Below, piece after piece: positions 1 through 64,000 of a stretch of DNA of 64,000 nucleotides (within the stretch, counting starts at the first letter, position 1; each line of letters begins with the position of its first letter). The translations under genes were made by a program, and so were the position numbers. The stretch is from Draconibacterium mangrovi (GTDB lineage: Bacteria; Bacteroidota; Bacteroidia; Bacteroidales; Prolixibacteraceae): positions 806,001-870,000 of the forward strand of contig NZ_JAAAGB010000001.1 of assembly GCF_010586825.1 (NCBI RefSeq), given 5' to 3'. The notes under the pieces were generated by a model. It worked only from the letters and a program-made list of their open reading frames with translations, did not search any database and was not told the DNA's origin.

Positions 1-216
1 TTGTTACAAGGTGGTAATATATTGAGTAGTAATACACATTCATTGGTTTTGGATGATGTTCTGGCTCCGTTAATCAACCGGCTGAATGAAAATCCACGCT
101 ATCTTATTTCAATTGAAATTAACGGGCTGGCCAACTTTAATCTTTCATCCGATGCACAATTTGCTATTCCCCTGGTTATCGAGAGCGAGTACAACTCACC
201 TCGGTTTACCTTATAA
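1..216 (+). CDS. C-terminal fragment of an unidentified protein
   Basis: The reading frame is open from the first base of the window and ends with TAA at 214-216. The TTG at position 1 is probably an internal leucine codon, so the gene most likely begins upstream. The 71 visible residues show no motif I recognise; a stretch rich in I, L, N and ends in a PRFTL tail. It is followed by a hairpin at 243-300. Function unknown; even its reality as a gene rests only on the open frame and the terminator-like structure downstream. Confidence 0.45.
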   Translation: MLQGGNILSSNTHSLVLDDVLAPLINRLNENPRYLISIEINGLANFNLSSDAQFAIPLVIESEYNSPRFTL

Positions 217-242
217 AATAGCATCATAAAAATATCTTGACC

Positions 243-300
243 CGAGAATAGCTGTACATTAAACATAATTGGTCGAAAAATACCCGGCTATTCTCGTTTT
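243..300 (+). terminator. Hairpin with long loop, possible terminator
   Basis: Perfect 10-bp inverted repeat CGAGAATAGC (243-252) and GCTATTCTCG (287-296), followed by four T. The loop of 34 nt is long for an intrinsic terminator, so the call is tentative. It would end the transcript of the edge gene. Confidence 0.35.
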
Positions 301-409
301 AAAAATTTCCACAAATAGGGCCCTGCCTGTTTTCAAAAAAAACCTTACACATTGATTTTCAATATCTATTTTTTGTATTTTTAACGTTAATATACCAAAC
401 AACGCCAAT

Positions 410-895
410 ATGCAATCAAAAAAAACAATGGCCAATCACAGCTTCGACATGCTTGCCGAATCGGGTGAATTTTTGAATCTGGTCTTAGACAATATCACCA
501 GCTGCGTGTTACTGCTCGACAAAGACATGAGACTGCAAGCGTTTAATAACGCGCTAAAAACGATCTTTTCGAACAAAACTGACGAGGACCTTCTATACAT
601 GCTTTGTGGCGAAGCAATTGGATGTGCATACCAAATTGAAGAAGCAAAAGATTGTGGAAAAACCAGTAAATGTTGCACCTGTGAGCTACGGCTGGCAGCC
701 TTCGATTCATACCTTAACAATACTCCGGTATACAAAAAACATATCAGGCGCCCGTTTTTTAATAAGCATGGTGAACGCGAAATGAAAGACCTACAGTTTT
801 CTACCCGGCAGTTCTATTTTAGGAAAGAGAAATACATCATCCTTATTATTGATGATATTACTGGAAAAACAATTACTACGGACTTACCTCAATAA
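410..895 (+). CDS. Stand-alone PAS-domain protein with a cysteine cluster
   Basis: 161 residues with no transmembrane segment, signal peptide or output domain. The N-terminal half looks like a PAS fold (residues about 20-62: LDNITSCVLLLDKDMRLQAFN, shortened here as a typical PAS start). It is followed by a cysteine-rich insert: C66-GEAIG-C72, C82-G, then C88, C89 and C91. The pattern GEA-x-G-C ... CG-x-(T/S) ... C-x-x-C recurs in PAS domains attached to phosphatases and histidine kinases in other bacteria, where a metal, Fe-S or redox role is plausible but, to my knowledge, not firmly established. The C-terminal strand (YIILIIDDIT) completes the PAS sheet. It probably acts in the cytoplasm as a sensor that signals through a partner protein. 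It stands alone, ending in a terminator it shares with secG. Confidence 0.75.
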   Translation: MQSKKTMANHSFDMLAESGEFLNLVLDNITSCVLLLDKDMRLQAFNNALKTIFSNKTDEDLLYMLCGEAIGCAYQIEEAKDCGKTSKCCTCELRLAAFDSYLNNTPVYKKHIRRPFFNKHGEREMKDLQFSTRQFYFRKEKYIILIIDDITGKTITTDLPQ

Positions 896-924
896 TAGTA
901 CAAACATATAAGAACGCAGACCAT

Positions 925-958
925 AAAAAAAGCCGCTCGAAATCGAACGGCTATTTAT
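925..958. terminator. Bidirectional intrinsic terminator
   Basis: AGCCGCTCGA (931-940) pairs with TCGAACGGCT (943-952) with one mismatch. A run of A lies to the left and a T-rich stretch to the right, so it can stop both the PAS gene (plus) and secG (minus), which converge here. Confidence 0.7.
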
Positions 959-980
959 AATATCATCTTTTTTTTGAATC

Positions 981-1346
981 CTAATTTTCACCACCTTCAT
1001 CGTCGGCAGCCGGAGTTTCTTCAGTTGCAGCCGGAGTAGTTGTTGGAAATGTTGGTACCTGAGTAGGATCAACAGCTGTTTCAATTTGTTCCTGCACACG
1101 ACTTTGGTCTGTTTCTGATTGCTCGCGAGGAATAAAACCTGCACCTACAACAGAAAGGAATAATAAAGCTCCTGCCAAAAACCAGGTTCCTTTTTCAAGG
1201 AAATCGGTTGTTTTTCGCACGCCCATAACCTGACCTGAAGACTGGAAATTACTTGCCAGACCTCCTCCTTTAGAGTTTTGTACCAGTACAATAAGTACCA
1301 AAAGGATACAAACGATAAATAGTAAAACGGTGATTAAAGTATACAT
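981..1346 (-). CDS. secG: SecG, protein translocase subunit
   Basis: SecG is the small auxiliary membrane subunit of the SecYEG translocon. Two hydrophobic helices (residues about 3-22 and 56-73) flank the conserved cytoplasmic loop, with NSKGGGLASNF at about 24-34. After the second helix comes an acidic, T/P/E-rich tail of about 45 residues that ends GGEN; such tails vary between Bacteroidota. It is the last gene of the minus-strand operon sigma-54 activator - lptE - TPR protein - secG and ends at a bidirectional terminator. The ATG at 1346 is preceded by the TPR gene stop with only a few bases between. Confidence 0.95.
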   Translation of the reverse strand: MYTLITVLLFIVCILLVLIVLVQNSKGGGLASNFQSSGQVMGVRKTTDFLEKGTWFLAGALLFLSVVGAGFIPREQSETDQSRVQEQIETAVDPTQVPTFPTTTPAATEETPAADDEGGEN

Positions 1347-1351
1347 CTTTT

Positions 1352-1951
1352 TTAATTATTATTCTTTAACAATTCAATTTCTTCAATACGGCCTGCAAAG
1401 TAAACACTTTTTTCCGGATATTTCAAACTTAATTTTTTATAGGCATCCAAAGCTTTCCCGAAGTTCTTTTGCTGAAAATAAATTGATGCCAAAGTTTCTG
1501 TAACCAGCTCCTCATCTTCTTTTACCGACTGTTCAACAAGTTCCCTCTCGCTCCCGTTTCCATTAGTCTCCGGATTATGCTTTACTGTTCGCAATCGTTC
1601 ACTATCGGTCGACAAAAATTTATCAATCAACGAGTTTTCCGACCGTAGTTCAACATCTCCTTCCAAACGATAAGTTACCTGCGAGTTCTCTATTGCAGCT
1701 TCCACCTGTTTTTTAGGCAGTTCATCATTTAAAAATTTAAACAACACTTTTCTGTCGGGAACCATTACCGCCACTTTCTTCAAAACAGCATCATAATCTG
1801 AATGTCCCAGATTCTTCAGGTTCTTTAAATACAACAGCCATCCTGCTGAAAACCACGGAAGATCGGAAGTAAGTTTTTTCACCACATCCAACGTCTTTCC
1901 ATTCAGCGATTTCGATGTATTTATATAGGTCAGAAACTGCTCCCTTTCCAT
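1352..1951 (-). CDS. TPR-like protein of the lptE-secG operon
   Basis: About 199 residues, soluble, no signal peptide. The last 50 residues (LVTETLASIYFQQKNFGKALDAYKKL is the core, given here as the motif A-x-IYFQQKNFGKALDAY) form a tetratricopeptide-like helix pair followed by the usual LSLKYPEKS capping segment. The rest is helical and charged with no recognised domain. I chose the ATG at 1951 because it follows the lptE stop codon (1953-1955) by one base; an earlier in-frame start at 2002 would overlap lptE. Conservation of a hypothetical gene at this place between lptE and secG is usual in Bacteroidota. The role is unknown; a link to envelope assembly is inferred from context only. Confidence 0.75.
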   Translation of the reverse strand: MEREQFLTYINTSKSLNGKTLDVVKKLTSDLPWFSAGWLLYLKNLKNLGHSDYDAVLKKVAVMVPDRKVLFKFLNDELPKKQVEAAIENSQVTYRLEGDVELRSENSLIDKFLSTDSERLRTVKHNPETNGNGSERELVEQSVKEDEELVTETLASIYFQQKNFGKALDAYKKLSLKYPEKSVYFAGRIEEIELLKNNN

Positions 1952-1952
1952 A

Positions 1953-2468
1953 CTACCAGTTTGCAATGGTTGCGTTAAAAATATCGTCGGTAAGTTTTTC
2001 AATAATTTCAGCGCTCAATTCTTCTTCCACTGAACTGATTGAAAGGTTACTATCAAAATCTTCGTAGGCCGAGAATGACTTTTCGAAATTTTCTTCGGGC
2101 ACTTGATTGTTGGTGTATTTCACATTAATTGTAATGGTAAGCCGTGTTTGTGCCGACTCGTCCTGTTTCTGTATCGACATCGGACGAAATTCGTACCCCG
2201 TAATCTGCCCTTCAAATTCAAGGTCGCCGCTTTCCGACAATTCGTTTAACGATGTTTGGCGCGTTAATTTCTCGCGCAACTCCTCGGTAAAACTCTGGCT
2301 TAGCGTAGGGTTGATCAAACGCGCACGGTTAGGGAAATAATATACAGTAAATGTTTTTACGTTGGGCGACAGGTTCGCTCCGGTAAATGAATAACTAACT
2401 TTACACGATGGTGCCAAAACGCCAACCAAGCCTGCTAAAATGGCAACAAACAATAGTTTTCTCAACAT
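1953..2468 (-). CDS. lptE: LptE-like LPS-assembly lipoprotein
   Basis: LptE is the outer-membrane lipoprotein that plugs LptD and helps insert lipopolysaccharide. The 171-residue product starts MLRKLLFVAILAG and has a lipobox-like cleavage region ending APSC (Cys about 22), then YSFTGANLSP, a segment typical of the Bacteroidota LptE family. The middle has alternating strands (VKTFTVYYFPN, LTITINVKYTN). The ATG at 2468 sits 4 bp after the stop of the sigma-54 activator; a longer frame to 2546 would run into that gene and lacks a signal peptide. Co-transcribed with a TPR gene and secG. Confidence 0.85.
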   Translation of the reverse strand: MLRKLLFVAILAGLVGVLAPSCKVSYSFTGANLSPNVKTFTVYYFPNRARLINPTLSQSFTEELREKLTRQTSLNELSESGDLEFEGQITGYEFRPMSIQKQDESAQTRLTITINVKYTNNQVPEENFEKSFSAYEDFDSNLSISSVEEELSAEIIEKLTDDIFNATIANW

Positions 2469-2472
2469 ACTT

Positions 2473-3705
2473 TTATCCCTTAATATCGTATTCTTTAATT
2501 TTGCGGTATAATGTCCGTTCCGAAATTCCCAATTCCTGCGCAGCATATTTTCTTTTCCCGCGATGTTTCTCCAGAGCTTTCTGAATCAACTCAATTTCTT
2601 TATCGGCCAAAGAAAGCGATTCTTCCACAAATTCCTCTGTATCCTGAATATTATCTTTATCAACCGATGTAATATGAATCGGATTTGAGACCTGTTCTTT
2701 TGCCACAAAATTACCATCATTGGTATTGTACAAATTTCTGATAATCTGTGCCTGATCACCTGAAATTGGTGCTTCGCGGTTTTCCATTAAATCGAGCACC
2801 AGTTTTTTAAGGTCGTTCATGTCGCTCTTCATATCAAAAAGAACTTTGTACAGTATTTCGCGCTCGTTGGCAAACGATTTATTGTCTTCTTCGCGGGCCA
2901 GCAAAGCCGGCAAATTAGCTCCTCCGCTAACGGGTAAATACGGGCGTAACGCTTCGGCCGAAATATCACGCTCCTGCTCAATTATCGAAATCTGCTCGGT
3001 AATATTTTTTAACTGGCGGATGTTTCCGGGCCAGCGAAAACTTACCAAAACAGTTCGGGCATCTTCTTCTAAATGCACGGGTGGCATCCGGTATTTTTCG
3101 GCAAAATCGCGTGCAAATTTTCGAAATAACAAAATAACATCGTCGGGGCGTTCGCGCAACGGCGGAATTGAAATCGGTACCGTATTTAAACGATAATACA
3201 AATCCTCGCGAAATTTTCCATCCTCAATTGCTTTCGGAATAATTACGTTGGTTGCGGCAATTACCCGTACATTGGTTTTTATAACCTGCGACGAACCAAC
3301 CTTCATAAACTCTCCCGTTTCCAACACACGCAGCAAACGTACCTGGGTTGATAAAGGCAACTCGCCAATTTCATCCAAAAATATGGTTCCTCCATCGGCT
3401 TCCTGAAAGTATCCCTTCCGGTCGGCAAGTGCTCCGGTAAATGCTCCTTTTTCGTGTCCGAACAACTCTGAATCGATCGTCCCCTCAGGAATCGCTCCGC
3501 AGTTTACGGCAATATATTTACCATGTTTTCGGCTCGAATACTGATGTATTATTTGTGGGAATATTTCTTTACCAACACCACTTTCTCCGGTTACCAAAAC
3601 CGACAAATCGGTTGGCGCCACCTGAACGGCAACTTCAATGGCCCGGTTTATTCCGGCGGTGTTTCCTATTATTCCAAATCTTTGTTTTATTGCTTGTATA
3701 TCCAT
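2473..3705 (-). CDS. Sigma-54-dependent transcriptional activator without receiver domain
   Basis: 410-residue AAA+ enhancer-binding protein. From the ATG at 3705: Walker A GESGVGKE at 40-47, the sigma-54 contact loop GAFTGA at 87-92, Walker B GGTIFLDE at 105-112, arginine finger region LYYRLNTVPI, and a C-terminal Fis-type helix-turn-helix (AAQELGISERTLYRKIKEY). The N-terminus has no response-regulator, GAF or PAS domain, so activity must be set by expression or by the 120-residue linker between AAA+ and HTH. It leads the lptE-TPR-secG operon, an arrangement common in Bacteroidota. A TTG at 3723 is in frame, but a promoter-like box at 3728-3735 makes the ATG at 3705 the better start. Confidence 0.9.
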   Translation of the reverse strand: MDIQAIKQRFGIIGNTAGINRAIEVAVQVAPTDLSVLVTGESGVGKEIFPQIIHQYSSRKHGKYIAVNCGAIPEGTIDSELFGHEKGAFTGALADRKGYFQEADGGTIFLDEIGELPLSTQVRLLRVLETGEFMKVGSSQVIKTNVRVIAATNVIIPKAIEDGKFREDLYYRLNTVPISIPPLRERPDDVILLFRKFARDFAEKYRMPPVHLEEDARTVLVSFRWPGNIRQLKNITEQISIIEQERDISAEALRPYLPVSGGANLPALLAREEDNKSFANEREILYKVLFDMKSDMNDLKKLVLDLMENREAPISGDQAQIIRNLYNTNDGNFVAKEQVSNPIHITSVDKDNIQDTEEFVEESLSLADKEIELIQKALEKHRGKRKYAAQELGISERTLYRKIKEYDIKG

Positions 3706-3727
3706 ATTGTATTTAGTCAACAACCTG

Positions 3728-3735
3728 CAAATTTA
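3728..3735 (-). promoter_or_regulatory. -7 box (TAAATTTG) for the sigma-54 activator operon
   Basis: On the minus strand the sequence TAAATTTG matches the Bacteroidota -7 consensus TAnnTTTG exactly. Transcription would start near 3723, giving a leader of about 18 nt before the ATG at 3705. I do not see a clear -33 box. Confidence 0.45.
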
Positions 3736-3945
3736 CAATTTTTCGATGGCAATGACAGAAAGTCAGTCACAATTAAGTTTTTTTAGGTTTTTTCTACATT
3801 GGGGAGTGTTTTGCAAATCCCGTTCCAACATATTTTCTGCGCAATGCAGGTTATATCTTAAGCGATTATTATCTTTGATGCGTCGGTAAATATTTCTGAC
3901 AAATTGTTAGCAAAACAGACTGTAACCGAATTAAAAAAGAGAAGA

Positions 3946-4680
3946 ATGAACTTTATTGGAATTATACCAGCTCGTTATCAATCCTCACGGTTTCCGGGAA
4001 AGCCCCTGGCAAAAATAAAGGACAAACCTATGATTCAGTGGGTGTATGAAAATGCATCAAAAGCACTTCCATATGTTTGTGTTGCCACCGATGATGATCG
4101 TATTTTTGATGCCGTAAAAGCTTTTGGCGGCGAGGTGGTAAAAACACTTCCTTCGCATCAAAGTGGTACCGACCGTTGTGCCGAGTCAGCCTTAAAAATT
4201 GCTAAAAATCGCCCCGTAGATATTGTCTTAAACATACAAGGAGACGAGCCTTTTGTTAAACCGGAACAAATTGAATTAATTAAATCGTGTTTTGAAAGCG
4301 AAACTGAAATTGCCACACTGGTAAAAAAAGTCGATTCGGAAGAGGAACTTTTTAATCCGAACCGCCCAAAAGTGGTGCTCGACAAAAATGATTTTGCCTT
4401 GTATTTCAGCCGTTCTCCTATTCCGTATTTCCGTGGAGAAGAAAACAAAAACTGGGTAAAAAAACATACATTCTGGAGCCACATCGGTATGTATGCTTTT
4501 AAGGCCGACGTATTACAAAAAATAACTCAGTTGGAACAAGGAAAACTGGAATTGGCCGAATCGCTGGAACAGCTGCGCTGGCTCGAAAATGGCTACAAAA
4601 TAAAAACCGCAGAAACCACTTCAGCTACCATGGGTATTGATACTCCCGAAGATTTGGAAGCCGCTTTGCAACTGTTTTAA
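3946..4680 (+). CDS. kdsB: KdsB, CMP-KDO synthetase
   Basis: 3-deoxy-manno-octulosonate cytidylyltransferase activates KDO with CTP for lipopolysaccharide inner core synthesis. The 244-residue protein begins MNFIGIIPARYQSSRFPGKP, the nucleotide-binding signature of the family, followed by ATDDDRI and GDEPFVKPEQI, and ends with GIDTPEDLE. Length is normal. The ATG at 3946 is preferred over the in-frame TTG at 3904, which would add residues before the universally N-terminal signature. It stands alone between the divergent sigma-54 operon and a small T9SS-tail gene. Confidence 0.95.
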   Translation: MNFIGIIPARYQSSRFPGKPLAKIKDKPMIQWVYENASKALPYVCVATDDDRIFDAVKAFGGEVVKTLPSHQSGTDRCAESALKIAKNRPVDIVLNIQGDEPFVKPEQIELIKSCFESETEIATLVKKVDSEEELFNPNRPKVVLDKNDFALYFSRSPIPYFRGEENKNWVKKHTFWSHIGMYAFKADVLQKITQLEQGKLELAESLEQLRWLENGYKIKTAETTSATMGIDTPEDLEAALQLF

Positions 4681-4756
4681 TCTTTTCCTGTCATTATACG
4701 TTATACAGGCATGTTATTTGCTGCGTATACTCAGGAAACAATTAAACAGTGCTGCC

Positions 4757-5107
4757 ATGAAATATATTATACTTGTCTTATTTACAGTATTTATTGCTTC
4801 GGCGTCTTTTGCTCAAGACACCGGGTTCTCTTCATTCCAAAATGAAGAAGAAACAAAAAACGAGGTAAAGATTTACCCGAACCCTTGTAAAGACAATAAA
4901 GTCACCATTGATTATTCGTTAAAGGAAATCAGCGAAATCCGTCTCACCAACATTACAGGGAAACAGGTATATTTTAAAGAGTACAAATTTCCTGTTTCAA
5001 AAATACAGCTACAACTTAACGATGTTCCGAACGGAATTTACCTGATTCAGATCTTAACCACCGACGACAAACGAACGGTAAAAAAACTGATGATCTCGAG
5101 AAATTAA
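4757..5107 (+). CDS. Mini-protein: signal peptide plus T9SS sorting domain
   Basis: 116 residues. Residues 1-20 are a signal peptide with a hydrophobic core and cleavage after FAQ. After about 15 acidic residues the remainder is a complete type A T9SS sorting tail: VKIYPNPCKD at about 37-46, then the RLTNITGKQVY strand, NDVPNGIYLIQI and the final KKLMISRN. There is thus almost no cargo. T9SS tails normally sit at the end of large secreted enzymes or adhesins, so this is either a secreted bare domain, a remnant of a larger protein, or a small accessory factor. The ATG at 4757 is chosen because the signal peptide begins there. It lies 76 bp after kdsB and 180 bp before another T9SS substrate. 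Confidence 0.8.
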   Translation: MKYIILVLFTVFIASASFAQDTGFSSFQNEEETKNEVKIYPNPCKDNKVTIDYSLKEISEIRLTNITGKQVYFKEYKFPVSKIQLQLNDVPNGIYLIQILTTDDKRTVKKLMISRN

Positions 5108-5287
5108 TTTTTGAACAATTTTCTTTTTCGCCTGTAATTTACAACCGTATTTAGTTAATTTCACCTGAAAATTAAATTGCACGTTGTGAAACAAACATGA
5201 GTCCGCCAATTAGCGTATCACGCAAAAGTGAATAATCAAAATCATGCGAGTTCATCTTCTACCTTAAGAACAAACTATTTTAATCAC

Positions 5288-7483
5288 ATGAAAATCTCTA
5301 CACTCATTCTACTTCTCTTTATAAGTGTTGGGTTATTTGCTCAAACAAGTATTAACGAAGCTCGTCAGAAAGCGGTAGGCACAAGCGTTACGGTTTCGGG
5401 CATAGTAACTAACGGCTCGGAACTTGGCCCCATCAGGTATATTCAGGATAATACCGGAGGAATTGGCATATACGACAATGCCCTGTCCGGCGTACTACGC
5501 GGAGATTCCATCACTGTAACCGGCGAGCTTGACGATTACAATAATCTGTTGGAGATTAGTCCGGTCACCAACTTTACGACGCATGCCTCGGGGCTGTCGC
5601 TACCCGAACCGCAAATCATCAGCATAAGCAATATTGGTGAAGCTTATGAAGCAGAATTGATACGAATAAACAATGTTGAGTTTGTAAATGCCGTTGGGCA
5701 ATTTGGAGGAAACACAAATTACTCTTTTACTGATGGTACAAATACCGGAGAGCTGAGAATAAATTCAAGCAGCCCGCTTGTTGGCGAGGCAATTCCAACC
5801 GGAGCATTCGACCTTGTAGCCATTTGCTCGCAATATAAAACAACTTACCAGCTCCTTCCGCGCGATGCCAATGATTTTATTTTTAATACAAATATTCAGC
5901 TTACGTCAGCACTCGAAGTAGTTGAAACCACAAGCAGTTCGATTACCATAAAATGGAACACCGACAACGATGGCACCTCCGAAATACGATATGGATCGAG
6001 CATGGAATTAGCGGCTTTGACGAATCATGCCAGTGGCCAATCAACAGTTAGTGCCGATGAATATACGCACCAGGCGCAGATTGCGGGTTTACAAAGTTCG
6101 GAGATTGTTTACGCGCAAGCTTTTTCGGTTAACGAAGGCGACACCGCTTTTTCGGCCATCAGTACTTTTGTAAGTAAATCAAATTCGTCGGGCGACATAA
6201 AAGTGTATTTCAACACCGAAATTGATGAAAATTACGCCGATCCAACTGTTGCCTCTAATATCGATGATTTTATGGCCGACACACTCGCTGCCTACATTAA
6301 CAGAGCCAGCGAATCGATCGACTTCTGTATTTACAATATCGACAATTCAAAAATATCAGATGCGCTGAATGCGGCCTACAATCGTGGGGTAACCATTCGT
6401 TTTATCACCTGCGGATCAACAACCCACGCCAGCGTTAGCGATTTGAATAACAATATCCCAGTTCTTGAACGTCCGGAAATAGCGGAAGGCGGAATAATGC
6501 ACAACAAATTTGCCATCTTCGATGCAAACGCAACAAATGCTAACGCTGCCTGGGTTTGGTCGGGCTCCACAAACCTTACACCAAGCCAGCTAACCTACGA
6601 CAGCAATAATATGATCTTTATTCAAGACCAGTCGTTGGCTAAAGTTTATAAGCTTGAATTTGAAGAAATGTGGGGAAGCTCCGGCAACCAGCCAAATACA
6701 GGAAATGCAAAATTTGGTGATGCAAAAACAGACAATACGCCACACCACATACAGGTGGGCGACAAATTGATTGCCTGTTATTTCAGTCCGTCGGACAACA
6801 CCAACCAGCAGTTGATAAATGCGATTAACACGGCAGATTACGATCTGGATATCGAAACCATGCTGATCACCCGCTCTGATTTGGCCTACACTATAATTGA
6901 TGCTTACGACCGCGGTGTTGACGTTAATGTTATTACAGAACGAGAGAGCGATAATACCGACATCGTGAATGCGAATCTCAGCAGTACACTTCCTGCCAAA
7001 AAATACATTTTCGATGATGCAGCAGGTCAGCTTCACCACAAAGTAGCACTGATCGACGCAAACAACCCGGAATCTGATCCGCAAACAATAACCGGCAGCC
7101 ACAACTGGAGCAGTTCGGCCAACGACCGGAACGACGAAAACACACTTATTATTCACGATGCGGATATTGCCAACCAGTATTACCAGCAATTTGCTTATCG
7201 TTTTAAACAAAACGACGGTACACTTGTACTCTCGGCACAGCGAATCGAATCAGCTTCTGTTAAGGTATTCCCAAATCCAACTGAAGGAAGATTGATGATC
7301 ACTGCTGATAAAACAATCTTGCGTATTTCGGTATACAACAGCACCGGTGCAAAAATCAAAGAAGTGCAGCCCAATGAAAATTCGACAGAACTCTATCTGC
7401 CGCAAAATTTAACCGGGCTATTTATGCTAAAAGTAGAATTAAGCAACGGCAACTATAACACGTATAAGGTTTTGAAAAAATAG
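5288..7483 (+). CDS. Secreted phospholipase-D-like protein with T9SS tail
   Basis: 731 residues. Order: signal peptide (1-19, cleavage after LFAQ); OB-fold-like region (about 25-200, with VTVSGIVTNG and RGDSITVTGEL); fibronectin III-like domain (about 205-305); two PLD catalytic repeats with HxKxxxxD motifs, H405-K407-D412 (followed by GSTNLTP) and H583-K585-D590 (followed by GSHNWSS); T9SS sorting tail from about 655 (VKVFPNPTEGR ... FMLKVELSNG). Both active-site halves are intact, so it is probably an active phosphodiesterase, nuclease or phospholipase exported to the surface or medium. Substrate cannot be told from sequence. The ATG at 5288 begins the signal peptide; a GTG at 5228 is in frame but adds a polar stretch in front of it. 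A strong terminator follows at 7538. Confidence 0.88.
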   Translation: MKISTLILLLFISVGLFAQTSINEARQKAVGTSVTVSGIVTNGSELGPIRYIQDNTGGIGIYDNALSGVLRGDSITVTGELDDYNNLLEISPVTNFTTHASGLSLPEPQIISISNIGEAYEAELIRINNVEFVNAVGQFGGNTNYSFTDGTNTGELRINSSSPLVGEAIPTGAFDLVAICSQYKTTYQLLPRDANDFIFNTNIQLTSALEVVETTSSSITIKWNTDNDGTSEIRYGSSMELAALTNHASGQSTVSADEYTHQAQIAGLQSSEIVYAQAFSVNEGDTAFSAISTFVSKSNSSGDIKVYFNTEIDENYADPTVASNIDDFMADTLAAYINRASESIDFCIYNIDNSKISDALNAAYNRGVTIRFITCGSTTHASVSDLNNNIPVLERPEIAEGGIMHNKFAIFDANATNANAAWVWSGSTNLTPSQLTYDSNNMIFIQDQSLAKVYKLEFEEMWGSSGNQPNTGNAKFGDAKTDNTPHHIQVGDKLIACYFSPSDNTNQQLINAINTADYDLDIETMLITRSDLAYTIIDAYDRGVDVNVITERESDNTDIVNANLSSTLPAKKYIFDDAAGQLHHKVALIDANNPESDPQTITGSHNWSSSANDRNDENTLIIHDADIANQYYQQFAYRFKQNDGTLVLSAQRIESASVKVFPNPTEGRLMITADKTILRISVYNSTGAKIKEVQPNENSTELYLPQNLTGLFMLKVELSNGNYNTYKVLKK

Positions 7484-7537
7484 AACGTGCGTTTGGCCGA
7501 CACTTAACCACAACCGTTCTTGTTGAAAAGAACAAAT

Positions 7538-7583
7538 AAAGTCCGGGGCTGCATATAATTATATACAGCCCCGGACTTTTTCA
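7538..7583 (+). terminator. Strong intrinsic terminator
   Basis: Perfect 14-bp stem AAAGTCCGGGGCTG (7538-7551) and CAGCCCCGGACTTT (7566-7579) with an AT-rich 14-nt loop and a T run. It ends the phospholipase-D-like gene. Confidence 0.88.
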
Positions 7584-7705
7584 TTTCTTCACTTAAAAAA
7601 GAAAGTAAAACTTTCATTCAGGTATGGACTAAACCATTTATTCTTTCATGGATATCAGGGAATTACAAATAGCTCAGAAAGCATTCATAAAGCACTGAAT
7701 AACAA

Positions 7706-7895
7706 GCCTCCGCACTTGAGAGTAATAAAATCCGGCGCCCCGGAAATTGTCCCGCAAACAAGAAAAACGAAATCCGGTGGCCCGGAAATACTGCCGCACT
7801 CAAGAAAAATGATTTCCAGCGCCCCGGAAATGTTCCCGCAGACAAGAGAAATGAAATCTGGTAGACCGGAAATACCGCCGCACATCCGAAATGAT
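7706..7895 (+). repeat. Array A: degenerate tandem repeat, exact 42-bp period
   Basis: Four full units start at 7728, 7770, 7812 and 7854, with half a unit before them (from 7706). Every unit is 42 bp. Each holds an inverted repeat TCCGG-nnnn-CCGGA (arms kept, one G-U type change in unit 4 and one mismatch in unit 3; loops CGCC, TGGC, CGCC, TAGA), then AAAT, then a CCGCA box, then a purine tract like CAAGAAAAA. Units differ by substitutions only, apart from a possible short tail of the last unit. An ORF of 14-residue repeats runs through it on each strand simply because 42 is divisible by 3; I do not think it is coding. The array fills the 454-bp gap between the convergent phospholipase-D-like gene and deoC; 7584-7705 shows nothing else. 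Confidence 0.9.
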
Positions 7896-7937
7896 TGTTC
7901 TTCGATAAAACAATAACGCTTAGCGGCCAGTAATCTC

Positions 7938-8651
7938 TTATCCTCCGAAACGCGATTTTGCTTCCTCAAGAATGGCAACGGTTGCAGTAGCTCCACAGCG
8001 TGAGCAACCGGCTTCACGCACAGCCAGCAAGGCATCGAGCGTACGCACTCCTCCGGCAGCTTTAATTTTTACGTTTGGACCGCTGCTATCGCGCATTAAC
8101 TTCAGGTTATCAATGGTAGCTCCCATGTACGAATAGCGTCCATCAGCACCTTTTACAAAACCAAACCCGGAGGACGTTTTTACGTAATCCGCACCAACTT
8201 TTGTGCAAATCTCACACAGTCTTCTAATGTCCAGTTCATTCGTAACGTAATCGGTTTCGAAAATAACTTTTACAATCGCCCCGTTTATATGACAGGTTTT
8301 TACAACTGTACCAATCTCAAGCTCAATATATTCCCAGTCGCCCTGCAAAGCTTTCCCTATATTTATAACCATATCAATCTCAACCGCACCATCCTTACAG
8401 GCTGTTTCCGCTTCAAAAGCCTTTACCTCAATGGCTGAATTTCCCGCCGGGAAACCAATCACACAACCGACCGCAACCTCCGCATCTTTTAAAAGCTGCC
8501 GGGCCTGTTTTACCGCATAAGGTTTTACACAAACCGATGCTACATTATACTTTGCCGCAACGGCACATTCCCGCTCTAAATCGTAATCTGTCATGGTAGG
8601 ATGAAGGATCGAATGATCGATCATTTTTGCAAGCTGCTGAACACTAGCCAT
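7938..8651 (-). CDS. deoC: DeoC, deoxyribose-phosphate aldolase
   Basis: Cleaves 2-deoxyribose 5-phosphate to glyceraldehyde 3-phosphate and acetaldehyde in deoxynucleoside catabolism. 237 residues, TIM barrel. The Schiff-base lysine is K158 in ADYVKTSSGFG and the second active-site lysine is K197 in KIKAAGGVRT. The N-terminal KMIDHSILHPTMT segment and CVIGFPAGN are also family hallmarks. Monocistronic on the minus strand; upstream is a divergent aldo/keto reductase, downstream a repeat array. Confidence 0.95.
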   Translation of the reverse strand: MASVQQLAKMIDHSILHPTMTDYDLERECAVAAKYNVASVCVKPYAVKQARQLLKDAEVAVGCVIGFPAGNSAIEVKAFEAETACKDGAVEIDMVINIGKALQGDWEYIELEIGTVVKTCHINGAIVKVIFETDYVTNELDIRRLCEICTKVGADYVKTSSGFGFVKGADGRYSYMGATIDNLKLMRDSSGPNVKIKAAGGVRTLDALLAVREAGCSRCGATATVAILEEAKSRFGG

Positions 8652-8767
8652 TTTAATTGGTTTTAAGTTATAGGGTAAATTTACAAAATATGCCGACTAC
8701 CTGTGACATATTTTAGTGAACCTTTTTCCAAATAATAAGTATTAAAACAGAAAAACCATAAAACTTA

Positions 8768-9781
8768 ATGACTATGACCAACAGAAGATCATTTTTGAAA
8801 TCGCTTGCCGGCGCAAGTGCCGGAATTAGTTTGGCTTCAGGCTCATTTGCTTCCGGTCAGGAAACGCGTGACAGATTGGGAGAAGTATTGCCAAAACGAA
8901 AATTAGGCAGAACCGGCGAACACGTTACCATGCTTGGCACCGGTGGCTACCACGTGGGCTGGACAACCGAACGCGATGCACAGGAAGTAATAGAAGCGTC
9001 TCTTGAGGGAGGTGTCCGTTTTTTCGATACTGCAGAAAGTTATTCAAGAGGAACCAGCGAAGAACGTTACGGGAAATACCTGACTCCAAAGTACCGCGAC
9101 TTTATTTTTCTGATGACAAAATCAACCGGCCGCGATGCCAAAACCGTGCAGGAACATTTGGAGGGCTCGTTACGAAGACTAAAAGTTGACCAGATTGACC
9201 TGTATCAGGTTCATGCCATTTCAACGCCCGGTGATGTTGACAACAGAATAAACAATGGTGTTTTAGACGTACTGTTAAAAGCAAAACAAGAGGGCAAAAT
9301 AAAATACCTTGGATTTACAGGCCACCAAAATCCCTATGCGCACACGCGAATGCTCGAACAAACAGAAGCAAGTGATATTTTCGACACCGTGTTAATGCCG
9401 GTTAACCTTCTTGATGCATCGTATTATAGTTTTATCGAAAACGTAATGCCAAAGGCATTGGATCGAAACATGGGAATTCTATCCATTAAATCGCTGGCCG
9501 ACGGAAGATTCTTTTCGAAAAAAGAAGAAGCCGACTGGACATCTGACGACCCGGTTATCCCGAACTATGTAAGCATAAAAGAAGCGATGCATTTTGTGTG
9601 GTCGTTACCTGTTTCAGTTTTGATATCGGGGAATGAGAACGCAACATACATGCGCGAAAAAATTGCACTGGCACGCTCATTCTCAAAATTATCGGAAGAC
9701 GAAAAACAAAATCTTATCGACAAAGTAAAACTTCTGGCAGAGTCTGGAGGAATTGAATATTACAAACGAAAAGAATCATAA
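8768..9781 (+). CDS. Tat-exported aldo/keto reductase
   Basis: 337 residues. The N-terminus MTMTNRRSFLKSLAGASAG has a twin-arginine motif (RRSFLK) and a short hydrophobic stretch, so the folded protein is probably exported to the periplasm. The AKR catalytic set is present: D87 and Y92 in FFDTAESY, K118 in MTKS, H149 in QVHAI. The family reduces carbonyls with NAD(P)H; the physiological substrate is not evident. Translation may start at 8768 or at the second ATG (8774). An imperfect terminator-like hairpin lies just after the stop. Confidence 0.85.
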   Translation: MTMTNRRSFLKSLAGASAGISLASGSFASGQETRDRLGEVLPKRKLGRTGEHVTMLGTGGYHVGWTTERDAQEVIEASLEGGVRFFDTAESYSRGTSEERYGKYLTPKYRDFIFLMTKSTGRDAKTVQEHLEGSLRRLKVDQIDLYQVHAISTPGDVDNRINNGVLDVLLKAKQEGKIKYLGFTGHQNPYAHTRMLEQTEASDIFDTVLMPVNLLDASYYSFIENVMPKALDRNMGILSIKSLADGRFFSKKEEADWTSDDPVIPNYVSIKEAMHFVWSLPVSVLISGNENATYMREKIALARSFSKLSEDEKQNLIDKVKLLAESGGIEYYKRKES

Positions 9782-9787
9782 AAGAAA

Positions 9788-9814
9788 AATCCCGGCGCCT
9801 CTGCTACCGGGATT
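9788..9814 (+). terminator. Hairpin after the aldo/keto reductase
   Basis: AATCCCGG (9788-9795) pairs with CCGGGATT (9807-9814) over an 11-nt loop. No T run follows, so termination is doubtful. The stem is the same as one at 42592-42621 (AATCCCGG and CCGGGATT). It leads into the odd leader sequence before the 25-codon ORF at 9842. Confidence 0.35.
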
Positions 9815-9841
9815 CAAACTAAACCTAACTAAACCAAACTT

Positions 9842-9919
9842 ATGAAAAAACAGCATATTGCTGTGAAGTATTTTGTATCTAATCTATTTTCTGAATACAA
9901 TAAATTATACTCAGTTTAA
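9842..9919 (+). CDS. Possible 25-residue peptide, perhaps a gene remnant
   Basis: A 25-codon frame, ATG at 9842 and TAA at 9917, begins MKKQHIAVKYF. It follows a stretch of low-complexity leader (9815-9841) made of AAACTAAACC-like repeats without G, and a hairpin. This looks like the 5' end of a larger gene (for example a TonB-dependent transporter, whose N-termini often begin MKK) cut short by a stop. Without homologues this is only a candidate; it could equally be chance. Confidence 0.2.
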   Translation: MKKQHIAVKYFVSNLFSEYNKLYSV

Positions 9920-9927
9920 TTGTTTTC

Positions 9928-10479
9928 ATGACGAAAAATAAAATACAAATACCGTGCCAAAAGCTAATTTCCGGAGGACAAACTGGTGTCGACCGCGCAG
10001 TTTTAGACGCTTGCCTGAACTATTCCTTTCCGTGTGGTGGCTGGTGCCCTAAAAACCGGAAAGCTGAAGACGGAAAAATAGCTGCAAAGTATCCGTTAAA
10101 TGAATTGCCCGAAGAAGACTATGCTGCCAGAACCCGAAAAAACGTCACCGAGTCTGACGGAACTTTAATAGTTGTTTCAGAAGATTTAAATGGAGGAACA
10201 CTGCTTACCCAACAGTTTGCCCAGGATCTAAAAAAACCTCTCCGCGTTGTTCGGCCTGATACAAATCCTTCGCACTTAATTCCGTGGCTTATTCTGAATA
10301 AAATAAACACGCTGAATGTTGCCGGTCCACGCGAAAGCGAGTGGGGTAACGCCTACCCTCAAACCTACCGGTTTATTACCGAACTTATTGTAAAAATTAA
10401 ATCATCGGCATCGGAGAGACTCCCCTTATTTATATCAAAAAATAAAATATCTTTGCGCAAAATAGAAGGAACCATTTAA
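9928..10479 (+). CDS. YpsA/SLOG-family putative molybdenum carrier protein
   Basis: 183 residues, cytoplasmic. The N-terminal LISGGQTGVDRAVLDACL (about 12-29) is the signature of the putative molybdenum-carrier family (Pfam PF12694), related to the SLOG Rossmann-like proteins. Further family traits are GGWCPKNRKAEDG and ESDGTLIV, then GGTLLTQ. Mo-cofactor carrier function is known only for distant relatives, so the actual ligand (a nucleotide or cofactor) is inferred. The last 25 residues are a divergent tail. The gene ends 25 bp before lepA, whose probable promoter lies inside it. Confidence 0.75.
   Translation: MTKNKIQIPCQKLISGGQTGVDRAVLDACLNYSFPCGGWCPKNRKAEDGKIAAKYPLNELPEEDYAARTRKNVTESDGTLIVVSEDLNGGTLLTQQFAQDLKKPLRVVRPDTNPSHLIPWLILNKINTLNVAGPRESEWGNAYPQTYRFITELIVKIKSSASERLPLFISKNKISLRKIEGTI
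10448..10455 (+). promoter_or_regulatory. -7 box (TATCTTTG) before lepA
   Basis: TATCTTTG matches TAnnTTTG exactly and lies within the end of the upstream gene. A start near 10460 would give lepA a leader of about 45 nt. No good -33 element is visible. Confidence 0.4.
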
Positions 10480-10504
10480 TTGAATGGTTGTTAAGAGGTA
10501 GTAA

Positions 10505-12292
10505 ATGGAGAAAATTAGAAACTTTTGCATCATTGCGCACATCGACCACGGAAAGAGTACGCTGGCTGACCGCCTACTGGAATTTACCAAGACGATTAGC
10601 GAACGCCAAATGCACGCCCAGGTACTCGATAGTATGGACCTGGAACAGGAACGTGGGATTACGATTAAAAGCCATGCTATACAAATGGATTATGTGCATG
10701 ATGGTGATCCTTATAAATTAAACCTGATTGATACTCCTGGACACGTGGATTTTTCGTACGAGGTTTCGAGATCAATTGCTGCATGCGAAGGAGCATTGCT
10801 AATTATCGACGCTACCCAGGGAATTCAGGCGCAAACTATCTCGAATTTGTACCTTGCCATTGAACACGACCTGGAAATTATTCCGGTACTGAATAAAATG
10901 GACCTCCCAAACGCCATGCCCGAAGTTGTTGAAGATCAGATTATCGATCTTATCGGTTGCGACCGTGAAGACATTATTCGCGCCAGCGGAAAAACCGGAG
11001 AAGGAGTTCAGGAAATTCTGAATCAAATTATATACAAAATACCACACCCGAAAGGCGATCCTAAAGCACCGTTGCAGGCACTTATATTCGATTCGGTTTT
11101 TAATTCGTTTCGTGGAATTATTGCCTATTTCAAAATTCAGAATGGTGAAATAAGGAAAAAAGACCTGGTGAAATTTGTGGCCACCGGCAAACAATACGAT
11201 GCCGACGAGGTGGGCGTACTAAAACTAAGTTTGCAGCCTCGTGATGTTTTAGGTCCCGGCGATGTTGGATACATTATTTCGGGTATTAAAACAGCGAAAG
11301 AGGTAAAAGTTGGTGATACAATTACTCACGTTGTCAACCCGTGCGACAAGGCCATTGAAGGTTTTGAAGAAGTAAAACCTATGGTTTTTGCCGGAGTTTA
11401 CCCAATTGACGCAGATGATTATGAAGATCTGCGTGCAGCAATGGATAAGCTGCAACTGAACGATGCATCTCTGACTTTCGAGCCGGAATCATCAGCAGCG
11501 CTGGGATTTGGATTCCGATGCGGTTTCCTTGGGCTTTTGCACATGGAGATTATCCAGGAACGACTGGAGCGCGAATTCGACATGAACGTTATTACAACAG
11601 TACCCAACGTTTCGTATAAAGCTCACCTTACCGATGGCAGTGAAATTATCGTATACAATCCTTCGGGAATGCCGGCTTCAACTACAGTTGACGAGATTGA
11701 GGAACCATACATACGTGCCAATATTATTACAGCATCGGAATTTATCGGGCCGGTAATGACCTTGTGTCTCGATAAACGCGGCGAACTGGTCAGCCAGAAT
11801 TACCTGACTGCCGAGCGTGCCGAACTGGTTTTTAATCTTCCGCTGGGAGAAATCGTTTTCGATTTTTACGATAAACTAAAAAGTATTTCAAAAGGTTATG
11901 CTTCGTTTGATTACCACATGAGTGGTTATAAACCGGCAAAACTGGTACGTTTGGACATTCTGCTGAACGGCGAAATGGTTGATGCCCTGTCGACATTAAT
12001 TCACTTCGACAATGCTTATGCTTTCGGACGCCGTATGTGTGAAAAGCTAAAAGAGCTGATTCCGAGACAACAGTTTGACATTGCCATTCAGGCAGCAATC
12101 GGTGCAAAAATTATTGCCCGCGAAACTGTAAAAGCTGTTCGAAAAGACGTAACAGCAAAATGTTATGGTGGTGATATTACGCGTAAACGAAAATTGCTGG
12201 AGAAACAGAAAAAAGGAAAGAAACGAATGAAACAAGTGGGTAACGTTGAAGTACCTCAAAAAGCTTTCCTTGCCGTCTTAAAACTGGATTAA
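10505..12292 (+). CDS. lepA: LepA, elongation factor 4
   Basis: Ribosome-bound translational GTPase that back-translocates or remodels stalled or assembling ribosomes. 595 residues, the usual length. G1 is AHIDHGKST (about 10-18), switch region [11 protein letters not shown]3 DTPGHVDF, G4 NKMD. The C-terminal domain typical of LepA ends in the block [17 protein letters not shown] (about 570-586) and AFLAVLKLD. Starts at the ATG at 10505. Ends at a terminator shared with rprY. Confidence 0.97.
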
Positions 12293-12309
12293 AAGAAATT
12301 CAAAATCAT

Positions 12310-12343
12310 AAAAAAGCCTGATAAAATTATCAGGCTTTTCTTT
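12310..12343. terminator. Bidirectional terminator between lepA and rprY
   Basis: AAAAGCCTGATAA (12312-12324) and TTATCAGGCTTTT (12327-12339) form a perfect stem (about 11-12 bp once a loop is allowed) with A and T runs on the two sides, so it serves both convergent genes. Confidence 0.85.
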
Positions 12344-12358
12344 TGCTACAGCGTGTTA

Positions 12359-13048
12359 TCAAACAATCAGTTTATAACCTTTTCCGTGTACATTTATTAT
12401 TTCAACGGTAGGTTCTTCTTTCAGGTGCTTACGCAGTTTGGTAATGTAAACATCCATACTGCGTGCATTAAAATAGTTATCGTCGATCCAAATCGATTTT
12501 AATGCATAATTACGTTCCAGCACCTTGTTGGCATTCTGGCAAAGTAATTTCAGCAAATCCGATTCTTTAGTAGTCAGTTTTACTATGTTCTCACCTTCAG
12601 AAAGGGTTTGCTTTCGTGTATCGAAAGTAAATTTACCCAATGTAAAAACCTGTTGTGCGCTGGCCTGTCCTTCCTGCGAAGTACGGCGTAAAATCGCCTC
12701 CAAACGCATAATCAGCTCTTCCATACTAAAAGGCTTGGTAATGTAATCGTCGGCTCCCAGCTGAAAACCTTCGAGCACATCGTCTTTCATGTTTTTCGCT
12801 GTCAGAAAAATTATCGGGATGTCGGCATTAATAATACGTATATCTTTTGCCAGTGTAAATCCGTCTTTTTTGGGCATCATCACATCCAACACACAAATGT
12901 CGAAATGCTCTTTCATAAATCCTTTGTAAGCTGCTTCTCCATCAGGATAAAGCTCTGCATCATATCCTTTTGCAACCAAATATTCTTTTAATAATAAGCC
13001 TAAATTCTCGTCGTCTTCTGCTAGTAATAATTTTGTTTTTTGTTCCAT
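12359..13048 (-). CDS. rprY: RprY-type response regulator (OmpR family)
   Basis: 229 residues. Receiver domain 1-120 with acidic pocket E11-D12-D13, phosphoacceptor D55 (CVLDVMMPKKDG) and K105-region KPFSMEEL; C-terminal winged helix (about 130-228) with TTKESDLLKLLCQNAN and a recognition region ARSMDVYITKLRKHL. The sequence closely follows what I recall of RprY of Bacteroides fragilis, where RprX/RprY act in tetracycline regulation and stress or redox-linked gene control. It lies 2 bp after rprX and is surely co-transcribed with it. Confidence 0.9.
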   Translation of the reverse strand: MEQKTKLLLAEDDENLGLLLKEYLVAKGYDAELYPDGEAAYKGFMKEHFDICVLDVMMPKKDGFTLAKDIRIINADIPIIFLTAKNMKDDVLEGFQLGADDYITKPFSMEELIMRLEAILRRTSQEGQASAQQVFTLGKFTFDTRKQTLSEGENIVKLTTKESDLLKLLCQNANKVLERNYALKSIWIDDNYFNARSMDVYITKLRKHLKEEPTVEIINVHGKGYKLIV

Positions 13049-13050
13049 GG

Positions 13051-14592
13051 TTAATTATTTATTTGTGGGAAATAAATTTTAAATTTCGTTCCTTTATTCA
13101 ATGCACTTTCTACTTTTATTGTGCCGTTGTGAAGGTCGATAATCTTCTTCACATAACTTAATCCCAGACCGAATCCTTTTACATCGTGAACATTACCCGT
13201 TGGGACCCTGTAAAAGCGATCAAAAATCTGCGCATGATGTTCTTTAGCAATTCCAATGCCATTATCCTGAACCGAAATAACAAGCTGATCTTTTCGGTTT
13301 TCTGTTCGCACCCAAATCTCAGGTACGTCTCGGCTGTACTTCATCGCATTGTCAAGCAAGTTAAAAATAACATTTGTAATATGCACCTCGTCACCTTTAA
13401 TAAGTGCATTATCTGCAAAAATTTCGGTATGAAGTGTTCCGTTTTTATTGTTAACCCGCAACTCGAAGTTAGCGGTTACAGTTTTTATCATTTTATTCGC
13501 GTCAAACTCCCTGAACTTTAACTTTAAACGGCCTTCATTAAAAACAGCCATCTGCAGCACTTTCTCCACCTGAAATCCCAAACGTTTACTTTCCTGGTTA
13601 ATTACGTTTGCAACGTGTTCAATTATCGACGGTGTATTGGCAACACTACCGTCCTGCAACATTTGACTGGCCAGCGAGATAGTTGAAATTGGTGTTTTCA
13701 GCTCGTGCGTCATGTTATTTATAAAGTCGTTTTTAATGTTCGACAACTTTTTCTGGCGCATAATAACCATTAAAGCATAAGCAAAAATGGCAATCAGCAG
13801 CCCGGTTAAAATAAATGTTGGAATGATGGTTAAACCGGTTTGTTTTACCAGGTATCTTCTTCTTTCAGGAAAATAAATATTTAGATAATTGGGTTTCGAC
13901 CCATTGTAATCGTTCTGAAATAGTAATTGCGGATATTCTTTCTTTTTACCGGGCTTATAATCTGCATCACCAAAAATTGTCCGGTCTTTTCCCAATGTTG
14001 AGTTTTTAATGGCGTATTTATAGTCCAGGTCGATTTCAGTTTGCGCCAGGGCATTGCGTAAAAACAATTCCAGCCTCGCCGAATCAATACGTTCTTCAAT
14101 GGGCCTGTCTTCCAAAAGTATTTCGTAGTTTTTCCAGTTCGAATCACGTATCCATTGTTGTCGCCTGCGTTCCTGCTCAAAACTTTCCTCCAGAAAGCGT
14201 TGCATCTGCGAAATAGCACTCACTTTTACCGAATCGGCCACTTCTGCTTTATACTTCTCTTCCATTTGACCGTAAACGCCACCCTGCGAATAACTGAGCT
14301 GAAAACTTACCGTTGCCTGCGACAGGCTATTTCGCGGAAAAACGTTACTAAACTCGCTCGGATTGCTCTTTTGCCCCGGAACTATTCCCCGACTTGCATA
14401 CTCGCGTGCCAGTCGCTGTTCATCTAAATCCAGCTGAACCGCAACCATATCTAATGCATTAGCCACTAGCTGATTAAACTGCTCCTCCCTGATATCAGAT
14501 GCCGACTTGATCATCGATCCCTGCACCAATATCAAACCCGACAGCACAACCGCCATCAACACAATTAATGTTATTAGCATTTTACGACTCAT
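13051..14592 (-). CDS. rprX: RprX-type sensor histidine kinase
   Basis: 513 residues. TM1 at about 5-24, a 230-residue periplasmic region rich in charged residues, TM2 at about 255-277. HisKA H-box NNMTHELKTPIS with H296; N-box NLLDNAMKYS; G1 VQDNGIGI; G2 GFGLGLSYV. It partners the adjacent RprY regulator. A -7 box ends only 4 nt before its ATG, so the mRNA may be almost leaderless. Confidence 0.9.
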   Translation of the reverse strand: MSRKMLITLIVLMAVVLSGLILVQGSMIKSASDIREEQFNQLVANALDMVAVQLDLDEQRLAREYASRGIVPGQKSNPSEFSNVFPRNSLSQATVSFQLSYSQGGVYGQMEEKYKAEVADSVKVSAISQMQRFLEESFEQERRRQQWIRDSNWKNYEILLEDRPIEERIDSARLELFLRNALAQTEIDLDYKYAIKNSTLGKDRTIFGDADYKPGKKKEYPQLLFQNDYNGSKPNYLNIYFPERRRYLVKQTGLTIIPTFILTGLLIAIFAYALMVIMRQKKLSNIKNDFINNMTHELKTPISTISLASQMLQDGSVANTPSIIEHVANVINQESKRLGFQVEKVLQMAVFNEGRLKLKFREFDANKMIKTVTANFELRVNNKNGTLHTEIFADNALIKGDEVHITNVIFNLLDNAMKYSRDVPEIWVRTENRKDQLVISVQDNGIGIAKEHHAQIFDRFYRVPTGNVHDVKGFGLGLSYVKKIIDLHNGTIKVESALNKGTKFKIYFPQINN

Positions 14593-14596
14593 GCAA

Positions 14597-14604
14597 CAAA
14601 GATA
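14597..14604 (-). promoter_or_regulatory. -7 box (TATCTTTG) directly before rprX
   Basis: Exact TAnnTTTG match on the minus strand. Only four bases separate it from the rprX ATG at 14592, which places the expected transcription start at or within a base or two of the start codon. Confidence 0.5.
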
Positions 14605-14714
14605 ATTTTATTGAAATGCTGAGAATATGGCACTTAACATTATTTAACAGGATATTGTCATTTGTAAAATTAATTAACCAACCTGCCATATTTCCGGTTA
14701 ATTATTGACGTTTA

Positions 14715-15287
14715 TTAGCTATTTCCGCTTAGTACTTTTTCAATTACCGGTGGGTAATGTTCGTATTCCAGTGCGTGCACTTTTGCAGCTACCTGCTCTG
14801 GTGTATCTTCAGGCAACACTTCACATTGTGCCTGAAAGATGATTTTTCCCTCATCGTAATTCTGGTTTACGTAATGAACAGTGATCCCTGAATGCGTTTC
14901 TTTGTTTTCAACCACCGCCTTGTGCACATTCATTCCGTACATTCCTTTACCGCCATATTTGGGCAGCAAAGCCGGGTGTATATTAATAATAGTGAAGTTT
15001 TCGACCAGGTTATCGGGGATAAGCCACAAAAAACCCGCCAGCACGATAACATTCACTTTACGATTTCTTAATGTTTCAATAATTTCGTTGGTATTATAGA
15101 ATTGGGTGCGATTAAACACAAAGGTTTCTACCCCATGTTTTTTTGCCCTCACCAATGCATACGCGTCAGATTTGTTTGCCCACAACGAATCGATTATAAT
15201 TTTTTCATTACCAAGAAAATACTTAAAAATATTCTCAGCATTCGATCCCGATCCTGATGCGAAGACTGCAATCTTCTTTTGTTCCAT
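14715..15287 (-). CDS. purN: PurN, phosphoribosylglycinamide formyltransferase
   Basis: Transfers a formyl group from 10-formyl-tetrahydrofolate to GAR, the third step of purine synthesis. 190 residues, normal length. IAVFASGSGSNAENI (about 6-20) binds phosphate; VLAGFLWLIP and IINIHPALLPKYGG carry the catalytic N-H pair (the His in NIHPALLP); HSGITVHYVNQNYDEG supplies the catalytic Asp. Divergent from acpP, with which it shares the upstream gap. Confidence 0.95.
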   Translation of the reverse strand: MEQKKIAVFASGSGSNAENIFKYFLGNEKIIIDSLWANKSDAYALVRAKKHGVETFVFNRTQFYNTNEIIETLRNRKVNVIVLAGFLWLIPDNLVENFTIINIHPALLPKYGGKGMYGMNVHKAVVENKETHSGITVHYVNQNYDEGKIIFQAQCEVLPEDTPEQVAAKVHALEYEHYPPVIEKVLSGNS

Positions 15288-15390
15288 TTTAACGTTTCTT
15301 TAGACTTTAGAACTTTTAAACAATTCGTTCAATTTTAGGCGGTTAATAGTTATATCAGCTACTACGTTAACATCTTTTTTAATTTTTTTC

Positions 15391-15422
15391 TTGGAGATTT
15401 AAAGCGTAAATGTATTACTTTG
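15391..15422 (+). promoter_or_regulatory. Promoter of the acpP-fabF-rnc operon
   Basis: TTG at 15391-15393 and TTACTTTG at 15415-15422, separated by 21 bp; the latter differs from TAnnTTTG at one base. Transcription would begin around 15427, leaving a leader of about 45 nt before acpP. Confidence 0.45.
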
Positions 15423-15471
15423 CAGCGAATTATTTTAAAACAAAATTTAGTATTAATTAAAATTAAGAATT

Positions 15472-15705
15472 ATGTCTGACGTTGCAGCAAAAGTAAAAGC
15501 AATAATCGTTGATAAATTAGGTGTTGACGAGAGTGAAGTAACTACAGAAGCATCTTTCACTAACGACCTTGGTGCTGACTCACTTGACACAGTTGAATTA
15601 ATCATGGAATTCGAGAAAGAATTTGATCTTGCTATTCCAGACGACGAGGCAGAAAAAATTTCTACAGTAGGTGAAGCGATCGCTCACATCGAATCTGCTC
15701 TCTAA
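15472..15705 (+). CDS. acpP: Acyl carrier protein
   Basis: 77-residue acidic protein that carries fatty acyl chains on a 4'-phosphopantetheine arm. The attachment serine is S37 in [16 protein letters not shown]. The sequence is of the FASII ACP type and the gene is followed 38 bp later by fabF, a near-universal pairing. Base use differs slightly from neighbours in favour of frequent codons, as expected for a highly expressed gene. Confidence 0.97.
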
Positions 15706-15743
15706 TTTTTTAGCACAAGAAGTTATATTCATAGAATTCATTT

Positions 15744-16985
15744 ATGGAATTAAAACGGGTAGTAATAACCGGTGTTGGGACCGTTAATCCTTTAGGGAAT
15801 TCCGCTGAAGAGTACTGGGAGAATCTTAAAAACGGTGTAAGCGGAGCTGGGCCTATAACTCACTTCGATGCATCGTTGCATACCACCAAGTTCGCTTGCG
15901 AGGTAAAAGATTTTGATCCTCTTAAGTACATGGAGAAAAAGGAACTCCGCAAATACGACATGTATACTCAGTATGCATTTGCATCGTCAGAACAAGCCGT
16001 TGTTGACAGTGGCCTTGATCTGGAAAAAGTTGACGGTGACCGAGTTGGCGTTATTTGGGGAGCAGGAATTGGAGGCTTGGAAACTTTCCACGAGGAAGTT
16101 AGAGCTTACAAAGAGGAGCGTCCTCGTTTTTCTCCGTTTTTTATCCCTAAAATGATTGCAAACATTGCGGGTGGTTTGGTATCGATGAAATATGGTTTCA
16201 GAGGACCAAACTATACTACAGTGAGTGCATGTGCTTCAGCTTCTCATGCCATGATCGATGCGATGAATACCATTCGTATGGGAAAAGCCGACATGATTTT
16301 GACAGGAGGTTCGGAAGCAGGTGTAAATGAATGCGGTGTTGCCGGATTCAACTCTATGCGCGCACTTTCAACTCGCAATGATGATCCAAAAACTGCTTCG
16401 CGCCCATTCGATAAAGACCGTGATGGTTTTGTAATGGGAGAAGGTTCTGCAGCGTTCATATTCGAAGAATACGAACATGCCTTAGCTCGCGGAGCAAAAA
16501 TTTATGCAGAAATTGTAGGTGGTGGAATGTCGGCCGATGCTTATCACATGACAGCTCCTGATCCGGAAGGAAGAGGTGCCAATCTTGTGATGAAATGGGC
16601 ATTGGAAGACGCAGGATTGAAACCTGAAGACGTTGATTACATTAACGTTCACGGAACTTCAACTCCGCTTGGCGACATTGCAGAACCAAAGGCTATTCTA
16701 AAAACATTTGGCGAACATGCTTATAAATTAAGCATCAGTTCAACAAAATCAATGACCGGTCACCTCCTTGGTGCTGCCGGAGCCATTGAAGGCCTTGCCA
16801 GTGTTCTTGCCATTATCAATGGCATTGTTCCGCCTACAATCAACCACGTAACACCAGATCCTGAAATTGACGAAAAGTTGGATTTTACATTCAACAAAGC
16901 CAAAGAGAGGGGAATCAATGTAGCTATTAGCAATACATTTGGTTTTGGTGGACATAATGCAACAGTAGTTTTTAAAAAACTATAG
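15744..16985 (+). CDS. fabF: FabF, beta-ketoacyl-ACP synthase II
   Basis: Condenses acyl-ACP-bound malonyl units with a growing chain in fatty acid elongation. 413 residues, normal. Thiolase-fold catalytic triad: C163 in VSACASASH, His in INVHGTSTPLGD (about 301-304) and His in KSMTGHLLGAAGA (about 337-341). The ending NTFGFGGHNATVVFKKL is typical. The gene sits between acpP and rnc, and rnc starts 6 bp after its stop codon. Confidence 0.97.
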   Translation: MELKRVVITGVGTVNPLGNSAEEYWENLKNGVSGAGPITHFDASLHTTKFACEVKDFDPLKYMEKKELRKYDMYTQYAFASSEQAVVDSGLDLEKVDGDRVGVIWGAGIGGLETFHEEVRAYKEERPRFSPFFIPKMIANIAGGLVSMKYGFRGPNYTTVSACASASHAMIDAMNTIRMGKADMILTGGSEAGVNECGVAGFNSMRALSTRNDDPKTASRPFDKDRDGFVMGEGSAAFIFEEYEHALARGAKIYAEIVGGGMSADAYHMTAPDPEGRGANLVMKWALEDAGLKPEDVDYINVHGTSTPLGDIAEPKAILKTFGEHAYKLSISSTKSMTGHLLGAAGAIEGLASVLAIINGIVPPTINHVTPDPEIDEKLDFTFNKAKERGINVAISNTFGFGGHNATVVFKKL

Positions 16986-16991
16986 TACACT

Positions 16992-17723
16992 GTGGTTAGA
17001 AAAATAGTACAACGAGTAAAACTCTTTTCGTCTGATCGAAAAGAGTTTTATTTGTTTTTAAAAAATCTTTTAGGATTTTACCCTCAGAATTTACGTTTAT
17101 ACGATCTTGCTTTTATTCATAAGTCGGCATCGATGGTCGATTCGCAGGGCAATTTTGTAAATAACGAACGTTTGGAGTACCTCGGCGATGCCATTCTGGG
17201 TGCTGTTATTGCCGATTTTCTGTACAACCGTTTCCCGCAGGAAGATGAAGGTTTTTTAACCAAAACCCGGTCGAAACTGGTAAACCGTGCCATCCTCACG
17301 CAGTTAACGCACGAAATGGGATTGCATGTTTTTATCGATTCGAACACCACAAAAAACATCGACAAAAGCCATATTTACGGTGATGCGCTTGAAGCATTGA
17401 TCGGGGCTATTTATCTCGATAAAGACTACAAAGCGGCTAAGTTTTTCGTTACAAAAAAGATCCTTCCCCAATTTGTTGATCTGAACGAAATTGAACAGGC
17501 AGACTCGAATTTTAAAAGTCAGTTGATTGAGTGGAGCCAAAAAAACAAACGAGAAATAGAGTTTGAAACCACTGAAGAAACGGACGAAAAGATTAAGCAG
17601 CCCCGATTTAAAGCGGTTGTTAAAATCGATAATAAAAAGGCTGGCGAGGGTGTTGGAACCTCTAAAAAAGAAGCACACCAAAAAGCAGCACACGAAACAT
17701 TAAAAAAGCTCGAACAGCTTTAA
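16992..17723 (+). CDS. rnc: Ribonuclease III
   Basis: Endonuclease specific for double-stranded RNA; processes rRNA precursors and regulates mRNAs. 243 residues. Catalytic domain with NNERLEYLGDAILGAVIADFL-type signature (about 54-70) and the second acidic cluster GDALEALIGAIYLD; C-terminal double-stranded RNA-binding domain from about 170 (KQPRFKAVVKID ... GTSKKEAHQKAAHETLKKL). The start is GTG at 16992: the first in-frame ATG is residue 47, far into the fold, and the N-terminal segment before LGFYPQN resembles the N-terminus of Bacteroides RNase III. A perfect terminator-like hairpin (17018-17049) is embedded in codons 10-19. Confidence 0.93.
   Translation: MVRKIVQRVKLFSSDRKEFYLFLKNLLGFYPQNLRLYDLAFIHKSASMVDSQGNFVNNERLEYLGDAILGAVIADFLYNRFPQEDEGFLTKTRSKLVNRAILTQLTHEMGLHVFIDSNTTKNIDKSHIYGDALEALIGAIYLDKDYKAAKFFVTKKILPQFVDLNEIEQADSNFKSQLIEWSQKNKREIEFETTEETDEKIKQPRFKAVVKIDNKKAGEGVGTSKKEAHQKAAHETLKKLEQL
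17018..17060 (+). promoter_or_regulatory. Hairpin inside the rnc start region (attenuator or RNase III site)
   Basis: AAAACTCTTTTCG (17018-17030) and CGAAAAGAGTTTT (17037-17049) form a perfect 13-bp stem over the 6-nt loop TCTGAT, then ATTTGTTTTT follows. By shape it is a Rho-independent terminator, but it lies in codons 10-19 of rnc. It could lower rnc transcription relative to acpP-fabF, or be a cleavage site through which RNase III limits its own mRNA, as is known for a different stem in the 5' leader of Escherichia coli rnc. Which applies is not decided by sequence. Confidence 0.6.
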
Positions 17724-17761
17724 TATTTCCAATGCTCACACAGCTTATTCGTTACGTTTAT

Positions 17762-17769
17762 TAAATTTG
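17762..17769 (+). promoter_or_regulatory. -7 box (TAAATTTG) before the LAB_N gene
   Basis: Exact TAnnTTTG match, 17 bases before the ATG at 17787, implying a leader of about 12 nt. Confidence 0.45.
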
Positions 17770-17786
17770 CCCCGCAATAACAATAC

Positions 17787-18473
17787 ATGGAAGGTATTTT
17801 AATTATAGGACTTGGTTTTTTTGCCCAGGGATTATTCTTTATCCGCACCATTGCGCAATGGTTTAAATCGGAAAAAGAAGGAGAAGTAATATCACCGGTA
17901 ATTTACTGGCAGATTAGCCTGGTAGCGTCAATAATGATGCTAACCTATGGCATTCTGCGCCACGATTTTGCCATTGTTATGGGCCAGTCGCTGGTATACG
18001 GAATTTATATCCGGAACCTGCAGCTTAAAAATGTGTGGACCAAAATGTACTGGGCTATAAAAGTTCTTGCATTGGCAATTCCTGTTGCCTATTGGGTTTG
18101 GCTGCTTACATCGGGCAGTTTTGCCAACATCCTGCACAACGAAGACGTGTCGCTTTTCTGGATGATTTGGGGAACCACCGCACAAGTGGTATTTATCTCG
18201 CGCTTTTTTTACCAGTGGATTCACTCCGAGAGTAAAAAGGAATCGTACTTTCCTCTGGGATTCTGGATCATCAGCACCTGCGGTTCGCTAATGATTTTCA
18301 CTTATTCGATTATCCGTCTCGACCCGGTACTTTTTGCAGCTCACAGTTTGGGATTGTTTACCTACATGCGAAATATTGCTTTGCATTATGGCAAAAGCAG
18401 TTTGTTCGACAGGTTGAACAAAATTCCTGTGCTCAACAAGGTTATCGGTAAGGTTTCGGAAAAGATTAAGTAG
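17787..18473 (+). CDS. Membrane protein with two LAB_N (lipid A biosynthesis N-terminal) domains
   Basis: 228 residues, about six to seven membrane helices. The pattern FFAQGLFFIRTIAQWFKSEKEGE ... ISPVIYWQISL at 10-45 and TAQVVFISRFFYQWIHSESKKESYFPLGFWIIS at about 132-162 is a duplicated unit (Q-x(2)-F-x-x-R-x-x-x-QW-x-x-SE). This is the small membrane domain named LAB_N after the N-terminus of some lipid-A-disaccharide synthases; related proteins in Bacteroidota often lie near glycosyltransferase and lipid A genes. A role in lipid or glycan transport across the inner membrane is inference. It ends next to repeat array B. Confidence 0.8.
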   Translation: MEGILIIGLGFFAQGLFFIRTIAQWFKSEKEGEVISPVIYWQISLVASIMMLTYGILRHDFAIVMGQSLVYGIYIRNLQLKNVWTKMYWAIKVLALAIPVAYWVWLLTSGSFANILHNEDVSLFWMIWGTTAQVVFISRFFYQWIHSESKKESYFPLGFWIISTCGSLMIFTYSIIRLDPVLFAAHSLGLFTYMRNIALHYGKSSLFDRLNKIPVLNKVIGKVSEKIK

Positions 18474-18507
18474 CCTCGTACTTACCTGATCGTTTTAATA
18501 GCCTTAA

Positions 18508-18815
18508 AAATGGCGGATTATGGATTATCTACCGCCAGAATAGCCCGTGCAATTCTGCGAGAAGAAAATCAACCGCCGGTTTTGGTTGTACATTTTTGTA
18601 AGACTGAAAAAAACTGTCAGAGTCGTCCGCGCAATTTTGCATGAAGAAAATCTGCCGCCAGGAAAAGCCTCGCAATTCTGCACAAAGAAAATCAACTGTC
18701 AGTTTTGGCCACCCATTTTTGCGGGAAGAAAAAAAATCATCAGAATTGTTCGTGCATTTTTGCGAGACGAAAATCTGTCGTCAGGATGAGCCGTGCAACT
18801 CTGCGACAATATCAA
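18508..18815 (+). repeat. Array B: degenerate tandem repeat, exact 41-bp period
   Basis: Seven GCAATT-like boxes begin at 18549, 18590, 18631, 18672, 18713, 18754 and 18795, each exactly 41 bp apart. A partial unit precedes them: the CCGCC(A/G)G box at 18532 is 41 bp before that at 18573. Unit plan: short inverted repeat GCA-nnnn-TGC, purine tract like GAAGAAAATC, then a CCGCCAG/CTGTCAG box and a variable end. In the unit at 18590 the arms read ACA...TGT, a paired change that keeps base pairing. Units differ widely but show no indels. Since 41 is not a multiple of 3 the array cannot be a coding repeat. It fills the 398-bp gap between the convergent LAB_N and ExbB-like genes. Confidence 0.92.
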
Positions 18816-18845
18816 AAAAAGCAGGTCTCCCGAAGGAAGCCTGCT
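18814..18845 (-). terminator. Terminator of the ExbB-like gene
   Basis: Read on the minus strand, AGCAGG...CCTGCT closes around an inner TCC-TTCG-GGA (UUCG tetraloop) and is followed by seven T. Good intrinsic terminator directly after the minus-strand gene and at the edge of array B. Confidence 0.85.
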
Positions 18846-18871
18846 CTAATACTTAAACTGAATTACCTTGT

Positions 18872-19252
18872 TTAATTGTTCCCTGTCATTTTCAGTTTAA
18901 TAAATTCTTTAAGCACATAGTAAATCGGTAAGGAAACGACCAGCACTATTAATCCCCAAATGGTACTGTAAAAGCTTACGATTGCTCCGCCCATAACAAT
19001 TTCGGGCGAAATATCGGCGGCTGCCCTTATCGCCTCCAAAGCCTGTACAATGCCAATAATTTGGGAGAGTACACCCAGTGCAGCGGCAAATAATCCGGCC
19101 ATTCGAATCAAGCTCACCAGTTTCAAATCATAATGCTTTTGTACAGCCATCTGATAAATTTTAATTCCGGCTATTACCAGCATTAACAAGCCCATTACAG
19201 TTATTACTCCCATAAACGGGCCACCTGCTTTATGAAATTCTAAAAAGTTCAT
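18872..19252 (-). CDS. Short MotA/TolQ/ExbB-family membrane protein
   Basis: 126 residues with three hydrophobic helices (about 13-33, 50-70 and 85-112). GLFAAALGVLSQIIGIVQALEAI and MGGAIVSFYSTIWGLIVLVV resemble the two pore helices of proton-channel proteins (A-x-x-LG-x-x-x-T/S-x-x-GL motif). Full ExbB/TolQ proteins are about 200-240 residues and are paired with an ExbD/TolR gene; none is near. Small single-gene versions occur in Bacteroidota with unknown role. Its own strong terminator follows; the upstream 218-bp gap to the divergent kinase gene shows nothing else clear. Confidence 0.75.
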   Translation of the reverse strand: MNFLEFHKAGGPFMGVITVMGLLMLVIAGIKIYQMAVQKHYDLKLVSLIRMAGLFAAALGVLSQIIGIVQALEAIRAAADISPEIVMGGAIVSFYSTIWGLIVLVVSLPIYYVLKEFIKLKMTGNN

Positions 19253-19470
19253 GATAGTTAATTTTAAAGTTTACACCGGCAAGCTACTGCAGATCGTTCA
19301 GTTAGTGCGAATTTAATCGTTTAACAACCAGAAATCAACGCTCAGTAACAATTTCCGGGAAGTATAACTTATCGGGCGACTTTAAAGTTATTCATCTTCA
19401 TTTCTGTGATTTTAAACGATTAAAATAGGTAAATCCAAAAATCCTCGATAATTTACGTATTAATTGTATT

Positions 19471-20556
19471 ATGACCGATAAAATCCAACATATAATAACC
19501 CGGGTAAAAAACTCGAACTTCATCCGACCTGCCTACCACGTAGCATTTTGGATAATGGTTGCCTGTTTCTACTTTTTCATGTTTAGCTGGAACAGTGCTT
19601 TTCGCGAGGCTACCATTATTTTCTCGGCCGGGCTGCTGCCGGTGGCCATTTTGCTGACCTATTTCTTTAACCACTTTTTAGTGCCGCGTTACCTCTGGAA
19701 AAAACGCTATGGCCTTTTTCTTTTGTACAGTTTTTTCACCTTGCTTGTCGGCGTTTGGCTGTCGTTACTAATCGTTTTTTACGCGCTCATTTATATTCTG
19801 AAAAGCAAAGCAATGATCGATCCGTCGGTACTTCATCCCGAGCTACAAGTGATTTCATTGAATTTTATTGTGTTTTTTGCCATCGCCGTAAAACAGATAA
19901 AACGTGCCTTTTTTATTCAACAGGAAAAGAACGAACTGGAACGGAAAAAATTGAATACCGAGCTGAGGCTGAAAGAAGCCGAACTGAAGTTGCTAAAAGC
20001 ACAGATTCATCCGCATTTTCTGTTCAACACGCTGAATAACCTTTACGGGCTTACCATTGAAAAATCGGATGAAGCACCCGGGCTGGTGCTGCGCCTTTCC
20101 GATATTCTGGATTATATTCTTTACCGCTGCAACGAACAAAAGGTTTTGCTCTTCGACGAGATCTCGAACCTGCAAAATTATATCGAAATTGAAAAACTGC
20201 GCTACACTGAAAAACTAAGCATAACAACTGATTTCCCCGATGAAACCGACAACCTGCAAATTGCACCGCTGCTTCTGCTGCCATTTATAGAGAATGCATT
20301 TAAACATGGTGTGAGCCACAATCCCGGCACAGCACAAATTACATGCAGTTTAAAAACACGGCATACTTCCATGGTATTTAAAATCGAAAATTCAAAAAAT
20401 CCGGTGAAACCACATATTGAAAATCTGTCGAAAGGAATTGGACTGAGTAATGTAAGGAAACGGCTGGAGTTACTTTACCCCCAAAAATACACGTTGGAAA
20501 TCGACGAAAAAGAAACGACTTTTTCAGTAACTTTAGCGTTAGAATTAGCTGAATAA
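19471..20556 (+). CDS. LytS/YehU-type sensor histidine kinase
   Basis: 361 residues. Four membrane helices in the first 140 residues, a coiled-coil linker (about 150-178, rich in E, K, L), then the His_kinase domain with AQIHPHFLFNTLNNL, phosphoacceptor H182 in the PHFLFN motif. N-box LLPFIENAFKHGV and G-box KGIGLSNVRKRLELL follow. No extracellular sensor domain is seen, so it may sense membrane state or a partner protein. Its stop codon overlaps the start of the LytTR regulator gene. Confidence 0.92.
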   Translation: MTDKIQHIITRVKNSNFIRPAYHVAFWIMVACFYFFMFSWNSAFREATIIFSAGLLPVAILLTYFFNHFLVPRYLWKKRYGLFLLYSFFTLLVGVWLSLLIVFYALIYILKSKAMIDPSVLHPELQVISLNFIVFFAIAVKQIKRAFFIQQEKNELERKKLNTELRLKEAELKLLKAQIHPHFLFNTLNNLYGLTIEKSDEAPGLVLRLSDILDYILYRCNEQKVLLFDEISNLQNYIEIEKLRYTEKLSITTDFPDETDNLQIAPLLLLPFIENAFKHGVSHNPGTAQITCSLKTRHTSMVFKIENSKNPVKPHIENLSKGIGLSNVRKRLELLYPQKYTLEIDEKETTFSVTLALELAE

Positions 20557-21251
20557 TGTACCGCTGTATCATCATAGACGACGAACCCATTGCCATTCGG
20601 GTAATCCGGAACCATCTGTCGGTTTTTACCGATTTCGAGGTTGTTGCCGAGTGCAGCAACGCTTTGGAAGCAATGCCCGTTCTGCAAAAGGAAAACATCG
20701 ACCTGCTGTTTTGCGATATTCAGATGCCCCAAATTACCGGAGTCGATTTTATTCGCTCCTTACTGCATCCGCCCAAGGTAATTTTTACAACTGCCTACCG
20801 CGATTATGCCATCGATGCATTTGAGTTAAACGTGGTTGATTACCTGCTAAAACCCATTTCGTTCGAACGTTTTACCAAGGCTATTAATCATTTTCTGGAA
20901 TTACAGACGGCTAATCCTACGTCAACATCTGAAAAGCAAGAAACACGCGATTTTATTTTTCTTAAAGCCGATAAAAAACATCATAAAATAAACCTTACCG
21001 ACATCCTGTATTTCGAAAGCCTTGGCGATTATGTAATTGCTTACACCAACGACCAAAAAATTGTAACCAAGGAACGCATCAGTCATCTCTCTGATTTACT
21101 TCCTGCCAAATGGTTTCTGCAAATTCATCGTGGCTATATTGTTTCTATCGATAAAATTGAATCGATTGGTGCTGGTTTTGTCGAAATTAAGGGGAAAAAA
21201 TTACCTGTTGGCCGAAATTACAAACCCGATATACAGAAGCTGTTGTCGTAA
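20556..21251 (+). CDS. LytTR-family response regulator
   Basis: 231 residues. Receiver with D8-D9, phosphoacceptor D54 (LLFCDIQMP), T-containing FTTAYRDYA and K104-region LLKPISFERF; C-terminal LytTR DNA-binding domain from about 130 (FIFLKADKKHHKINLTDILYFES, cited in part; HRGYIVSIDKIESI; LPVGRNYKPDI). The ATG overlaps the upstream kinase stop (AATGTA arrangement at 20555-20558), so the two are translationally coupled and form a pair. Confidence 0.93.
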   Translation: MYRCIIIDDEPIAIRVIRNHLSVFTDFEVVAECSNALEAMPVLQKENIDLLFCDIQMPQITGVDFIRSLLHPPKVIFTTAYRDYAIDAFELNVVDYLLKPISFERFTKAINHFLELQTANPTSTSEKQETRDFIFLKADKKHHKINLTDILYFESLGDYVIAYTNDQKIVTKERISHLSDLLPAKWFLQIHRGYIVSIDKIESIGAGFVEIKGKKLPVGRNYKPDIQKLLS

Positions 21252-21306
21252 TAAACCTTTCCGTTTTTAATCTGTTTTATCTACTTTTAAACCCATAAAA
21301 TTACGA

Positions 21307-22194
21307 ATGGAAGATAGCAGGAAATATACATTGCGTACCGGATGGTTATCCATTATCGGGAATATTTTGCTTTCGGGGTTAAAATACTGGGCAGGTATTT
21401 CAACGGGTTCTTTAGCTTTGGTTGCCGATGCCTGGCATTCGATTTCTGATGTTGTTACTTCTGCAATTGTATTAATCGGAGGGAAGATCTCGCGAAAACC
21501 TGCTGACGACGATCATCCGTTTGGGCACGGAAGAGCCGAACATATTGCAGCCATAATTATCGGCGTTGTTTTGGCCATCGTCGCATTTGATTTCATACTT
21601 AATGGCATTGAAAAGTTTGGACAACGGGAACATACTTATTACAGTACTTTTGCATGGATTGCTATTATAGTATCCGTAATTTTAAATGAGTTGATGACTC
21701 AGTATTCTTTCTGGGCAGGGAAAAAAATCAAGTCAAGCATGCTTATCGCCGACGGGTGGCACCACCGAACCGATGCACTTTCATCGGTAATTGTATTGAT
21801 TGGTATTGCGTTGGGAAGTTCATTTTGGTGGACCGATGCCGTACTAAGCATTATTGTTGCTATTCTGATTGGCTACGCCAGTTTCGAAATTTTGGCAAAA
21901 GAAATCAAATCACTTCTTGGCGAAAGTCCTTCTGATGAGTTATTGGATGAGATTCATAAAACCGTTGCCCTTAATTGCAAAATCCAGGTTAACTTGCATC
22001 ACATTCATATACACAAATACGGTCACCACACCGAAATGAGCTGCCACATCAAACTTCCCCCGGAAATGACACTCTACGAAACGCACGAGATCTGCACAAA
22101 AATAGAGAAGGCGATTAAAAAGGAATTTGGTTTTTTCACCACTATCCATCCTGAACCACTGAACGATAATCTCAAAACATTTGAACGCTTTTAA
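21307..22194 (+). CDS. Cation diffusion facilitator (CDF) metal efflux protein
   Basis: 295 residues. Six membrane helices with the metal-site motifs HSISDVVTS in TM2 (LVADAWHSISD, with D and H/D pair) and DGWHHRTDALSS in TM5, plus DDDHPFGHGRAEH in the loop. The cytoplasmic domain (about 210-290) has HHIHIHKYGHHTE, a histidine-rich metal-binding segment. It exports Zn2+, or another divalent metal, in exchange for protons. Monocistronic; a weak inverted repeat CTAACTC...GAGTTAG at 22230-22266 may end the transcript. Confidence 0.9.
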   Translation: MEDSRKYTLRTGWLSIIGNILLSGLKYWAGISTGSLALVADAWHSISDVVTSAIVLIGGKISRKPADDDHPFGHGRAEHIAAIIIGVVLAIVAFDFILNGIEKFGQREHTYYSTFAWIAIIVSVILNELMTQYSFWAGKKIKSSMLIADGWHHRTDALSSVIVLIGIALGSSFWWTDAVLSIIVAILIGYASFEILAKEIKSLLGESPSDELLDEIHKTVALNCKIQVNLHHIHIHKYGHHTEMSCHIKLPPEMTLYETHEICTKIEKAIKKEFGFFTTIHPEPLNDNLKTFERF

Positions 22195-22328
22195 AGCAGA
22201 ATTTCACTCAAAAATATATTGGGCAAAAACTAACTCTTTTAATCGTGCAAAAACGTATCGAGTTAGCTTATATATTAAATTTTTTCCATATTTTTATCAT
22301 CTATTTAAATTTTTTAAAAACTAGCTAA

Positions 22329-23870
22329 ATGAGAAAGATATCAATTTTGTCAATTTTTGTAATCCTCTTATCTATGTTTCAATCCTGCACAGAGAAAGTT
22401 GAAACCGATCTTACAAAAACGGCTTTTATACCGAAACCAACCAGCGTAACAGCTACCGACGACGGCTTCAACCTTAATAAAGTCAGCGTAATTTATGTGC
22501 AGGCAGGTAGCGAAGGAGTGCTTCGTTCGGCTGAGTTACTGGCTGAAAAAATCAATCAGCTAACCGGGGAATTAATTACCGTGAAACCAACCACTACTCC
22601 ACCATCGAGAGAAATTTATATTTCGAATGTCGACAATGGACATTTAAGCGAACAAGGTTACGAGCTGAAAATTAAAAAACGCCTGATTTCCATTCAGGGA
22701 GCCGATGCCGCCGGATGTTTCTTTGGTGTGCAAACCTTGTTGCAAACACTACCGGTTAATGCCGATAATACACAAGCTTTATATGTGCCAACAGGAACTA
22801 TTTCTGACTCGCCGGAATATAGTTACCGTGGAGCCATGCTCGATGTTTCGCGCCATTTTTTCAATGTTGAAGAAGTAAAACAATTCATCGATTTTCTGGC
22901 GATGTACAAAATGAATGTGCTTCACCTGCATTTATCCGATGACCAGGGCTGGCGAATTGAAATTAAGTCGTGGCCAAAACTTACCGAAATTGGTGGTCAA
23001 ACCGAAGTTGGTGGTGGCGAAGGTGGTTTTTACACACAAGAGCAATACAAAGAATTGGTTCAGTACGCAGCTGATCGCCAGATTATGATCGTTCCTGAAA
23101 TTGATATGCCGGGACATACCAATGCAGCACTTGCATCGTATGCCGAGTTGAATTGCGACGGCAAAGCCCGCGAGCTTTATACCGGCACCCAAGTTGGATT
23201 TAGTACGCTTTGTACCGACAAAGAAATTACTTACCAGTTTATCGACGATGTTATTCGCGAGTTGGCTGAAATAACTCCCGGCCCGTACATCCATATTGGT
23301 GGCGACGAATCGCATGTTACAGCGCACGACGACTATGTGTATTTTGTAAACAGAGTTCAGGACATCGTAAAAAAACACGGCAAAAAAATTATTGGCTGGG
23401 ACGAAATTGCCAACGCCAAATTGATTGATGATGTTACCGTACAATTCTGGGCCGATGTTGAAAACACCACAACGGGCGTTGAAAAAGGTGCACAGGTATT
23501 AATGTCGCCGGCAGCACGAGCTTACCTAGATATGCAGTACGATTCAACAACTCATCTGGGCTTGCACTGGGCGGGTTACATTGAGGTTGATCATGGTTAC
23601 GACTGGGATCCGGCAACACTTGTTGAAGGCATCACAAAAGAAAACATTCTGGGAATTGAAGCTCCACTTTGGTCGGAAACAGTTACCAATATCGATGAAG
23701 TGGAATACATGGTTTTCCCTCGTCTGCCGGGATATGCCGAAATTGGCTGGACAGCACCAGGCGAAAGAAGCTGGGACGAGTATAAAACACGTTTGGCAAA
23801 ACACGGCAAACGTTTCGAAGCGTTGGGAATTGATTACTACAAATCGGCGCTGGTTCCGTGGGAAGAATAG
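22329..23870 (+). CDS. Beta-N-acetylhexosaminidase lipoprotein (GH20)
   Basis: 513 residues. Lipoprotein signal peptide MRKISILSIFVILLSMFQSC with Cys20. N-terminal GH20b domain (about 35-150), then catalytic TIM barrel starting YRGAMLDVSRHFF. Conserved HLHLSDDQGWRIEI, EIDMPGHTNAALASY, and the catalytic Asp-Glu pair in HIGGDESH (about 321-327). Length is short of many family members because there is no C-terminal lectin domain. It removes terminal GlcNAc/GalNAc from glycans, probably at the outer membrane. A GH29 gene lies 1.3 kb downstream. Confidence 0.93.
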   Translation: MRKISILSIFVILLSMFQSCTEKVETDLTKTAFIPKPTSVTATDDGFNLNKVSVIYVQAGSEGVLRSAELLAEKINQLTGELITVKPTTTPPSREIYISNVDNGHLSEQGYELKIKKRLISIQGADAAGCFFGVQTLLQTLPVNADNTQALYVPTGTISDSPEYSYRGAMLDVSRHFFNVEEVKQFIDFLAMYKMNVLHLHLSDDQGWRIEIKSWPKLTEIGGQTEVGGGEGGFYTQEQYKELVQYAADRQIMIVPEIDMPGHTNAALASYAELNCDGKARELYTGTQVGFSTLCTDKEITYQFIDDVIRELAEITPGPYIHIGGDESHVTAHDDYVYFVNRVQDIVKKHGKKIIGWDEIANAKLIDDVTVQFWADVENTTTGVEKGAQVLMSPAARAYLDMQYDSTTHLGLHWAGYIEVDHGYDWDPATLVEGITKENILGIEAPLWSETVTNIDEVEYMVFPRLPGYAEIGWTAPGERSWDEYKTRLAKHGKRFEALGIDYYKSALVPWEE

Positions 23871-23889
23871 AAGAATTGGATTAAAATAT

Positions 23890-23926
23890 TGAAGCGGGTT
23901 GCAGAAATGCAGCCCGCTTTTTTTTA
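23890..23926. terminator. Bidirectional terminator
   Basis: AAGCGGGTTGCA (23892-23903) pairs with TGCAGCCCGCTT (23908-23919) with one G-U pair and a GAAA-type loop, followed by eight T. Serves the GH20 gene (plus) and the propeller lipoprotein (minus). Confidence 0.85.
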
Positions 23927-24964
23927 TCACTTAAATTCCACTTTTGAAATGCGACCACCACTTCCGGCGGCAAAACCGGCAAGTTTTCCGGGAATTGCTC
24001 TAAAAGTATAATAACCGTCATCGGAAAGAAAGTTCCAGTTTATTCCACCATCAGTTGAAATATCGCAACCGGTTTTTCCGATAGCGAATACAAACGAATC
24101 GTTACCAGCTTCTACCTCCTGCACACACGAGCGGTATTCTTTTGGCATTGCTACCGCAGGTTGCCAGGTTATTCCGCCATCAAAAGTATACGATGCAATA
24201 TTGGTATTCAATTCCGGTTGGTCATAAATTCCACCAACGATAATCCCCTCTTTATCATTAGTAAAAGCAACAGAAAATATTCCTGATGATGCCAGTCCGC
24301 GAACCATTGGCGTTTTAGTAACTTTCCACGATTTTCCAAAGTCATCCGAATAAAACACGCGGGCAGCTTTACCTCCACTGGCAATCCAGGCCTTTCCTGT
24401 TGGCAAATATTCAATACAGGTATTTGATGCCGCAAAGTTGGCTTCTCCCGCAACCACTTCCGGAAGATCTGTAACCTGTTCCCAGGTGTTTCCCGCATCT
24501 TCTGTTCGCAACACAAAAAACTTTCCGTCAACCGGATCGCTAACCACCAAACCATTTTGTGCATCGGCAAATTTTACCGAGTTAAAAAACAAACCACTTG
24601 TAGTGTCACTAAAAACCACATTCCAGGTAGCTCCGCCATCAATGGTTTTGTAGCCAAAATCAGGGCCGGCAACACCAAAAACGGTGGCCGTATTTTCGTC
24701 CCATGAATGAATGCTCCGGAAATCGTTTTGTTCAGCTCCCGGTACCGATACATCTTCCCAGCTGTTTCCGCTATCTGTCGACACCAACACAGTTCCTCCC
24801 GAACCACTTGCCCAAACAGTGTTTTCATCAACAACATGCAAGCCACGAAAACTGGCTTCAGTATTCGTATTAAGTTCTGAAAAAACAACAGCGGCTGGTT
24901 TTTTAGGAGTTAGCGTACAAGAAAATAAAAGCAAAATAAAAGCGGAAGTCAGAAGAAATTTCAT
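23927..24964 (-). CDS. Lipoprotein beta-propeller of YCF48/BNR-repeat type
   Basis: 345 residues. Lipoprotein signal peptide MKFLLTSAFILLLFSC with Cys16. The remainder is made of about 45-residue repeats, each with the BNR/Asp-box pattern S-x-D-x-G-x-x-W: STDSGNSW, TIDGGATW, TEDAGNTW, SDDFGKSW, TFDGGITW, STDGGINW. Six or seven blades form a propeller as in YCF48-like photosystem-assembly factors and sialidases. No catalytic residues of sialidases are seen. It may bind glycans or act in surface protein assembly; this is inference. Its promoter region faces the GH29 gene. Confidence 0.8.
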   Translation of the reverse strand: MKFLLTSAFILLLFSCTLTPKKPAAVVFSELNTNTEASFRGLHVVDENTVWASGSGGTVLVSTDSGNSWEDVSVPGAEQNDFRSIHSWDENTATVFGVAGPDFGYKTIDGGATWNVVFSDTTSGLFFNSVKFADAQNGLVVSDPVDGKFFVLRTEDAGNTWEQVTDLPEVVAGEANFAASNTCIEYLPTGKAWIASGGKAARVFYSDDFGKSWKVTKTPMVRGLASSGIFSVAFTNDKEGIIVGGIYDQPELNTNIASYTFDGGITWQPAVAMPKEYRSCVQEVEAGNDSFVFAIGKTGCDISTDGGINWNFLSDDGYYTFRAIPGKLAGFAAGSGGRISKVEFK

Positions 24965-25192
24965 GTATGTATATTTTTTTATAAAACTAAAATAAAAATA
25001 ATTGTAAGTTTATGGGATCAGAAAGTATTCTGAATAATACCGATAAGAAATTAAGCTGATGCTTTGAGCCAGACTGCTCCATAGTACGATTGCTTTTCTA
25101 TCGGCATTAACCATTGTAATTTCACAGTTTCGCTTATTGCTCACTCTGAAAAACAATTGGTATAACTTAAATCATAATCTAAAACCAACAAA

Positions 25193-26566
25193 ATGAAACG
25201 ACTTATTTTGCCGTTCCTTTTATCTCTTTTAATTACTTTTTCGTACGCCCAAAAATACGATGCAAACTGGAAATCGATTGATAGCCGCCCCATACCACAA
25301 TGGTTCGAGGATGTAAAGTTTGGTATTTTTATTCACTGGGGAGTGTACTCGGTTCCCGCCTGGGCACCGGCCAATGCCGATATTGGCGTTTATGCCAAAT
25401 ACGCTGAATGGTATGGCTTCCGGATTAACGACGATAGCAAGGCAGGAAAATTATTCCGCGACTACCACAACAAAATGTATGGTGAAGATTTCCTCTATCA
25501 GGATTTTGCCCCACGGTTTAAAGCGCAACACTGGAATCCGGAACAATGGGCCGATTTGTTTAAACGTGCCGGAGCAAAATATGTAGTATTAACATCGAAA
25601 CACCACGAAGGTTTTACACTTTGGCCAAGCGCCCAAAGCTGGAACTGGAACAGCGTTGACATAGGACCGCACCGTGATATTTGTGGCGATTTAACCACTG
25701 CTGTTAAAGATGCCGGCTTGCACATGGGATTTTATTATTCGCTGTACGAGTGGTACAATCCGCTTTACAAAAATAATCTCACAAAATATGTCGACGACCA
25801 TATGATTCCACAAATGAAAGACTTGGTTACCAGCTACGAACCGGATATTTTATGGACCGATGGCGAATGGGATCACCCGAGTGAAGACTGGAAAAGCACG
25901 GAGTTTTTAGCCTGGCTGTACAACGAATCGCCGGTAAAAGACCGGATTTGTATTAACGACCGCTGGGGTAAAGAAACACGTAGCAAACACGGAGGATTTT
26001 ATACAACAGAGTACGATTTAGTCCATGACGGGAAAAGAGACAAGATCGACAAAGCATGGGAAGAATGCCGCGGAATAGGAACTTCGTTTGGATATAACCA
26101 AATGGAAACCGTTGAAAACTACATGAGCTCCGAAGCACTGATTCATTTACTGATAGAAAAAGTTGCCGGAGGAGGCAATCTCCTGCTTGATGTTGGCCCG
26201 ACCGCTGATGGCCGCATTCCTGTAATTCAGCAACAACGCCTACTCGATATTGGGAAATGGCTGGAGACAAACGGCGAGGCAATTTACGAGACAAGAAAAT
26301 GGGACGGTGCTGAAGCTAATGATATCGCTGATGTATATTTCACTAAAAAAGGGAAGGATTTGTATGTACATTGCACGCAATATCCTACAACTGATTTAAA
26401 AATAAAAGGCTTGAAAAAAGCATCGTCGGTTAGTTTATTGGGATATCATGATGATGTAGAATTCAAAAAATCGGGTAAAACAATTACCATTTCAGCGCCG
26501 GTATTAACACCGGGCAAACTTACCCAAACTTGCGCCTGGGTATTTAAACTTGAAAATGTACTTTAA
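25193..26566 (+). CDS. Alpha-L-fucosidase (GH29)
   Basis: 457 residues with signal peptide (cleavage after SYAQ, residue 19). GH29 barrel: WFEDVKFGIFIHWGVYSVPAW, KYVVLTSKHHEGFTLWPS, MGFYYSLYEWYNP, the nucleophile Asp D223 in ILWTDGEWDH. A short C-terminal beta domain follows (about 375-455). It removes alpha-linked fucose from host, algal or plant glycans in the periplasm or outside. Genes nearby for GH20 and hexokinase suggest a small glycan-use group. The start is the ATG at 25193. The hexokinase gene begins 30 bp after the stop. Confidence 0.94.
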   Translation: MKRLILPFLLSLLITFSYAQKYDANWKSIDSRPIPQWFEDVKFGIFIHWGVYSVPAWAPANADIGVYAKYAEWYGFRINDDSKAGKLFRDYHNKMYGEDFLYQDFAPRFKAQHWNPEQWADLFKRAGAKYVVLTSKHHEGFTLWPSAQSWNWNSVDIGPHRDICGDLTTAVKDAGLHMGFYYSLYEWYNPLYKNNLTKYVDDHMIPQMKDLVTSYEPDILWTDGEWDHPSEDWKSTEFLAWLYNESPVKDRICINDRWGKETRSKHGGFYTTEYDLVHDGKRDKIDKAWEECRGIGTSFGYNQMETVENYMSSEALIHLLIEKVAGGGNLLLDVGPTADGRIPVIQQQRLLDIGKWLETNGEAIYETRKWDGAEANDIADVYFTKKGKDLYVHCTQYPTTDLKIKGLKKASSVSLLGYHDDVEFKKSGKTITISAPVLTPGKLTQTCAWVFKLENVL

Positions 26567-26596
26567 TACGAATAACCAAATAAACGTAATAGCAAA

Positions 26597-27874
26597 ATGA
26601 CCAAAGCAACTGAATTTCTGAAAAGCCACAAAATGACGGCTGAAGACATTAAAATGAAAGAGGTGGTGAACGCCTTTCTGGACGAAATGGCCAAAGGATT
26701 GGCCGGGAAAGAGAGCTCACTCTTGATGTTACCAACTTATATTGAAGCTGACGGAGAAGTAAAAGCAAACGAACCAGTTGTTGCCATTGATGCCGGCGGA
26801 ACCAATTTTAGGGCAGCCAAAGTGTATTTCGACGACAACCTGAAACTGGTAACTGAAAACATTACAAAGGCCAAAATGCCGGGCGTAGAAAAAGAACTTA
26901 CCAAGGCTGAATTCTTCGACACTTTTGCATCGTACCTGGCAGATTACAAAAACACATCGGATAAACTGGGATTTTGTTTCTCGTATGCTGCAGAGATTTT
27001 CCCGAACAAAGACGGAAAACTTATTGAATGGAGCAAAGAAGTTAAAGCACCAGATGTAATTGGAGAAATGATCGGAGAAGGACTTTTGAACGCCATGCAA
27101 ACACCCGAAAAACAACTGGTGCTGATGAACGACACCGTTTCTACCTTGCTTGCCGGAAAAGCAGCGCGGGCGGTAAAAGCATACGACACGTACATTGGTT
27201 TTATTCTGGGCACCGGAACCAACACCAGTTACATTGAGGCCAATAAAAACATTACCAAAACCGACGGTCTCAACATGGAAGGCAGCCAGATCATCAATAT
27301 TGAATCGGGCGCATTTACTCTGGCACCGCGCACCGATATTGACATTGCTTTTGATAACACTACCGAAAATCCGGGCCGTTATGCTTTTGAAAAAATGTTC
27401 TCGGGTGGTTACTTTGGCGGTTTGTGTACCAAGACTTTAGAAACTGCAGCCGCAGAAGGTGTTTTTGCTGACCCCGAAGTTTTTGAGAATCTGCAGGAAT
27501 TAACATCGGAAGAAGTGAATAATTATGTGCACGGCATTGAAAGTGCCCACAATGTATTACCCGGCGTTTTCACCAGCGATTCGGATAAAATGCTGGTAGC
27601 CGAAATTATCGACAAGCTTATCGAGCGCGCTGCAAAACTGGTAGCTGCCAACCTGGCTGCGGTAATTTTGCAAACCGGAAAAGGCAAACACCACGAAAAA
27701 CCGGTTTTAATGACCATTGAAGGAACAACATTTTACAAGCTTCATAATTTTCAGAAAATGTTTGAAAAATACCTGCAGGATTTCCTCTCGGGCGATAATC
27801 AACGTTACTACGAAATTGTGGAAGTGGAGAACTCAAGCTTACTGGGTGCAGCAATTGCAGCCATTGTAAACTAA
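26597..27874 (+). CDS. Eukaryotic-type hexokinase
   Basis: 425 residues, cytoplasmic. Conserved phosphate-binding segment VVAIDAGGTNFRAAKV (about 62-77), LGFCFSYA, VLMNDTVSTLLAG (catalytic Asp), GFILGTGTNTSY, IESGAF, and C-terminal TIEGTTFYKL. This is the two-domain hexokinase family of eukaryotes, which is also found in Bacteroides species; it is unlike bacterial ROK or Glk kinases. It phosphorylates glucose and probably mannose or other hexoses. In one transcription unit with the GH29 gene, which would supply fucose, not its substrate, so the pairing may reflect glycans with mixed sugars. Confidence 0.9.
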   Translation: MTKATEFLKSHKMTAEDIKMKEVVNAFLDEMAKGLAGKESSLLMLPTYIEADGEVKANEPVVAIDAGGTNFRAAKVYFDDNLKLVTENITKAKMPGVEKELTKAEFFDTFASYLADYKNTSDKLGFCFSYAAEIFPNKDGKLIEWSKEVKAPDVIGEMIGEGLLNAMQTPEKQLVLMNDTVSTLLAGKAARAVKAYDTYIGFILGTGTNTSYIEANKNITKTDGLNMEGSQIINIESGAFTLAPRTDIDIAFDNTTENPGRYAFEKMFSGGYFGGLCTKTLETAAAEGVFADPEVFENLQELTSEEVNNYVHGIESAHNVLPGVFTSDSDKMLVAEIIDKLIERAAKLVAANLAAVILQTGKGKHHEKPVLMTIEGTTFYKLHNFQKMFEKYLQDFLSGDNQRYYEIVEVENSSLLGAAIAAIVN

Positions 27875-27879
27875 GATAT

Positions 27880-27921
27880 TTAAAAGCCGAAGCCTGAAGA
27901 ACCGGGCTTCGGCTTTTACAA
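27880..27921. terminator. Bidirectional terminator
   Basis: Perfect 13-bp stem AAAAGCCGAAGCC (27882-27894) and GGCTTCGGCTTTT (27905-27917). It ends the hexokinase operon and overlaps the last codon of the convergent minus-strand gene. Confidence 0.85.
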
Positions 27922-28665
27922 ATTTTCAACCAACGAAAAAACCCGGGCACGCATTAAATCGAGCACAAAAACTTGTTGAAACCGCGATTCAAATTGTTCA
28001 TGACTGATCTTATTCAACAGGTTGATATTTTTATCAGCCCGCAGACAATCTGTGGTTATTAAAAGCCAGTATTGTTGCAGCTGTTGTTTCTGATAGATTC
28101 GCAGTTTTTCATCCTTCTTGGCAATCGCCAAACGGATGTCGTCAACCACATTATTTGATATTCCCAGGTTATTCGAACATTCCCAGACCGACTCTTTAAG
28201 TTCCGGATGATGAGCGATCATTACCTGCTCCATCCCGACGGGTAAATCGGAATTTGTAAGAATTTTATGAAAAAAGGTTCCATCCGTTTTGCCTTCGATA
28301 GCAGATTTTATTGTTGCTACGGTTTTCGAGCGTACCATTAATTCGCGCTCAGGAGTGATTTGATGTTTCTCCGAAAACATAAATTTCACAAAAAGTTTCG
28401 CATCCGATCCTGCCTCAAAAAGCTCCCGCATATCCTCAACCAATTCGTTTCTGAAGTTAATCAATGATTGCACCTCTTCTGTTTTTGTTACTGCATTGGC
28501 GGGATTTAGCCGGGTGAGTTCAATTCCCAATTTGTGTGCATTTTTCATTTTCACTACAAAATCGGGCGACTCGGATGCCACAACTTTCCCTTTCGGAAAT
28601 TCGGGATAGCAATCTCTAAAATAGTTCATCAATAAAACTTCCAGCTGTTTTTTAACTTCCTGCAT
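27916..28665 (-). CDS. Uncharacterised protein, possible PD-(D/E)XK-like fold
   Basis: 249 residues, soluble, no signal. I do not recognise the family. Residues 32-53 read ESPDF ... KLGIELTRL: a P-D35-F followed 13 residues later by G-I-E49-L-T51, the spacing of the PD-(D/E)XK nuclease core, with T replacing the usual K. Helices follow (RELFEAGSDAKLFVKFMF), and the end LLITTDCLRADKNIN resembles a late core strand. Proteins with this E-x-T variant can be nucleases or inactive relatives; function is open. It lies 19 bp after the nucleoside-hydrolase gene on the same strand, so they are probably co-transcribed. Confidence 0.6.
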   Translation of the reverse strand: MQEVKKQLEVLLMNYFRDCYPEFPKGKVVASESPDFVVKMKNAHKLGIELTRLNPANAVTKTEEVQSLINFRNELVEDMRELFEAGSDAKLFVKFMFSEKHQITPERELMVRSKTVATIKSAIEGKTDGTFFHKILTNSDLPVGMEQVMIAHHPELKESVWECSNNLGISNNVVDDIRLAIAKKDEKLRIYQKQQLQQYWLLITTDCLRADKNINLLNKISHEQFESRFQQVFVLDLMRARVFSLVENL

Positions 28666-28684
28666 TCGGCTATTAGGTGCTTGA

Positions 28685-29692
28685 TTATTTTTCTGAAGTA
28701 GACTTTTGCATGAGATCGAACAGGTCGTTTACAATTGCATCGCGGTTAAAGTTTTGCCAGTAAAATATTTTACGACGGTTTTCCGGTCGATCAATCCAGC
28801 TATCTCCAACAAGTTTTGGGGCAGGTATTTCAACTTTTTCTCCCCAGGTTTCGTTTTTTAAAACAGCAAGTACAACCATATCAAATAAGGAGCGTGAAGG
28901 TGGATTTCCATACATTTCTGCTTCTTCGAAAAGATTGGCAGAATAATCGCCAAAACGATTAAACTCACCACCATGTCGTCCCGTAATCGTATGGTGCGAA
29001 AGCGGCCCTTTTCCTTTCATATTCCGATTAATTTCCTCACGAACAACAGCTACGGCAGCAGTTCCACTTGGTTTACCATAACGCACTGTGACCATTTCAA
29101 ATTCAACTCCCGACTGAAGCACAGGATTTACGGCAGTGGTATCGTTCTCGAGGTTATATTCGCCCGGAGCGGGGTAATTTCCTCCCAACCAAACAACCCG
29201 AACCTTATCAACAATTCGTGGCTCTTTTAAAATGGCCAGCGCAATATTGGTTAGTTTTCCAACGGGCACCAACACCAGCTTTTCATCTTCAACCTTCATC
29301 GCTTCCTGAATTATAAAATCTACGGCGGGTTGTCCATCGAAGCTATTTTCAGAAATGTTTGGAGCAATTTCAGTATAACTTTTATCTGCTCCCATATACA
29401 ATGGCACTTTGTTTTCAAGATTAAAGAGTTGAATTATACGCTCTGCCTCATCATATTGCCCCTGTATTCCATAGCCGTTTCGGGTATTATTAACAGTGAC
29501 ACCAACAACGTCAAAAATATCTTTGTTTAAAAAAGCATAGGCTAAAGCGTGCTGATCATCCAACTCGTTGTTGGCATCCGTATCAATGAGTATTTTTATT
29601 TTGGGTGATTTATTCTCTTGATTAGCTCCACAACTTAACAGAAAGTATGAAAAAGCTAAAAAAACTAAAATAAACTGAAGAGTTTTATGCAT
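28685..29692 (-). CDS. Nucleoside-hydrolase-fold lipoprotein
   Basis: 335 residues. Lipoprotein signal peptide ending FLLSC, Cys21. The metal-site motif is IDTDANNELDDQHALAYAF; compared with the canonical D-x-D-x-x-x-DD it has two extra residues, a variant found in secreted relatives in Bacteroidota and Planctomycetota. VPVGKLTNIALAL-type segment (about 144-156), GGNYPAPGEYN and a C-terminal SLFDM-V motif complete the fold. The enzyme family splits nucleosides into base and ribose; the envelope location suggests scavenging. Substrate not resolved. Confidence 0.85.
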   Translation of the reverse strand: MHKTLQFILVFLAFSYFLLSCGANQENKSPKIKILIDTDANNELDDQHALAYAFLNKDIFDVVGVTVNNTRNGYGIQGQYDEAERIIQLFNLENKVPLYMGADKSYTEIAPNISENSFDGQPAVDFIIQEAMKVEDEKLVLVPVGKLTNIALAILKEPRIVDKVRVVWLGGNYPAPGEYNLENDTTAVNPVLQSGVEFEMVTVRYGKPSGTAAVAVVREEINRNMKGKGPLSHHTITGRHGGEFNRFGDYSANLFEEAEMYGNPPSRSLFDMVVLAVLKNETWGEKVEIPAPKLVGDSWIDRPENRRKIFYWQNFNRDAIVNDLFDLMQKSTSEK

Positions 29693-29850
29693 CGTTTTGG
29701 TATTAATTATTCACAATAAACATGCATTAAAGATATCAAAATATTAAAGTATAAATGAGAGTGATTTAATATTCAAAAGTTCCGGATTTTTTCAAAAACT
29801 TTCAACCAAAAGCAAAATCTGGTGTTACATTTCAATAAAATATAAAATTT

Positions 29851-30291
29851 ATGTATCAAGGACTATTACACGCACATAACGGATTTCGCTGGTTGGTTTT
29901 AATCGCGCTTTTATTTACAGTATTGCTTGCCATAAGCGGTGTAGCAAGTAAACGTTCATGGGGCCGGGCCGATAACCTGTCGGGATTAATACTGGTTATG
30001 ATAATGGATATTCAGTTTCTGGTGGGAATTGTACTTTATGCCTTTGTAAGCCCTATTACCAAAGCGGCATTTGCCGATTTTGGAGCTGCCATGAAAAACA
30101 GCGACCTGCGTTTCTACGCTGTAGAACACATTCTGTTAATGATTATTGCACTTGCACTGGTACACATTGGCAGGGCAAAAGCGAAAAAAGATGTGACTCC
30201 GCTTAAGAAACACCGGTCAGCGGCAATTTTTTATGGTCTGGCATTGGTGCTGATTTTGGCAGCCATTCCGTGGGACAGAGCTTTGTTTTAA
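29851..30291 (+). CDS. Four-helix integral membrane protein, cytochrome-b-like family
   Basis: 146 residues with four membrane helices (about 12-30, 44-67, 90-108, 124-143). Begins MYQGLLHAHNGFRWLVL, the start of a Bacteroidota protein family labelled 'cytochrome B'. Histidines H7 and H9 on helix 1 and H91 and H101 on helix 3 (AVEHILLMIIALALVHIGR) could bind heme, but that has to my knowledge not been shown. Monogenic, ends at repeat array C. Confidence 0.65.
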   Translation: MYQGLLHAHNGFRWLVLIALLFTVLLAISGVASKRSWGRADNLSGLILVMIMDIQFLVGIVLYAFVSPITKAAFADFGAAMKNSDLRFYAVEHILLMIIALALVHIGRAKAKKDVTPLKKHRSAAIFYGLALVLILAAIPWDRALF

Positions 30292-30311
30292 CCAAAGTCG
30301 AATAAAAAAAA

Positions 30312-30516
30312 GGAGCATCGTACTGAGTACGATTAAAGAATAACACATGCGTGAAGCATCGTACTGAGTACGTTTGAAGAAAACTACGAGGGTGAAGCAT
30401 CGTACTTAGTACGTTTGAAGAAAAACGCGTGGGTGGAGCATCGTACTCAGTACGTTTGAAAAAAACTGCGTTGGGGAAGGATCGTACTGAATACGTTTGA
30501 CGAAGAATAACGATAC
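30312..30516 (+). repeat. Array C: degenerate tandem repeat, exact 41-bp period
   Basis: Five units start at 30312, 30353, 30394, 30435 and 30476, all 41 bp. Each has the inverted repeat CGTAC-nnn-GTACG (loops TGA, TGA, TTA, TCA, TGA; one arm mismatch in unit 5), preceded by G(A/G)AGCAT and followed by TTTGAAGAAAA. The last 10 bases vary between units. This is the best conserved of the five arrays. It fills most of the 389-bp gap between convergent genes, and the fatty-acid synthetase terminator lies at 30602-30638. Not codon-periodic. Confidence 0.95.
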
Positions 30517-30601
30517 GGAGAATAAAGTGTATTAATAATATAAAAGGCTCCCTGTTCAATTGCCATTTCAAAGTTTGTAATTTTGGAAATGTTTAGCCAA
30601 T

Positions 30602-30638
30602 AAAAAAGGCTGCAAGAGATAAACTCCTGCAACCTTTT
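30602..30638 (-). terminator. Terminator of the acyl-CoA synthetase gene
   Basis: On the minus strand, AAAAGGTTGCAGGAG pairs with TCTCTTGCAGCCTTTT (with G-U pairs), followed by a T run. Located 43 bp after the stop. Confidence 0.75.
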
Positions 30639-30680
30639 AAGCTTGGTTCAGCTTGTGCTTTCGCACCTGTTTTTTTACCG

Positions 30681-32471
30681 CTACCTCTTTGCCCCTACGG
30701 CATATATATCATCAATTAAGTGCTGGTATTTTACTGCTACGGCATTTCGTCTCAGTTTCAGTGTTGGCGACAGTTCGCCCGAAGTTGGAGTCCACTCTTC
30801 GTGCACCAGTCGTATACGGCTGATTTGCTCGTGCGATCCCAGCGTCTTGTTAATTTTTGCAACTTCTTTTTGTAATTTCTGAATGACTTCCGGAAGCTGA
30901 ATCAACTCTTCATTGTTCTCGTAATGCAGTTTGTGCTCTCCCGCCCAGTCGTGCAGAATTGGAAAACACGGAGAAATAATGGCGCTTGCAAATTTTTCGT
31001 TGGCACCAATTACCATCACCTGCTCAATCAGCTCAGATGTTTTCAACTTGTTCTCGATCATCTGAGGAGCAATATATTTTCCGCCCGAAAGTTTGAAAAT
31101 TTCTTTTTTACGATCGGTTATCTTCAGGAATTTGTCGTCAACCAACATTCCAATATCTCCGGTATGGAACCATCCGTTTTCATCAATCACTTCGTCGGTC
31201 AGTTCCGGAGCCTTGTAATAGCCCATCATTATTCCGGGGCCTTTACACAAAATCTCGCCGTCGGGTGCAAATTTCACATCGAAACCTTTCAGAATCGGGC
31301 CAACAGTTCCAACCATCATTTCCATTGTAGTTGGATTGTTTACAGCAATTACCGGCGAAGTTTCGGTTAATCCGTAACCTTCGAGCGTAGTAAGTTTTGC
31401 CATACCAAACAGGCGGGCAATTCGCGGTTGAAGGGCAGCGCCTCCCGAAACAATATAAGTGATATTTCCCCCAAGAGCTTCTCTCCATTTGGAATAGATT
31501 AGCTTGTCTGCCACTGAAATTTTCAGTCGCATTAAAGGGCCATAATTTTTGTTGTATTCAAAATGACGTGTCAGATTCAGTGCCCAGAAATACAGTTTCT
31601 TTTTAATACCGGTCAGCTCTTTTCCTTTGGCCACAAATCCATCGTAAACTTTTTCGAGCAGGCGGGGAACCGAGTTAAACATATTTGGTTTCACCTCTTT
31701 AATCGACGAAACAATCTGCGCCAGGTTGCCCACATAATAAACCCCCATGCCCCGGTACTGAAAGTGGTAATTCACACTGCGTTCGTAAACATGGCAAAGT
31801 GGCAGAAAACTCAAAGCTCTGTGCTCAATTCCCAGGTCGTGCAGTTTTGCATGCTCGGTAAAATTCGATACCAGATTACGGTGACTCAACATTACTCCTT
31901 TGGGTACGCCTGTAGTTCCCGAGGTGTATATAATCGTTGCCAGATCTTCCGGCTTAACATCGTTTTTAATGCTTTCAAGTTCGGAAGAAAACTCTTCTCT
32001 TTTTGACTCGCCAAGTTCAAGTATCTGCTCATAATGTTTTGCTCCTTCCACTTCTTCGAAGGTGTAAACAGCATCAACGCCATCAATCATATTGGCCAGT
32101 GGACACATACTCTGGAAAAGCTTTTTATCGCCCGCCAGAATAATTTTCACCTCGGCATGTTTTAATATGTACTTGTACTCATCGTCGCCCAAAGTTGGGT
32201 AAATAGGCACATGCACAAAACCACCCATTGCCAGGCCCATATCGGCAATATTCCACTCGGGGCGGTTGGTGGTAACCGTAGCCACTCTATCGCCGCGCTT
32301 TAAACCCAGGGCCATGAGGCCAAGTGCAAACTGGTGCGATTTTTCGTAATATTCTTTGGTTGAATAAGTGTACCATTTACCATCTTTTTTACCGGCAATG
32401 GAGTCTTCACGGGGGAATTCTTTTAATGCGCGTTCGAGAACATCAAAAGTACGTGTAACTGTCTGTCCCAT
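30681..32471 (-). CDS. Long-chain acyl-CoA synthetase (FadD-like)
   Basis: 596 residues, AMP-forming adenylating enzyme. P-loop-like IIYTSGTTGVPKGVMLSH (about 187-204), GYGLTETSPV (about 360), GWFHTGDIGML (about 430), and C-terminal KEIFKLSGGKYIAPQ with the catalytic lysine region. It activates long-chain fatty acids with ATP and CoA for lipid synthesis or oxidation; membrane association is typical. Starts at the ATG at 32471, with a sequence close to a -7 box (TATATTTC on the minus strand near 32497). Confidence 0.92.
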   Translation of the reverse strand: MGQTVTRTFDVLERALKEFPREDSIAGKKDGKWYTYSTKEYYEKSHQFALGLMALGLKRGDRVATVTTNRPEWNIADMGLAMGGFVHVPIYPTLGDDEYKYILKHAEVKIILAGDKKLFQSMCPLANMIDGVDAVYTFEEVEGAKHYEQILELGESKREEFSSELESIKNDVKPEDLATIIYTSGTTGVPKGVMLSHRNLVSNFTEHAKLHDLGIEHRALSFLPLCHVYERSVNYHFQYRGMGVYYVGNLAQIVSSIKEVKPNMFNSVPRLLEKVYDGFVAKGKELTGIKKKLYFWALNLTRHFEYNKNYGPLMRLKISVADKLIYSKWREALGGNITYIVSGGAALQPRIARLFGMAKLTTLEGYGLTETSPVIAVNNPTTMEMMVGTVGPILKGFDVKFAPDGEILCKGPGIMMGYYKAPELTDEVIDENGWFHTGDIGMLVDDKFLKITDRKKEIFKLSGGKYIAPQMIENKLKTSELIEQVMVIGANEKFASAIISPCFPILHDWAGEHKLHYENNEELIQLPEVIQKLQKEVAKINKTLGSHEQISRIRLVHEEWTPTSGELSPTLKLRRNAVAVKYQHLIDDIYAVGAKR

Positions 32472-32604
32472 ATTTCAATTTTAAAAACTTCGAAATATAA
32501 GGCTTTTGTTGTTGGTTGATTTACAAAGCGATTATGCTATTTTTCAGCCCTTTACTATTTATATATATTCTAAATAATTTTAATTATCTGTAAAACAATA
32601 AATT

Positions 32605-32660
32605 AAAACACCGGCTATCGACTTTCAGAGCCTATTGTTCCAAAATTTCATTTAGCCGGG
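32605..32660 (-). terminator. Possible terminator after ccsBA
   Basis: On the minus strand CCGGCTA (32659-32653) pairs with TAGCCGG (32617-32611) over a long loop, then TGTTTT follows. Long loop lowers confidence. Confidence 0.4.
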
Positions 32661-32671
32661 CACTATTTCTC

Positions 32672-35600
32672 TTACTCGGTTTCAGCTTGTTGAGCCTGAT
32701 ATTTATTGTCTTTTACATAGGCCCAGATTATTAATCCGGCCAGCACCAAAATTGATGCGGGAACGGCAGGATCAACCCCATCGGCAACTCCTTTTCCGTA
32801 CGAATGTAAGCCTGACAGGTAATAGTTCACACCAAAATAAGTCATCAGTACCGAGGCAAAACCAAGTATCGATGCAAAATTATAATTGAAAACACCTTTT
32901 AACGACGGAATCAATCGCATGTGTACAATAAACGAATAGATGACCACAGTAATCAATGCCCAGGTTTCTTTGGGGTCCCAGCCCCAATAGCGGCCCCAAC
33001 TTTCGTTGGCCCAAACTCCACCAAGGAATGTTCCGATGGTAAGAAAATACAAACCAACCGTTGCCGACATTTCGTTAATGGTTGTTAGCTGCTCGATAAA
33101 ACCGTTTACTTTGGCCTCATTCGCTCCTCTTCGTAAAACAATCAAAATCATTACCAAAACACCAAGGAACATACTCAGCCCAAGAAATCCGTAGCTTGCA
33201 GTAATGATGGCCACGTGAATAGCCAACCAATACGATTTAAGTACCGGAACCAGGTTTGTCACCTCCGGATTCATCCAACTAAGGTGAGCCACAAACAGCG
33301 CAATACCGGTTAAAAATGCAGCAGTACCTATTACCATCGGGTATTTTCGGCCAAATATAATTCCGGCCAGCATGGTTGCCCAGGCAACGTACACCACCGA
33401 TTCGTATCCATTACTCCATGGTGCGTGACCCGAAATGTACCAGCGTACAATCAAACCAACCGTGTGCACCATGAACAGGATTAATATGAATCCGAAAAAT
33501 GATATCCGCAGAAACGACGGCAACTGTTTTTGCCTGAAAATATTTATAAAAAGTACCGTTAACAGCAAAAATCCAAACAACAGATAATACGGGAATATTC
33601 GTTTAAACGGATTTACTTTATTAAATAGAATTTCAACGTTTTTCTTTTTATCGCCGGGTAAAAGATCAGCTCCGTATTTCACCTGGAAATTATCTACTGC
33701 CTGTAATACCTGCACGGCGTTGGTACTTTGGTTTTCAGTAATCGACTGCAACAGTAACTGGAATCCACTTTGTATAAAAATGGAATCGCCATCGCTATAT
33801 TCAGCAGCAATACTTCCGGGAGCATACCAGGTATCCTCCACTCTTTCGCACGGGAACAGATGGAAAATAGAGCCCTGAAATACCATAAAACAGATATTTA
33901 CACGCTCATCAACATTGATGTATTCTTTATCCATACGATTGCGCATTCCGGGAGCTTTGGCATAAGCCGCGCGCACTGCATCCGCAATTTTATAATTTCC
34001 GTTTGCATCAAAAAGCGACTCAACCGTAATGTATTTATTCTGTGCACCGAGTGCCCCTTCCAACGATTTATCGGCTACCTTGATAATAGGCATCGATTGC
34101 CAGATTTCGGGATATGCCATCATACTCAGCACCACGCCATCGGCCGACAGACCGTACAACCCTGATTTACGGCTTATTTTGCGAACAATCTCACCCGACA
34201 GCGTCGACACCGGCTCAATTCGCCCATCAACACCCTGTACCCACAATTCGCTGAATTCTTTTACAACCTCCTTGTCAATTGGCGGAATTCCGGCCCCAAG
34301 ACCACTTTGCGCCGATGCTGAAAAAGCCACACTTCCTATTAGAGCAATAAGCGCGATTACTTTAACCGAACTGGCTTTTAACTTTTTGGCCAGATACTGG
34401 AAATAAGAATTTGGATTTATCAGCGACATGATACAACCAACAATGAGCAATAAATAACCGAGGTACGAAATCCACGTTCCCCAGAAGTCGTAATTAACGG
34501 AAAGTATCGTGCCTTGTTCGTCCCTGTCATACGATGATTGAAAGAACTTGTAGCCCCGGTGGTTCAGCGTGTTGTTCATGAAAATGCGAATATCTTCGTT
34601 AATGCCTTTTTCCTGGTCCACCAAAACAACTTCGGAAGCAAACGACGACGGAGAGTTAGATCCCGGGTAATGCTCCAATTGAAAATCCTTTAAGTGAATG
34701 CTGAACGGAACCTGTAATGGCAATGCACCATAAGCCAGTTTTAGTGTGCCGTTGCCCAAAGGAACGCGCACAGTATCGGGGCGTTGCCCCGAGTGACCAA
34801 ACACCGGAACATTTTGCTGGCGTATACCATCCGAAACCTGTATCATCACTGCATCTTCACCAGTTTCCATCTGGCTTTTTACTGCGGTAAATGTGGCACT
34901 CGGCAGAAATTTACGGATCAAAAAGCGGAAATTGTCATAACCATACAAAAACATAGGTTTTACCGGAATTGTATCTCCCGGCGATAAATCGACTGTTTCC
35001 TGTGTAGCCATGGTCGTTTCTTCCAGTTTCGCATGAGAGGTCATAAACAAGGCCCCATCCTGCATGAAAAAGTTGATCACTTTTTCGTCATCAACCTCAA
35101 AACCGGCTGAAAAACCGGGGTAATCAAGCACATCTCCTTCTTTAAACGAAAACGACTGCATACCCTGTGTTTCGGGTGCCGAAAACACAAAATCGATTAC
35201 CGGCTCACCCGAATCCGAAGCAATGGCTTTCTGTTCTGCATTTTCGATAAAACCTACCGCTTTTACTTTTACCGATTTTCCGTTAACATCAAATTTTGCA
35301 GAATACTGTTTGGGCGTTATCTCTGAGAATCGTACCTGCGAAACCTCTTTCTGGTCTTCATATCCGGCATAAAAATAATCGTTGGTCGAAAGAATATAGT
35401 CAGCACTTTCACCTTCGCGAATATGCATTACGCCCTCAAAACTTATAAAACGCGTAACAGCGCCTCCCAGTATCATCACCAAAAACGACACGTGAAAAAT
35501 GCCGAGCGTATAACGCCGGTTGGTGAAAAAACGGTAACGAAACATGTTTTTGACAAGGTTGAGTGCAAACAGCCCCCAAAGTACCTCGAACCAATGCGTG

Positions 35601-35737
35601 TTGTACACCAATGCACGGGCAGTTGGCGTGCCGTAGCTGCTTTCGATAAAGGTGGCAACAGCCATTGAAAAAGCAAGCCCAAGAAAAATAAATGCCGCGA
35701 ACGGCATGGATGTTATAAACGCAAAGAATTTCTTCAT
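32672..35737 (-). CDS. Fused ResB-CcsA cytochrome c biogenesis protein
   Basis: 1021 residues, about twelve or more helices. The N-terminal part (1-470) is ResB/CcsB-like: helices at about 9-28, 47-67 and 80-98, then a large periplasmic domain. A second hydrophobic region (about 455-475) precedes a periplasmic segment (480-690). The C-terminal CcsA part (about 695-1010) has the heme-handling WWD-type motif WGRYWGWDPKETWAL and conserved histidines. System II heme export and ligation to apocytochrome c uses this pair; fusion into one gene is common in Bacteroidota. Upstream, array D lies between it and alaS. Confidence 0.92.
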   Translation of the reverse strand: MKKFFAFITSMPFAAFIFLGLAFSMAVATFIESSYGTPTARALVYNTHWFEVLWGLFALNLVKNMFRYRFFTNRRYTLGIFHVSFLVMILGGAVTRFISFEGVMHIREGESADYILSTNDYFYAGYEDQKEVSQVRFSEITPKQYSAKFDVNGKSVKVKAVGFIENAEQKAIASDSGEPVIDFVFSAPETQGMQSFSFKEGDVLDYPGFSAGFEVDDEKVINFFMQDGALFMTSHAKLEETTMATQETVDLSPGDTIPVKPMFLYGYDNFRFLIRKFLPSATFTAVKSQMETGEDAVMIQVSDGIRQQNVPVFGHSGQRPDTVRVPLGNGTLKLAYGALPLQVPFSIHLKDFQLEHYPGSNSPSSFASEVVLVDQEKGINEDIRIFMNNTLNHRGYKFFQSSYDRDEQGTILSVNYDFWGTWISYLGYLLLIVGCIMSLINPNSYFQYLAKKLKASSVKVIALIALIGSVAFSASAQSGLGAGIPPIDKEVVKEFSELWVQGVDGRIEPVSTLSGEIVRKISRKSGLYGLSADGVVLSMMAYPEIWQSMPIIKVADKSLEGALGAQNKYITVESLFDANGNYKIADAVRAAYAKAPGMRNRMDKEYINVDERVNICFMVFQGSIFHLFPCERVEDTWYAPGSIAAEYSDGDSIFIQSGFQLLLQSITENQSTNAVQVLQAVDNFQVKYGADLLPGDKKKNVEILFNKVNPFKRIFPYYLLFGFLLLTVLFINIFRQKQLPSFLRISFFGFILILFMVHTVGLIVRWYISGHAPWSNGYESVVYVAWATMLAGIIFGRKYPMVIGTAAFLTGIALFVAHLSWMNPEVTNLVPVLKSYWLAIHVAIITASYGFLGLSMFLGVLVMILIVLRRGANEAKVNGFIEQLTTINEMSATVGLYFLTIGTFLGGVWANESWGRYWGWDPKETWALITVVIYSFIVHMRLIPSLKGVFNYNFASILGFASVLMTYFGVNYYLSGLHSYGKGVADGVDPAVPASILVLAGLIIWAYVKDNKYQAQQAETE

Positions 35738-36021
35738 CTGTATTTTTTCAATTTAGTTTCAAGTCTTTTTATAATATCAATTGGTATAACCATTTCCTTA
35801 CAAAATAGTTGCTGAAAATAATCCTTATTTAGAACAATTCAAAAAAAAGAGCCGAAACAAAAACCCCTTTGGTATTTTTTTAGCAGATTATGGGAACCGA
35901 ACGAAGCAGCAAGATTTTGCCTCGTTCTCTTATTACATAGAACCCGGATCACAAATAACAAAATGACAGAAAACGGGCGAATATCATCCTTTCTACACTA
36001 CAAAACATTCGTCCTACACAT

Positions 36022-36210
36022 GCAGGACAAGACAAATGTAACGTAGGAGATGAAATTTCCGGTGTAGGACGACTTTTTAATGATGTAGGAGCGGTTCTAT
36101 TCGGTGTAGGAAGACAACTTTTAATCGTAGGAGACCATTTTGCGAATGTAGGACGGCCATTTAGGGTCGGAGGAAACCCTTTTTTAACCTGCGGACAAGC
36201 CAACAGGAAA
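36022..36210 (+). repeat. Array D: degenerate tandem repeat, 21-bp box spacing (42-bp unit)
   Basis: Nine boxes of the form GTAGGA (variants GCAGGA, GGAGGA, TGCGGA) start at 36022, 36043, 36064, 36085, 36106, 36127, 36148, 36169 and 36190, exactly 21 bp apart. Pairs of boxes are more alike at 42 bp: the units at 36043 and 36085 share CGGTGTAGGA and GAC...TTTAAT. So the true unit may be 42 bp with two halves. An inverted GTCCT...AGGAC (36011-36028) opens the array. The 583-bp gap between ccsBA and alaS (both minus strand) also holds an alaS terminator at 36214-36250; 35738-36000 shows only AT-rich sequence and a weak GAACGA...TCGTTC repeat (35899-35927). Confidence 0.9.
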
Positions 36211-36213
36211 CTA

Positions 36214-36250
36214 AAAGACCTTCAAGGTTTTGGAAACCTTGAAGGTCTTT
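36214..36250 (-). terminator. Terminator of alaS (17-bp perfect hairpin)
   Basis: AAAGACCTTCAAGGTTT (36214-36230) and its complement (36234-36250) leave a 3-nt loop. The stem is self-complementary in style and similar palindromes recur in Bacteroidota genomes. On the minus strand it ends in TTTTAG after the alaS stop at 36321, about 70 bp away. Confidence 0.7.
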
Positions 36251-36320
36251 GTAAGCAGCGGTTAACCCGCAAATCTGCGAGAATCAGCTAAATCAGTGTC
36301 ATCAGCGTTCCATTTTCATC

Positions 36321-38942
36321 TTACTGCAAAAACGACAGTGCTTTTTCGATAGCTGCCTGCAAACCGTCAACATCTTTTCCGCCGGCAGTTGCATAAAACG
36401 GCTGGCCACCGCCGCCACCTTTAATTTCTTTTCCGGCTTCGCGAACAATCTGTCCGGCATTTAAACCTTTATCAGCAACAATATTATCCGAAATCATTAC
36501 CGTTAAATTTGGTTTGCCGTTTATGTCGGCACCAATTACCAAAAACAGATCATCAACCTCGCCTTTTAGCTGGAAAGCCAAGTCTTTTACCAACCCGGCA
36601 TTATCGATAAGAATTTTATCGGCGATAATATTTACACCGTTTTCGTTTAACACTTTGCTCTTCAGGTTGGCTTTGGTCATTTTCAAACTCTCCTGCTGGA
36701 AAGCCTCAATTTGTTTGCTCAACTCGCTATTTTGCTGCAACAGTGTAGTTACACTTCCCAAAAGATCTTTCGAACCTTTCAGCGTTTCTTTTATGTTGTT
36801 AATCAACGCCAACTGATCGTTAATGTATTTCTCAGCGCGATCGGCAGTAATTGCTTCAATCCGGCGAACACCGGCAGCAATAGCACTTTCCGATACAATT
36901 TTCAGCATACCGATCTGTCCGGTTGCCGCAACGTGTGTTCCTCCACACAATTCAACCGATTCGCCAAATTTAATTACCCGAACCGCCTCGCCATATTTTT
37001 CGCCAAACAACATCATTGCACCCGATGCTTTAGCTTCTTCAATCGGCATTTCGCGGTTTTCTTCTTTTACTGAATTGGCGCGAATTTTTTCGTTTACCAG
37101 TTTTTCAACCGCAGCAATTTCCTCATCACTCATTTTCTGGAAATGCGAAAAGTCGAAACGCAAATGATCGGCATTTACCAGCGATCCTTTTTGCTCTACA
37201 TGCGTACCCAACACCTCGCGCAATGCCGCATGCAGCAAGTGCGTTGCTGTGTGGTTATTGGCAATGTTTGTTCTGCGTTTGGCATTTACTACCGCGAAAA
37301 ATGTTTCTTCCGGATTTTCAGGAAGCTCGTTTACCAAATGAACGGTGAGGTTATTTTCCTTTTGTGTATCGAAAATCGATGTTTTTACACCGTCGAATTC
37401 AATATAACCGGCATCGCCAACCTGACCTCCCGATTCGCCATAAAACGGTGTTTGATCGAATACCAGTTGGTAAAACGCTTTCTTCTTCTGTGTTACTTTG
37501 CGGTAACGGGCAATTTTAATTTCGGCTTCCAGCTTGTCGTAGCCTAAAAATTCGGTCTTCTCAATTTTGCGCAATTCCACCCAATCATCCGTTTCCTGAG
37601 CAGCCGCATTACGCGAGCGATCTTTTTGAGCCTGCATTTCTACTGCAAAACCTTTTTCGTCAACACCCAAACCATTTTCACGGGTGATTAACTCGGTAAG
37701 GTCGAGCGGGAAACCAAATGTATCGTACAATACAAAAGCATCTTTTCCGGCAATTTCTGTTGCGCCATCATTTTTTGCTTTCGAAATCATATCGTCAAGT
37801 AACCTAATACCAGTTGAAAGGGTACGCAGGAACGACTCTTCCTCTTCTTTAATCACCTTTTCAATAAGTGTTTGCTGGCTAACCAATTCAGGGAAAGCAT
37901 CTCCCATTGTATCTTTTAGTACGTCAACCAAACGGAAGATAAAGGCATCTTTTAAATCGAGGAAAGTGTAACCGTAACGCACGGCACGGCGCAAAATACG
38001 GCGGATTACATAACCGGCTTTATTATTCGATGGTAACTGACCGTCGGCAATGGCAAAAGCAACCGCACGAAGGTGGTCGGCAATTACACGCATGGCAATA
38101 TCAACCTTTTCGTCTTCTCCATATTTTTTGTTACACAACTTGCCAATTTCGGCAATTGTACTTTGGAAAACATCGGTATCGTAATTCGACTGAACGCCTT
38201 GTAAAACCATACACAAACGCTCGAAACCCATTCCGGTATCAACGTGTTTGTCAGGAAGGTTTTCTAACGAACCGTTTGCCTTACGGTTAAACTGAATAAA
38301 TACCAGGTTCCAGATTTCAATCACCTGCGGGTGGTCCATGTTTACCAAATCGCGCCCCGGCACTTTTGCACGTTCTTCTTCCGAGCGAATATCAACGTGC
38401 ACCTCCGAACATGGTCCGCAAGGTCCGGTATCGCCCATTTCCCAGAAGTTATCTTTTTTGTTACCGTTCAGAATGCGTTCTTTTGGAAGGTATTGCTCCC
38501 AGTAACCGGCAGCTTCATTGTCGCGTTCCTGGTTATCATCGGCGCTTCCTTCAAAAACGGTAGCATACAAACGGTCGGCATCAATTCCCATACGAGTTAC
38601 CAAAAACTCCCATGCCCAGTCGATCGCCTCTTTTTTAAAGTAATCGCCAAACGACCAGTTTCCCAACATTTCGAACATGGTGTGGTGGTATGTATCCAAA
38701 CCAACTTCTTCCAAATCGTTGTGTTTCCCGGAAACACGCAGACATTTTTGCGTATCGGCCACCCGCGGATATTTTACCGGTTCGTTACCCAAAAACTGGT
38801 CTTTAAACTGGTTCATCCCCGCATTGGTAAACATCAGCGTCGGGTCGCCTTTTACAACCATCGGTGCAGAGTTTACAATCTGATGTTCTTTCTCGGTAAA
38901 AAAGTCGAGAAAAGCCTTACGTATCTCTTTAGAAGTCTTCAT
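36321..38942 (-). CDS. alaS: AlaS, alanyl-tRNA synthetase
   Basis: 873 residues, full length. Class II catalytic core (1-440) starts with [33 protein letters not shown] and [10 protein letters not shown]. Editing domain has the zinc motif [11 protein letters not shown] (about 565-575) and [10 protein letters not shown] (about 665-674). C-terminal C-Ala domain contains the glycine-rich [16 protein letters not shown]. Charges tRNA-Ala and edits Ser/Gly mischarging. The start ATG at 38942 has an AT-rich leader and no clear promoter box. Confidence 0.97.
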
Positions 38943-39022
38943 TTTCCGTCTGTATGATTTATCAATTCGTTAAAAATATTTAATGCAAAGAAAACAAATT
39001 CATTAATTATGAGTTATTTACT

Positions 39023-39030
39023 TACCTTTG
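39023..39030 (+). promoter_or_regulatory. -7 box (TACCTTTG) before the M23 peptidase gene
   Basis: Exact TAnnTTTG match. A TTC with suitable 21-bp spacing lies at 38999-39001. The implied leader is about 85 nt. Confidence 0.5.
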
Positions 39031-39120
39031 CCGCGTGAAAAATCACGTTTTATTAAATCCATGCAAAGTTATAGGATTTAATGAATCAGCATTAATAAAG
39101 AGAAAAAACCGGCCTTTTAT

Positions 39121-40101
39121 ATGGCAAAAAAGAAATATAAATTTAACCCGGATACGCTCAGTTACGAGAGCGTAGGATTAAGTTGGAAAGCCAAAGCAAC
39201 AAAAATACTCACCTATTTTTCGAGTAGTCTGGCCTTGGCTATTGTAATTACGCTAATCTTCGTAAATTTTTACGATACGCCGCGATCAAAACGATTGATG
39301 CGCGAAAACAAGCGATTGCTTACCCAATACGAGTTGCTTTCAAAAGATTTGGATAAAGTAGCCAGTGTATTGTCGGAACTGCAACAACGTGACGATAATA
39401 TTTACCGTGTAATTTTTGAAGCTGAGCCAATTCCGTCAACAGTAAGAAATGCAGGATTTGGTGGAGCGAATAAATATTCGGAGTTGGAAGATATGGACAA
39501 TGCCGAATTGGTAATTGCCACAGCACATAAGTTGGATGTAATTTCGAAACAGGCGTATATCCAGTCGAAATCGTACGACGAAGTGCTGGAACTCGCCTTG
39601 AACAAAGAAAAAATGCTGGCTTCGTTACCGGCAATTATGCCCATTACCAACACCGATTTAAAACGTACTTCAAGTGGATGGGGCTACCGTGTTCACCCGA
39701 TTTATAAAGTGCGGAAAATGCACTGGGGACAAGACTTTACGGCTCCTGTTGGAACCCCGATTTATGCCACCGGCGACGGAAAGATTATCGATGTTTCAGG
39801 TTCAAAAAGAAACAAAGTTGGGTTGGGCCTGAACATAAAGATCGATCATGGATATGGTTACGAAACGGTTTACGGTCACCTGAATGAATTTAATGTAAAA
39901 CGTGGCCAGCAGGTAAAACGCGGCGACATTATTGGTTATGTTGGAAATACCGGCGGATCAACTGCACCACACCTGCACTACGAAGTGCACAAGGACGGGA
40001 AAAAAGTAAATCCTACCTACTACATGTTTAAAGACCTTACACCACAGGAATACGACAAGATGATTGCGATTTCGTCGAATATCGGTCAGTCGCTTGACTA
40101 A
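39121..40101 (+). CDS. M23-family murein endopeptidase with membrane anchor
   Basis: 326 residues. One N-terminal membrane helix (about 27-50), a coiled-coil (about 58-150, rich in L, K, E), then a LytM/M23 domain (about 175-305). Metal-ligand motifs are H201-x-x-x-D205 (HWGQD) and H284-x-H286 (HLHYEV). The core is complete, so it should be an active peptidoglycan peptidase facing the periplasm, tied to cell growth or division. Ends PQEYDKMIAISSN, a tail common in Bacteroidota members. Confidence 0.92.
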   Translation: MAKKKYKFNPDTLSYESVGLSWKAKATKILTYFSSSLALAIVITLIFVNFYDTPRSKRLMRENKRLLTQYELLSKDLDKVASVLSELQQRDDNIYRVIFEAEPIPSTVRNAGFGGANKYSELEDMDNAELVIATAHKLDVISKQAYIQSKSYDEVLELALNKEKMLASLPAIMPITNTDLKRTSSGWGYRVHPIYKVRKMHWGQDFTAPVGTPIYATGDGKIIDVSGSKRNKVGLGLNIKIDHGYGYETVYGHLNEFNVKRGQQVKRGDIIGYVGNTGGSTAPHLHYEVHKDGKKVNPTYYMFKDLTPQEYDKMIAISSNIGQSLD

Positions 40102-40202
40102 CGGATTAGCGATTAATAATAAAATATTGAGCTTCCATCGGTTTATTCCGGTGGAAGTTTTTTATTCTCTGTACGTCCGTACTTCAAAAAATCATTCACT
40201 CT

Positions 40203-40233
40203 TTTGTCGCAGCTTTAAAATCTTTTATCTTGC
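40203..40233 (+). promoter_or_regulatory. Promoter before the MerR-type gene
   Basis: TTTG at 40203-40206 and TATCTTGC at 40226-40233, spacing 19 bp; the -7 box is TAnnTTG, one T short of consensus. Transcription would start near 40240, about 11 nt before a GTG start at 40251 or about 40 nt before an ATG at 40281. Confidence 0.45.
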
Positions 40234-40250
40234 ATCTAAATTATTAGCGC

Positions 40251-40601
40251 GTGCCATATAAAAAGCCCAAAATAGAAAAGATGTTGTACTCCATTGGCGA
40301 AGTAGCCGATATGTTTGGCGTAAACGTATCGCACATTCGGTATTGGGAGAACCAGTTCGAGGCACTGAAACCGGTAAAAAACAAAAAGGGCAACCGCCAG
40401 TTCACGCCGAAAGATCTGGAGACGATCCGGATGATACACCATTTGGTAAAAGAACGCGGATTGACAATTGATGGCGCAAGAAAAAAGTTAAAAGAAAATC
40501 CGGAAGACACCTTAAACAATTTCGAGGTGATTAAACGTTTACAGGATATCAGAAAAGAACTAATCGCGATTAAACAAGGACTTGAGGAAAATGAAAATTA
40601 A
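40251..40601 (+). CDS. MerR-family transcriptional regulator
   Basis: 116 residues from the GTG at 40251. Winged-helix MerR domain (about 11-85): MLYSIGEVADMFGVNVSHIRYWEN, then KKGNRQFTPKDLETIRMIHHLVKERG. The C-terminal helix is short with no effector domain, as in the small Bacteroidota regulators of this type that start MPYKKP. An alternative ATG at 40281 gives 106 residues; the longer form fits homologues as I remember them. It overlaps the next gene by 11 bp and is probably coupled to it. Confidence 0.8.
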   Translation: MPYKKPKIEKMLYSIGEVADMFGVNVSHIRYWENQFEALKPVKNKKGNRQFTPKDLETIRMIHHLVKERGLTIDGARKKLKENPEDTLNNFEVIKRLQDIRKELIAIKQGLEENEN

Positions 40602-41685
40602 AGATATTACCAATTTTTTGGAAGATCTTGCACCTTTAAAATTGCAGGAATCGTACGACAATGCCGGGCTAATTCTTGGCGATAAAAACGCTGAAGTATC
40701 GGCGGCCCTGGTTACGCTCGACGTTACCGAGGCGATTGTTGATGAAGCAATAAAAAGAAAAGCCGGATTAATTATTGCCCATCACCCCATTGTTTTTTCG
40801 GGATTGAAAAAAATTACGGGTAAAAATTACATTGAGTGCACGCTTATAAAAGCCATAAAACACGATGTGGCCATTTACGCTGCACACACCAATCTCGACA
40901 GTGTTACAGGCGGAGTAAACGGAAAGATTTGCGAAAAACTTGGTTTGGAGAACTGCAAAATTCTTCAGCCCGCCGGAGGTCTGCTCAAAAAGCTGGTAAC
41001 TTTTGTTCCGGTTGATCATGCCAATAAAGTTCGCGAAGCTGTTTTTGCTACCGGAGCCGGACAAATCGGGAATTACGACTCGTGCAGTTTTAATGCGCAT
41101 GGACAAGGTACATTTCGTGGAAGCGACACCTCCAACCCTTTTGTTGGGAAAAAAGGCGAACAGCATTACGAAAATGAAATCCGTGTTGAAACGATCTTTC
41201 CCGACTACCTTCAGGGAAAAGTTATAAATGCCCTTGTTCAGGCACATCCGTACGAAGAAGTTGCTTACGATATTTATTCGCTCGACAATAAATTCGATCA
41301 GATTGGTGCCGGCATGATCGGAACCTTACCCAAAGAAAAAAGCGAAACTGCTTTTCTGCGTCAACTGAAGAAAACTTTTAACACTAAAATCATCAGGCAC
41401 ACGGCTTTACTCGACAAGAAAGTAAAGAAAATAGCGGTTTGCGGAGGGTCAGGTTCATTTCTGTTAAACCAGGCGATTGCTTCGGGCGCCGACTTCTTTG
41501 TTACCGGCGATTTTAAATATCATCAATTTTTTGATGCCGAAAATAAAATAGTTATCGCCGATATCGGACATTTTGAGAGCGAACAGTTCACTAAAGAACT
41601 TTTTTATGAGTTACTTACGAAAAAATTCCCTAAATTTGCAATCCATTTATCAGAGGTGAATTCCAACCCGGTTTTTTACTTCTGA
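40591..41685 (+). CDS. Nif3-like dinuclear metal-centre protein (DUF34)
   Basis: 364 residues. N-terminal domain MKIKDITNFLEDLAPLKLQESYDNAGL; metal-binding motifs ITIAHHP-like IIAHHPIVFSG (about 69-79) and AAHTNLDSV; inserted CutA/PII-like domain (about 130-230, ending HPYEEVAYD); C-terminal IADIGHFESEQF with metal-ligand H-x-x-x-E. This is a YbgI/Nif3 enzyme of debated role (GTP cyclohydrolase type 1B or hydrolase claims exist). ATG at 40591, overlapping the MerR stop; a following zinc-ribbon gene is close (28 bp). Confidence 0.9.
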   Translation: MKIKDITNFLEDLAPLKLQESYDNAGLILGDKNAEVSAALVTLDVTEAIVDEAIKRKAGLIIAHHPIVFSGLKKITGKNYIECTLIKAIKHDVAIYAAHTNLDSVTGGVNGKICEKLGLENCKILQPAGGLLKKLVTFVPVDHANKVREAVFATGAGQIGNYDSCSFNAHGQGTFRGSDTSNPFVGKKGEQHYENEIRVETIFPDYLQGKVINALVQAHPYEEVAYDIYSLDNKFDQIGAGMIGTLPKEKSETAFLRQLKKTFNTKIIRHTALLDKKVKKIAVCGGSGSFLLNQAIASGADFFVTGDFKYHQFFDAENKIVIADIGHFESEQFTKELFYELLTKKFPKFAIHLSEVNSNPVFYF

Positions 41686-41713
41686 TTTTTATGTATATAA
41701 AAATATTACGAGC

Positions 41714-42490
41714 ATGAATGCACCATATTCAAGGCAAGAAGACAAAGACATTTCAGTAGAAGAGAAATTACGCGCATTGCATGAGTTGCAGAGTGTTGTA
41801 TCTGAAGTTGATAAAATAAAAACCCTAAGGGGTGAACTTCCTTTGGAAGTTCAGGACCTGGAAGACGAAATTGCCGGTTTAAAAACCAGGTTAGTAAACC
41901 TTGATGACGAGGTTAAAAATCTGGATACTTCAATCAACAACAAAAAAATTGCGATTAAAGATTCGCAAGCGTTGATTGTAAAATATACCGAACAGCAAAA
42001 CAACGTTCGCAACAACCGCGAATTCGACTCGCTTTCGAAAGAAATTGAATTCCAAAACCTGGAAATCGAACTTTCGGAAAAACGAATTAAAGAGTTCACG
42101 GTAGAAATGGCTCAGAAAAAAGAAGCCATTACAGCATCGAAAGAACAGTTGAAAGAGCGTGAAGAAGATCTGGATAGAAAGAAAAACGAACTTTCTGAAA
42201 TTACTGAAGAAACCAAGATCGAAGAAGAAAAGCTGAGAGCGAAATCAGAAAAGATCGAGTCGTTTATCGAGCCTCGTCTGTTGGGAGCTTTTAAGCGTAT
42301 TCGTAAAAATGCACGCAACGGTTTGGCCGTAGTTACTATTCAGCGTGATGCTTGTGGTGGTTGCTTTAACAAAATTCCACCTCAGAGACAGTTGGATATC
42401 GCCAGCCGCAAAAAAATTATTGTTTGCGAATATTGCGGTCGTATTTTGGTTGACCAGAATATTAACGTAGTTGAAGATATTGCTGAATAA
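41714..42490 (+). CDS. Coiled-coil protein with C4 zinc ribbon
   Basis: 258 residues. A long antiparallel coiled-coil (about 15-190; heptads rich in E, K, L) and a C-terminal C4 ribbon: C216-x-x-C219 (CGGCFNKIPPQ) and CEYCGRI (about 239-242). The family is known from HP0958-type structures, which bind RNA or the flagellar export machinery in epsilonproteobacteria; here it follows a Nif3-like gene, an arrangement frequent in Bacteroidota. The ribbon likely binds nucleic acid. Confidence 0.88.
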   Translation: MNAPYSRQEDKDISVEEKLRALHELQSVVSEVDKIKTLRGELPLEVQDLEDEIAGLKTRLVNLDDEVKNLDTSINNKKIAIKDSQALIVKYTEQQNNVRNNREFDSLSKEIEFQNLEIELSEKRIKEFTVEMAQKKEAITASKEQLKEREEDLDRKKNELSEITEETKIEEEKLRAKSEKIESFIEPRLLGAFKRIRKNARNGLAVVTIQRDACGGCFNKIPPQRQLDIASRKKIIVCEYCGRILVDQNINVVEDIAE

Positions 42491-42510
42491 GCATTAAGAT
42501 ATTGATTAAA

Positions 42511-42550
42511 AAATAGCCGGTTCAAGATTTTTGAACCGGCTATTTTTTTG
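42511..42550 (+). terminator. Terminator of the Nif3/zinc-ribbon operon
   Basis: Perfect 15-bp stem AAATAGCCGGTTCAA (42511-42525) and TTGAACCGGCTATTT (42531-42545) followed by a T run. Confidence 0.88.
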
Positions 42551-42589
42551 TAGGACGTATTTAAAAGGAATACTTAATATTTCGTCCAT

Positions 42590-42701
42590 AAAAAAATCCC
42601 GGCGTCCACTCCGGGATTTTTTCTTCATTGCATCTATGCTTCTTTTGATTGACTCTGTTATTAAGAGTTTGTATAAAACGGGTTTGTATGTTACAAATAT
42701 A
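42590..42701 (-). ncRNA. Candidate small RNA: -7 box to terminator on the minus strand
   Basis: In the 437-bp gap 42491-42927, the minus strand has an exact -7 box TATATTTG (42701-42694) and, about 70 bp further, a perfect 11-bp hairpin AAAAATCCCGG/CCGGGATTTTT (42592-42621) with a T run on both sides. A transcript of about 95-100 nt would be made. No -33 box is evident, and the hairpin could alternatively be a second terminator for the plus-strand operon. The remaining gap (42702-42850) has nothing I can name. Confidence 0.25.
42592..42623. terminator. Second hairpin, bidirectional
   Basis: AAAAATCCCGG (42592-42602) and CCGGGATTTTT (42611-42621) with T runs on both strands. The same GATCCCGG/CCGGGAT-type stem occurs at 9788. 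Confidence 0.6.
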
Positions 42702-42850
42702 GCTGATACGATTGTGCCCCGGCATTATTTTTTGCCTAATCAAAGTCGACAAAAGCAGTATTTATGCATGATGATTTTCGAAACTGGCAACACATGCATA
42801 CTTAAAACCGGGGTTATAAATGCCTAACACCGACTACCAAAATCCTTAAA

Positions 42851-42880
42851 AGAAAAAAGCCGCTCCTCCAGAAACGACTT
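42851..42880 (-). terminator. Terminator of the LemA-TPM operon
   Basis: On the minus strand AAGTCGTTT pairs with GAGCGGCTT using several G-U pairs, followed by six T. It lies about 50 bp after the TPM gene stop (42928). Confidence 0.6.
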
Positions 42881-42927
42881 CATCAAATTTGAACATTGTT
42901 GTTTATGTAACGAAAAATGAATTTCTT

Positions 42928-43719
42928 TTACCAGCTTCCACCGGCGCCTCCGCCGCCAAAGCTTCCGCCACCAAAACCACCGAAGCCTCCGCCTCCGAAA
43001 CTTCCGCTTCCCGACGAAAAGTTTCCAAACGAGCCTGACGAACGATGACTACCCGACATCATTCCCATGGCTAACCAGAATGGCAAACTTCTGCCCGGTG
43101 AATAGAACCGTCCTCGCCGGCGTCTTCCGAATAAGGCTATCAGCAAAATAAAAAAGATGATCCCAAAAGGAATTCCGGCACTGCCGCCGGCGTTTACCTT
43201 TTCCTGGTAATTTTCTGCGGTATATTCGCCACGGGTGATATCCATAATTACGTTTAGTCCTGCTGCTAAACCACCGTAATAATCATTCTCCTTAAAGCGG
43301 GGAATCATTTCCTCGTTAACGATTGTGGTATTCAAAACAGCATCGGGCAACACGCCTTCCAGCCCGTAGCCGGTTGCAATAAACACCTGCCCCCTGCTGT
43401 TACCAACTTTGGGTTTTACCAAAACCACCAAACCATTATCATTGCCTTTCTGACCAACTCCCCAGTTTTCGCCCAATCGTTGTGCATAATCCGCACGATC
43501 ATATCCTTCAAGGTCAGGAACAGTTACCACAACTATTTGTGTCGAGGTTTTTCGGGCAAACTGTGCCAAGGCATTTTCCATGTTTTGCTTTTCGCCATCG
43601 CTTAAAATATTGGCAAAATCGTTTACCAAACGTGCCGGTTGCGGACGTTCGGGTATTTGTGCCAAAACACTTGTGGCGCTTAGGATAACTGCAAATAGTA
43701 ATATTATTGTTTGTTTCAT
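42928..43719 (-). CDS. TPM-domain membrane protein (YgcG-like)
   Basis: 263 residues. Signal peptide (1-20, cleavage after VLAQ), TPM domain (about 30-160) with LVNDFANILSDGEKQNME and QIVVVTVPDLEGYD, one membrane helix (about 186-203), then a low-complexity tail rich in G, S, F (FGGGGFGGFGGG). TPM proteins such as YgcG have a phosphatase-like fold; a role in membrane protein quality control is known from plant and cyanobacterial relatives. Upstream are a second TPM gene and lemA on the same strand, a linked group in many bacteria. Confidence 0.88.
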   Translation of the reverse strand: MKQTIILLFAVILSATSVLAQIPERPQPARLVNDFANILSDGEKQNMENALAQFARKTSTQIVVVTVPDLEGYDRADYAQRLGENWGVGQKGNDNGLVVLVKPKVGNSRGQVFIATGYGLEGVLPDAVLNTTIVNEEMIPRFKENDYYGGLAAGLNVIMDITRGEYTAENYQEKVNAGGSAGIPFGIIFFILLIALFGRRRRGRFYSPGRSLPFWLAMGMMSGSHRSSGSFGNFSSGSGSFGGGGFGGFGGGSFGGGGAGGSW

Positions 43720-43792
43720 AATTTTCTAAATTTAACCCCTCTGCCATCCACCCGCTTTCCGTACAAGGGGAGAAAAAGCGGAACAGTGATTT

Positions 43793-44230
43793 TTATTTTC
43801 CAAACGAAATCTCGTCTGATAATTCATTCACATCATCATCCTGATAAGGGAAATGTGTTTTTAATTGTTCGCCTGCCATAATAATTCCATCGGCCAGAGC
43901 TTCGGCGTACTTACCCTCTTTTAATTTGGCAATAACCACTTCTTTGGTACTTTCCCAGAAATCGTCGGCCACTTTTTGGTTTATTCCTCCATCACCCAAA
44001 ATGGCAAACTTTTTATCCTCTACTGCCAGGTAAAAAAGAACGCCGTTGCGTAATTCTGTTTTGTGCATTTCCAACTTCTCGAAAAGGTAAGCGGCACGAT
44101 CCAACACATCGCCTTTACAGTGATTTTCTATGTGTACCCTTATCTCTCCAGAGGTATTGGTTTCAGCCACGCGAATGGCATTGGTAATTTGCAGTTTTCC
44201 TGCTTCGCTAAAATATTTTTGAACTCCCAT
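43793..44230 (-). CDS. Second TPM-domain protein
   Basis: 145 residues without signal peptide or membrane helix. N-terminal YFSEAGKLQITNAIRVAETNTSGEIRVHIE matches the TPM core, then DRAAYLFEKLEMHKTELRNGVLFYLA and VAIKKFAILGDGGINQKV-like AEDKKFAILGDGGI. It is shorter than the first copy and may stay in the cytoplasm, possibly attached to its neighbours. Gap of 73 bp to the downstream TPM gene and about 110 bp from lemA. Confidence 0.85.
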   Translation of the reverse strand: MGVQKYFSEAGKLQITNAIRVAETNTSGEIRVHIENHCKGDVLDRAAYLFEKLEMHKTELRNGVLFYLAVEDKKFAILGDGGINQKVADDFWESTKEVVIAKLKEGKYAEALADGIIMAGEQLKTHFPYQDDDVNELSDEISFGK

Positions 44231-44341
44231 AATTTCGTTTCCTTTTTGTAATTACCGCATTTGAAAAGGATGCTATCTCCTTCACTTGCGAGCTGCTGAA
44301 TCCGTCAGCTGACGGTCAACATGTCGTTCTTCGCAAAACTA

Positions 44342-44920
44342 TTAAAACTGTACTTCAGGAGCTTGTTCTGCACCTTGCTGCGCTTCGAAATAGGTTTTCT
44401 TTTCGAAACCAAACCAACCGGCATAAATTACCCTTGGAAATTTCCGGATATAGGCGTTGTACGATTGTGTGGTTTGATTGAATTTACGACGTTCCACCGC
44501 AATTCGGTTTTCCGTGCCTTCGAGCTGCGCCTGCAACTCCATAAAATTCTGGTTGGCTTTTAAATCCGGATAACGTTCAACAACTACCATTAACTTACTT
44601 AAAGCAGAAGAAAGTCCTTCCTGCGCCTGGTTAAATTGTTGAAGCGACTGTGCATTTAATTTTGTTGGATCGATATTCACCGAAGTAGCTTTCGAGCGTG
44701 CCTCAATAACGCCTGTCAGCGTTTCCTGCTCGTGCTCGGCATAACCTTTTACGGTATTTACAAGGTTCGGGATCAGATCGGCACGACGCTGGTATACGTT
44801 TTCAACCTGCGCCCACGAAGCAGTTACCTGCTCATCCATTTCCACCATTTTGTTGTAACCACAACTCGAAAATAAAACTACACTTACTAACGCTATTAAT
44901 ACAATTCTAAATCTTTTCAT
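44342..44920 (-). CDS. lemA: LemA-family lipoprotein
   Basis: 192 residues. Lipoprotein-like signal MKRFRIVLIALVSVVLFSSC (Cys20). LemA core: QVENVYQRRADLIPNLVNTVKGYAEHEQ (cited in part), LSSALSKLMVVVERYPDLKANQNF, and an amphipathic C-terminal YNAYIRKFPRV. LemA forms helical bundles at the membrane and is regularly encoded with TPM proteins as here. The exact activity is unknown. Confidence 0.9.
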   Translation of the reverse strand: MKRFRIVLIALVSVVLFSSCGYNKMVEMDEQVTASWAQVENVYQRRADLIPNLVNTVKGYAEHEQETLTGVIEARSKATSVNIDPTKLNAQSLQQFNQAQEGLSSALSKLMVVVERYPDLKANQNFMELQAQLEGTENRIAVERRKFNQTTQSYNAYIRKFPRVIYAGWFGFEKKTYFEAQQGAEQAPEVQF

Positions 44921-45065
44921 CTATTCAATTATTATTTGTTTTCCCTTTTACGTATACAATAACTGCAAATATTTTCAAAAGGTGTGAAATATCAGAAGTA
45001 AATTCGGGGAAAGGCGATAATTTGCCGTTGTATTTCGAAATATTTAAGATTAAAGCAGAGGCACC

Positions 45066-47066
45066 ATGAATTTAGCAGATTTTAAAACAGCCATTCTACA
45101 AGGGATACCGGACAAACTTCCATTACCGAAAGCCTATGAAACCGAGATTAACCATGCCCCCAAAAGAAAGGACATATTATCGGCGAATGAAAAAAAGCTG
45201 GCGTTAAAAAATGCCTTGCGCTACTTCCCTGCAAAATTTCATAAGGTGCTTGCTCCTGAGTTTTTGAACGAACTGGAAACATACGGGCGTATTTATATGT
45301 ACCGTTTTCGTCCCGACTATAAAATGTATGCACGCCCCATTGATGAATACCCGGCCAAATCGAAACCGGCAGCATCAATTATGCTGATGATACAAAACAA
45401 CCTGGATTACGCCGTGGCACAACATCCGCACGAACTGATCACTTACGGAGGAAATGGTGCGGTTTTTCAAAACTGGGCGCAGTATCTGCTTACTATGAAA
45501 TACCTGGCCGAAATGACCGACGAACAAACACTGGTGATGTATTCCGGTCACCCGATGGGCTTATTCCCGTCCCACAAAAATGCACCGCGCGTTGTGGTTA
45601 CCAACGGCATGGTAATTCCTAACTATTCCGGCCGCGACGATTACGAACGTATGAATGCTCTTGGCGTATCGCAATACGGACAAATGACTGCCGGATCGTA
45701 CATGTATATCGGTCCGCAAGGCATTGTGCATGGCACCACAATTACCGTTATGAATGCTGCACGCCTGCACTCACCGGGCGATTTTGGCGGAAAAATATTT
45801 GTAACCAGCGGACTGGGAGGCATGTCGGGAGCACAACCAAAAGCAACTGTAATTGCCGGAATGGTTTGTATTGTTGCCGAAGTGAATCCGAAAGCGGTGG
45901 AAGTTCGCCACAGCCAGGGTTGGGTGGATGAAGTTTATACCGACCTGAACGAATTAATCGCCCGTGCACTAAAAGCCCGAAAAAACAAAGAAGCCGTTTC
46001 AATCGCATACCAGGGTAACATTGTTGATTTGTGGGAAAAGCTGGCTGAAGAAAATATTCCGGTAGAACTGGGATCGGATCAAACATCGTTGCATAATCCG
46101 TTTGCAGGAGGTTATTACCCGGCCGGACTGAGCTTTGAGGAATCGAATAAAATGATGGCCGAAAATCCGGAACAGTTTCAAGAAGAAGTTTATAAAACCC
46201 TGCGCCGACATGTAGCTGCAGTGAATAAACTGACTAAAAACGGCATGTATTTCTGGGATTACGGCAATGCCTTTTTGCTGGAAGCCAGTAGAGCCGGTGC
46301 CGATGTTACAAAAATCGATGGCGAATTTAAATACCCATCGTACGTTCAGGATATTATGGGACCACTGTTTTTTGATTATGGTTTTGGCCCTTTCCGCTGG
46401 GTGTGTACTTCGGGAAAAGCAGAGGATTTGGAAACTACGGATAAAATTGCAGCAGAAGTTTTAACTGAAATCGCTGCCACTGCTCCAGATGAAATAACCG
46501 GACAAATGAAAGACAATATTCACTGGATAAAAGAAGCCGGGAAAAACAAATTGGTGGTAGGTTCGCAAGCGCGGATTTTATATGCCGATTGTAACGGCCG
46601 CACAAAAATTGCCAAAGCCTTTAACGATGCTATTGCCGACGGACGCATCTCTGCACCCATTGTTCTGGGGCGCGATCATCACGATGTTTCTGGTACTGAT
46701 TCGCCGTACCGCGAAACTTCAAATATATACGATGGCTCATCGTTTACAGCCGATATGGCGGTGCAGAATTTTGTTGGCGACGGTTTCCGTGGCGCTACAT
46801 GGATTTCGTTACACAACGGTGGTGGTGTTGGCTGGGGAGAAGTTATAAACGGTGGCTTTGGAATGACCATCGATGGATCGCCCGAAGCCGAAGAACGTCT
46901 GAAAATGATGTTGCACTGGGATGTAAACAACGGCATCTCGCGCCGCAGCTGGGCTCGAAACAAACCGGCACGTTTTGCTATTGAGCAGGCGATGAAAGAT
47001 AATCCTGAGTTGAAAGTTACACTACCAAATGAAGCCGATGATGCTTTGCTGGATCAGCTTTTTTAA
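45066..47066 (+). CDS. hutU: Urocanate hydratase (long form)
   Basis: Hydrates urocanate to imidazolonepropionate in histidine breakdown. 666 residues, about 110 longer than the usual 555-residue enzyme, a form I associate with Bacteroidota. The NAD-binding core shows TYGGNGAVFQNWAQY (about 124-138), GLGGMSGAQPKA (about 256-267) and the cofactor region VGSQARILYADCNGR. Other hut genes are not in the window. The start is the ATG at 45066 after an A-rich leader. I see no terminator; a DUF3667 gene follows 63 bp later. Confidence 0.92.
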   Translation: MNLADFKTAILQGIPDKLPLPKAYETEINHAPKRKDILSANEKKLALKNALRYFPAKFHKVLAPEFLNELETYGRIYMYRFRPDYKMYARPIDEYPAKSKPAASIMLMIQNNLDYAVAQHPHELITYGGNGAVFQNWAQYLLTMKYLAEMTDEQTLVMYSGHPMGLFPSHKNAPRVVVTNGMVIPNYSGRDDYERMNALGVSQYGQMTAGSYMYIGPQGIVHGTTITVMNAARLHSPGDFGGKIFVTSGLGGMSGAQPKATVIAGMVCIVAEVNPKAVEVRHSQGWVDEVYTDLNELIARALKARKNKEAVSIAYQGNIVDLWEKLAEENIPVELGSDQTSLHNPFAGGYYPAGLSFEESNKMMAENPEQFQEEVYKTLRRHVAAVNKLTKNGMYFWDYGNAFLLEASRAGADVTKIDGEFKYPSYVQDIMGPLFFDYGFGPFRWVCTSGKAEDLETTDKIAAEVLTEIAATAPDEITGQMKDNIHWIKEAGKNKLVVGSQARILYADCNGRTKIAKAFNDAIADGRISAPIVLGRDHHDVSGTDSPYRETSNIYDGSSFTADMAVQNFVGDGFRGATWISLHNGGGVGWGEVINGGFGMTIDGSPEAEERLKMMLHWDVNNGISRRSWARNKPARFAIEQAMKDNPELKVTLPNEADDALLDQLF

Positions 47067-47129
47067 AAATCCTTTTTTCTGATTCGCGCAAAATGATTTA
47101 TCTTACAGCATATTAAGGATAAATCTAAA

Positions 47130-47909
47130 ATGCCCGATCTACCAAAACCCAACCAATGCCCGGCCTGCCAATCTTCGGCTATTGACAATTATTGCAGCAA
47201 TTGCGGGCAAAAGATCTACAACAAACGTTTTACACTAAAAGGCTTTCTGTCTGTAGTTGGTGTTGCGTTGAACCTGGAGAGAGGATTTTTTTTCACCCTG
47301 ATTTGGATGTTCCGAAACCCGGGAAAAGTTATCGACGATTACCTTAACGGACGAACCAAACCATACTTAAATCCACTCAATTACCTTCTTATCATTTTTG
47401 GGATTTACGCATTTATGATACTTTCGTTTAACATATACGACAGTAGTATCGAAACGACAAGTCACTTTCTGGGCACCGACCAAAGAAGCACATCTCCTGA
47501 AACTCTGGAATTTCAAAAGCGCTATATGGAGTTGGCAAGGAAATACATTAATCTGATCCCTTTAATAATGATTCCTCTTGCCAGCCTATTTTCGAAATGG
47601 TATTACCGTAGAAAGCAACTTTATTATGGCGAGCATCTAATAATTAATACATTTATTTTTGCACAAATTTTTGCTGTCTCAATAATTTTATCCGTCATAA
47701 TGATAGCTGCACCTCGTTTACTGGCTATCTACCCTCTGCTTTCAGCAGGTTTAAGTGCCTCATATTTTACATACTCCTATTACCGCTATTTTGGCAAATC
47801 AGTATTTAACGCCTTTTTGGGAGCGATGGTAATGTATTTGGGCGGGTTTATTCTGCTATTGCTAATATTCACTATCGTTTTAGCAATTTGGTTACAAGTA
47901 AGGTCGTAA
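47130..47909 (+). CDS. DUF3667 membrane protein with N-terminal zinc ribbon
   Basis: 259 residues. Residues 8-30 form a C4 zinc ribbon (CPACQSSAIDNYCSNCG). Then FTLKGFLSVVGVALNLERGFFFTL, NPGKVIDDYLNGRTKPYLNPLNYLLI, typical of DUF3667, and five membrane helices to the C-terminus. Function unknown; proteins of this type are common in Bacteroidota and often linked to membrane stress or lipid genes. It may be in one transcript with hutU. Followed by array E. Confidence 0.85.
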   Translation: MPDLPKPNQCPACQSSAIDNYCSNCGQKIYNKRFTLKGFLSVVGVALNLERGFFFTLIWMFRNPGKVIDDYLNGRTKPYLNPLNYLLIIFGIYAFMILSFNIYDSSIETTSHFLGTDQRSTSPETLEFQKRYMELARKYINLIPLIMIPLASLFSKWYYRRKQLYYGEHLIINTFIFAQIFAVSIILSVIMIAAPRLLAIYPLLSAGLSASYFTYSYYRYFGKSVFNAFLGAMVMYLGGFILLLLIFTIVLAIWLQVRS

Positions 47910-48045
47910 CCGAAGCAAATCCTTTTAGAGCTACATGTTAAAATCTTCCGAATCAACCTTCTCATCTGAACTGAAAATAATAACATAATTGTAGAGATGA
48001 GTTTATCAATGCCGCAGAACACAAGTCAACTAACAATTTGTTAGA

Positions 48046-48332
48046 CTTATTGCCGAGGGCACCGACACCAAAAATTATTTCGGCAGGCTTTTGCCCGCGG
48101 CAAAGGAAAGAAAAACTCGTTAGGCAAGCTTCTGCCATTGACAAAGGGTTCACTAAATACTTTTTATAGCTTTTGCCCGTGGCAATGGCATCGCTACCGG
48201 GTTTTTGAAGCTTTTGCCGCTGACAATGGTTTCAAAAAATGTTTCAGCATCGTTTTGCCACCGGCAACGCCATCAAAAATTATTTTTGGAAGGGTTTGTC
48301 CGCGTGCAAAGCGTGAACAACAGTAAATTGCG
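48046..48332 (+). repeat. Array E: degenerate tandem repeat, exact 41-bp period
   Basis: Seven units start at 48046, 48087, 48128, 48169, 48210, 48251 and 48292, each 41 bp from the next; a weak copy of the box may lie at 48005. Each holds an inverted repeat TTGCC-nnn-GGCAA, with most bases of the arms kept and the 3-nt loop changing (GAG, CGC, ATT, CGT, GCT, ACC, CGC). GCTTTTG stands before the stem; some units have an A-rich or purine tract after it. Units differ by substitution, not indels. Not a multiple of 3, so not coding. It fills the 456-bp gap between convergent genes. Confidence 0.93.
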
Positions 48333-48365
48333 CCTACATTCCAGGAAAAATGCCGGTGCAATAAA

Positions 48366-48698
48366 CTAATCAAAAAGCATTGAATAATACCGTGCTATCT
48401 CTTGTTGCAATTCATCAACCCCAAAAGCACGACTCTTACGAATAGTTTCACGGCCATCGAAAAAAACCACAATGGTAGGCGCAGTAAAAACGCTGTTCTG
48501 GGCAGCCACATCGGGCAACACATCCGATTTAATGTAAACCAGCTGCATTTTCGGGAAGTTGGCTGTTGCCATTTCCTCCACTTTTGGTTTTAGCACTTTA
48601 CAAACCGAACAGGCGTCGGTTGAGAAATAAGCAAGAACGGCAGCCTGCTCTTCTTTCAGTGCAATAAACTCTTCTAATGATTTTATTTGTTTGAACAT
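48366..48698 (-). CDS. Thioredoxin-like protein
   Basis: 110 residues, cytoplasmic, no signal peptide. Thioredoxin fold with a CSVC active-site motif (C31-S-V-C34 in STDACSVCKVLKP) in place of CGPC. FTAPTIVVFFDGRE contains the cis-Pro. A small reductase or thiol-switch protein; its partner is not obvious. It is preceded by the 14-bp repeats at 48734 and followed by array E. Confidence 0.85.
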   Translation of the reverse strand: MFKQIKSLEEFIALKEEQAAVLAYFSTDACSVCKVLKPKVEEMATANFPKMQLVYIKSDVLPDVAAQNSVFTAPTIVVFFDGRETIRKSRAFGVDELQQEIARYYSMLFD

Positions 48699-48716
48699 GG
48701 TACTGAATGCTTGATA

Positions 48717-48776
48717 CTGGATGCCGGATATTTGATGCTGGATACTAGATGCTGGATACTAGATGCTGGATATTTC
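48717..48776. repeat. 14-bp tandem repeat (7-bp sub-repeat)
   Basis: GATGCTGGATACTA occurs in tandem at 48734-48747 and 48748-48761, with a third, partial copy to 48775. Degenerate copies (GATACTGGATGCCG) precede it from 48717. The unit divides into two related heptamers, GATGCTG and GATACTA. It lies in the 85-bp gap between a thioredoxin-like and a CoA-binding gene on the same strand. Confidence 0.75.
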
Positions 48777-48783
48777 GTATAGG

Positions 48784-49146
48784 CTAATATGCCCCTATAC
48801 TTAACAATACCAATGTGCAAGCTTCTTCGGCTTCAATTCCATTGGCTTCCAGTTTTTCGGCAAATTCCTGATTCTCTGTCCCCGGGTTAAAAATAACGCG
48901 TTGCGGATTCAGATCAATTATATCCGTGTAATACTCCGGTTGATGTTGTGGTCCCACATAAAGTGTAACAGTATGTATATCTTCCTTTTCCGGGAAAGCC
49001 GTTTCAATGGCAACATCGTCAACCAATCCTTTTCGTTTGGCTAGTGCTACCACCTCGTGTTCATTCCTTCGAAGGGCATGAATTGCTTTATTGGAGTATC
49101 GTGCCGGGTTTTCGCTGGCACCGATAACAAGTGTGCGTTTGCTCAT
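48784..49146 (-). CDS. CoA-binding-domain protein (YccU-like)
   Basis: 120 residues, the whole length a Rossmann-like CoA-binding domain: KRTLVIGASENPARYSNKAI (glycine-rich GAS-x-x-P motif), VVALAKRKGLVD, and VIFNPGTENQEF. Such small proteins bind CoA or a nucleotide and are of unknown role; sigma-like partners vary. It begins directly after the ispF stop and is most likely in the porU-porV-ispF transcription unit. Confidence 0.85.
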   Translation of the reverse strand: MSKRTLVIGASENPARYSNKAIHALRRNEHEVVALAKRKGLVDDVAIETAFPEKEDIHTVTLYVGPQHQPEYYTDIIDLNPQRVIFNPGTENQEFAEKLEANGIEAEEACTLVLLSIGAY

Positions 49147-49626
49147 TTACATACGTTTTAAAAGTACCACCGCATTAACCGACATTCCTTCTTCGCGGCC
49201 TTCGAAACCAAGCGTTTCAGTAGTTGTTGCCTTCACCGACACACGGTCGGCATCAATTTCCAGAACATCAGCCATACATTGTTCCATAGCCGGAATGTGC
49301 GGCTTCAATTTTGGTTGCTGCGCCTGCACGGTTGAGTCGATATTTACAATTTCGTAGCCCTTTTGTTTTACCAGCTCGTACGACTTTTTCAGCAAAATTT
49401 TACTGTCGATATTTTTGAATTCGGCAGCAGTATCGGGGAAATGTGTTCCAATGTCGCGTAATTTCAGCGCTCCCAGCATGGCATCGCAAATGGCATGTAT
49501 CAGCACATCGCCATCCGAATGCGCAACGGTTCCCTTACTGTGTGGAATAAGAACACCGCCTAACCACAAGGTTTCTCCTTCGGCCAAACGGTGAACATCA
49601 TATCCTTGTCCAATTCTGAAATCCAT
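49147..49626 (-). CDS. ispF: IspF, MECDP synthase
   Basis: 2-C-methyl-D-erythritol 2,4-cyclodiphosphate synthase of the MEP isoprenoid pathway. 159 residues, the usual length. Starts MDFRIGQGYDVHRLAEG with the metal-binding D-x-H, HSDGDVLIHAICDAMLGAL, DIGTHFPDT, and a final ATTTETLGFEGREEG. Its start codon overlaps the porV stop by one base (TGATG), so the two are translationally coupled. Confidence 0.97.
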   Translation of the reverse strand: MDFRIGQGYDVHRLAEGETLWLGGVLIPHSKGTVAHSDGDVLIHAICDAMLGALKLRDIGTHFPDTAAEFKNIDSKILLKKSYELVKQKGYEIVNIDSTVQAQQPKLKPHIPAMEQCMADVLEIDADRVSVKATTTETLGFEGREEGMSVNAVVLLKRM

Positions 49627-50789
49627 CAGCGTTGGTTACTAAATGCGTCAATATCAAACGCCAGCGAGAAACGCAGCGTATTTTCCAACGGGTGGTTACG
49701 TTGTGTTGGCAACAGGTACGAGAAGTCGAGTGCAAAAACGTTCATTTTTAAACCGGCACCTGCAGTAATAAACTGGCGGTTACCTTTATTTTCATTCTCG
49801 TAGAAATAACCGGCGCGCAAAGCAAACTGTTGGTTGTACCAGTATTCAACTCCTACCGACCAGGTAATTTCCTGCATTTCTTCTTTAAATCCGCCCGGCG
49901 CATCGCCAAACGATTTAAAAATACCTTCAATAACACCAATATCAGAACCAATTCCTCCGGAAATTACAGCACCATCATTATAAATAGAGTCATTGGGCGT
50001 TGGCACTAATAATTTATTGGCTTCAACTGCAAAACCAAACGAGTTATAATCGTCAAGTTCCATGGTGTATGATGCACCCAGTTTCAGCGTGGTTGGAATA
50101 AAGTCTTTCACCGTTCCATCCGTATAAGATATTTTTGAACCAATATTCTGAATATTAATACCGGCAGCGAATATATTATCCTGACGACCTGCGCTGAATT
50201 CGTTATAATAATAGAAAGCCACATCGGCCGCAAACGAGTTACCGGCTTGAGAAGCGACACCATTTACAAGTTGACCTCCGGTGAGGTCGGAACGAATGTA
50301 ACGTATAGCAACCGCTCCCGAGAAAACATCACTCAACAAACGGGAGTAGCCAAAATCTATCGCAAATTCATTTGGATTTAACTGAATTCCCTGCTGTCCC
50401 TGATCATCCATGGTTAATATGTCGCCAAGTGCAAAGTAACGCAATGAAGCACTAAGTGCCTGTACATCATCCAATTTTTTGTATCCTGTAAGGTAAGCCA
50501 GGTTAATGTCATTCACCAGGTTACGCAACCAAGGCGAATACGACAAACCAACTCCCATTTCGCTCTCCATAAAAACATATTTTGCCGGGTTCCAGTGCTG
50601 CGAGTTTACATCGGCGGTGGTACCCACTCCGGCATCCCCCATACCTCCAGCGCGCGAATCGGGCGTAATTGCCAAAAACGGTACGGCAGTGGTTATAGTA
50701 TTGGCACCGGAAACTGTCTGGGCCTTTACATTTTTACTTACCATGGCGACCAGAGCCACCACAAATAAAATTCGTATTAGTTTAATCAT
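49626..50789 (-). CDS. porV: PorV, T9SS outer-membrane shuttle protein
   Basis: PorV (LptO) is an outer-membrane beta-barrel that collects T9SS cargo from the translocon and delivers it to the attachment complex with PorU. 387 residues with signal peptide (about 1-23, VKAQ). N-terminal FLAITPDSRAGGMGDAGVGTT and HWNPAKY are family hallmarks; the remainder alternates beta strands. Encoded directly downstream of porU, the standard order. A good promoter stands before it, so it can be made independently of porU. Confidence 0.93.
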   Translation of the reverse strand: MIKLIRILFVVALVAMVSKNVKAQTVSGANTITTAVPFLAITPDSRAGGMGDAGVGTTADVNSQHWNPAKYVFMESEMGVGLSYSPWLRNLVNDINLAYLTGYKKLDDVQALSASLRYFALGDILTMDDQGQQGIQLNPNEFAIDFGYSRLLSDVFSGAVAIRYIRSDLTGGQLVNGVASQAGNSFAADVAFYYYNEFSAGRQDNIFAAGINIQNIGSKISYTDGTVKDFIPTTLKLGASYTMELDDYNSFGFAVEANKLLVPTPNDSIYNDGAVISGGIGSDIGVIEGIFKSFGDAPGGFKEEMQEITWSVGVEYWYNQQFALRAGYFYENENKGNRQFITAGAGLKMNVFALDFSYLLPTQRNHPLENTLRFSLAFDIDAFSNQR

Positions 50790-50809
50790 ACTTTTAAAAA
50801 TTGAGCGTG

Positions 50810-50838
50810 CAAAGATATAACATTTGTCTTTGCAACAA
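50810..50838 (-). promoter_or_regulatory. Promoter of porV
   Basis: On the minus strand TTG (50838-50836) and the exact -7 box TATCTTTG (50817-50810), 18 bp apart. Transcription would begin near 50805, about 16 nt before the ATG at 50789. Confidence 0.55.
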
Positions 50839-50960
50839 TAGGTTAAATCTGTACCCAGAATTCTTTTTCATTCCGGGTGTTTCAATTCTTTTGCTGTAGC
50901 TTGTAGCATACAAGAATGAAAACGCAGCTTTTGACGAAAAATTTTACTGAAAGTGAAAAA

Positions 50961-53900
50961 TTATTGCACCACCAGTAATTTCCCTGACTTCGAAGCAATT
51001 ATCCCATCGTTGTTTTTCAAAAAAACCTGGTAAACATAAACCCCCTGAGTAAGCGGAATTTTTGATTCTGAAAGATCCCAGCGTACAGGGTTACTGGTAT
51101 TTCCGTTCGAGCTGATTTCCGTTTCAAACTGGTCAACCAATTTGCCGTTGATGTTATAAATATCGAAAACTGCTGAAAAGCTTTCGCCTACCTGATTGTG
51201 CTCTATTACAAAATAGGTATAATCCGTTATAGGATTCGGGTAATTGCTTATATCATTAATGATAAAGTCTCCGGTTACTTCAAACTCAATTTCCACTTCT
51301 GATGAGTTATTTGCAACATCCCATGCTTTTAACGACAAGGAGTGTTTTCCAACCGATAGATTGTTTAACGGATATTGCAATAAGCCACTTGTGTAATCAT
51401 CTTTTTCGGCCTGGTAATAATTGTTCAGTACGTATACTTTCGAATAATCGTTGTCGATCACGGCGGTTATATCATGTCCTATTCCGGTTCCAACCGTGTT
51501 AATGCCGTTTTCATCCGACAAATAAGCCAGCAATGTCGGGTTCTTTCCGGTTACATCGCCCGACTGAAAATCTTCTGAATCCAGATACAGTTGAATCTCA
51601 GGTCCGCTGTCATCTGCAATGTTCGATCCTTCGCCACCAATACTAAAATTTGTAAAGGAACCATGGGCATCCTCTTCTCCGTTTTGGGCGTAATACATAA
51701 TTTTTCCGGAACCTATTTTATACGAAATGTCTTTGGGCACAACAAAACTAAAACTGAAATTTCCGTTGGTAACAGTTGTTGTTCCCGAGTAGATAATGTT
51801 ATTCTGCACCTGGAAAGTCAACGGCCTGTTGTCGTCTCCATTTCCAAGCGTTGTCATATCTATTTCCTTATCGTATACAGTGTGCGTTATCTCGCCGTTA
51901 AAATCGTCTATCCTGTTATCGAAATAATCGGCCACATAACCTTCGATGGTAATTTTTTCGAGCGTCCCAATCGTATCGGGGCTGCTAGCTGCATCCGCGC
52001 CATTTATCGAAGTGGTTACTACCTGGTATTTCGGATACGAAAGTTTTAAAGCCGGATCGGCCAGCAATGAAAAATTACGCTTGTTGATTCCATTGACCAG
52101 GTTCGATTTGGCGAGGCGCATTACATCACCCATGCGGTAATGTTCTCCGCTTTCATCTTTAGCAAAAATATAGCGGTAAAAACTTCTGCTCAGCATAAAG
52201 TTCGCTCCCGAAGTTACCACGCGTGTGGTAGAAAACAGCCCGATACCTCCACCATTTGGATTCATCAACACTTCCTCTCCCGCCGAAGTCTCATCAGCAT
52301 CAAACCGGCTGAACTCGCAGGTTGCTGTTACAAAAATTGGCAGCTGATTTCGGTTCGACCACGAATTAATGTCACCCTTTTCCAACACATGCTCGTGCGC
52401 CAGAAAACTGTTGTTGGCATGCCCGATATAATTCAGAATCAACACCCCTTCTTCTACCCTTTCGTTTATTGCGGCGTTTACATCAGGATATCGCTCACCT
52501 GCCGGTGTAATATCTTCGGCATAAGCATCAAAGTATATTTTATCGGTAATAAATTCTCCGTGATTGCTATTGAGTGTATCGGCAATTTGCTCCGACTGCC
52601 GCATGTGAATTCCGGTATCTCCATCATCGCCGATCATACAAACCACATTTCGCCAGTCGCCCAAAGCTTCCGGTTCGTAATAACGTTTTATCTTATCAAC
52701 CACCAACTGCGCCTGATACGCTGTTGATGCCGGAATTCGTCCAATCCCCAAATCGATAGAACCATTTGATAAACTTTCTCCGGCATCGAGCATCACAAAA
52801 TAATCATCGCTTACATATGAGTTTAACGGATCCAGCGAATTAGAAGATTGGTAAGTTGGAATAAAATTTAATCCGCTGCCACTTATATTTCGGTTATCGT
52901 AACTCCCGTCGCCAAAAAGCAATACATATTTTAGCGTATTCCCCCGGTCGTAAATCATTTTTATAAAATTGCGGATTCCGGTGGCGCTTTTGCTCCCTGA
53001 ACTGAATTCGTTATAAATAGCATTTACATCAACCACTTCCACACTCATTCCATCCTGCGTACGATGAAAATCGGCCAATTGATCAGCAGAGCTCATAAAA
53101 TTACTGTGCGAGATGATCAGAAAATCCGGTGTATTTATGGCATGTAAATTCTGGTTCTCAACATTTTCAACAAATACTGGTTCAGGGAAAGTTCCCGTAG
53201 AATTAAAAACCACGTATTCTTTTAGTTCCGAAGCTTCCTGTTTAAAACGTAAATCGGTGCCATTTAGCACCGCATTTATTTCTTTTGCATTTTTACTATC
53301 CGAAACATCCAGAACTTTTGTATCGCTTCCTGCATTAGCAACCTGAAACTCAACAATACTGCCCGCTCCAATCGATTTCGAATCGCGAAAAAACAAAGGA
53401 GCATCGCCCACTGCAATGTTTCGTCGGTAGTTCAGTTCAATATAATCGAGCCACGCTTCGGCACTGCTGTTCGATGCATTGTAGGTTAATCTAATTTCCT
53501 GATCACCTTCCGATAAATCAACATTCATTGTTGTGGTTTCGGGATCGGCATAAATACCGTAAGTTTCGCCGGTGTCAACACTTCTGAATGGCACAGTTCC
53601 GGCTTCCGTACCTTCTGCGGCAACCCCAAAATCCGACGACCGAAACGATCGCGCAGCACCGCTAACTGTTAATTTGGCTGAAGTTACTTCTGCAGGATCA
53701 GTAACCATAAAAGTGTATGTTTTCGATCCGCCGTTTGTAAACCTGTCGCCATACCAGTTTTTCCCTGAACCCAATTCCAGCAAATTGTGTTTTTCATATT
53801 CTATAAGGTCGAAACAATCAAACGTTGATGTTGAATGTGTGATTTCATCTGAAGCATTATCCAGAGTTTCGGGCTGTTTTGGTGTTCCTGTATTTCCCAG

Positions 53901-54695
53901 GAAGAAATATCCCTGCGTGGTATATTCATTCGAACGATGTGAAAAAATTCCTAAAGTGTTTAAATCCCATTCGGTAATTCCGGGTGCATAAAAGAACAAA
54001 CACTGCTCGCCATTATTACTGGCTGTCCACACGGCACACTCTTCCAAATCTTCGTAATCAATCTCACCGGGATCTTCCGATTGTATTTTTCCTCCGCTTC
54101 CAAATACACCAACCTGCGAAGGATCTGAAAATCCCCAATCAATTAATCTCGAATGGGGTATCTTGTAAATCCCCTTTCCCGAGGTTCGGATTTTCACCCA
54201 GTCACCTGTTGCCAGCACCGATTCTGATTTCCAATTTATCGCTTGAACCGATTTTTTATAAACATCGGGAGCAGCGCGTAGTCCAAAACTTTTTAACCGG
54301 TAAATTTTGCCATTCTCTTCTTTCAGCGGAATGATCTGAAGTTCAATTTTTTTTTCGTTCCCCGACTGGACAACAGAAGTTCTTACTTTTATTTCCGAAG
54401 GAATTTCAACAGCTAACAGTTTCTTTATACTGTCACTCACCTGCTCAAAAACGGGATTCTCAATACTAAACCGAAGTATTTTATTTGGATTTTCGAGCTT
54501 ATAAAGCCGGGTATAAACAGGCAAAGAAAGATGTGCCACATCGCCCGAAAGATCAGCATTTTCAAAGAATTCCAACACTTCTCCGTCGCGGCTGCCCGGG
54601 TTTTCCTGCCAGTCAAGTACAATAATCTCGTTATGCACATCTTTAACAGCAAAGCCAAGCAAAAAAACAAATAACAGAAGTATATATTTATTCAT
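50961..54695 (-). CDS. porU: PorU, T9SS C-terminal signal peptidase
   Basis: PorU is the gingipain-like (C25) protease that removes the T9SS sorting tail from cargo and attaches it to lipopolysaccharide. 1244 residues, normal. Signal peptide (1-17). Peptidase C25 domain at about 520-900: QPYQSSNSLDP region, VLLFGDGSYDNR, catalytic H759 in YIGHANNSF and C793 in VTATCEFSRFD. C-terminal beta-sandwich and a T9SS-like tail (ISNYPNPITDY ... KSGKLLVVQ). The active-site pair is intact. Upstream is the divergent gldJ; downstream porV. Confidence 0.95.
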   Translation of the reverse strand: MNKYILLLFVFLLGFAVKDVHNEIIVLDWQENPGSRDGEVLEFFENADLSGDVAHLSLPVYTRLYKLENPNKILRFSIENPVFEQVSDSIKKLLAVEIPSEIKVRTSVVQSGNEKKIELQIIPLKEENGKIYRLKSFGLRAAPDVYKKSVQAINWKSESVLATGDWVKIRTSGKGIYKIPHSRLIDWGFSDPSQVGVFGSGGKIQSEDPGEIDYEDLEECAVWTASNNGEQCLFFYAPGITEWDLNTLGIFSHRSNEYTTQGYFFLGNTGTPKQPETLDNASDEITHSTSTFDCFDLIEYEKHNLLELGSGKNWYGDRFTNGGSKTYTFMVTDPAEVTSAKLTVSGAARSFRSSDFGVAAEGTEAGTVPFRSVDTGETYGIYADPETTTMNVDLSEGDQEIRLTYNASNSSAEAWLDYIELNYRRNIAVGDAPLFFRDSKSIGAGSIVEFQVANAGSDTKVLDVSDSKNAKEINAVLNGTDLRFKQEASELKEYVVFNSTGTFPEPVFVENVENQNLHAINTPDFLIISHSNFMSSADQLADFHRTQDGMSVEVVDVNAIYNEFSSGSKSATGIRNFIKMIYDRGNTLKYVLLFGDGSYDNRNISGSGLNFIPTYQSSNSLDPLNSYVSDDYFVMLDAGESLSNGSIDLGIGRIPASTAYQAQLVVDKIKRYYEPEALGDWRNVVCMIGDDGDTGIHMRQSEQIADTLNSNHGEFITDKIYFDAYAEDITPAGERYPDVNAAINERVEEGVLILNYIGHANNSFLAHEHVLEKGDINSWSNRNQLPIFVTATCEFSRFDADETSAGEEVLMNPNGGGIGLFSTTRVVTSGANFMLSRSFYRYIFAKDESGEHYRMGDVMRLAKSNLVNGINKRNFSLLADPALKLSYPKYQVVTTSINGADAASSPDTIGTLEKITIEGYVADYFDNRIDDFNGEITHTVYDKEIDMTTLGNGDDNRPLTFQVQNNIIYSGTTTVTNGNFSFSFVVPKDISYKIGSGKIMYYAQNGEEDAHGSFTNFSIGGEGSNIADDSGPEIQLYLDSEDFQSGDVTGKNPTLLAYLSDENGINTVGTGIGHDITAVIDNDYSKVYVLNNYYQAEKDDYTSGLLQYPLNNLSVGKHSLSLKAWDVANNSSEVEIEFEVTGDFIINDISNYPNPITDYTYFVIEHNQVGESFSAVFDIYNINGKLVDQFETEISSNGNTSNPVRWDLSESKIPLTQGVYVYQVFLKNNDGIIASKSGKLLVVQ

Positions 54696-54868
54696 AAAAT
54701 ACGGTCAATAATATAAGCTTGTAAACGGCTACCGCATTCAAATATTGCAAATAAAGCCGCAAACCAACCACGGTTTAACACCGAATAATGCCAAAGATAT
54801 TAACATCCTTCTTAAATGAAGAATAAAATAATTGAAAAGACTGAACAATAAGAATTGAACAAATTAGT

Positions 54869-54876
54869 TATATTTG
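54869..54876 (+). promoter_or_regulatory. -7 box (TATATTTG) before gldJ
   Basis: Exact TAnnTTTG match; transcription would begin near 54882. This position decides between start codons: an ATG at 54882 would be leaderless, while the ATG at 54903 would have a leader of about 20 nt. Confidence 0.5.
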
Positions 54877-54902
54877 TGTCGATGAGAAAATTTATACAAA
54901 CA

Positions 54903-56357
54903 ATGAATTTTAAAAGATTAAAACCATTCGTTTTTATTGCCTTAGCCGCATTCGTATCCGGATGTGGATTATTCGGAATAGGAGGTAAAGGAGATTCATC
55001 ACGAACTACTGGTTGGGAATACAATGCTGAAGAGACCGGAAATATTCCAAATATTTCGGGTTACGAGCAGGAAGCCGGACCAGGTTTAGTTTTTGTTCAG
55101 GGTGGTACGTTTACTATGGGTCGTGTTGAGCAGGACGTTATGTACCGCAACGACAATTATCCCCGAAGAGTTACTGTAGCTTCGTTTTATATGGACGAAA
55201 CAGAAGTTTCAAATCAGGACTATCGTGAATTTACCCACTGGACAGGTCGTGTATACCCCGGTGATGTAGAAAGAATGAAGGCTATTACACCCGACTCAAG
55301 TGTTTGGCGTAAAGATTTGGCCTACAACGAACCTTATGTAAATAACTATTTCCGTCATCCGGCATATTCAGAATATCCGGTAGTTGGTGTTAGCTGGGAA
55401 CAGGCCGAAGCTTATTGTGCCTGGCGTACCGACAGGGTAAACGAACAAATATTGGTAGATAAGGGAATCATTACGCATGACAATACCCAAGGGGGCGAAA
55501 ACGTATATACAACAGATACTTATTTAGCAGGATTATACCAGGGAACAGAAGGCGACAAACCTGTTGAAAATCCTGACGGAACAACCCGTCGCCCCAAATG
55601 GGAAGATGGAATTATGCTACCCAATTACCGTCTGCCAACCGAAGCTGAATGGGAATATGCAGCCTACGGTTTAATTGGGAATACTGATGGCGAATTACTT
55701 ACCGACCGTAAAATTTATCCATGGAACGGTTCTTACCTTCGTCAGGATAAGAAAAAAGAAAAAGGCCGTTTAAAAGCCAACTTTGTACGTGGACGTGGAG
55801 ATATGATGGGTATGGCAGGAGCGCTGAACGACAACGCAGACATCGCTGCACCGGTTTTCTCATACGATCCTAACGATTACAACTTATACTGTATGTCGGG
55901 TAACGTTAACGAATGGGTTGCCGACGTTTACCGTCCAATGTCGTTAAACGATGTGGAAGAGTTTAACCCATTCCGTGGTAATGTAATTACAGAATATCGT
56001 CGCGACCAGAACGGACAATTAGAGAGAGACCAATATGGTGAGCTAATAAAAGATACAATTGCAGGAATGGACTACCGAAATGTTTTGGATGGTGATCCTA
56101 ACTCGCAGATTGTTGAAGGAGATACATGGATTGGTAACGATAAACAAACCGAAGGCATGTATATTCAGGACGACAGACCTGGTGCATTCTCTTCATTAAT
56201 TGATGATGAAGTACGTGTGTATAAAGGAGGATCGTGGCAAGATCGCCCTTATTGGTTGGTTCCCGGAACACGTCGTTATCTGGAGCAGACAAAAGCACAG
56301 AACGATCTTGGTTTCCGTTGTGCAATGACCAGAGTTGGAAGCCCTGAAGGTTTCTAA
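54903..56357 (+). CDS. gldJ: GldJ, T9SS/gliding lipoprotein
   Basis: About 484 residues. Lipoprotein signal with lipobox VSGC (Cys21 from this start). The rest is one formylglycine-generating-enzyme/SUMF1-type domain: GLVFVQGGTFTMGRVEQDV, VASFYMDETEVSNQDYREF, LPTEAEWEYAA, YNLYCMSGNVNEWVADVY, and GGSWQDRPYW ... DLGFRCAMT. GldJ is a non-enzymatic ring component at the outer-membrane side of the T9SS/gliding machine, related to GldK. The neighbours porV-porU upstream and murF downstream match the known gldJ locus. In-frame ATG at 54882 and TTG at 54855 also exist; see the promoter box at 54869-54876. Confidence 0.9.
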   Translation: MNFKRLKPFVFIALAAFVSGCGLFGIGGKGDSSRTTGWEYNAEETGNIPNISGYEQEAGPGLVFVQGGTFTMGRVEQDVMYRNDNYPRRVTVASFYMDETEVSNQDYREFTHWTGRVYPGDVERMKAITPDSSVWRKDLAYNEPYVNNYFRHPAYSEYPVVGVSWEQAEAYCAWRTDRVNEQILVDKGIITHDNTQGGENVYTTDTYLAGLYQGTEGDKPVENPDGTTRRPKWEDGIMLPNYRLPTEAEWEYAAYGLIGNTDGELLTDRKIYPWNGSYLRQDKKKEKGRLKANFVRGRGDMMGMAGALNDNADIAAPVFSYDPNDYNLYCMSGNVNEWVADVYRPMSLNDVEEFNPFRGNVITEYRRDQNGQLERDQYGELIKDTIAGMDYRNVLDGDPNSQIVEGDTWIGNDKQTEGMYIQDDRPGAFSSLIDDEVRVYKGGSWQDRPYWLVPGTRRYLEQTKAQNDLGFRCAMTRVGSPEGF

Positions 56358-56376
56358 ATCATAAAAATATTTTCAG

Positions 56377-56408
56377 AAAAGCTTCGTACAACTGCGGAGC
56401 TTTTTTTA
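56377..56408 (+). terminator. Terminator of gldJ
   Basis: AAAAGCTTCG (56377-56386) pairs with CGGAGCTTTT (56395-56404) with one G-U pair, followed by a T run. Confidence 0.8.
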
Positions 56409-56423
56409 TACCAAATTGAATCG

Positions 56424-56431
56424 TATTTTTG
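56424..56431 (+). promoter_or_regulatory. -7 box (TATTTTTG) directly before murF
   Basis: Exact TAnnTTTG match. Four bases separate it from the murF ATG (56436), implying a leaderless or nearly leaderless mRNA, like rprX. Confidence 0.45.
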
Positions 56432-56435
56432 CTTT

Positions 56436-57731
56436 ATGACAAGTATTGAAACTATTTACGGTTGTTTTCTAAATTCAACACAAGTATCTACCGATAGTCG
56501 AAAAATTGAGAATGGCTGTATTTTTTTCGCATTAAAAGGGGCTAATTTTAATGGCAACAAATATGCCCACGATGCCCTAAAAAAAGGAGCTGCTTTTGCC
56601 GTTGTTGACGAAGCAGAATATGCCACCGATGACAAAATATTACTGGTAGACGATGTGCTGACCTCGTTACAACAACTGGCCCATCATCACCGAAAACTAC
56701 TGGGATTGCCCATACTAGCCATTACCGGCACCAACGGAAAAACAACCACAAAGGAGTTGATTTCAACGGTGCTTGCAAAAAAATTCAAAGTAAGTTTCAC
56801 GCAGGGAAATTTAAACAATCACATTGGAGTTCCTTTAACGTTGCTCACGATGGATAAAAACACTGAATTTGGCGTGGTGGAAATGGGTGCCAATCATCCG
56901 GGTGAAATTGCCGACCTATGTAAAATCGCAGATCCTGATTTTGGCATAATTACCAACATCGGGCGGGCACACCTTGAAGGTTTTGGCTCGTTTGAAGGTG
57001 TGATAAAAACCAAGGGAGAACTATACGATTATCTGGGGGAAAAGAATGGAGTTGTATTTTACAACGCCGACAATAAATTACTTGTAGAAATTGGTAAAGC
57101 ACTTCCAAAACGCATTTCTTACGGAAAAGAAAATGCATCGTTCACCGGAGAGACCATCCAAAGTCCTCCGTTTATTCATGTAAAAGCCAATTTTAAAAAG
57201 GGCGTACTTTACCTGAACAGCAATTTAATTGGCGATTTTAATTTCGAAAATATTTTAGCGGCTGCCTGTATCGCAAATTATTTTGATGTTGATCCGCTAA
57301 AAATCCAGCAGGCCATAAAAGAATACCAGCCCACTAACAATCGCTCGCAATTAATAAACAAAGGCGAATTAAAGATTATAATGGACGCTTACAATGCCAA
57401 TCCCACAAGCATGGCAGCATCCATCGTAAGTTTTCTGGATAACCTTAAAGGGGATAAATACCTCATTCTGGGCGATATGCTTGAACTGGGAGAATATTCA
57501 GAAGATGAACATACAAAAATCGTTGAGTTGATTCCGAACGAATTAAAAAGCAGCACTTTTTTAGTGGGTAAAGAATTCTCGAAAGCCAACACCGGGGAAG
57601 GTATTAAATTTTTTATTCATGTAGATGAACTATGTACCTACCTGAAAAATGAGCCCATAAAAAACGGGAACATTTTAATAAAAGGTTCCCGCGGTATCCA
57701 GCTTGAAAAAGTACTCGATCTTCTTAATTAG
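56436..57731 (+). CDS. murF: MurF, UDP-MurNAc-tripeptide D-Ala-D-Ala ligase
   Basis: Completes the UDP-MurNAc pentapeptide in peptidoglycan synthesis. 431 residues. N-terminal substrate domain (STDSRKIENGCIFFALKG), central ATPase with P-loop AITGTNGKTTTKELI (about 95-109) and GVVEMGANHPGEI, DPDFGIITNIGRAHLEGFGS; C-terminal DAYNANPTSMAASI. Normal length. It overlaps the end of the convergent trxA by 8 bp, with no terminator between. Confidence 0.95.
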   Translation: MTSIETIYGCFLNSTQVSTDSRKIENGCIFFALKGANFNGNKYAHDALKKGAAFAVVDEAEYATDDKILLVDDVLTSLQQLAHHHRKLLGLPILAITGTNGKTTTKELISTVLAKKFKVSFTQGNLNNHIGVPLTLLTMDKNTEFGVVEMGANHPGEIADLCKIADPDFGIITNIGRAHLEGFGSFEGVIKTKGELYDYLGEKNGVVFYNADNKLLVEIGKALPKRISYGKENASFTGETIQSPPFIHVKANFKKGVLYLNSNLIGDFNFENILAAACIANYFDVDPLKIQQAIKEYQPTNNRSQLINKGELKIIMDAYNANPTSMAASIVSFLDNLKGDKYLILGDMLELGEYSEDEHTKIVELIPNELKSSTFLVGKEFSKANTGEGIKFFIHVDELCTYLKNEPIKNGNILIKGSRGIQLEKVLDLLN

Positions 57732-58095
57732 CCTGAGGTTTTTCAACTTTCAGCACGTCAGAAATTGCTTTCTCGAAAGTTTGTTTCGGAAGTGCTCCCA
57801 TTGCCATTTGCGGTTGTCCGTCTTGCGGTACAAACAGCAATGAAGGGATACTTTGTACACCAAACATTCCGGCTAATTCCTGTTGCTCTTCAGTGTTTAC
57901 TTTGTAGATTACGATACTGTCGCCATACTCCGATTGCAACTCTTCCAACACCGGAGCTACCATTTTACATGGTCCACACCAATCAGCGTAAAAGTCGATC
58001 AAACATGGCTTCTCACCTTCGTATTTCCACTCTTTATTCGTTTCAAAATTGAAAACTTTCTCCTTAAATGTTTCTTTCGTTAAATGTTCCAACAT
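57724..58095 (-). CDS. trxA: Thioredoxin
   Basis: 123 residues, N-terminal extension of about 25 residues relative to E. coli TrxA. Active site FYADWCGPCKMVAPVL; cis-Pro in IPSLLF, and the LPKQTFEKAI C-terminal helix. General cytoplasmic disulfide reductase. The minus-strand gene has a -7-poor AT-rich promoter region (58096-58200). Confidence 0.95.
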   Translation of the reverse strand: MLEHLTKETFKEKVFNFETNKEWKYEGEKPCLIDFYADWCGPCKMVAPVLEELQSEYGDSIVIYKVNTEEQQELAGMFGVQSIPSLLFVPQDGQPQMAMGALPKQTFEKAISDVLKVEKPQAN

Positions 58096-58207
58096 GATTT
58101 TATATTTTTCAGTATTTATATATCTATTTATTTCGATATTTGCATATCAAAGATAATACCAAAACTTTGAAATCCCAAGTTACTACTTAATTTCAACTAA
58201 ATAATTG

Positions 58208-58215
58208 TAATTTTG
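58208..58215 (+). promoter_or_regulatory. -7 box (TAATTTTG) before the nucleotidyltransferase gene
   Basis: Exact TAnnTTTG match, 65 bp before the ATG (58273); no clear -33 element. Confidence 0.4.
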
Positions 58216-58272
58216 TCACGATTTTTTATCAAAGTGGCAGAATAGACCATTTTGAAATACGATTTTTGTCAG

Positions 58273-59682
58273 ATGAACAGCAAGCTAAAAGAGAAGATTT
58301 TCAAAGATATACAGGCAGTTGCCGACCGTGTTGAAACAGAAACTTATGTGATTGGAGGATATGTACGTGATCTGTTTCTCGAACGACCTTCAAAAGATAT
58401 CGACATTGTAACCATTGGCAGCGGCATCGATTTCGCCAACGAAGTGGCCAAAAGTCTTAAACCCCGCCCAAGAGTTAATGTATTTAAGAACTTTGGCACA
58501 GCCATGTTAAAATACAACGACCTTGAAATTGAGTTTGTTGGTGCCCGAAAAGAGTCGTACCAACGCAACTCGAGGAAACCTATTGTTGAAGACGGCACCC
58601 TGGAGGACGATCAGAACCGCCGCGATTTTACCATCAATGCAATGGCTTTTAGTTTAAACGGCGATCGTTTTGGCGAGCTTGTTGATCCGTTTAACGGGAT
58701 GGATGATTTAAACAACAAGATAATCCGCACGCCGCTCGATCCGGACATTACATTCTCCGATGATCCTTTGCGGATTATGCGTGCCATTCGTTTTGCCACT
58801 CAGCTTGATTTTGAGATTGAGGATGAAACCTTAAAAGCAATTGCCCGGAATAAAGACCGTATTAAAATTGTTTCGGCTGAGCGTATTATCGAAGAGCTGA
58901 ACAAAATTATTATGGCCCCGAAACCTTCGAAAGGTTTTCGTCTGCTTGAAGAAACTGGTTTGCTGGCCATGATCTTCCCCGAACTGCAAAATATGAAAGG
59001 AGTTGATAAAGTAAATGGCATCGGTCATAAGGATAATTTCTATCATACCATTGAGGTGCTCGACCGCCTGGTACCCAACTCCGATAATTTGTGGTTACGC
59101 TGGTCGGCATTATTGCACGACATTGCCAAACCCAAAACAAAACGTTTTGTTGAAGGCCTGGGCTGGACTTTCCACGCGCACAATTTTGTTGGGGTTAAAA
59201 TGATCCCCAAGATCTTTAAGCGTATGAAATTACCGCTGAATGAAAAGATGAAATATGTTCAGAAGATGGTAGGCCTGCACATGAGGCCAATTGTGCTTTC
59301 AGAAGAAATTGTAACCGACTCAGCTGTTCGTCGCCTGCTTTTTGAGGCCGGTGATGACATCGATGATTTAATGACACTTTGTGAGGCCGACATCACATCG
59401 AAGAATCCGGAGAAGGTGAAACGCTACATGAAAAACTTTAAAGTGGTTCGCCAAAAGTTAAAGGAGATTGAAGAGAAAGATGCGATACGCAACTTCCAGC
59501 CTCCGGTTGATGGCGACCTTATTATGGAGACTTTTGATTTGTCGCCATGCCGCGAAGTTGGCCTCCTAAAAGATGCCATTAAAGAAGCTATTTTGGATGG
59601 AGAAATTCATAACAATTACGAGGAAGCTTTTGCTTTTATGATGAAAAAAGCAGAAGAAATGGGGCTAAAAGCAAAAGATTAA
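58273..59682 (+). CDS. CCA-adding/poly(A) polymerase-family nucleotidyltransferase with HD domain
   Basis: 469 residues. Head domain with [20 protein letters not shown] (catalytic DxD at D-I-D), [11 protein letters not shown] and [13 protein letters not shown] (motif with template Asp/Arg). Neck/body follows, then an HD domain: [11 protein letters not shown] (about 276-286). Bacteroidota typically have one such enzyme, which adds CCA to tRNA 3' ends; the alternative is poly(A) polymerase activity, not separable from sequence alone. The ATG at 58273 is used; the frame to 58252 starts TTG. Confidence 0.9.
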
Positions 59683-60701
59683 TCCACCTGCAACTTTAAC
59701 AGAATCGGCAAATGGTCGCTAAATCCGCCATTGTATCGAAAGCCCGTGTAAGTACGATACAACTTTCGGCCTCCGCGCGTTTCATCTGGCTCAAATAAGA
59801 AAGGGAGTTTGCAAATTGTTGCATTTTCAGGTTTGGCGCTTAACCCATTTGTTGCGGTCAGCAATCCCGGTGACACAATAATCTGATCGAAAATAAACCA
59901 CTGCCCCTGATATTTCAAAGTCCCTTCTTCCTTATTCATCCAGGGTAAAGATAGATTGTATAAACCAGCGGATTTGTTTTTTAAAGGATCAGTAGCACCA
60001 AGATCCTGTGCTATACTTTCATCTATTGGCTGATCGTTAAAATCACCTACGATAACCACTTTTGCCTTATCATTTTTTTGAATGATTTCCTTGCATTTCG
60101 ATAAAAGCAAACGAGCAGCCTGTTGCCGTGCCGGTCGTGTTTCCAACAAACCGGAATACCGCGAAGGCCAGTGGTTTACAAACACGTGAATGGAATCACC
60201 ACCATTTACTTCTCCCAACACATAAAGTATTTCGCGACTTCTTCTAACACCTCCATTTTTATCTTCCAGCGGATAATACGCATAATCAAGCGGATAAAAG
60301 GATTCGGAATTATAGATCAGGGCTACATCAATTCCACGCGGATCAGGCGACTCTTTATGGATAATTTTGTAAGGCATTGCTTGTATTGGTGTATCTTCAG
60401 TAAGTTTTTCCAATACATAACGATTCTCGATTTCGGCCAAAGCTATTAAATCGGGCATTTCCCAACCTCCGGCACTTAGTATTACTTTCGAGATATTATT
60501 GATTTTATTTTCGAAACGTTTTCGTGTCCAGTGTCGCTCTCCGGCAGGCGTAAACTCATCATCGGCAGTTAACGAATCGTTTCGTATATCAAACAGGTTT
60601 TCTACATTATAAAAGAGTATTGAAAATTCGGCATCACTATTTTGAGCATTACTTATTGCAATGAGCAGAATTAGGGATAAACAAAAAAGGAAGTGTTTCA
60701 T
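59679..60701 (-). CDS. Secreted endonuclease/exonuclease/phosphatase (EEP) protein
   Basis: 340 residues with signal peptide (1-20, NAQ). EEP fold: [12 protein letters not shown] (metal Asn/Glu), [10 protein letters not shown] (catalytic Glu), [16 protein letters not shown] (Asp-x-Asn), and the final [10 protein letters not shown] (Asp-His). All catalytic residues are present. Substrate may be DNA, RNA or phospho-lipid; the periplasm or surface is its location. The ATG at 60701 is chosen since it begins the signal peptide; the gene is one base after the stop of the upstream lipoprotein gene. Confidence 0.88.
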
Positions 60702-60702
60702 T

Positions 60703-62142
60703 TTACTTTTCAAAGCGTTCGTATGCTCCCAGGTCGGGGCCATCTTCGCCGGTTCGGCTTCTGTTCAGTAAGTCGAGCGGAAACCGTTCAGAGTATTTTG
60801 TTGCTCCCACATCTTTTGCTGCCGATAAGGTATCCAACTCGAAGTTGTAATCATCATACGGATCAACAAATCGCGGATCAAATTCCATCCCGATCATCGC
60901 ATTAATGTAATGATTTGTGTTGCTCGTATTCAAAGTATCAGGTGCCTGAATAATACAATGGTCGAAAAGGTAATTGAATGTGTTCTCTTCGTTATCACCC
61001 AACTCCAGTTCGTTTCCAATATTACCATAGATAATGCTGTTTCCAAATGTTGCCTTGGTCAAATCACCATTATACGAAACTTGTTCACCATTTGAATTTT
61101 CAACAACCAGCACATTCGAAACAACCAATGATGGTGTGGTTCGTACAGCCTGTCCATAATTACCCCAATAGTTGGCAATAGTTGAGTGGTAAAATTCATA
61201 TTCGCCACCTACCAGCAGAGCTGCCCCATAAAATCCACAGTTGGCGATGAGTGTGTTATATGCATAAATCTTCGACTTCAAAGCAAAAATCCCTGCATAA
61301 GCCATATTTTCAATTTTCGTATTCGTAAGCGTTACCGAGGCATACCCTTCGTTTTCAATGGTTCCGACCTGCAACCCAATATTTGCATTTTTAATGGTGG
61401 TGAAATTGAATACGTTATCATGACTACCAGAATACAATACAATGCCATTCCACTGGTCGGGAATATTTTCATACGATGGTTCCAGACGATCGGCCCGGAA
61501 TATGATCGGCGATTCAAAAGTACCATCGGCTTCTACATTTCCACGAACATACATCCCCGCACCTTTGTGGAAATATATTTTTGTTCCCGGCTCAATCGTT
61601 AACGTCGAGGTACTGTCAACATAGGCATAATCGTAAACCAGATAGGGTTTTTCAGCCGTCCAGGTAGTTGTTTTAATCCGTTCGCTTTTGATCAGTTTAA
61701 AATCCTGCCCGTAAGCTTCCAGCATTATACTTTGGAAATTTGTGTTGGTTGTAAATTCAATCGAATCCTGCACAACCATTGGCAGGTTTTGTCCGGTTGG
61801 ATCGATGGTAACCTCAACAAAAATATAAATACTGTCTTTTGCAGGTAATGTAACCTCGTACAGTTCGCTACTTTCAAAACCGTTAATATTTAACCGGAAA
61901 CTGGAAGCATCGCCTCCCGCCAAACGAATACGTGAAATCAAAACATCCTCGTTGTAAGGGTTACTCACCGTAAAACGCCGGGTTGTTGAGCCAATGGAAG
62001 TAAAAATGGTATCGAATGTTACGGTATCAGCAGAAAACTGAAGTTGCGCATCAGTAGACGTCAAATATCCCTCGTCCTCACATGAGAAGAACATGACAAG
62101 CACAAGGGCTGCAGCCAGTATTTGAAGTAAATATTTAACCAA
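60703..62142 (-). CDS. Lipoprotein with right-handed beta-helix
   Basis: 479 residues. Signal with lipobox FFSC (Cys21). Residues 30-150 are an Ig-like or choice-of-anchor region (STTRRFTVSNPYNEDVLIS). From about 165 on, short repeats of N/G/T/V-rich strands (GTKIYFHKGAGMYVRGNVEAD; NIGLQVGTIENEGYASVTLTN) suggest a parallel beta-helix, as in pectate-lyase-like proteins. No catalytic residues are evident. Such proteins are surface-exposed adhesins or glycan binders. In one operon with the EEP gene. Confidence 0.75.
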   Translation of the reverse strand: MVKYLLQILAAALVLVMFFSCEDEGYLTSTDAQLQFSADTVTFDTIFTSIGSTTRRFTVSNPYNEDVLISRIRLAGGDASSFRLNINGFESSELYEVTLPAKDSIYIFVEVTIDPTGQNLPMVVQDSIEFTTNTNFQSIMLEAYGQDFKLIKSERIKTTTWTAEKPYLVYDYAYVDSTSTLTIEPGTKIYFHKGAGMYVRGNVEADGTFESPIIFRADRLEPSYENIPDQWNGIVLYSGSHDNVFNFTTIKNANIGLQVGTIENEGYASVTLTNTKIENMAYAGIFALKSKIYAYNTLIANCGFYGAALLVGGEYEFYHSTIANYWGNYGQAVRTTPSLVVSNVLVVENSNGEQVSYNGDLTKATFGNSIIYGNIGNELELGDNEENTFNYLFDHCIIQAPDTLNTSNTNHYINAMIGMEFDPRFVDPYDDYNFELDTLSAAKDVGATKYSERFPLDLLNRSRTGEDGPDLGAYERFEK

Positions 62143-62238
62143 TTCGAATTAATTTATATCCTTATAACGTCCACTTTTCGCCGTTATTTTACAAATATAA
62201 AAAATCAATTCACAATTTTTAACATTTCTTTGCAATCC

Positions 62239-63690
62239 TTAGCTGTTTACGGCATTTTTTTCAGAAATAAGTAATAAACCAAGCATTGTTATTGCCCCAT
62301 TTAGGATAAGCAATTCGAATCCAAACTGATAGCCATTAAAAAGTACCTCGGAGTAACTTGAAATAAAGTAGCACAAAACGGGTGCAAAAATGCCGATGTA
62401 CGGCACCCACTTATCTTTCACTTTTCGCGATGAATACATGCCAAACAGAAACAACCCTAAAATTGGACCATAAGTATATCCGGCAACGGTAAACACGGCC
62501 ACTACAATGCTCTGATTATTAATGGCTTCGAAAACAAGAATTACCGCAATTAACAGCACTGAAAACATCAAGTGCGACAACATTTTTATACGGCGTTTCT
62601 TTTCTTCAGGGTATTTATGGATTTTCAGGAAATCGACAGTAAACGATGTTGTTAACGCAGTTAATGCCGAATCGGCACTTGAATAGGCCGCTGCTGTAAT
62701 ACCCAACAAAAAGGCAATTCCCACCGGCAACCCAAAATATTTTAAAGCCAACATCGGGTAAAGATCGTCGGTATTTTCAGGTATGCTAATTCCATGCTCG
62801 CGGGCAAAAATGTACAACATTACTCCCAGGCTCAGAAACAGCACCACAGTGAACAGAAACGACAAACTAAACACCAGCATATTTTTCTGTGCCTCCCACT
62901 TATTTTTGCACGTCAGGTTTTTTTGCATCATATCCTGATCCATACCAACCATAACAATGGTGATAAACATTCCCGATACAAACTGCTTGAAAAAGTTATT
63001 TCCCGAGCGCCAGTCCCAGAAGAAAAGTTGCGAGTTATTATCATCAGCAATGGTTTTCACCAAGCCTGACAGATTCAAATCAAGGCTTCGCGAAATGGCT
63101 ACAATGGTAAAAATAACCGCACTTACCAAAAAGAGTGTTTGCAGCGTATCGGTCCAAACAATGGTTTTAATACCTCCCTTAAAAGTATAAACCCAAATTA
63201 GTGCGATGGTAACAATTACAGTTAACGAAAACGGAATATTAAAAGCATCGAAAAAGGCGATTTGCAACACCCCCGCCACCAAAAATAACCGGAATGCTGC
63301 CCCGATCAGCTTCGAGATCAAAAAGAAAAAGGAGCCGGTTTTGTATGATCGTGGTCCGAAACGTTCATCAAGAAACGAATAGATAGAAACCAGGTTGAGG
63401 CGATAATACAAAGGCAGTAAAATACCTGCTACCAGCCAGTATCCCACAAGGTTTCCGAGAACAAACTGCAGGTACGAAAAGGCCGAATTACCAACTTCTC
63501 CCGGAACAGAAATAAACGTTACTCCCGAGAGTGTGGCTCCAACCATACCAAAGGCTACCAAATACCACGGCGATTTTCGGTTAGCAGTAAAAAAGGCCTG
63601 TGTATCGGCGTTTCGCGCGGTTAACCACGAAATAAAAATCAGTACTAAAAAATAACCAAGTACAATTCCCAGAACAAGATATGGACTCAT
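62239..63690 (-). CDS. Sodium/solute symporter (SSS family)
   Basis: 483 residues, about 13 membrane helices. SSS family signature regions: GNSAFSYLQFVLGNLVGYWLVAG, FKGGIKTIVWTDTLQTL (TM5, Na+-site region), and GITAAAYSSADSALTALTTSFTVDF (TM8-9, the conserved Na+ binding SSxxSAL). Substrate unknown from sequence; the next gene upstream on this strand is NamZ-like, and this pair is often linked to recovery of MurNAc-containing peptidoglycan fragments, so uptake of MurNAc or a related sugar is inferred. Confidence 0.9.
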   Translation of the reverse strand: MSPYLVLGIVLGYFLVLIFISWLTARNADTQAFFTANRKSPWYLVAFGMVGATLSGVTFISVPGEVGNSAFSYLQFVLGNLVGYWLVAGILLPLYYRLNLVSIYSFLDERFGPRSYKTGSFFFLISKLIGAAFRLFLVAGVLQIAFFDAFNIPFSLTVIVTIALIWVYTFKGGIKTIVWTDTLQTLFLVSAVIFTIVAISRSLDLNLSGLVKTIADDNNSQLFFWDWRSGNNFFKQFVSGMFITIVMVGMDQDMMQKNLTCKNKWEAQKNMLVFSLSFLFTVVLFLSLGVMLYIFAREHGISIPENTDDLYPMLALKYFGLPVGIAFLLGITAAAYSSADSALTALTTSFTVDFLKIHKYPEEKKRRIKMLSHLMFSVLLIAVILVFEAINNQSIVVAVFTVAGYTYGPILGLFLFGMYSSRKVKDKWVPYIGIFAPVLCYFISSYSEVLFNGYQFGFELLILNGAITMLGLLLISEKNAVNS

Positions 63691-63699
63691 AGTTTTTGT

Positions 63700-64000
63700 T
63701 TATTCGAAATCGGGGTATAATAAATATTTTTTTCTCAGTTGTTTAAATTCTTCCAGCCCGGGTTGCCAGCTTTCAATAATTTCAGCTTCGCTTTTCCCTT
63801 CTCTGATTTGTTTGATGATCAAGTCGGTTCCGGCAAGCAAGTTCAGCCAGCGTTCACGTGTTAGGAAATCAGACTCGTTCTCGTATTTATTGTAGAAGTC
63901 GAGGAAGTATTTCAAGGTAAATTTTGGCGATTCTTCCAATGTTCGCAAATCAACACCGTAACATTTTTTGTCTTTGTTTAGCGGATCGATCGCCACACCG
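63700..64000 (-). CDS. C-terminal end of NamZ/DUF1343-like exo-beta-N-acetylmuramidase
   Basis: About 100 residues remain; the frame is open through the window edge, and the GTG at 63996 is probably internal. The end EIIESWQPGLEEFKQLRKKYLLYPDF is the C-terminal tail typical of DUF1343 (NamZ) proteins. NamZ removes terminal MurNAc from peptidoglycan glycans. The gene ends 9 bp before the symporter, which supports a joint muropeptide recycling unit. Confidence 0.75.
   Translation of the reverse strand, partial: GVAIDPLNKDKKCYGVDLRTLEESPKFTLKYFLDFYNKYENESDFLTRERWLNLLAGTDLIIKQIREGKSEAEIIESWQPGLEEFKQLRKKYLLYPDFE

What the first reader, a model, noticed from the sequence alone, without database searches (positions are those of the whole stretch)
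7706..48332. Five private intergenic arrays share one architecture: exact 41/42-bp period and, in four, a short stem
Seen directly: arrays at 7706-7895, 18508-18815, 30312-30516, 36022-36210 and 48046-48332 have periods 42, 41, 41, 21/42 and 41 bp. They share no sequence, yet four share the plan short inverted repeat (3-5 bp arms, 2-4 nt loop) - GA-rich tract - variable part, all with the purine-rich part on the plus strand. Within an array the bases diverge but unit length does not, the reverse of decaying minisatellites, which gain indels. 41-42 bp is about four turns of B-DNA, so each stem would face the same side. Four of the five lie between convergent genes; the fifth lies after alaS and before ccsBA. 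Of the window's six gaps over 300 bp, only 42491-42927 has no array. Inference: selection on spacing, e.g. by a repeat-binding protein, a chromosome-organising element, a transcription buffer between convergent genes, or a family of structured RNAs. I know of no named element that fits.
Basis: partly seen in the sequence, partly recalled or inferred. Interest (0 to 1): 0.9.

Follow-up and report, generated by a model that had tools for sequence, protein, structure and literature searches.

The report
Evenly spaced palindrome arrays between genes
Gaps between genes in this bacterium hold a scattered family of short repeat arrays whose sequence changes while the spacing stays near two or four turns of the DNA helix, which suggests that something in the cell reads spacing and symmetry.

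Summary
The observation largely holds. All five arrays are real (0 comparable windows in shuffled sequence). In 1.0 Mb of the same genome outside the window, 21 of 304 gaps are self-similar (control 1); 10 of these stand on a 21/41/42-bp ladder, 6 of the 10 in convergent gaps against 41 of 304 gaps (p=0.0006). Two claims fail. The arrays are not private: families recur at 1-3 loci per genome and in sister species. Nor are they all unrelated: two families share a linker (20 of 22 bases) but have different palindromes. Unit number varies (2 to about 44), while off-length units are roughly 5-10 times rarer than flanking indels predict. At the alaS locus most motif copies differ together between species. 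The two RAYT genes inspected in this genome carry other hairpins. Best reading: a dispersed Bacteroidales array element acting as helically phased DNA sites, most simply for a protein. No binding protein, transcript or function was shown. The convergent bias was not seen in the two sister genomes sampled, and five of 23 longer-unit arrays show no significant palindrome.

The parts
7706..7895 (.). Array A1: 42-bp units, palindrome CCGG-N4-CCGG, 4 full units in register from 7724; convergent gap 7484-7937 between a T9SS-sorted phospholipase-D-like gene and deoC
   Evidence: longer version at the same place in G005, partial match in a gap with other flanks in G004, gap of 49-56 bp without array in G002, G006, G008, G012, G013
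18508..18815 (.). Array A2: 41-bp units (123-bp higher order), 7 units in register; convergent gap 18474-18871; no significant within-unit dyad
   Evidence: by eye one unit-like stretch at the same place in G006, none in G002 and G012, other sequence in G008 and G013; same family reversed at C11:636440
30312..30516 (.). Array A3: five 41-bp units; family palindrome ATCGTACTNAGTACGAT and linker close to TGAAGAAAACTGCGTTGGTGGAGC; convergent gap 30292-30680
35990..36017 (-). Head of A4: two inverted motif copies (35990-35996 and 36011-36017) 21 bp apart
   Evidence: read
36022..36210 (+). Array A4: GTAGGA motif every 21 bp with divergent 15-bp spacers; first spacer AAGACAAATGTAA conserved; last two units carry GGAGGA and TGCGGA versions
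48046..48332 (.). Array A5: seven 41-bp units, palindrome TTTTGCC-N3-GGCAA in the consensus; convergent gap 47910-48365; A3-family array at this place in G006

Best explanation
The five arrays belong to a dispersed, multi-family intergenic array element of this Bacteroidales genus. Class I has 41/42-bp units, most with a palindrome of 12-20 bp plus a linker. Class II has a 6-8 bp motif repeated directly every 21 bp behind a head of inverted copies. I infer that they work as double-stranded DNA: many copies of one site held on the same face of the helix (two or four turns apart), bound cooperatively by a protein or protein family that reads site and spacing, giving a nucleoprotein block or anchor placed mostly where no promoter is disturbed, between convergent genes. 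Copy number changes by whole units. The site can be replaced through an array while linker or head stays, as expected if it follows a changing partner. Shown: dispersal, copy-number change, deficit of off-length units, retained dyad in most class I arrays, site replacement, convergent bias in this genome. Inferred: protein binding, and the block or anchor role.
For: Ladder: 10 of 21 self-similar gaps outside the window, and no best lag at 32-41 or 43-56. Off-length steps as listed: A3 family 2 of 44; F646 family 8 of 37 (all in L304 and L306, which are one place fetched twice: 4 if counted once); GGGAGAAC family 6 of 69; A4 across 8 species 5 of 55; 17-21 in all against about 108-173 expected from 1714 substitutions between in-register neighbours at 0.063-0.101 indels per substitution in array-free gaps (sums mine). 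Within-unit dyad in 18 of 23 arrays of 23-42 bp at 6 or fewer of 200 shuffles, not in the two 21-bp arrays (arrays picked by hand, several of one family). Same linker with exchanged palindrome: C22 against C11:646858, linker 20 of 22, and 6 of 8 stem pairs changed on both sides in a register set by hand; C11:339791 against C11:876740, z 11.2. Head spacer AAGACAAATGTAA behind both GTAGGAC and GGGAGAAC. At the alaS place, of 14 genus genomes looked at, 8 have the array: GTAGGA in G000, G002, G005, G012, G048; TGCGGA in G013, G032; GTCGGA in G008; G046 has a remnant; G003, G006, G009, G044, G047 have none. A3 palindrome: all 14 exact matches in G000 lie in three arrays. Convergent gaps outside the window: 6 of 41 against 4 of 263 other gaps, p=0.0006.
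Against: No binding protein or cognate gene was found; none was sought by experiment. Lack of solitary exact copies is unlike an ordinary autoregulated DNA-binding protein. Stem mismatches lean to G-T over A-C in one orientation, 12 to 3 (p=0.035, copies not independent), with 38 other mismatches; the lean would fit RNA. Convergent bias not seen in G006 (1 of 5) or G009 (0 of 1); A3-family arrays also sit in tandem and divergent gaps. Five of 23 longer-unit arrays show no significant dyad. Relatives in other families show 22-23 bp as well as 21 and 41/42, and G000 itself has a 22-bp array not counted on the ladder (C11:796290). G009 has one ladder array in 400 kb, so dense arrays are not needed in the genus. 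The column-based pair count on alignment A1 did not show the expected excess of both-side changes per pair (3 pairs, 340 of 500 shuffles reach it), because the two families lie one column apart in that alignment.
Confidence: 0.4

Rival explanations
1. RNA hairpin arrays: transcripts running into the gap carry a string of hairpins that act as 3'-end stabilisers, attenuators of convergent read-through, or sponges; selection is on base pairing, so palindromes drift by paired changes.
For: Palindrome identity changes while pairing stays; in-array paired change AATAAC/GTTATT to AATACC/GGTATT in a Parabacteroides MAG array (read by eye); G-T over A-C 12 to 3; convergent location in this genome.
Against: Near-exact 41/42 and 21 steps and few off-length units have no obvious reason in RNA with single-stranded linkers; class II units have no stem of their own; arrays in divergent gaps; no Rfam match in the window at gathering scores.
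Confidence: 0.2
2. Selfish palindromic repeats comparable to REP/BIME elements, spread by an enzyme (possibly a RAYT, possibly another) and tolerated in promoter-free gaps; no host function.
For: Dispersed families at 1-3 loci per genome; presence/absence between close relatives; bias to convergent gaps; spacers of the GGGAGAAC element recur in order at different loci, by eye; in two of 19 RAYT neighbourhoods (L241, L245) a 21/42-bp array lies in the gap beside the RAYT gene.
Against: The RAYT flanks printed also carry a different hairpin next to the gene in G000 (two genes) and G003; ladder arrays in 3 of 19 neighbourhoods, 181 kb (L203, L241, L245), are close to the background of about 10 per Mb, without a formal test; no solitary exact copies of the A3 palindrome; no target duplication was recognised by eye at A1 or A3.
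Confidence: 0.2
3. Neutral minisatellites: palindromes copied arm to arm by template switching, units multiplied by slippage and unequal exchange, surviving in promoter-free gaps.
For: Whole-unit copy-number change: A3 has 5, 6 and 6 units in G000, G002 and G006, family F646 runs from 2 to about 44 detectable units; template switching can keep arms matched without selection (general knowledge, recalled).
Against: Deficit of off-length units of about 5-10 fold; the same 21 and 41/42 lengths in families that do not align and in other genera; class II motif nearly constant while spacers diverge.
Confidence: 0.2

Closest known systems
REP / BIME elements with RAYT (TnpA-REP), including Bacteroidetes subclass 2.6
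   Same: Short intergenic palindromes, tandem groups, downstream and convergent location (PMC3733652, passages seen; PMC6006769, passages and section 25 seen)
   Different: No solitary exact copies of the A3 palindrome, no GTAG/CGTC foot seen by eye on the palindromes, fixed 41/42-bp step, few loci per family; the RAYT genes inspected carry another hairpin
F-plasmid centromere parS-F (sopC): twelve 43-bp tandem repeats with ten 16-bp inverted repeats bound by ParB (PMC6238139, passages seen)
   Same: Tandem array, about four helical turns per unit, a palindrome per unit
   Different: Several arrays with different palindromes on one chromosome; partition genes beside them were not searched for
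Iteron arrays of plasmid origins (recalled, no call)
   Same: Direct copies about 21-22 bp apart with inverted copies nearby, as in class II
   Different: Chromosomal intergenic, several loci; replication genes beside them were not searched for
Bacterial minisatellites / VNTR
   Same: Whole-unit copy-number change between close relatives
   Different: Off-length units depleted, shared period across families

Membership tests
REP/BIME with RAYT | palindromic unit of 20-40 bp in intergenic DNA | tested here: met
   18 of 23 arrays with longer units have a significant dyad; class II units do not
REP/BIME with RAYT | solitary copies and doublets besides arrays, high copy number | tested here: not met
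   A3 palindrome: 14 exact matches in G000, all in 3 arrays; degenerate solitary copies were not searched genome-wide
REP/BIME with RAYT | cognate RAYT flanked by the same palindrome | tested here: inconclusive
   Two G000 RAYT genes are flanked by GGCGCGGATTTGYAATCCGTGCC-type hairpins instead; but in 2 of 19 neighbourhoods (L241, L245) an array lies in the adjacent gap
ParB-bound centromere (sopC type) | tandem units of about 43 bp each with one inverted repeat | tested here: met
   architecture only, class I, units 41/42
ParB-bound centromere (sopC type) | cognate parAB genes and ParB binding | not tested
   no search for par genes was made; binding needs experiment
CRISPR array | near-identical repeats of 24-48 bp separated by unrelated spacers, cas genes | tested here: not met
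   class I units are contiguous; class II spacers recur by position at different loci and species, by eye, so they look inherited; cas genes not searched
Neutral minisatellite | unit length drifts by indels as units diverge | tested here: not met
   about 5-10 fold fewer off-length steps than expected; copies not independent and steps more than 3 off not counted
Known structured RNA | match to an Rfam model | tested here: not met
   0 matches in the window at gathering scores

The most novel reading that the evidence does not exclude
A chromosome-wide set of addressable, helically phased DNA platforms whose address (palindrome or short motif) is replaced through an array while linker and head are kept, because it co-evolves with a fast-changing trans-acting factor: a bacterial counterpart of centromere-protein or PRDM9-type turnover.
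Probability: 0.15. Interest if true: 0.9.

Novelty: new variant of a known kind. Interest (0 to 1): 0.62.

Why it matters
Bacterial intergenic repeats are mostly described either as high-copy transposon-like palindromes or as plain minisatellites. Here repeat arrays of unrelated-looking sequence share one locked spacing, and related families exchange the palindrome but keep the linker. If a protein reads the spacing, this gives a handle on chromosome organisation or insulation between convergent genes in Bacteroidales.

Tried and rejected
RAYT/REP origin: PF01797, 19 neighbourhoods of RAYT-type matches, flanks of four of them; not supported, not excluded. Known RNA family: none in the window. 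Coding repeats: 42 and 21 are multiples of three, 41 is not, so coding is rejected as a common cause. Two of the 21 self-similar gaps were dropped from the ladder: C11:729037 (lag 42), which translates as an open lysine- and alanine-rich protein tail, and C11:973620 (lag 21), a heptamer repeat by eye. FopS small RNAs of Bacteroides (PMC11697453, passages seen): terminator-type sRNAs of about 65-70 nt, no array structure in what I saw. Viral collection: 7 contigs with one ATCGTACTNAGTACGAT each, not followed further. Plasmids: no match to A3. Column-based pair count on alignment A1 was uninformative because the two families differ by one column; the hand register was used, and it was chosen with the palindromes in view. 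A first G-T/A-C tally (21 to 11, p=0.11) contained chance matches and was replaced by a stricter one (12 to 3). In one search array A5 is binned as heptamer because a 14-bp repeat lies in the same gap, and L147 is binned 41/42 although its best lag is 22. Pieces C3, C22, C10, C21 and two C11 pieces were chosen for a motif or a transposase gene; they are in the figures but not in the count. A looser binning gave 11 of 50 convergent against 8 of 326 other gaps in G000. Literature searches gave no paper on such arrays in the listings seen; the library lacks most subscription papers.
Full report
Setting. The window is C11:806001-870000 of an unnamed 5.9-Mb genome. Genomes G001-G018 and G031-G048 are members of the same genus.

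The observation. Tandem Repeats Finder reports A1, A2 and A3. A lag scan finds all five, and nothing in block-shuffled sequence. Printed in register, A1 to A5 have steps of 42, 41 (with a 123-bp higher order), 41, 21 and 41. Four gaps are convergent; A4 lies downstream of alaS and before a gene with a CcsB-like part.

Genome-wide test. In 1.0 Mb of C11 outside the window there are 304 gaps of at least 120 bp by a simple gene call; 21 reach 44 of 80 matches at some lag of 10-150, against 1 in Markov-resampled controls. The best lag is 42 in seven, 84 in two, 123 in one and 62 in one (a 21-bp array); none is at 32-41 or 43-56. After dropping one coding tail (lag 42, convergent) and one heptamer repeat (lag 21), 10 of 21 stand on the 21/41/42 ladder; a 22-bp array is not counted. 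Six of these ten are in convergent gaps, which are 41 of the 304 (p=0.0006). With all sampled G000 DNA, window and chosen pieces included, the figures are 9 of 50 convergent and 8 of 326 other gaps (p=7e-5), and for gaps of at least 250 bp 8 of 37 against 8 of 157 (p=0.003). Against this, G006 has 5 ladder arrays in 400 kb, 1 convergent, and G009 has 1, not convergent. In 80 loci of other Bacteroidota (289 gaps), 22 gaps are self-similar (control 5); 9 are on periods of 21-23 or 41/42, 4 of 9 convergent (p=0.055). In 250 kb of E. coli K-12 (71 gaps) 2 gaps score, neither on the ladder.

Families. The A3 palindrome CGTACTNAGTACG has 14 exact matches in G000, all in three arrays at multiples of 41 bp; 9 each in G002, G005 and G006, also in arrays; none in 15 other genomes, and the reversed control is 0 in all 19. 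TTTGGGARTACTCCCAAA with up to one mismatch occurs in three G000 arrays (C4, C11:646959, C11:960821; 9, 7 and 5 matches) and in a run from C1:2444111 to 2445934 in G006, about 44 sites at 42-bp steps (its listing was cut short). GGGAGAAC repeated at 21 bp occurs in 9 of 37 genomes. A1 is present at the same place in G005, matches in part in a gap with other flanks in G004, and is absent, with a 49-56 bp gap, in G002, G006, G008, G012 and G013. A3 has 5, 6 and 6 units in G000, G002 and G006 and is absent in G008, G012 and G013. At the A5 place G006 carries an A3-family array.

Relations between families. Of 231 pairs of consensus units, 23 align at z above 4; several are one family in two places. 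The informative ones are C22 (A3 family) with C11:646858, and C11:339791 with C11:876740: the linker aligns and the palindrome does not. For the first pair the 22-base linker is 20 of 22 identical, and 6 of 8 stem pairs differ on both sides in a register set by hand (alignment). One palindrome has an odd centre and the other an even one, which may account for 41 against 42 here. In class II the head keeps the spacer AAGACAAATGTAA, CGGAWAAATGTAW or a close variant, and later spacers recur by position at different loci, by eye, while the motif is GGGAGAAC in one family and GTAGGA, GTCGGA or TGCGGA at the alaS place. I looked at that place in 14 genus genomes: 8 have the array, G046 a remnant, 5 none. 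In G000 the last two A4 units carry GGAGGA and TGCGGA, close to the versions of other species.

Spacing. Between consecutive motif copies, 42 of 44 steps are 41 in the A3 family; 62 of 69 are 21 and one is 42 in the GGGAGAAC family; 50 of 55 are 21 or 42 at the alaS place over eight species; 29 of 37 are 42 in F646, where L304 and L306 (one place fetched twice) with 41- and 40-bp steps account for the other eight. Neighbouring in-register units differ by 1714 substitutions in all (my sum). Array-free gaps show 0.063-0.101 indels per substitution, predicting roughly 108-173 indels; 17-21 off-length steps are seen. Steps more than 3 bases off were not counted and shared history is counted more than once, so five- to tenfold is a rough figure.

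Symmetry. A within-unit dyad is reached by at most 6 of 200 column shuffles in 18 of 23 arrays with units of 23-42 bp, and in neither of two 21-bp arrays. A2, C11:208986, C11:1420302, the G004 array and the G009 array fail. The arrays were picked by hand and some are of one family. Stem mismatches, oriented by the linker, are 12 G-T, 3 A-C and 38 other, which leans to RNA but is weak because copies are related.

Known kinds. REP/BIME is the nearest dispersed element. Two RAYT-type genes of G000 have the NHLH and YIHQNP motifs listed for Bacteroidetes subclass 2.6 in PMC6006769 (passages and section 25 seen), and their flanks carry a GGCGCGGATTT-AATCCGTGCC hairpin, not an array palindrome. Ladder arrays occur in 3 of 19 such neighbourhoods (181 kb), near background without a formal test, but in two of them in the gap beside the gene, so a link is not excluded. 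The closest architecture is parS-F (sopC), twelve 43-bp repeats with 16-bp inverted repeats (PMC6238139, passages seen). The searches made listed no paper on these arrays.

Judgement. The feature is real, dispersed and constrained in length; its role is inferred. I favour phased DNA sites for a cooperative protein (0.4) over RNA hairpins, a selfish repeat, or neutral minisatellites (0.2 each).

Noticed in passing
48707-48772: A 14-bp tandem repeat (ATGCTGGATACTAG) beside A5; heptamer- and octamer-type repeats are a separate common class, with many lag-14 and lag-16 gaps in G006.
   Followed up: partly
L203:9300-10900 (C11:1417886-1418417) and L202:9862-10393: RAYT-like genes of Bacteroidetes subclass 2.6 type flanked by GCTGGCGCGGATTTGYAATCCGTGCC hairpins, apparently their REP; the G003 copy (L241) shows the same plan with another stem.
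   Followed up: partly
G012 alaS-ccsBA gap (in L067; printed): About 1.6 kb that looks like an insertion sequence with short inverted ends lies at the distal end of the A4 array; its genes were not searched.
   Followed up: no
7538-7581: What looks like a long bidirectional terminator (AAAGTCCGGGGCTG...CAGCCCCGGACTTT) sits between the upstream gene and array A1; relatives without A1 have other, shorter sequence there.
   Followed up: no
G006:C1:42352-42821 (sample): A class II array that runs as direct CCCTGTT copies, turns at CCTGTTCAACAGGG and continues as inverted copies, at steps near 20-21 bp.
   Followed up: no
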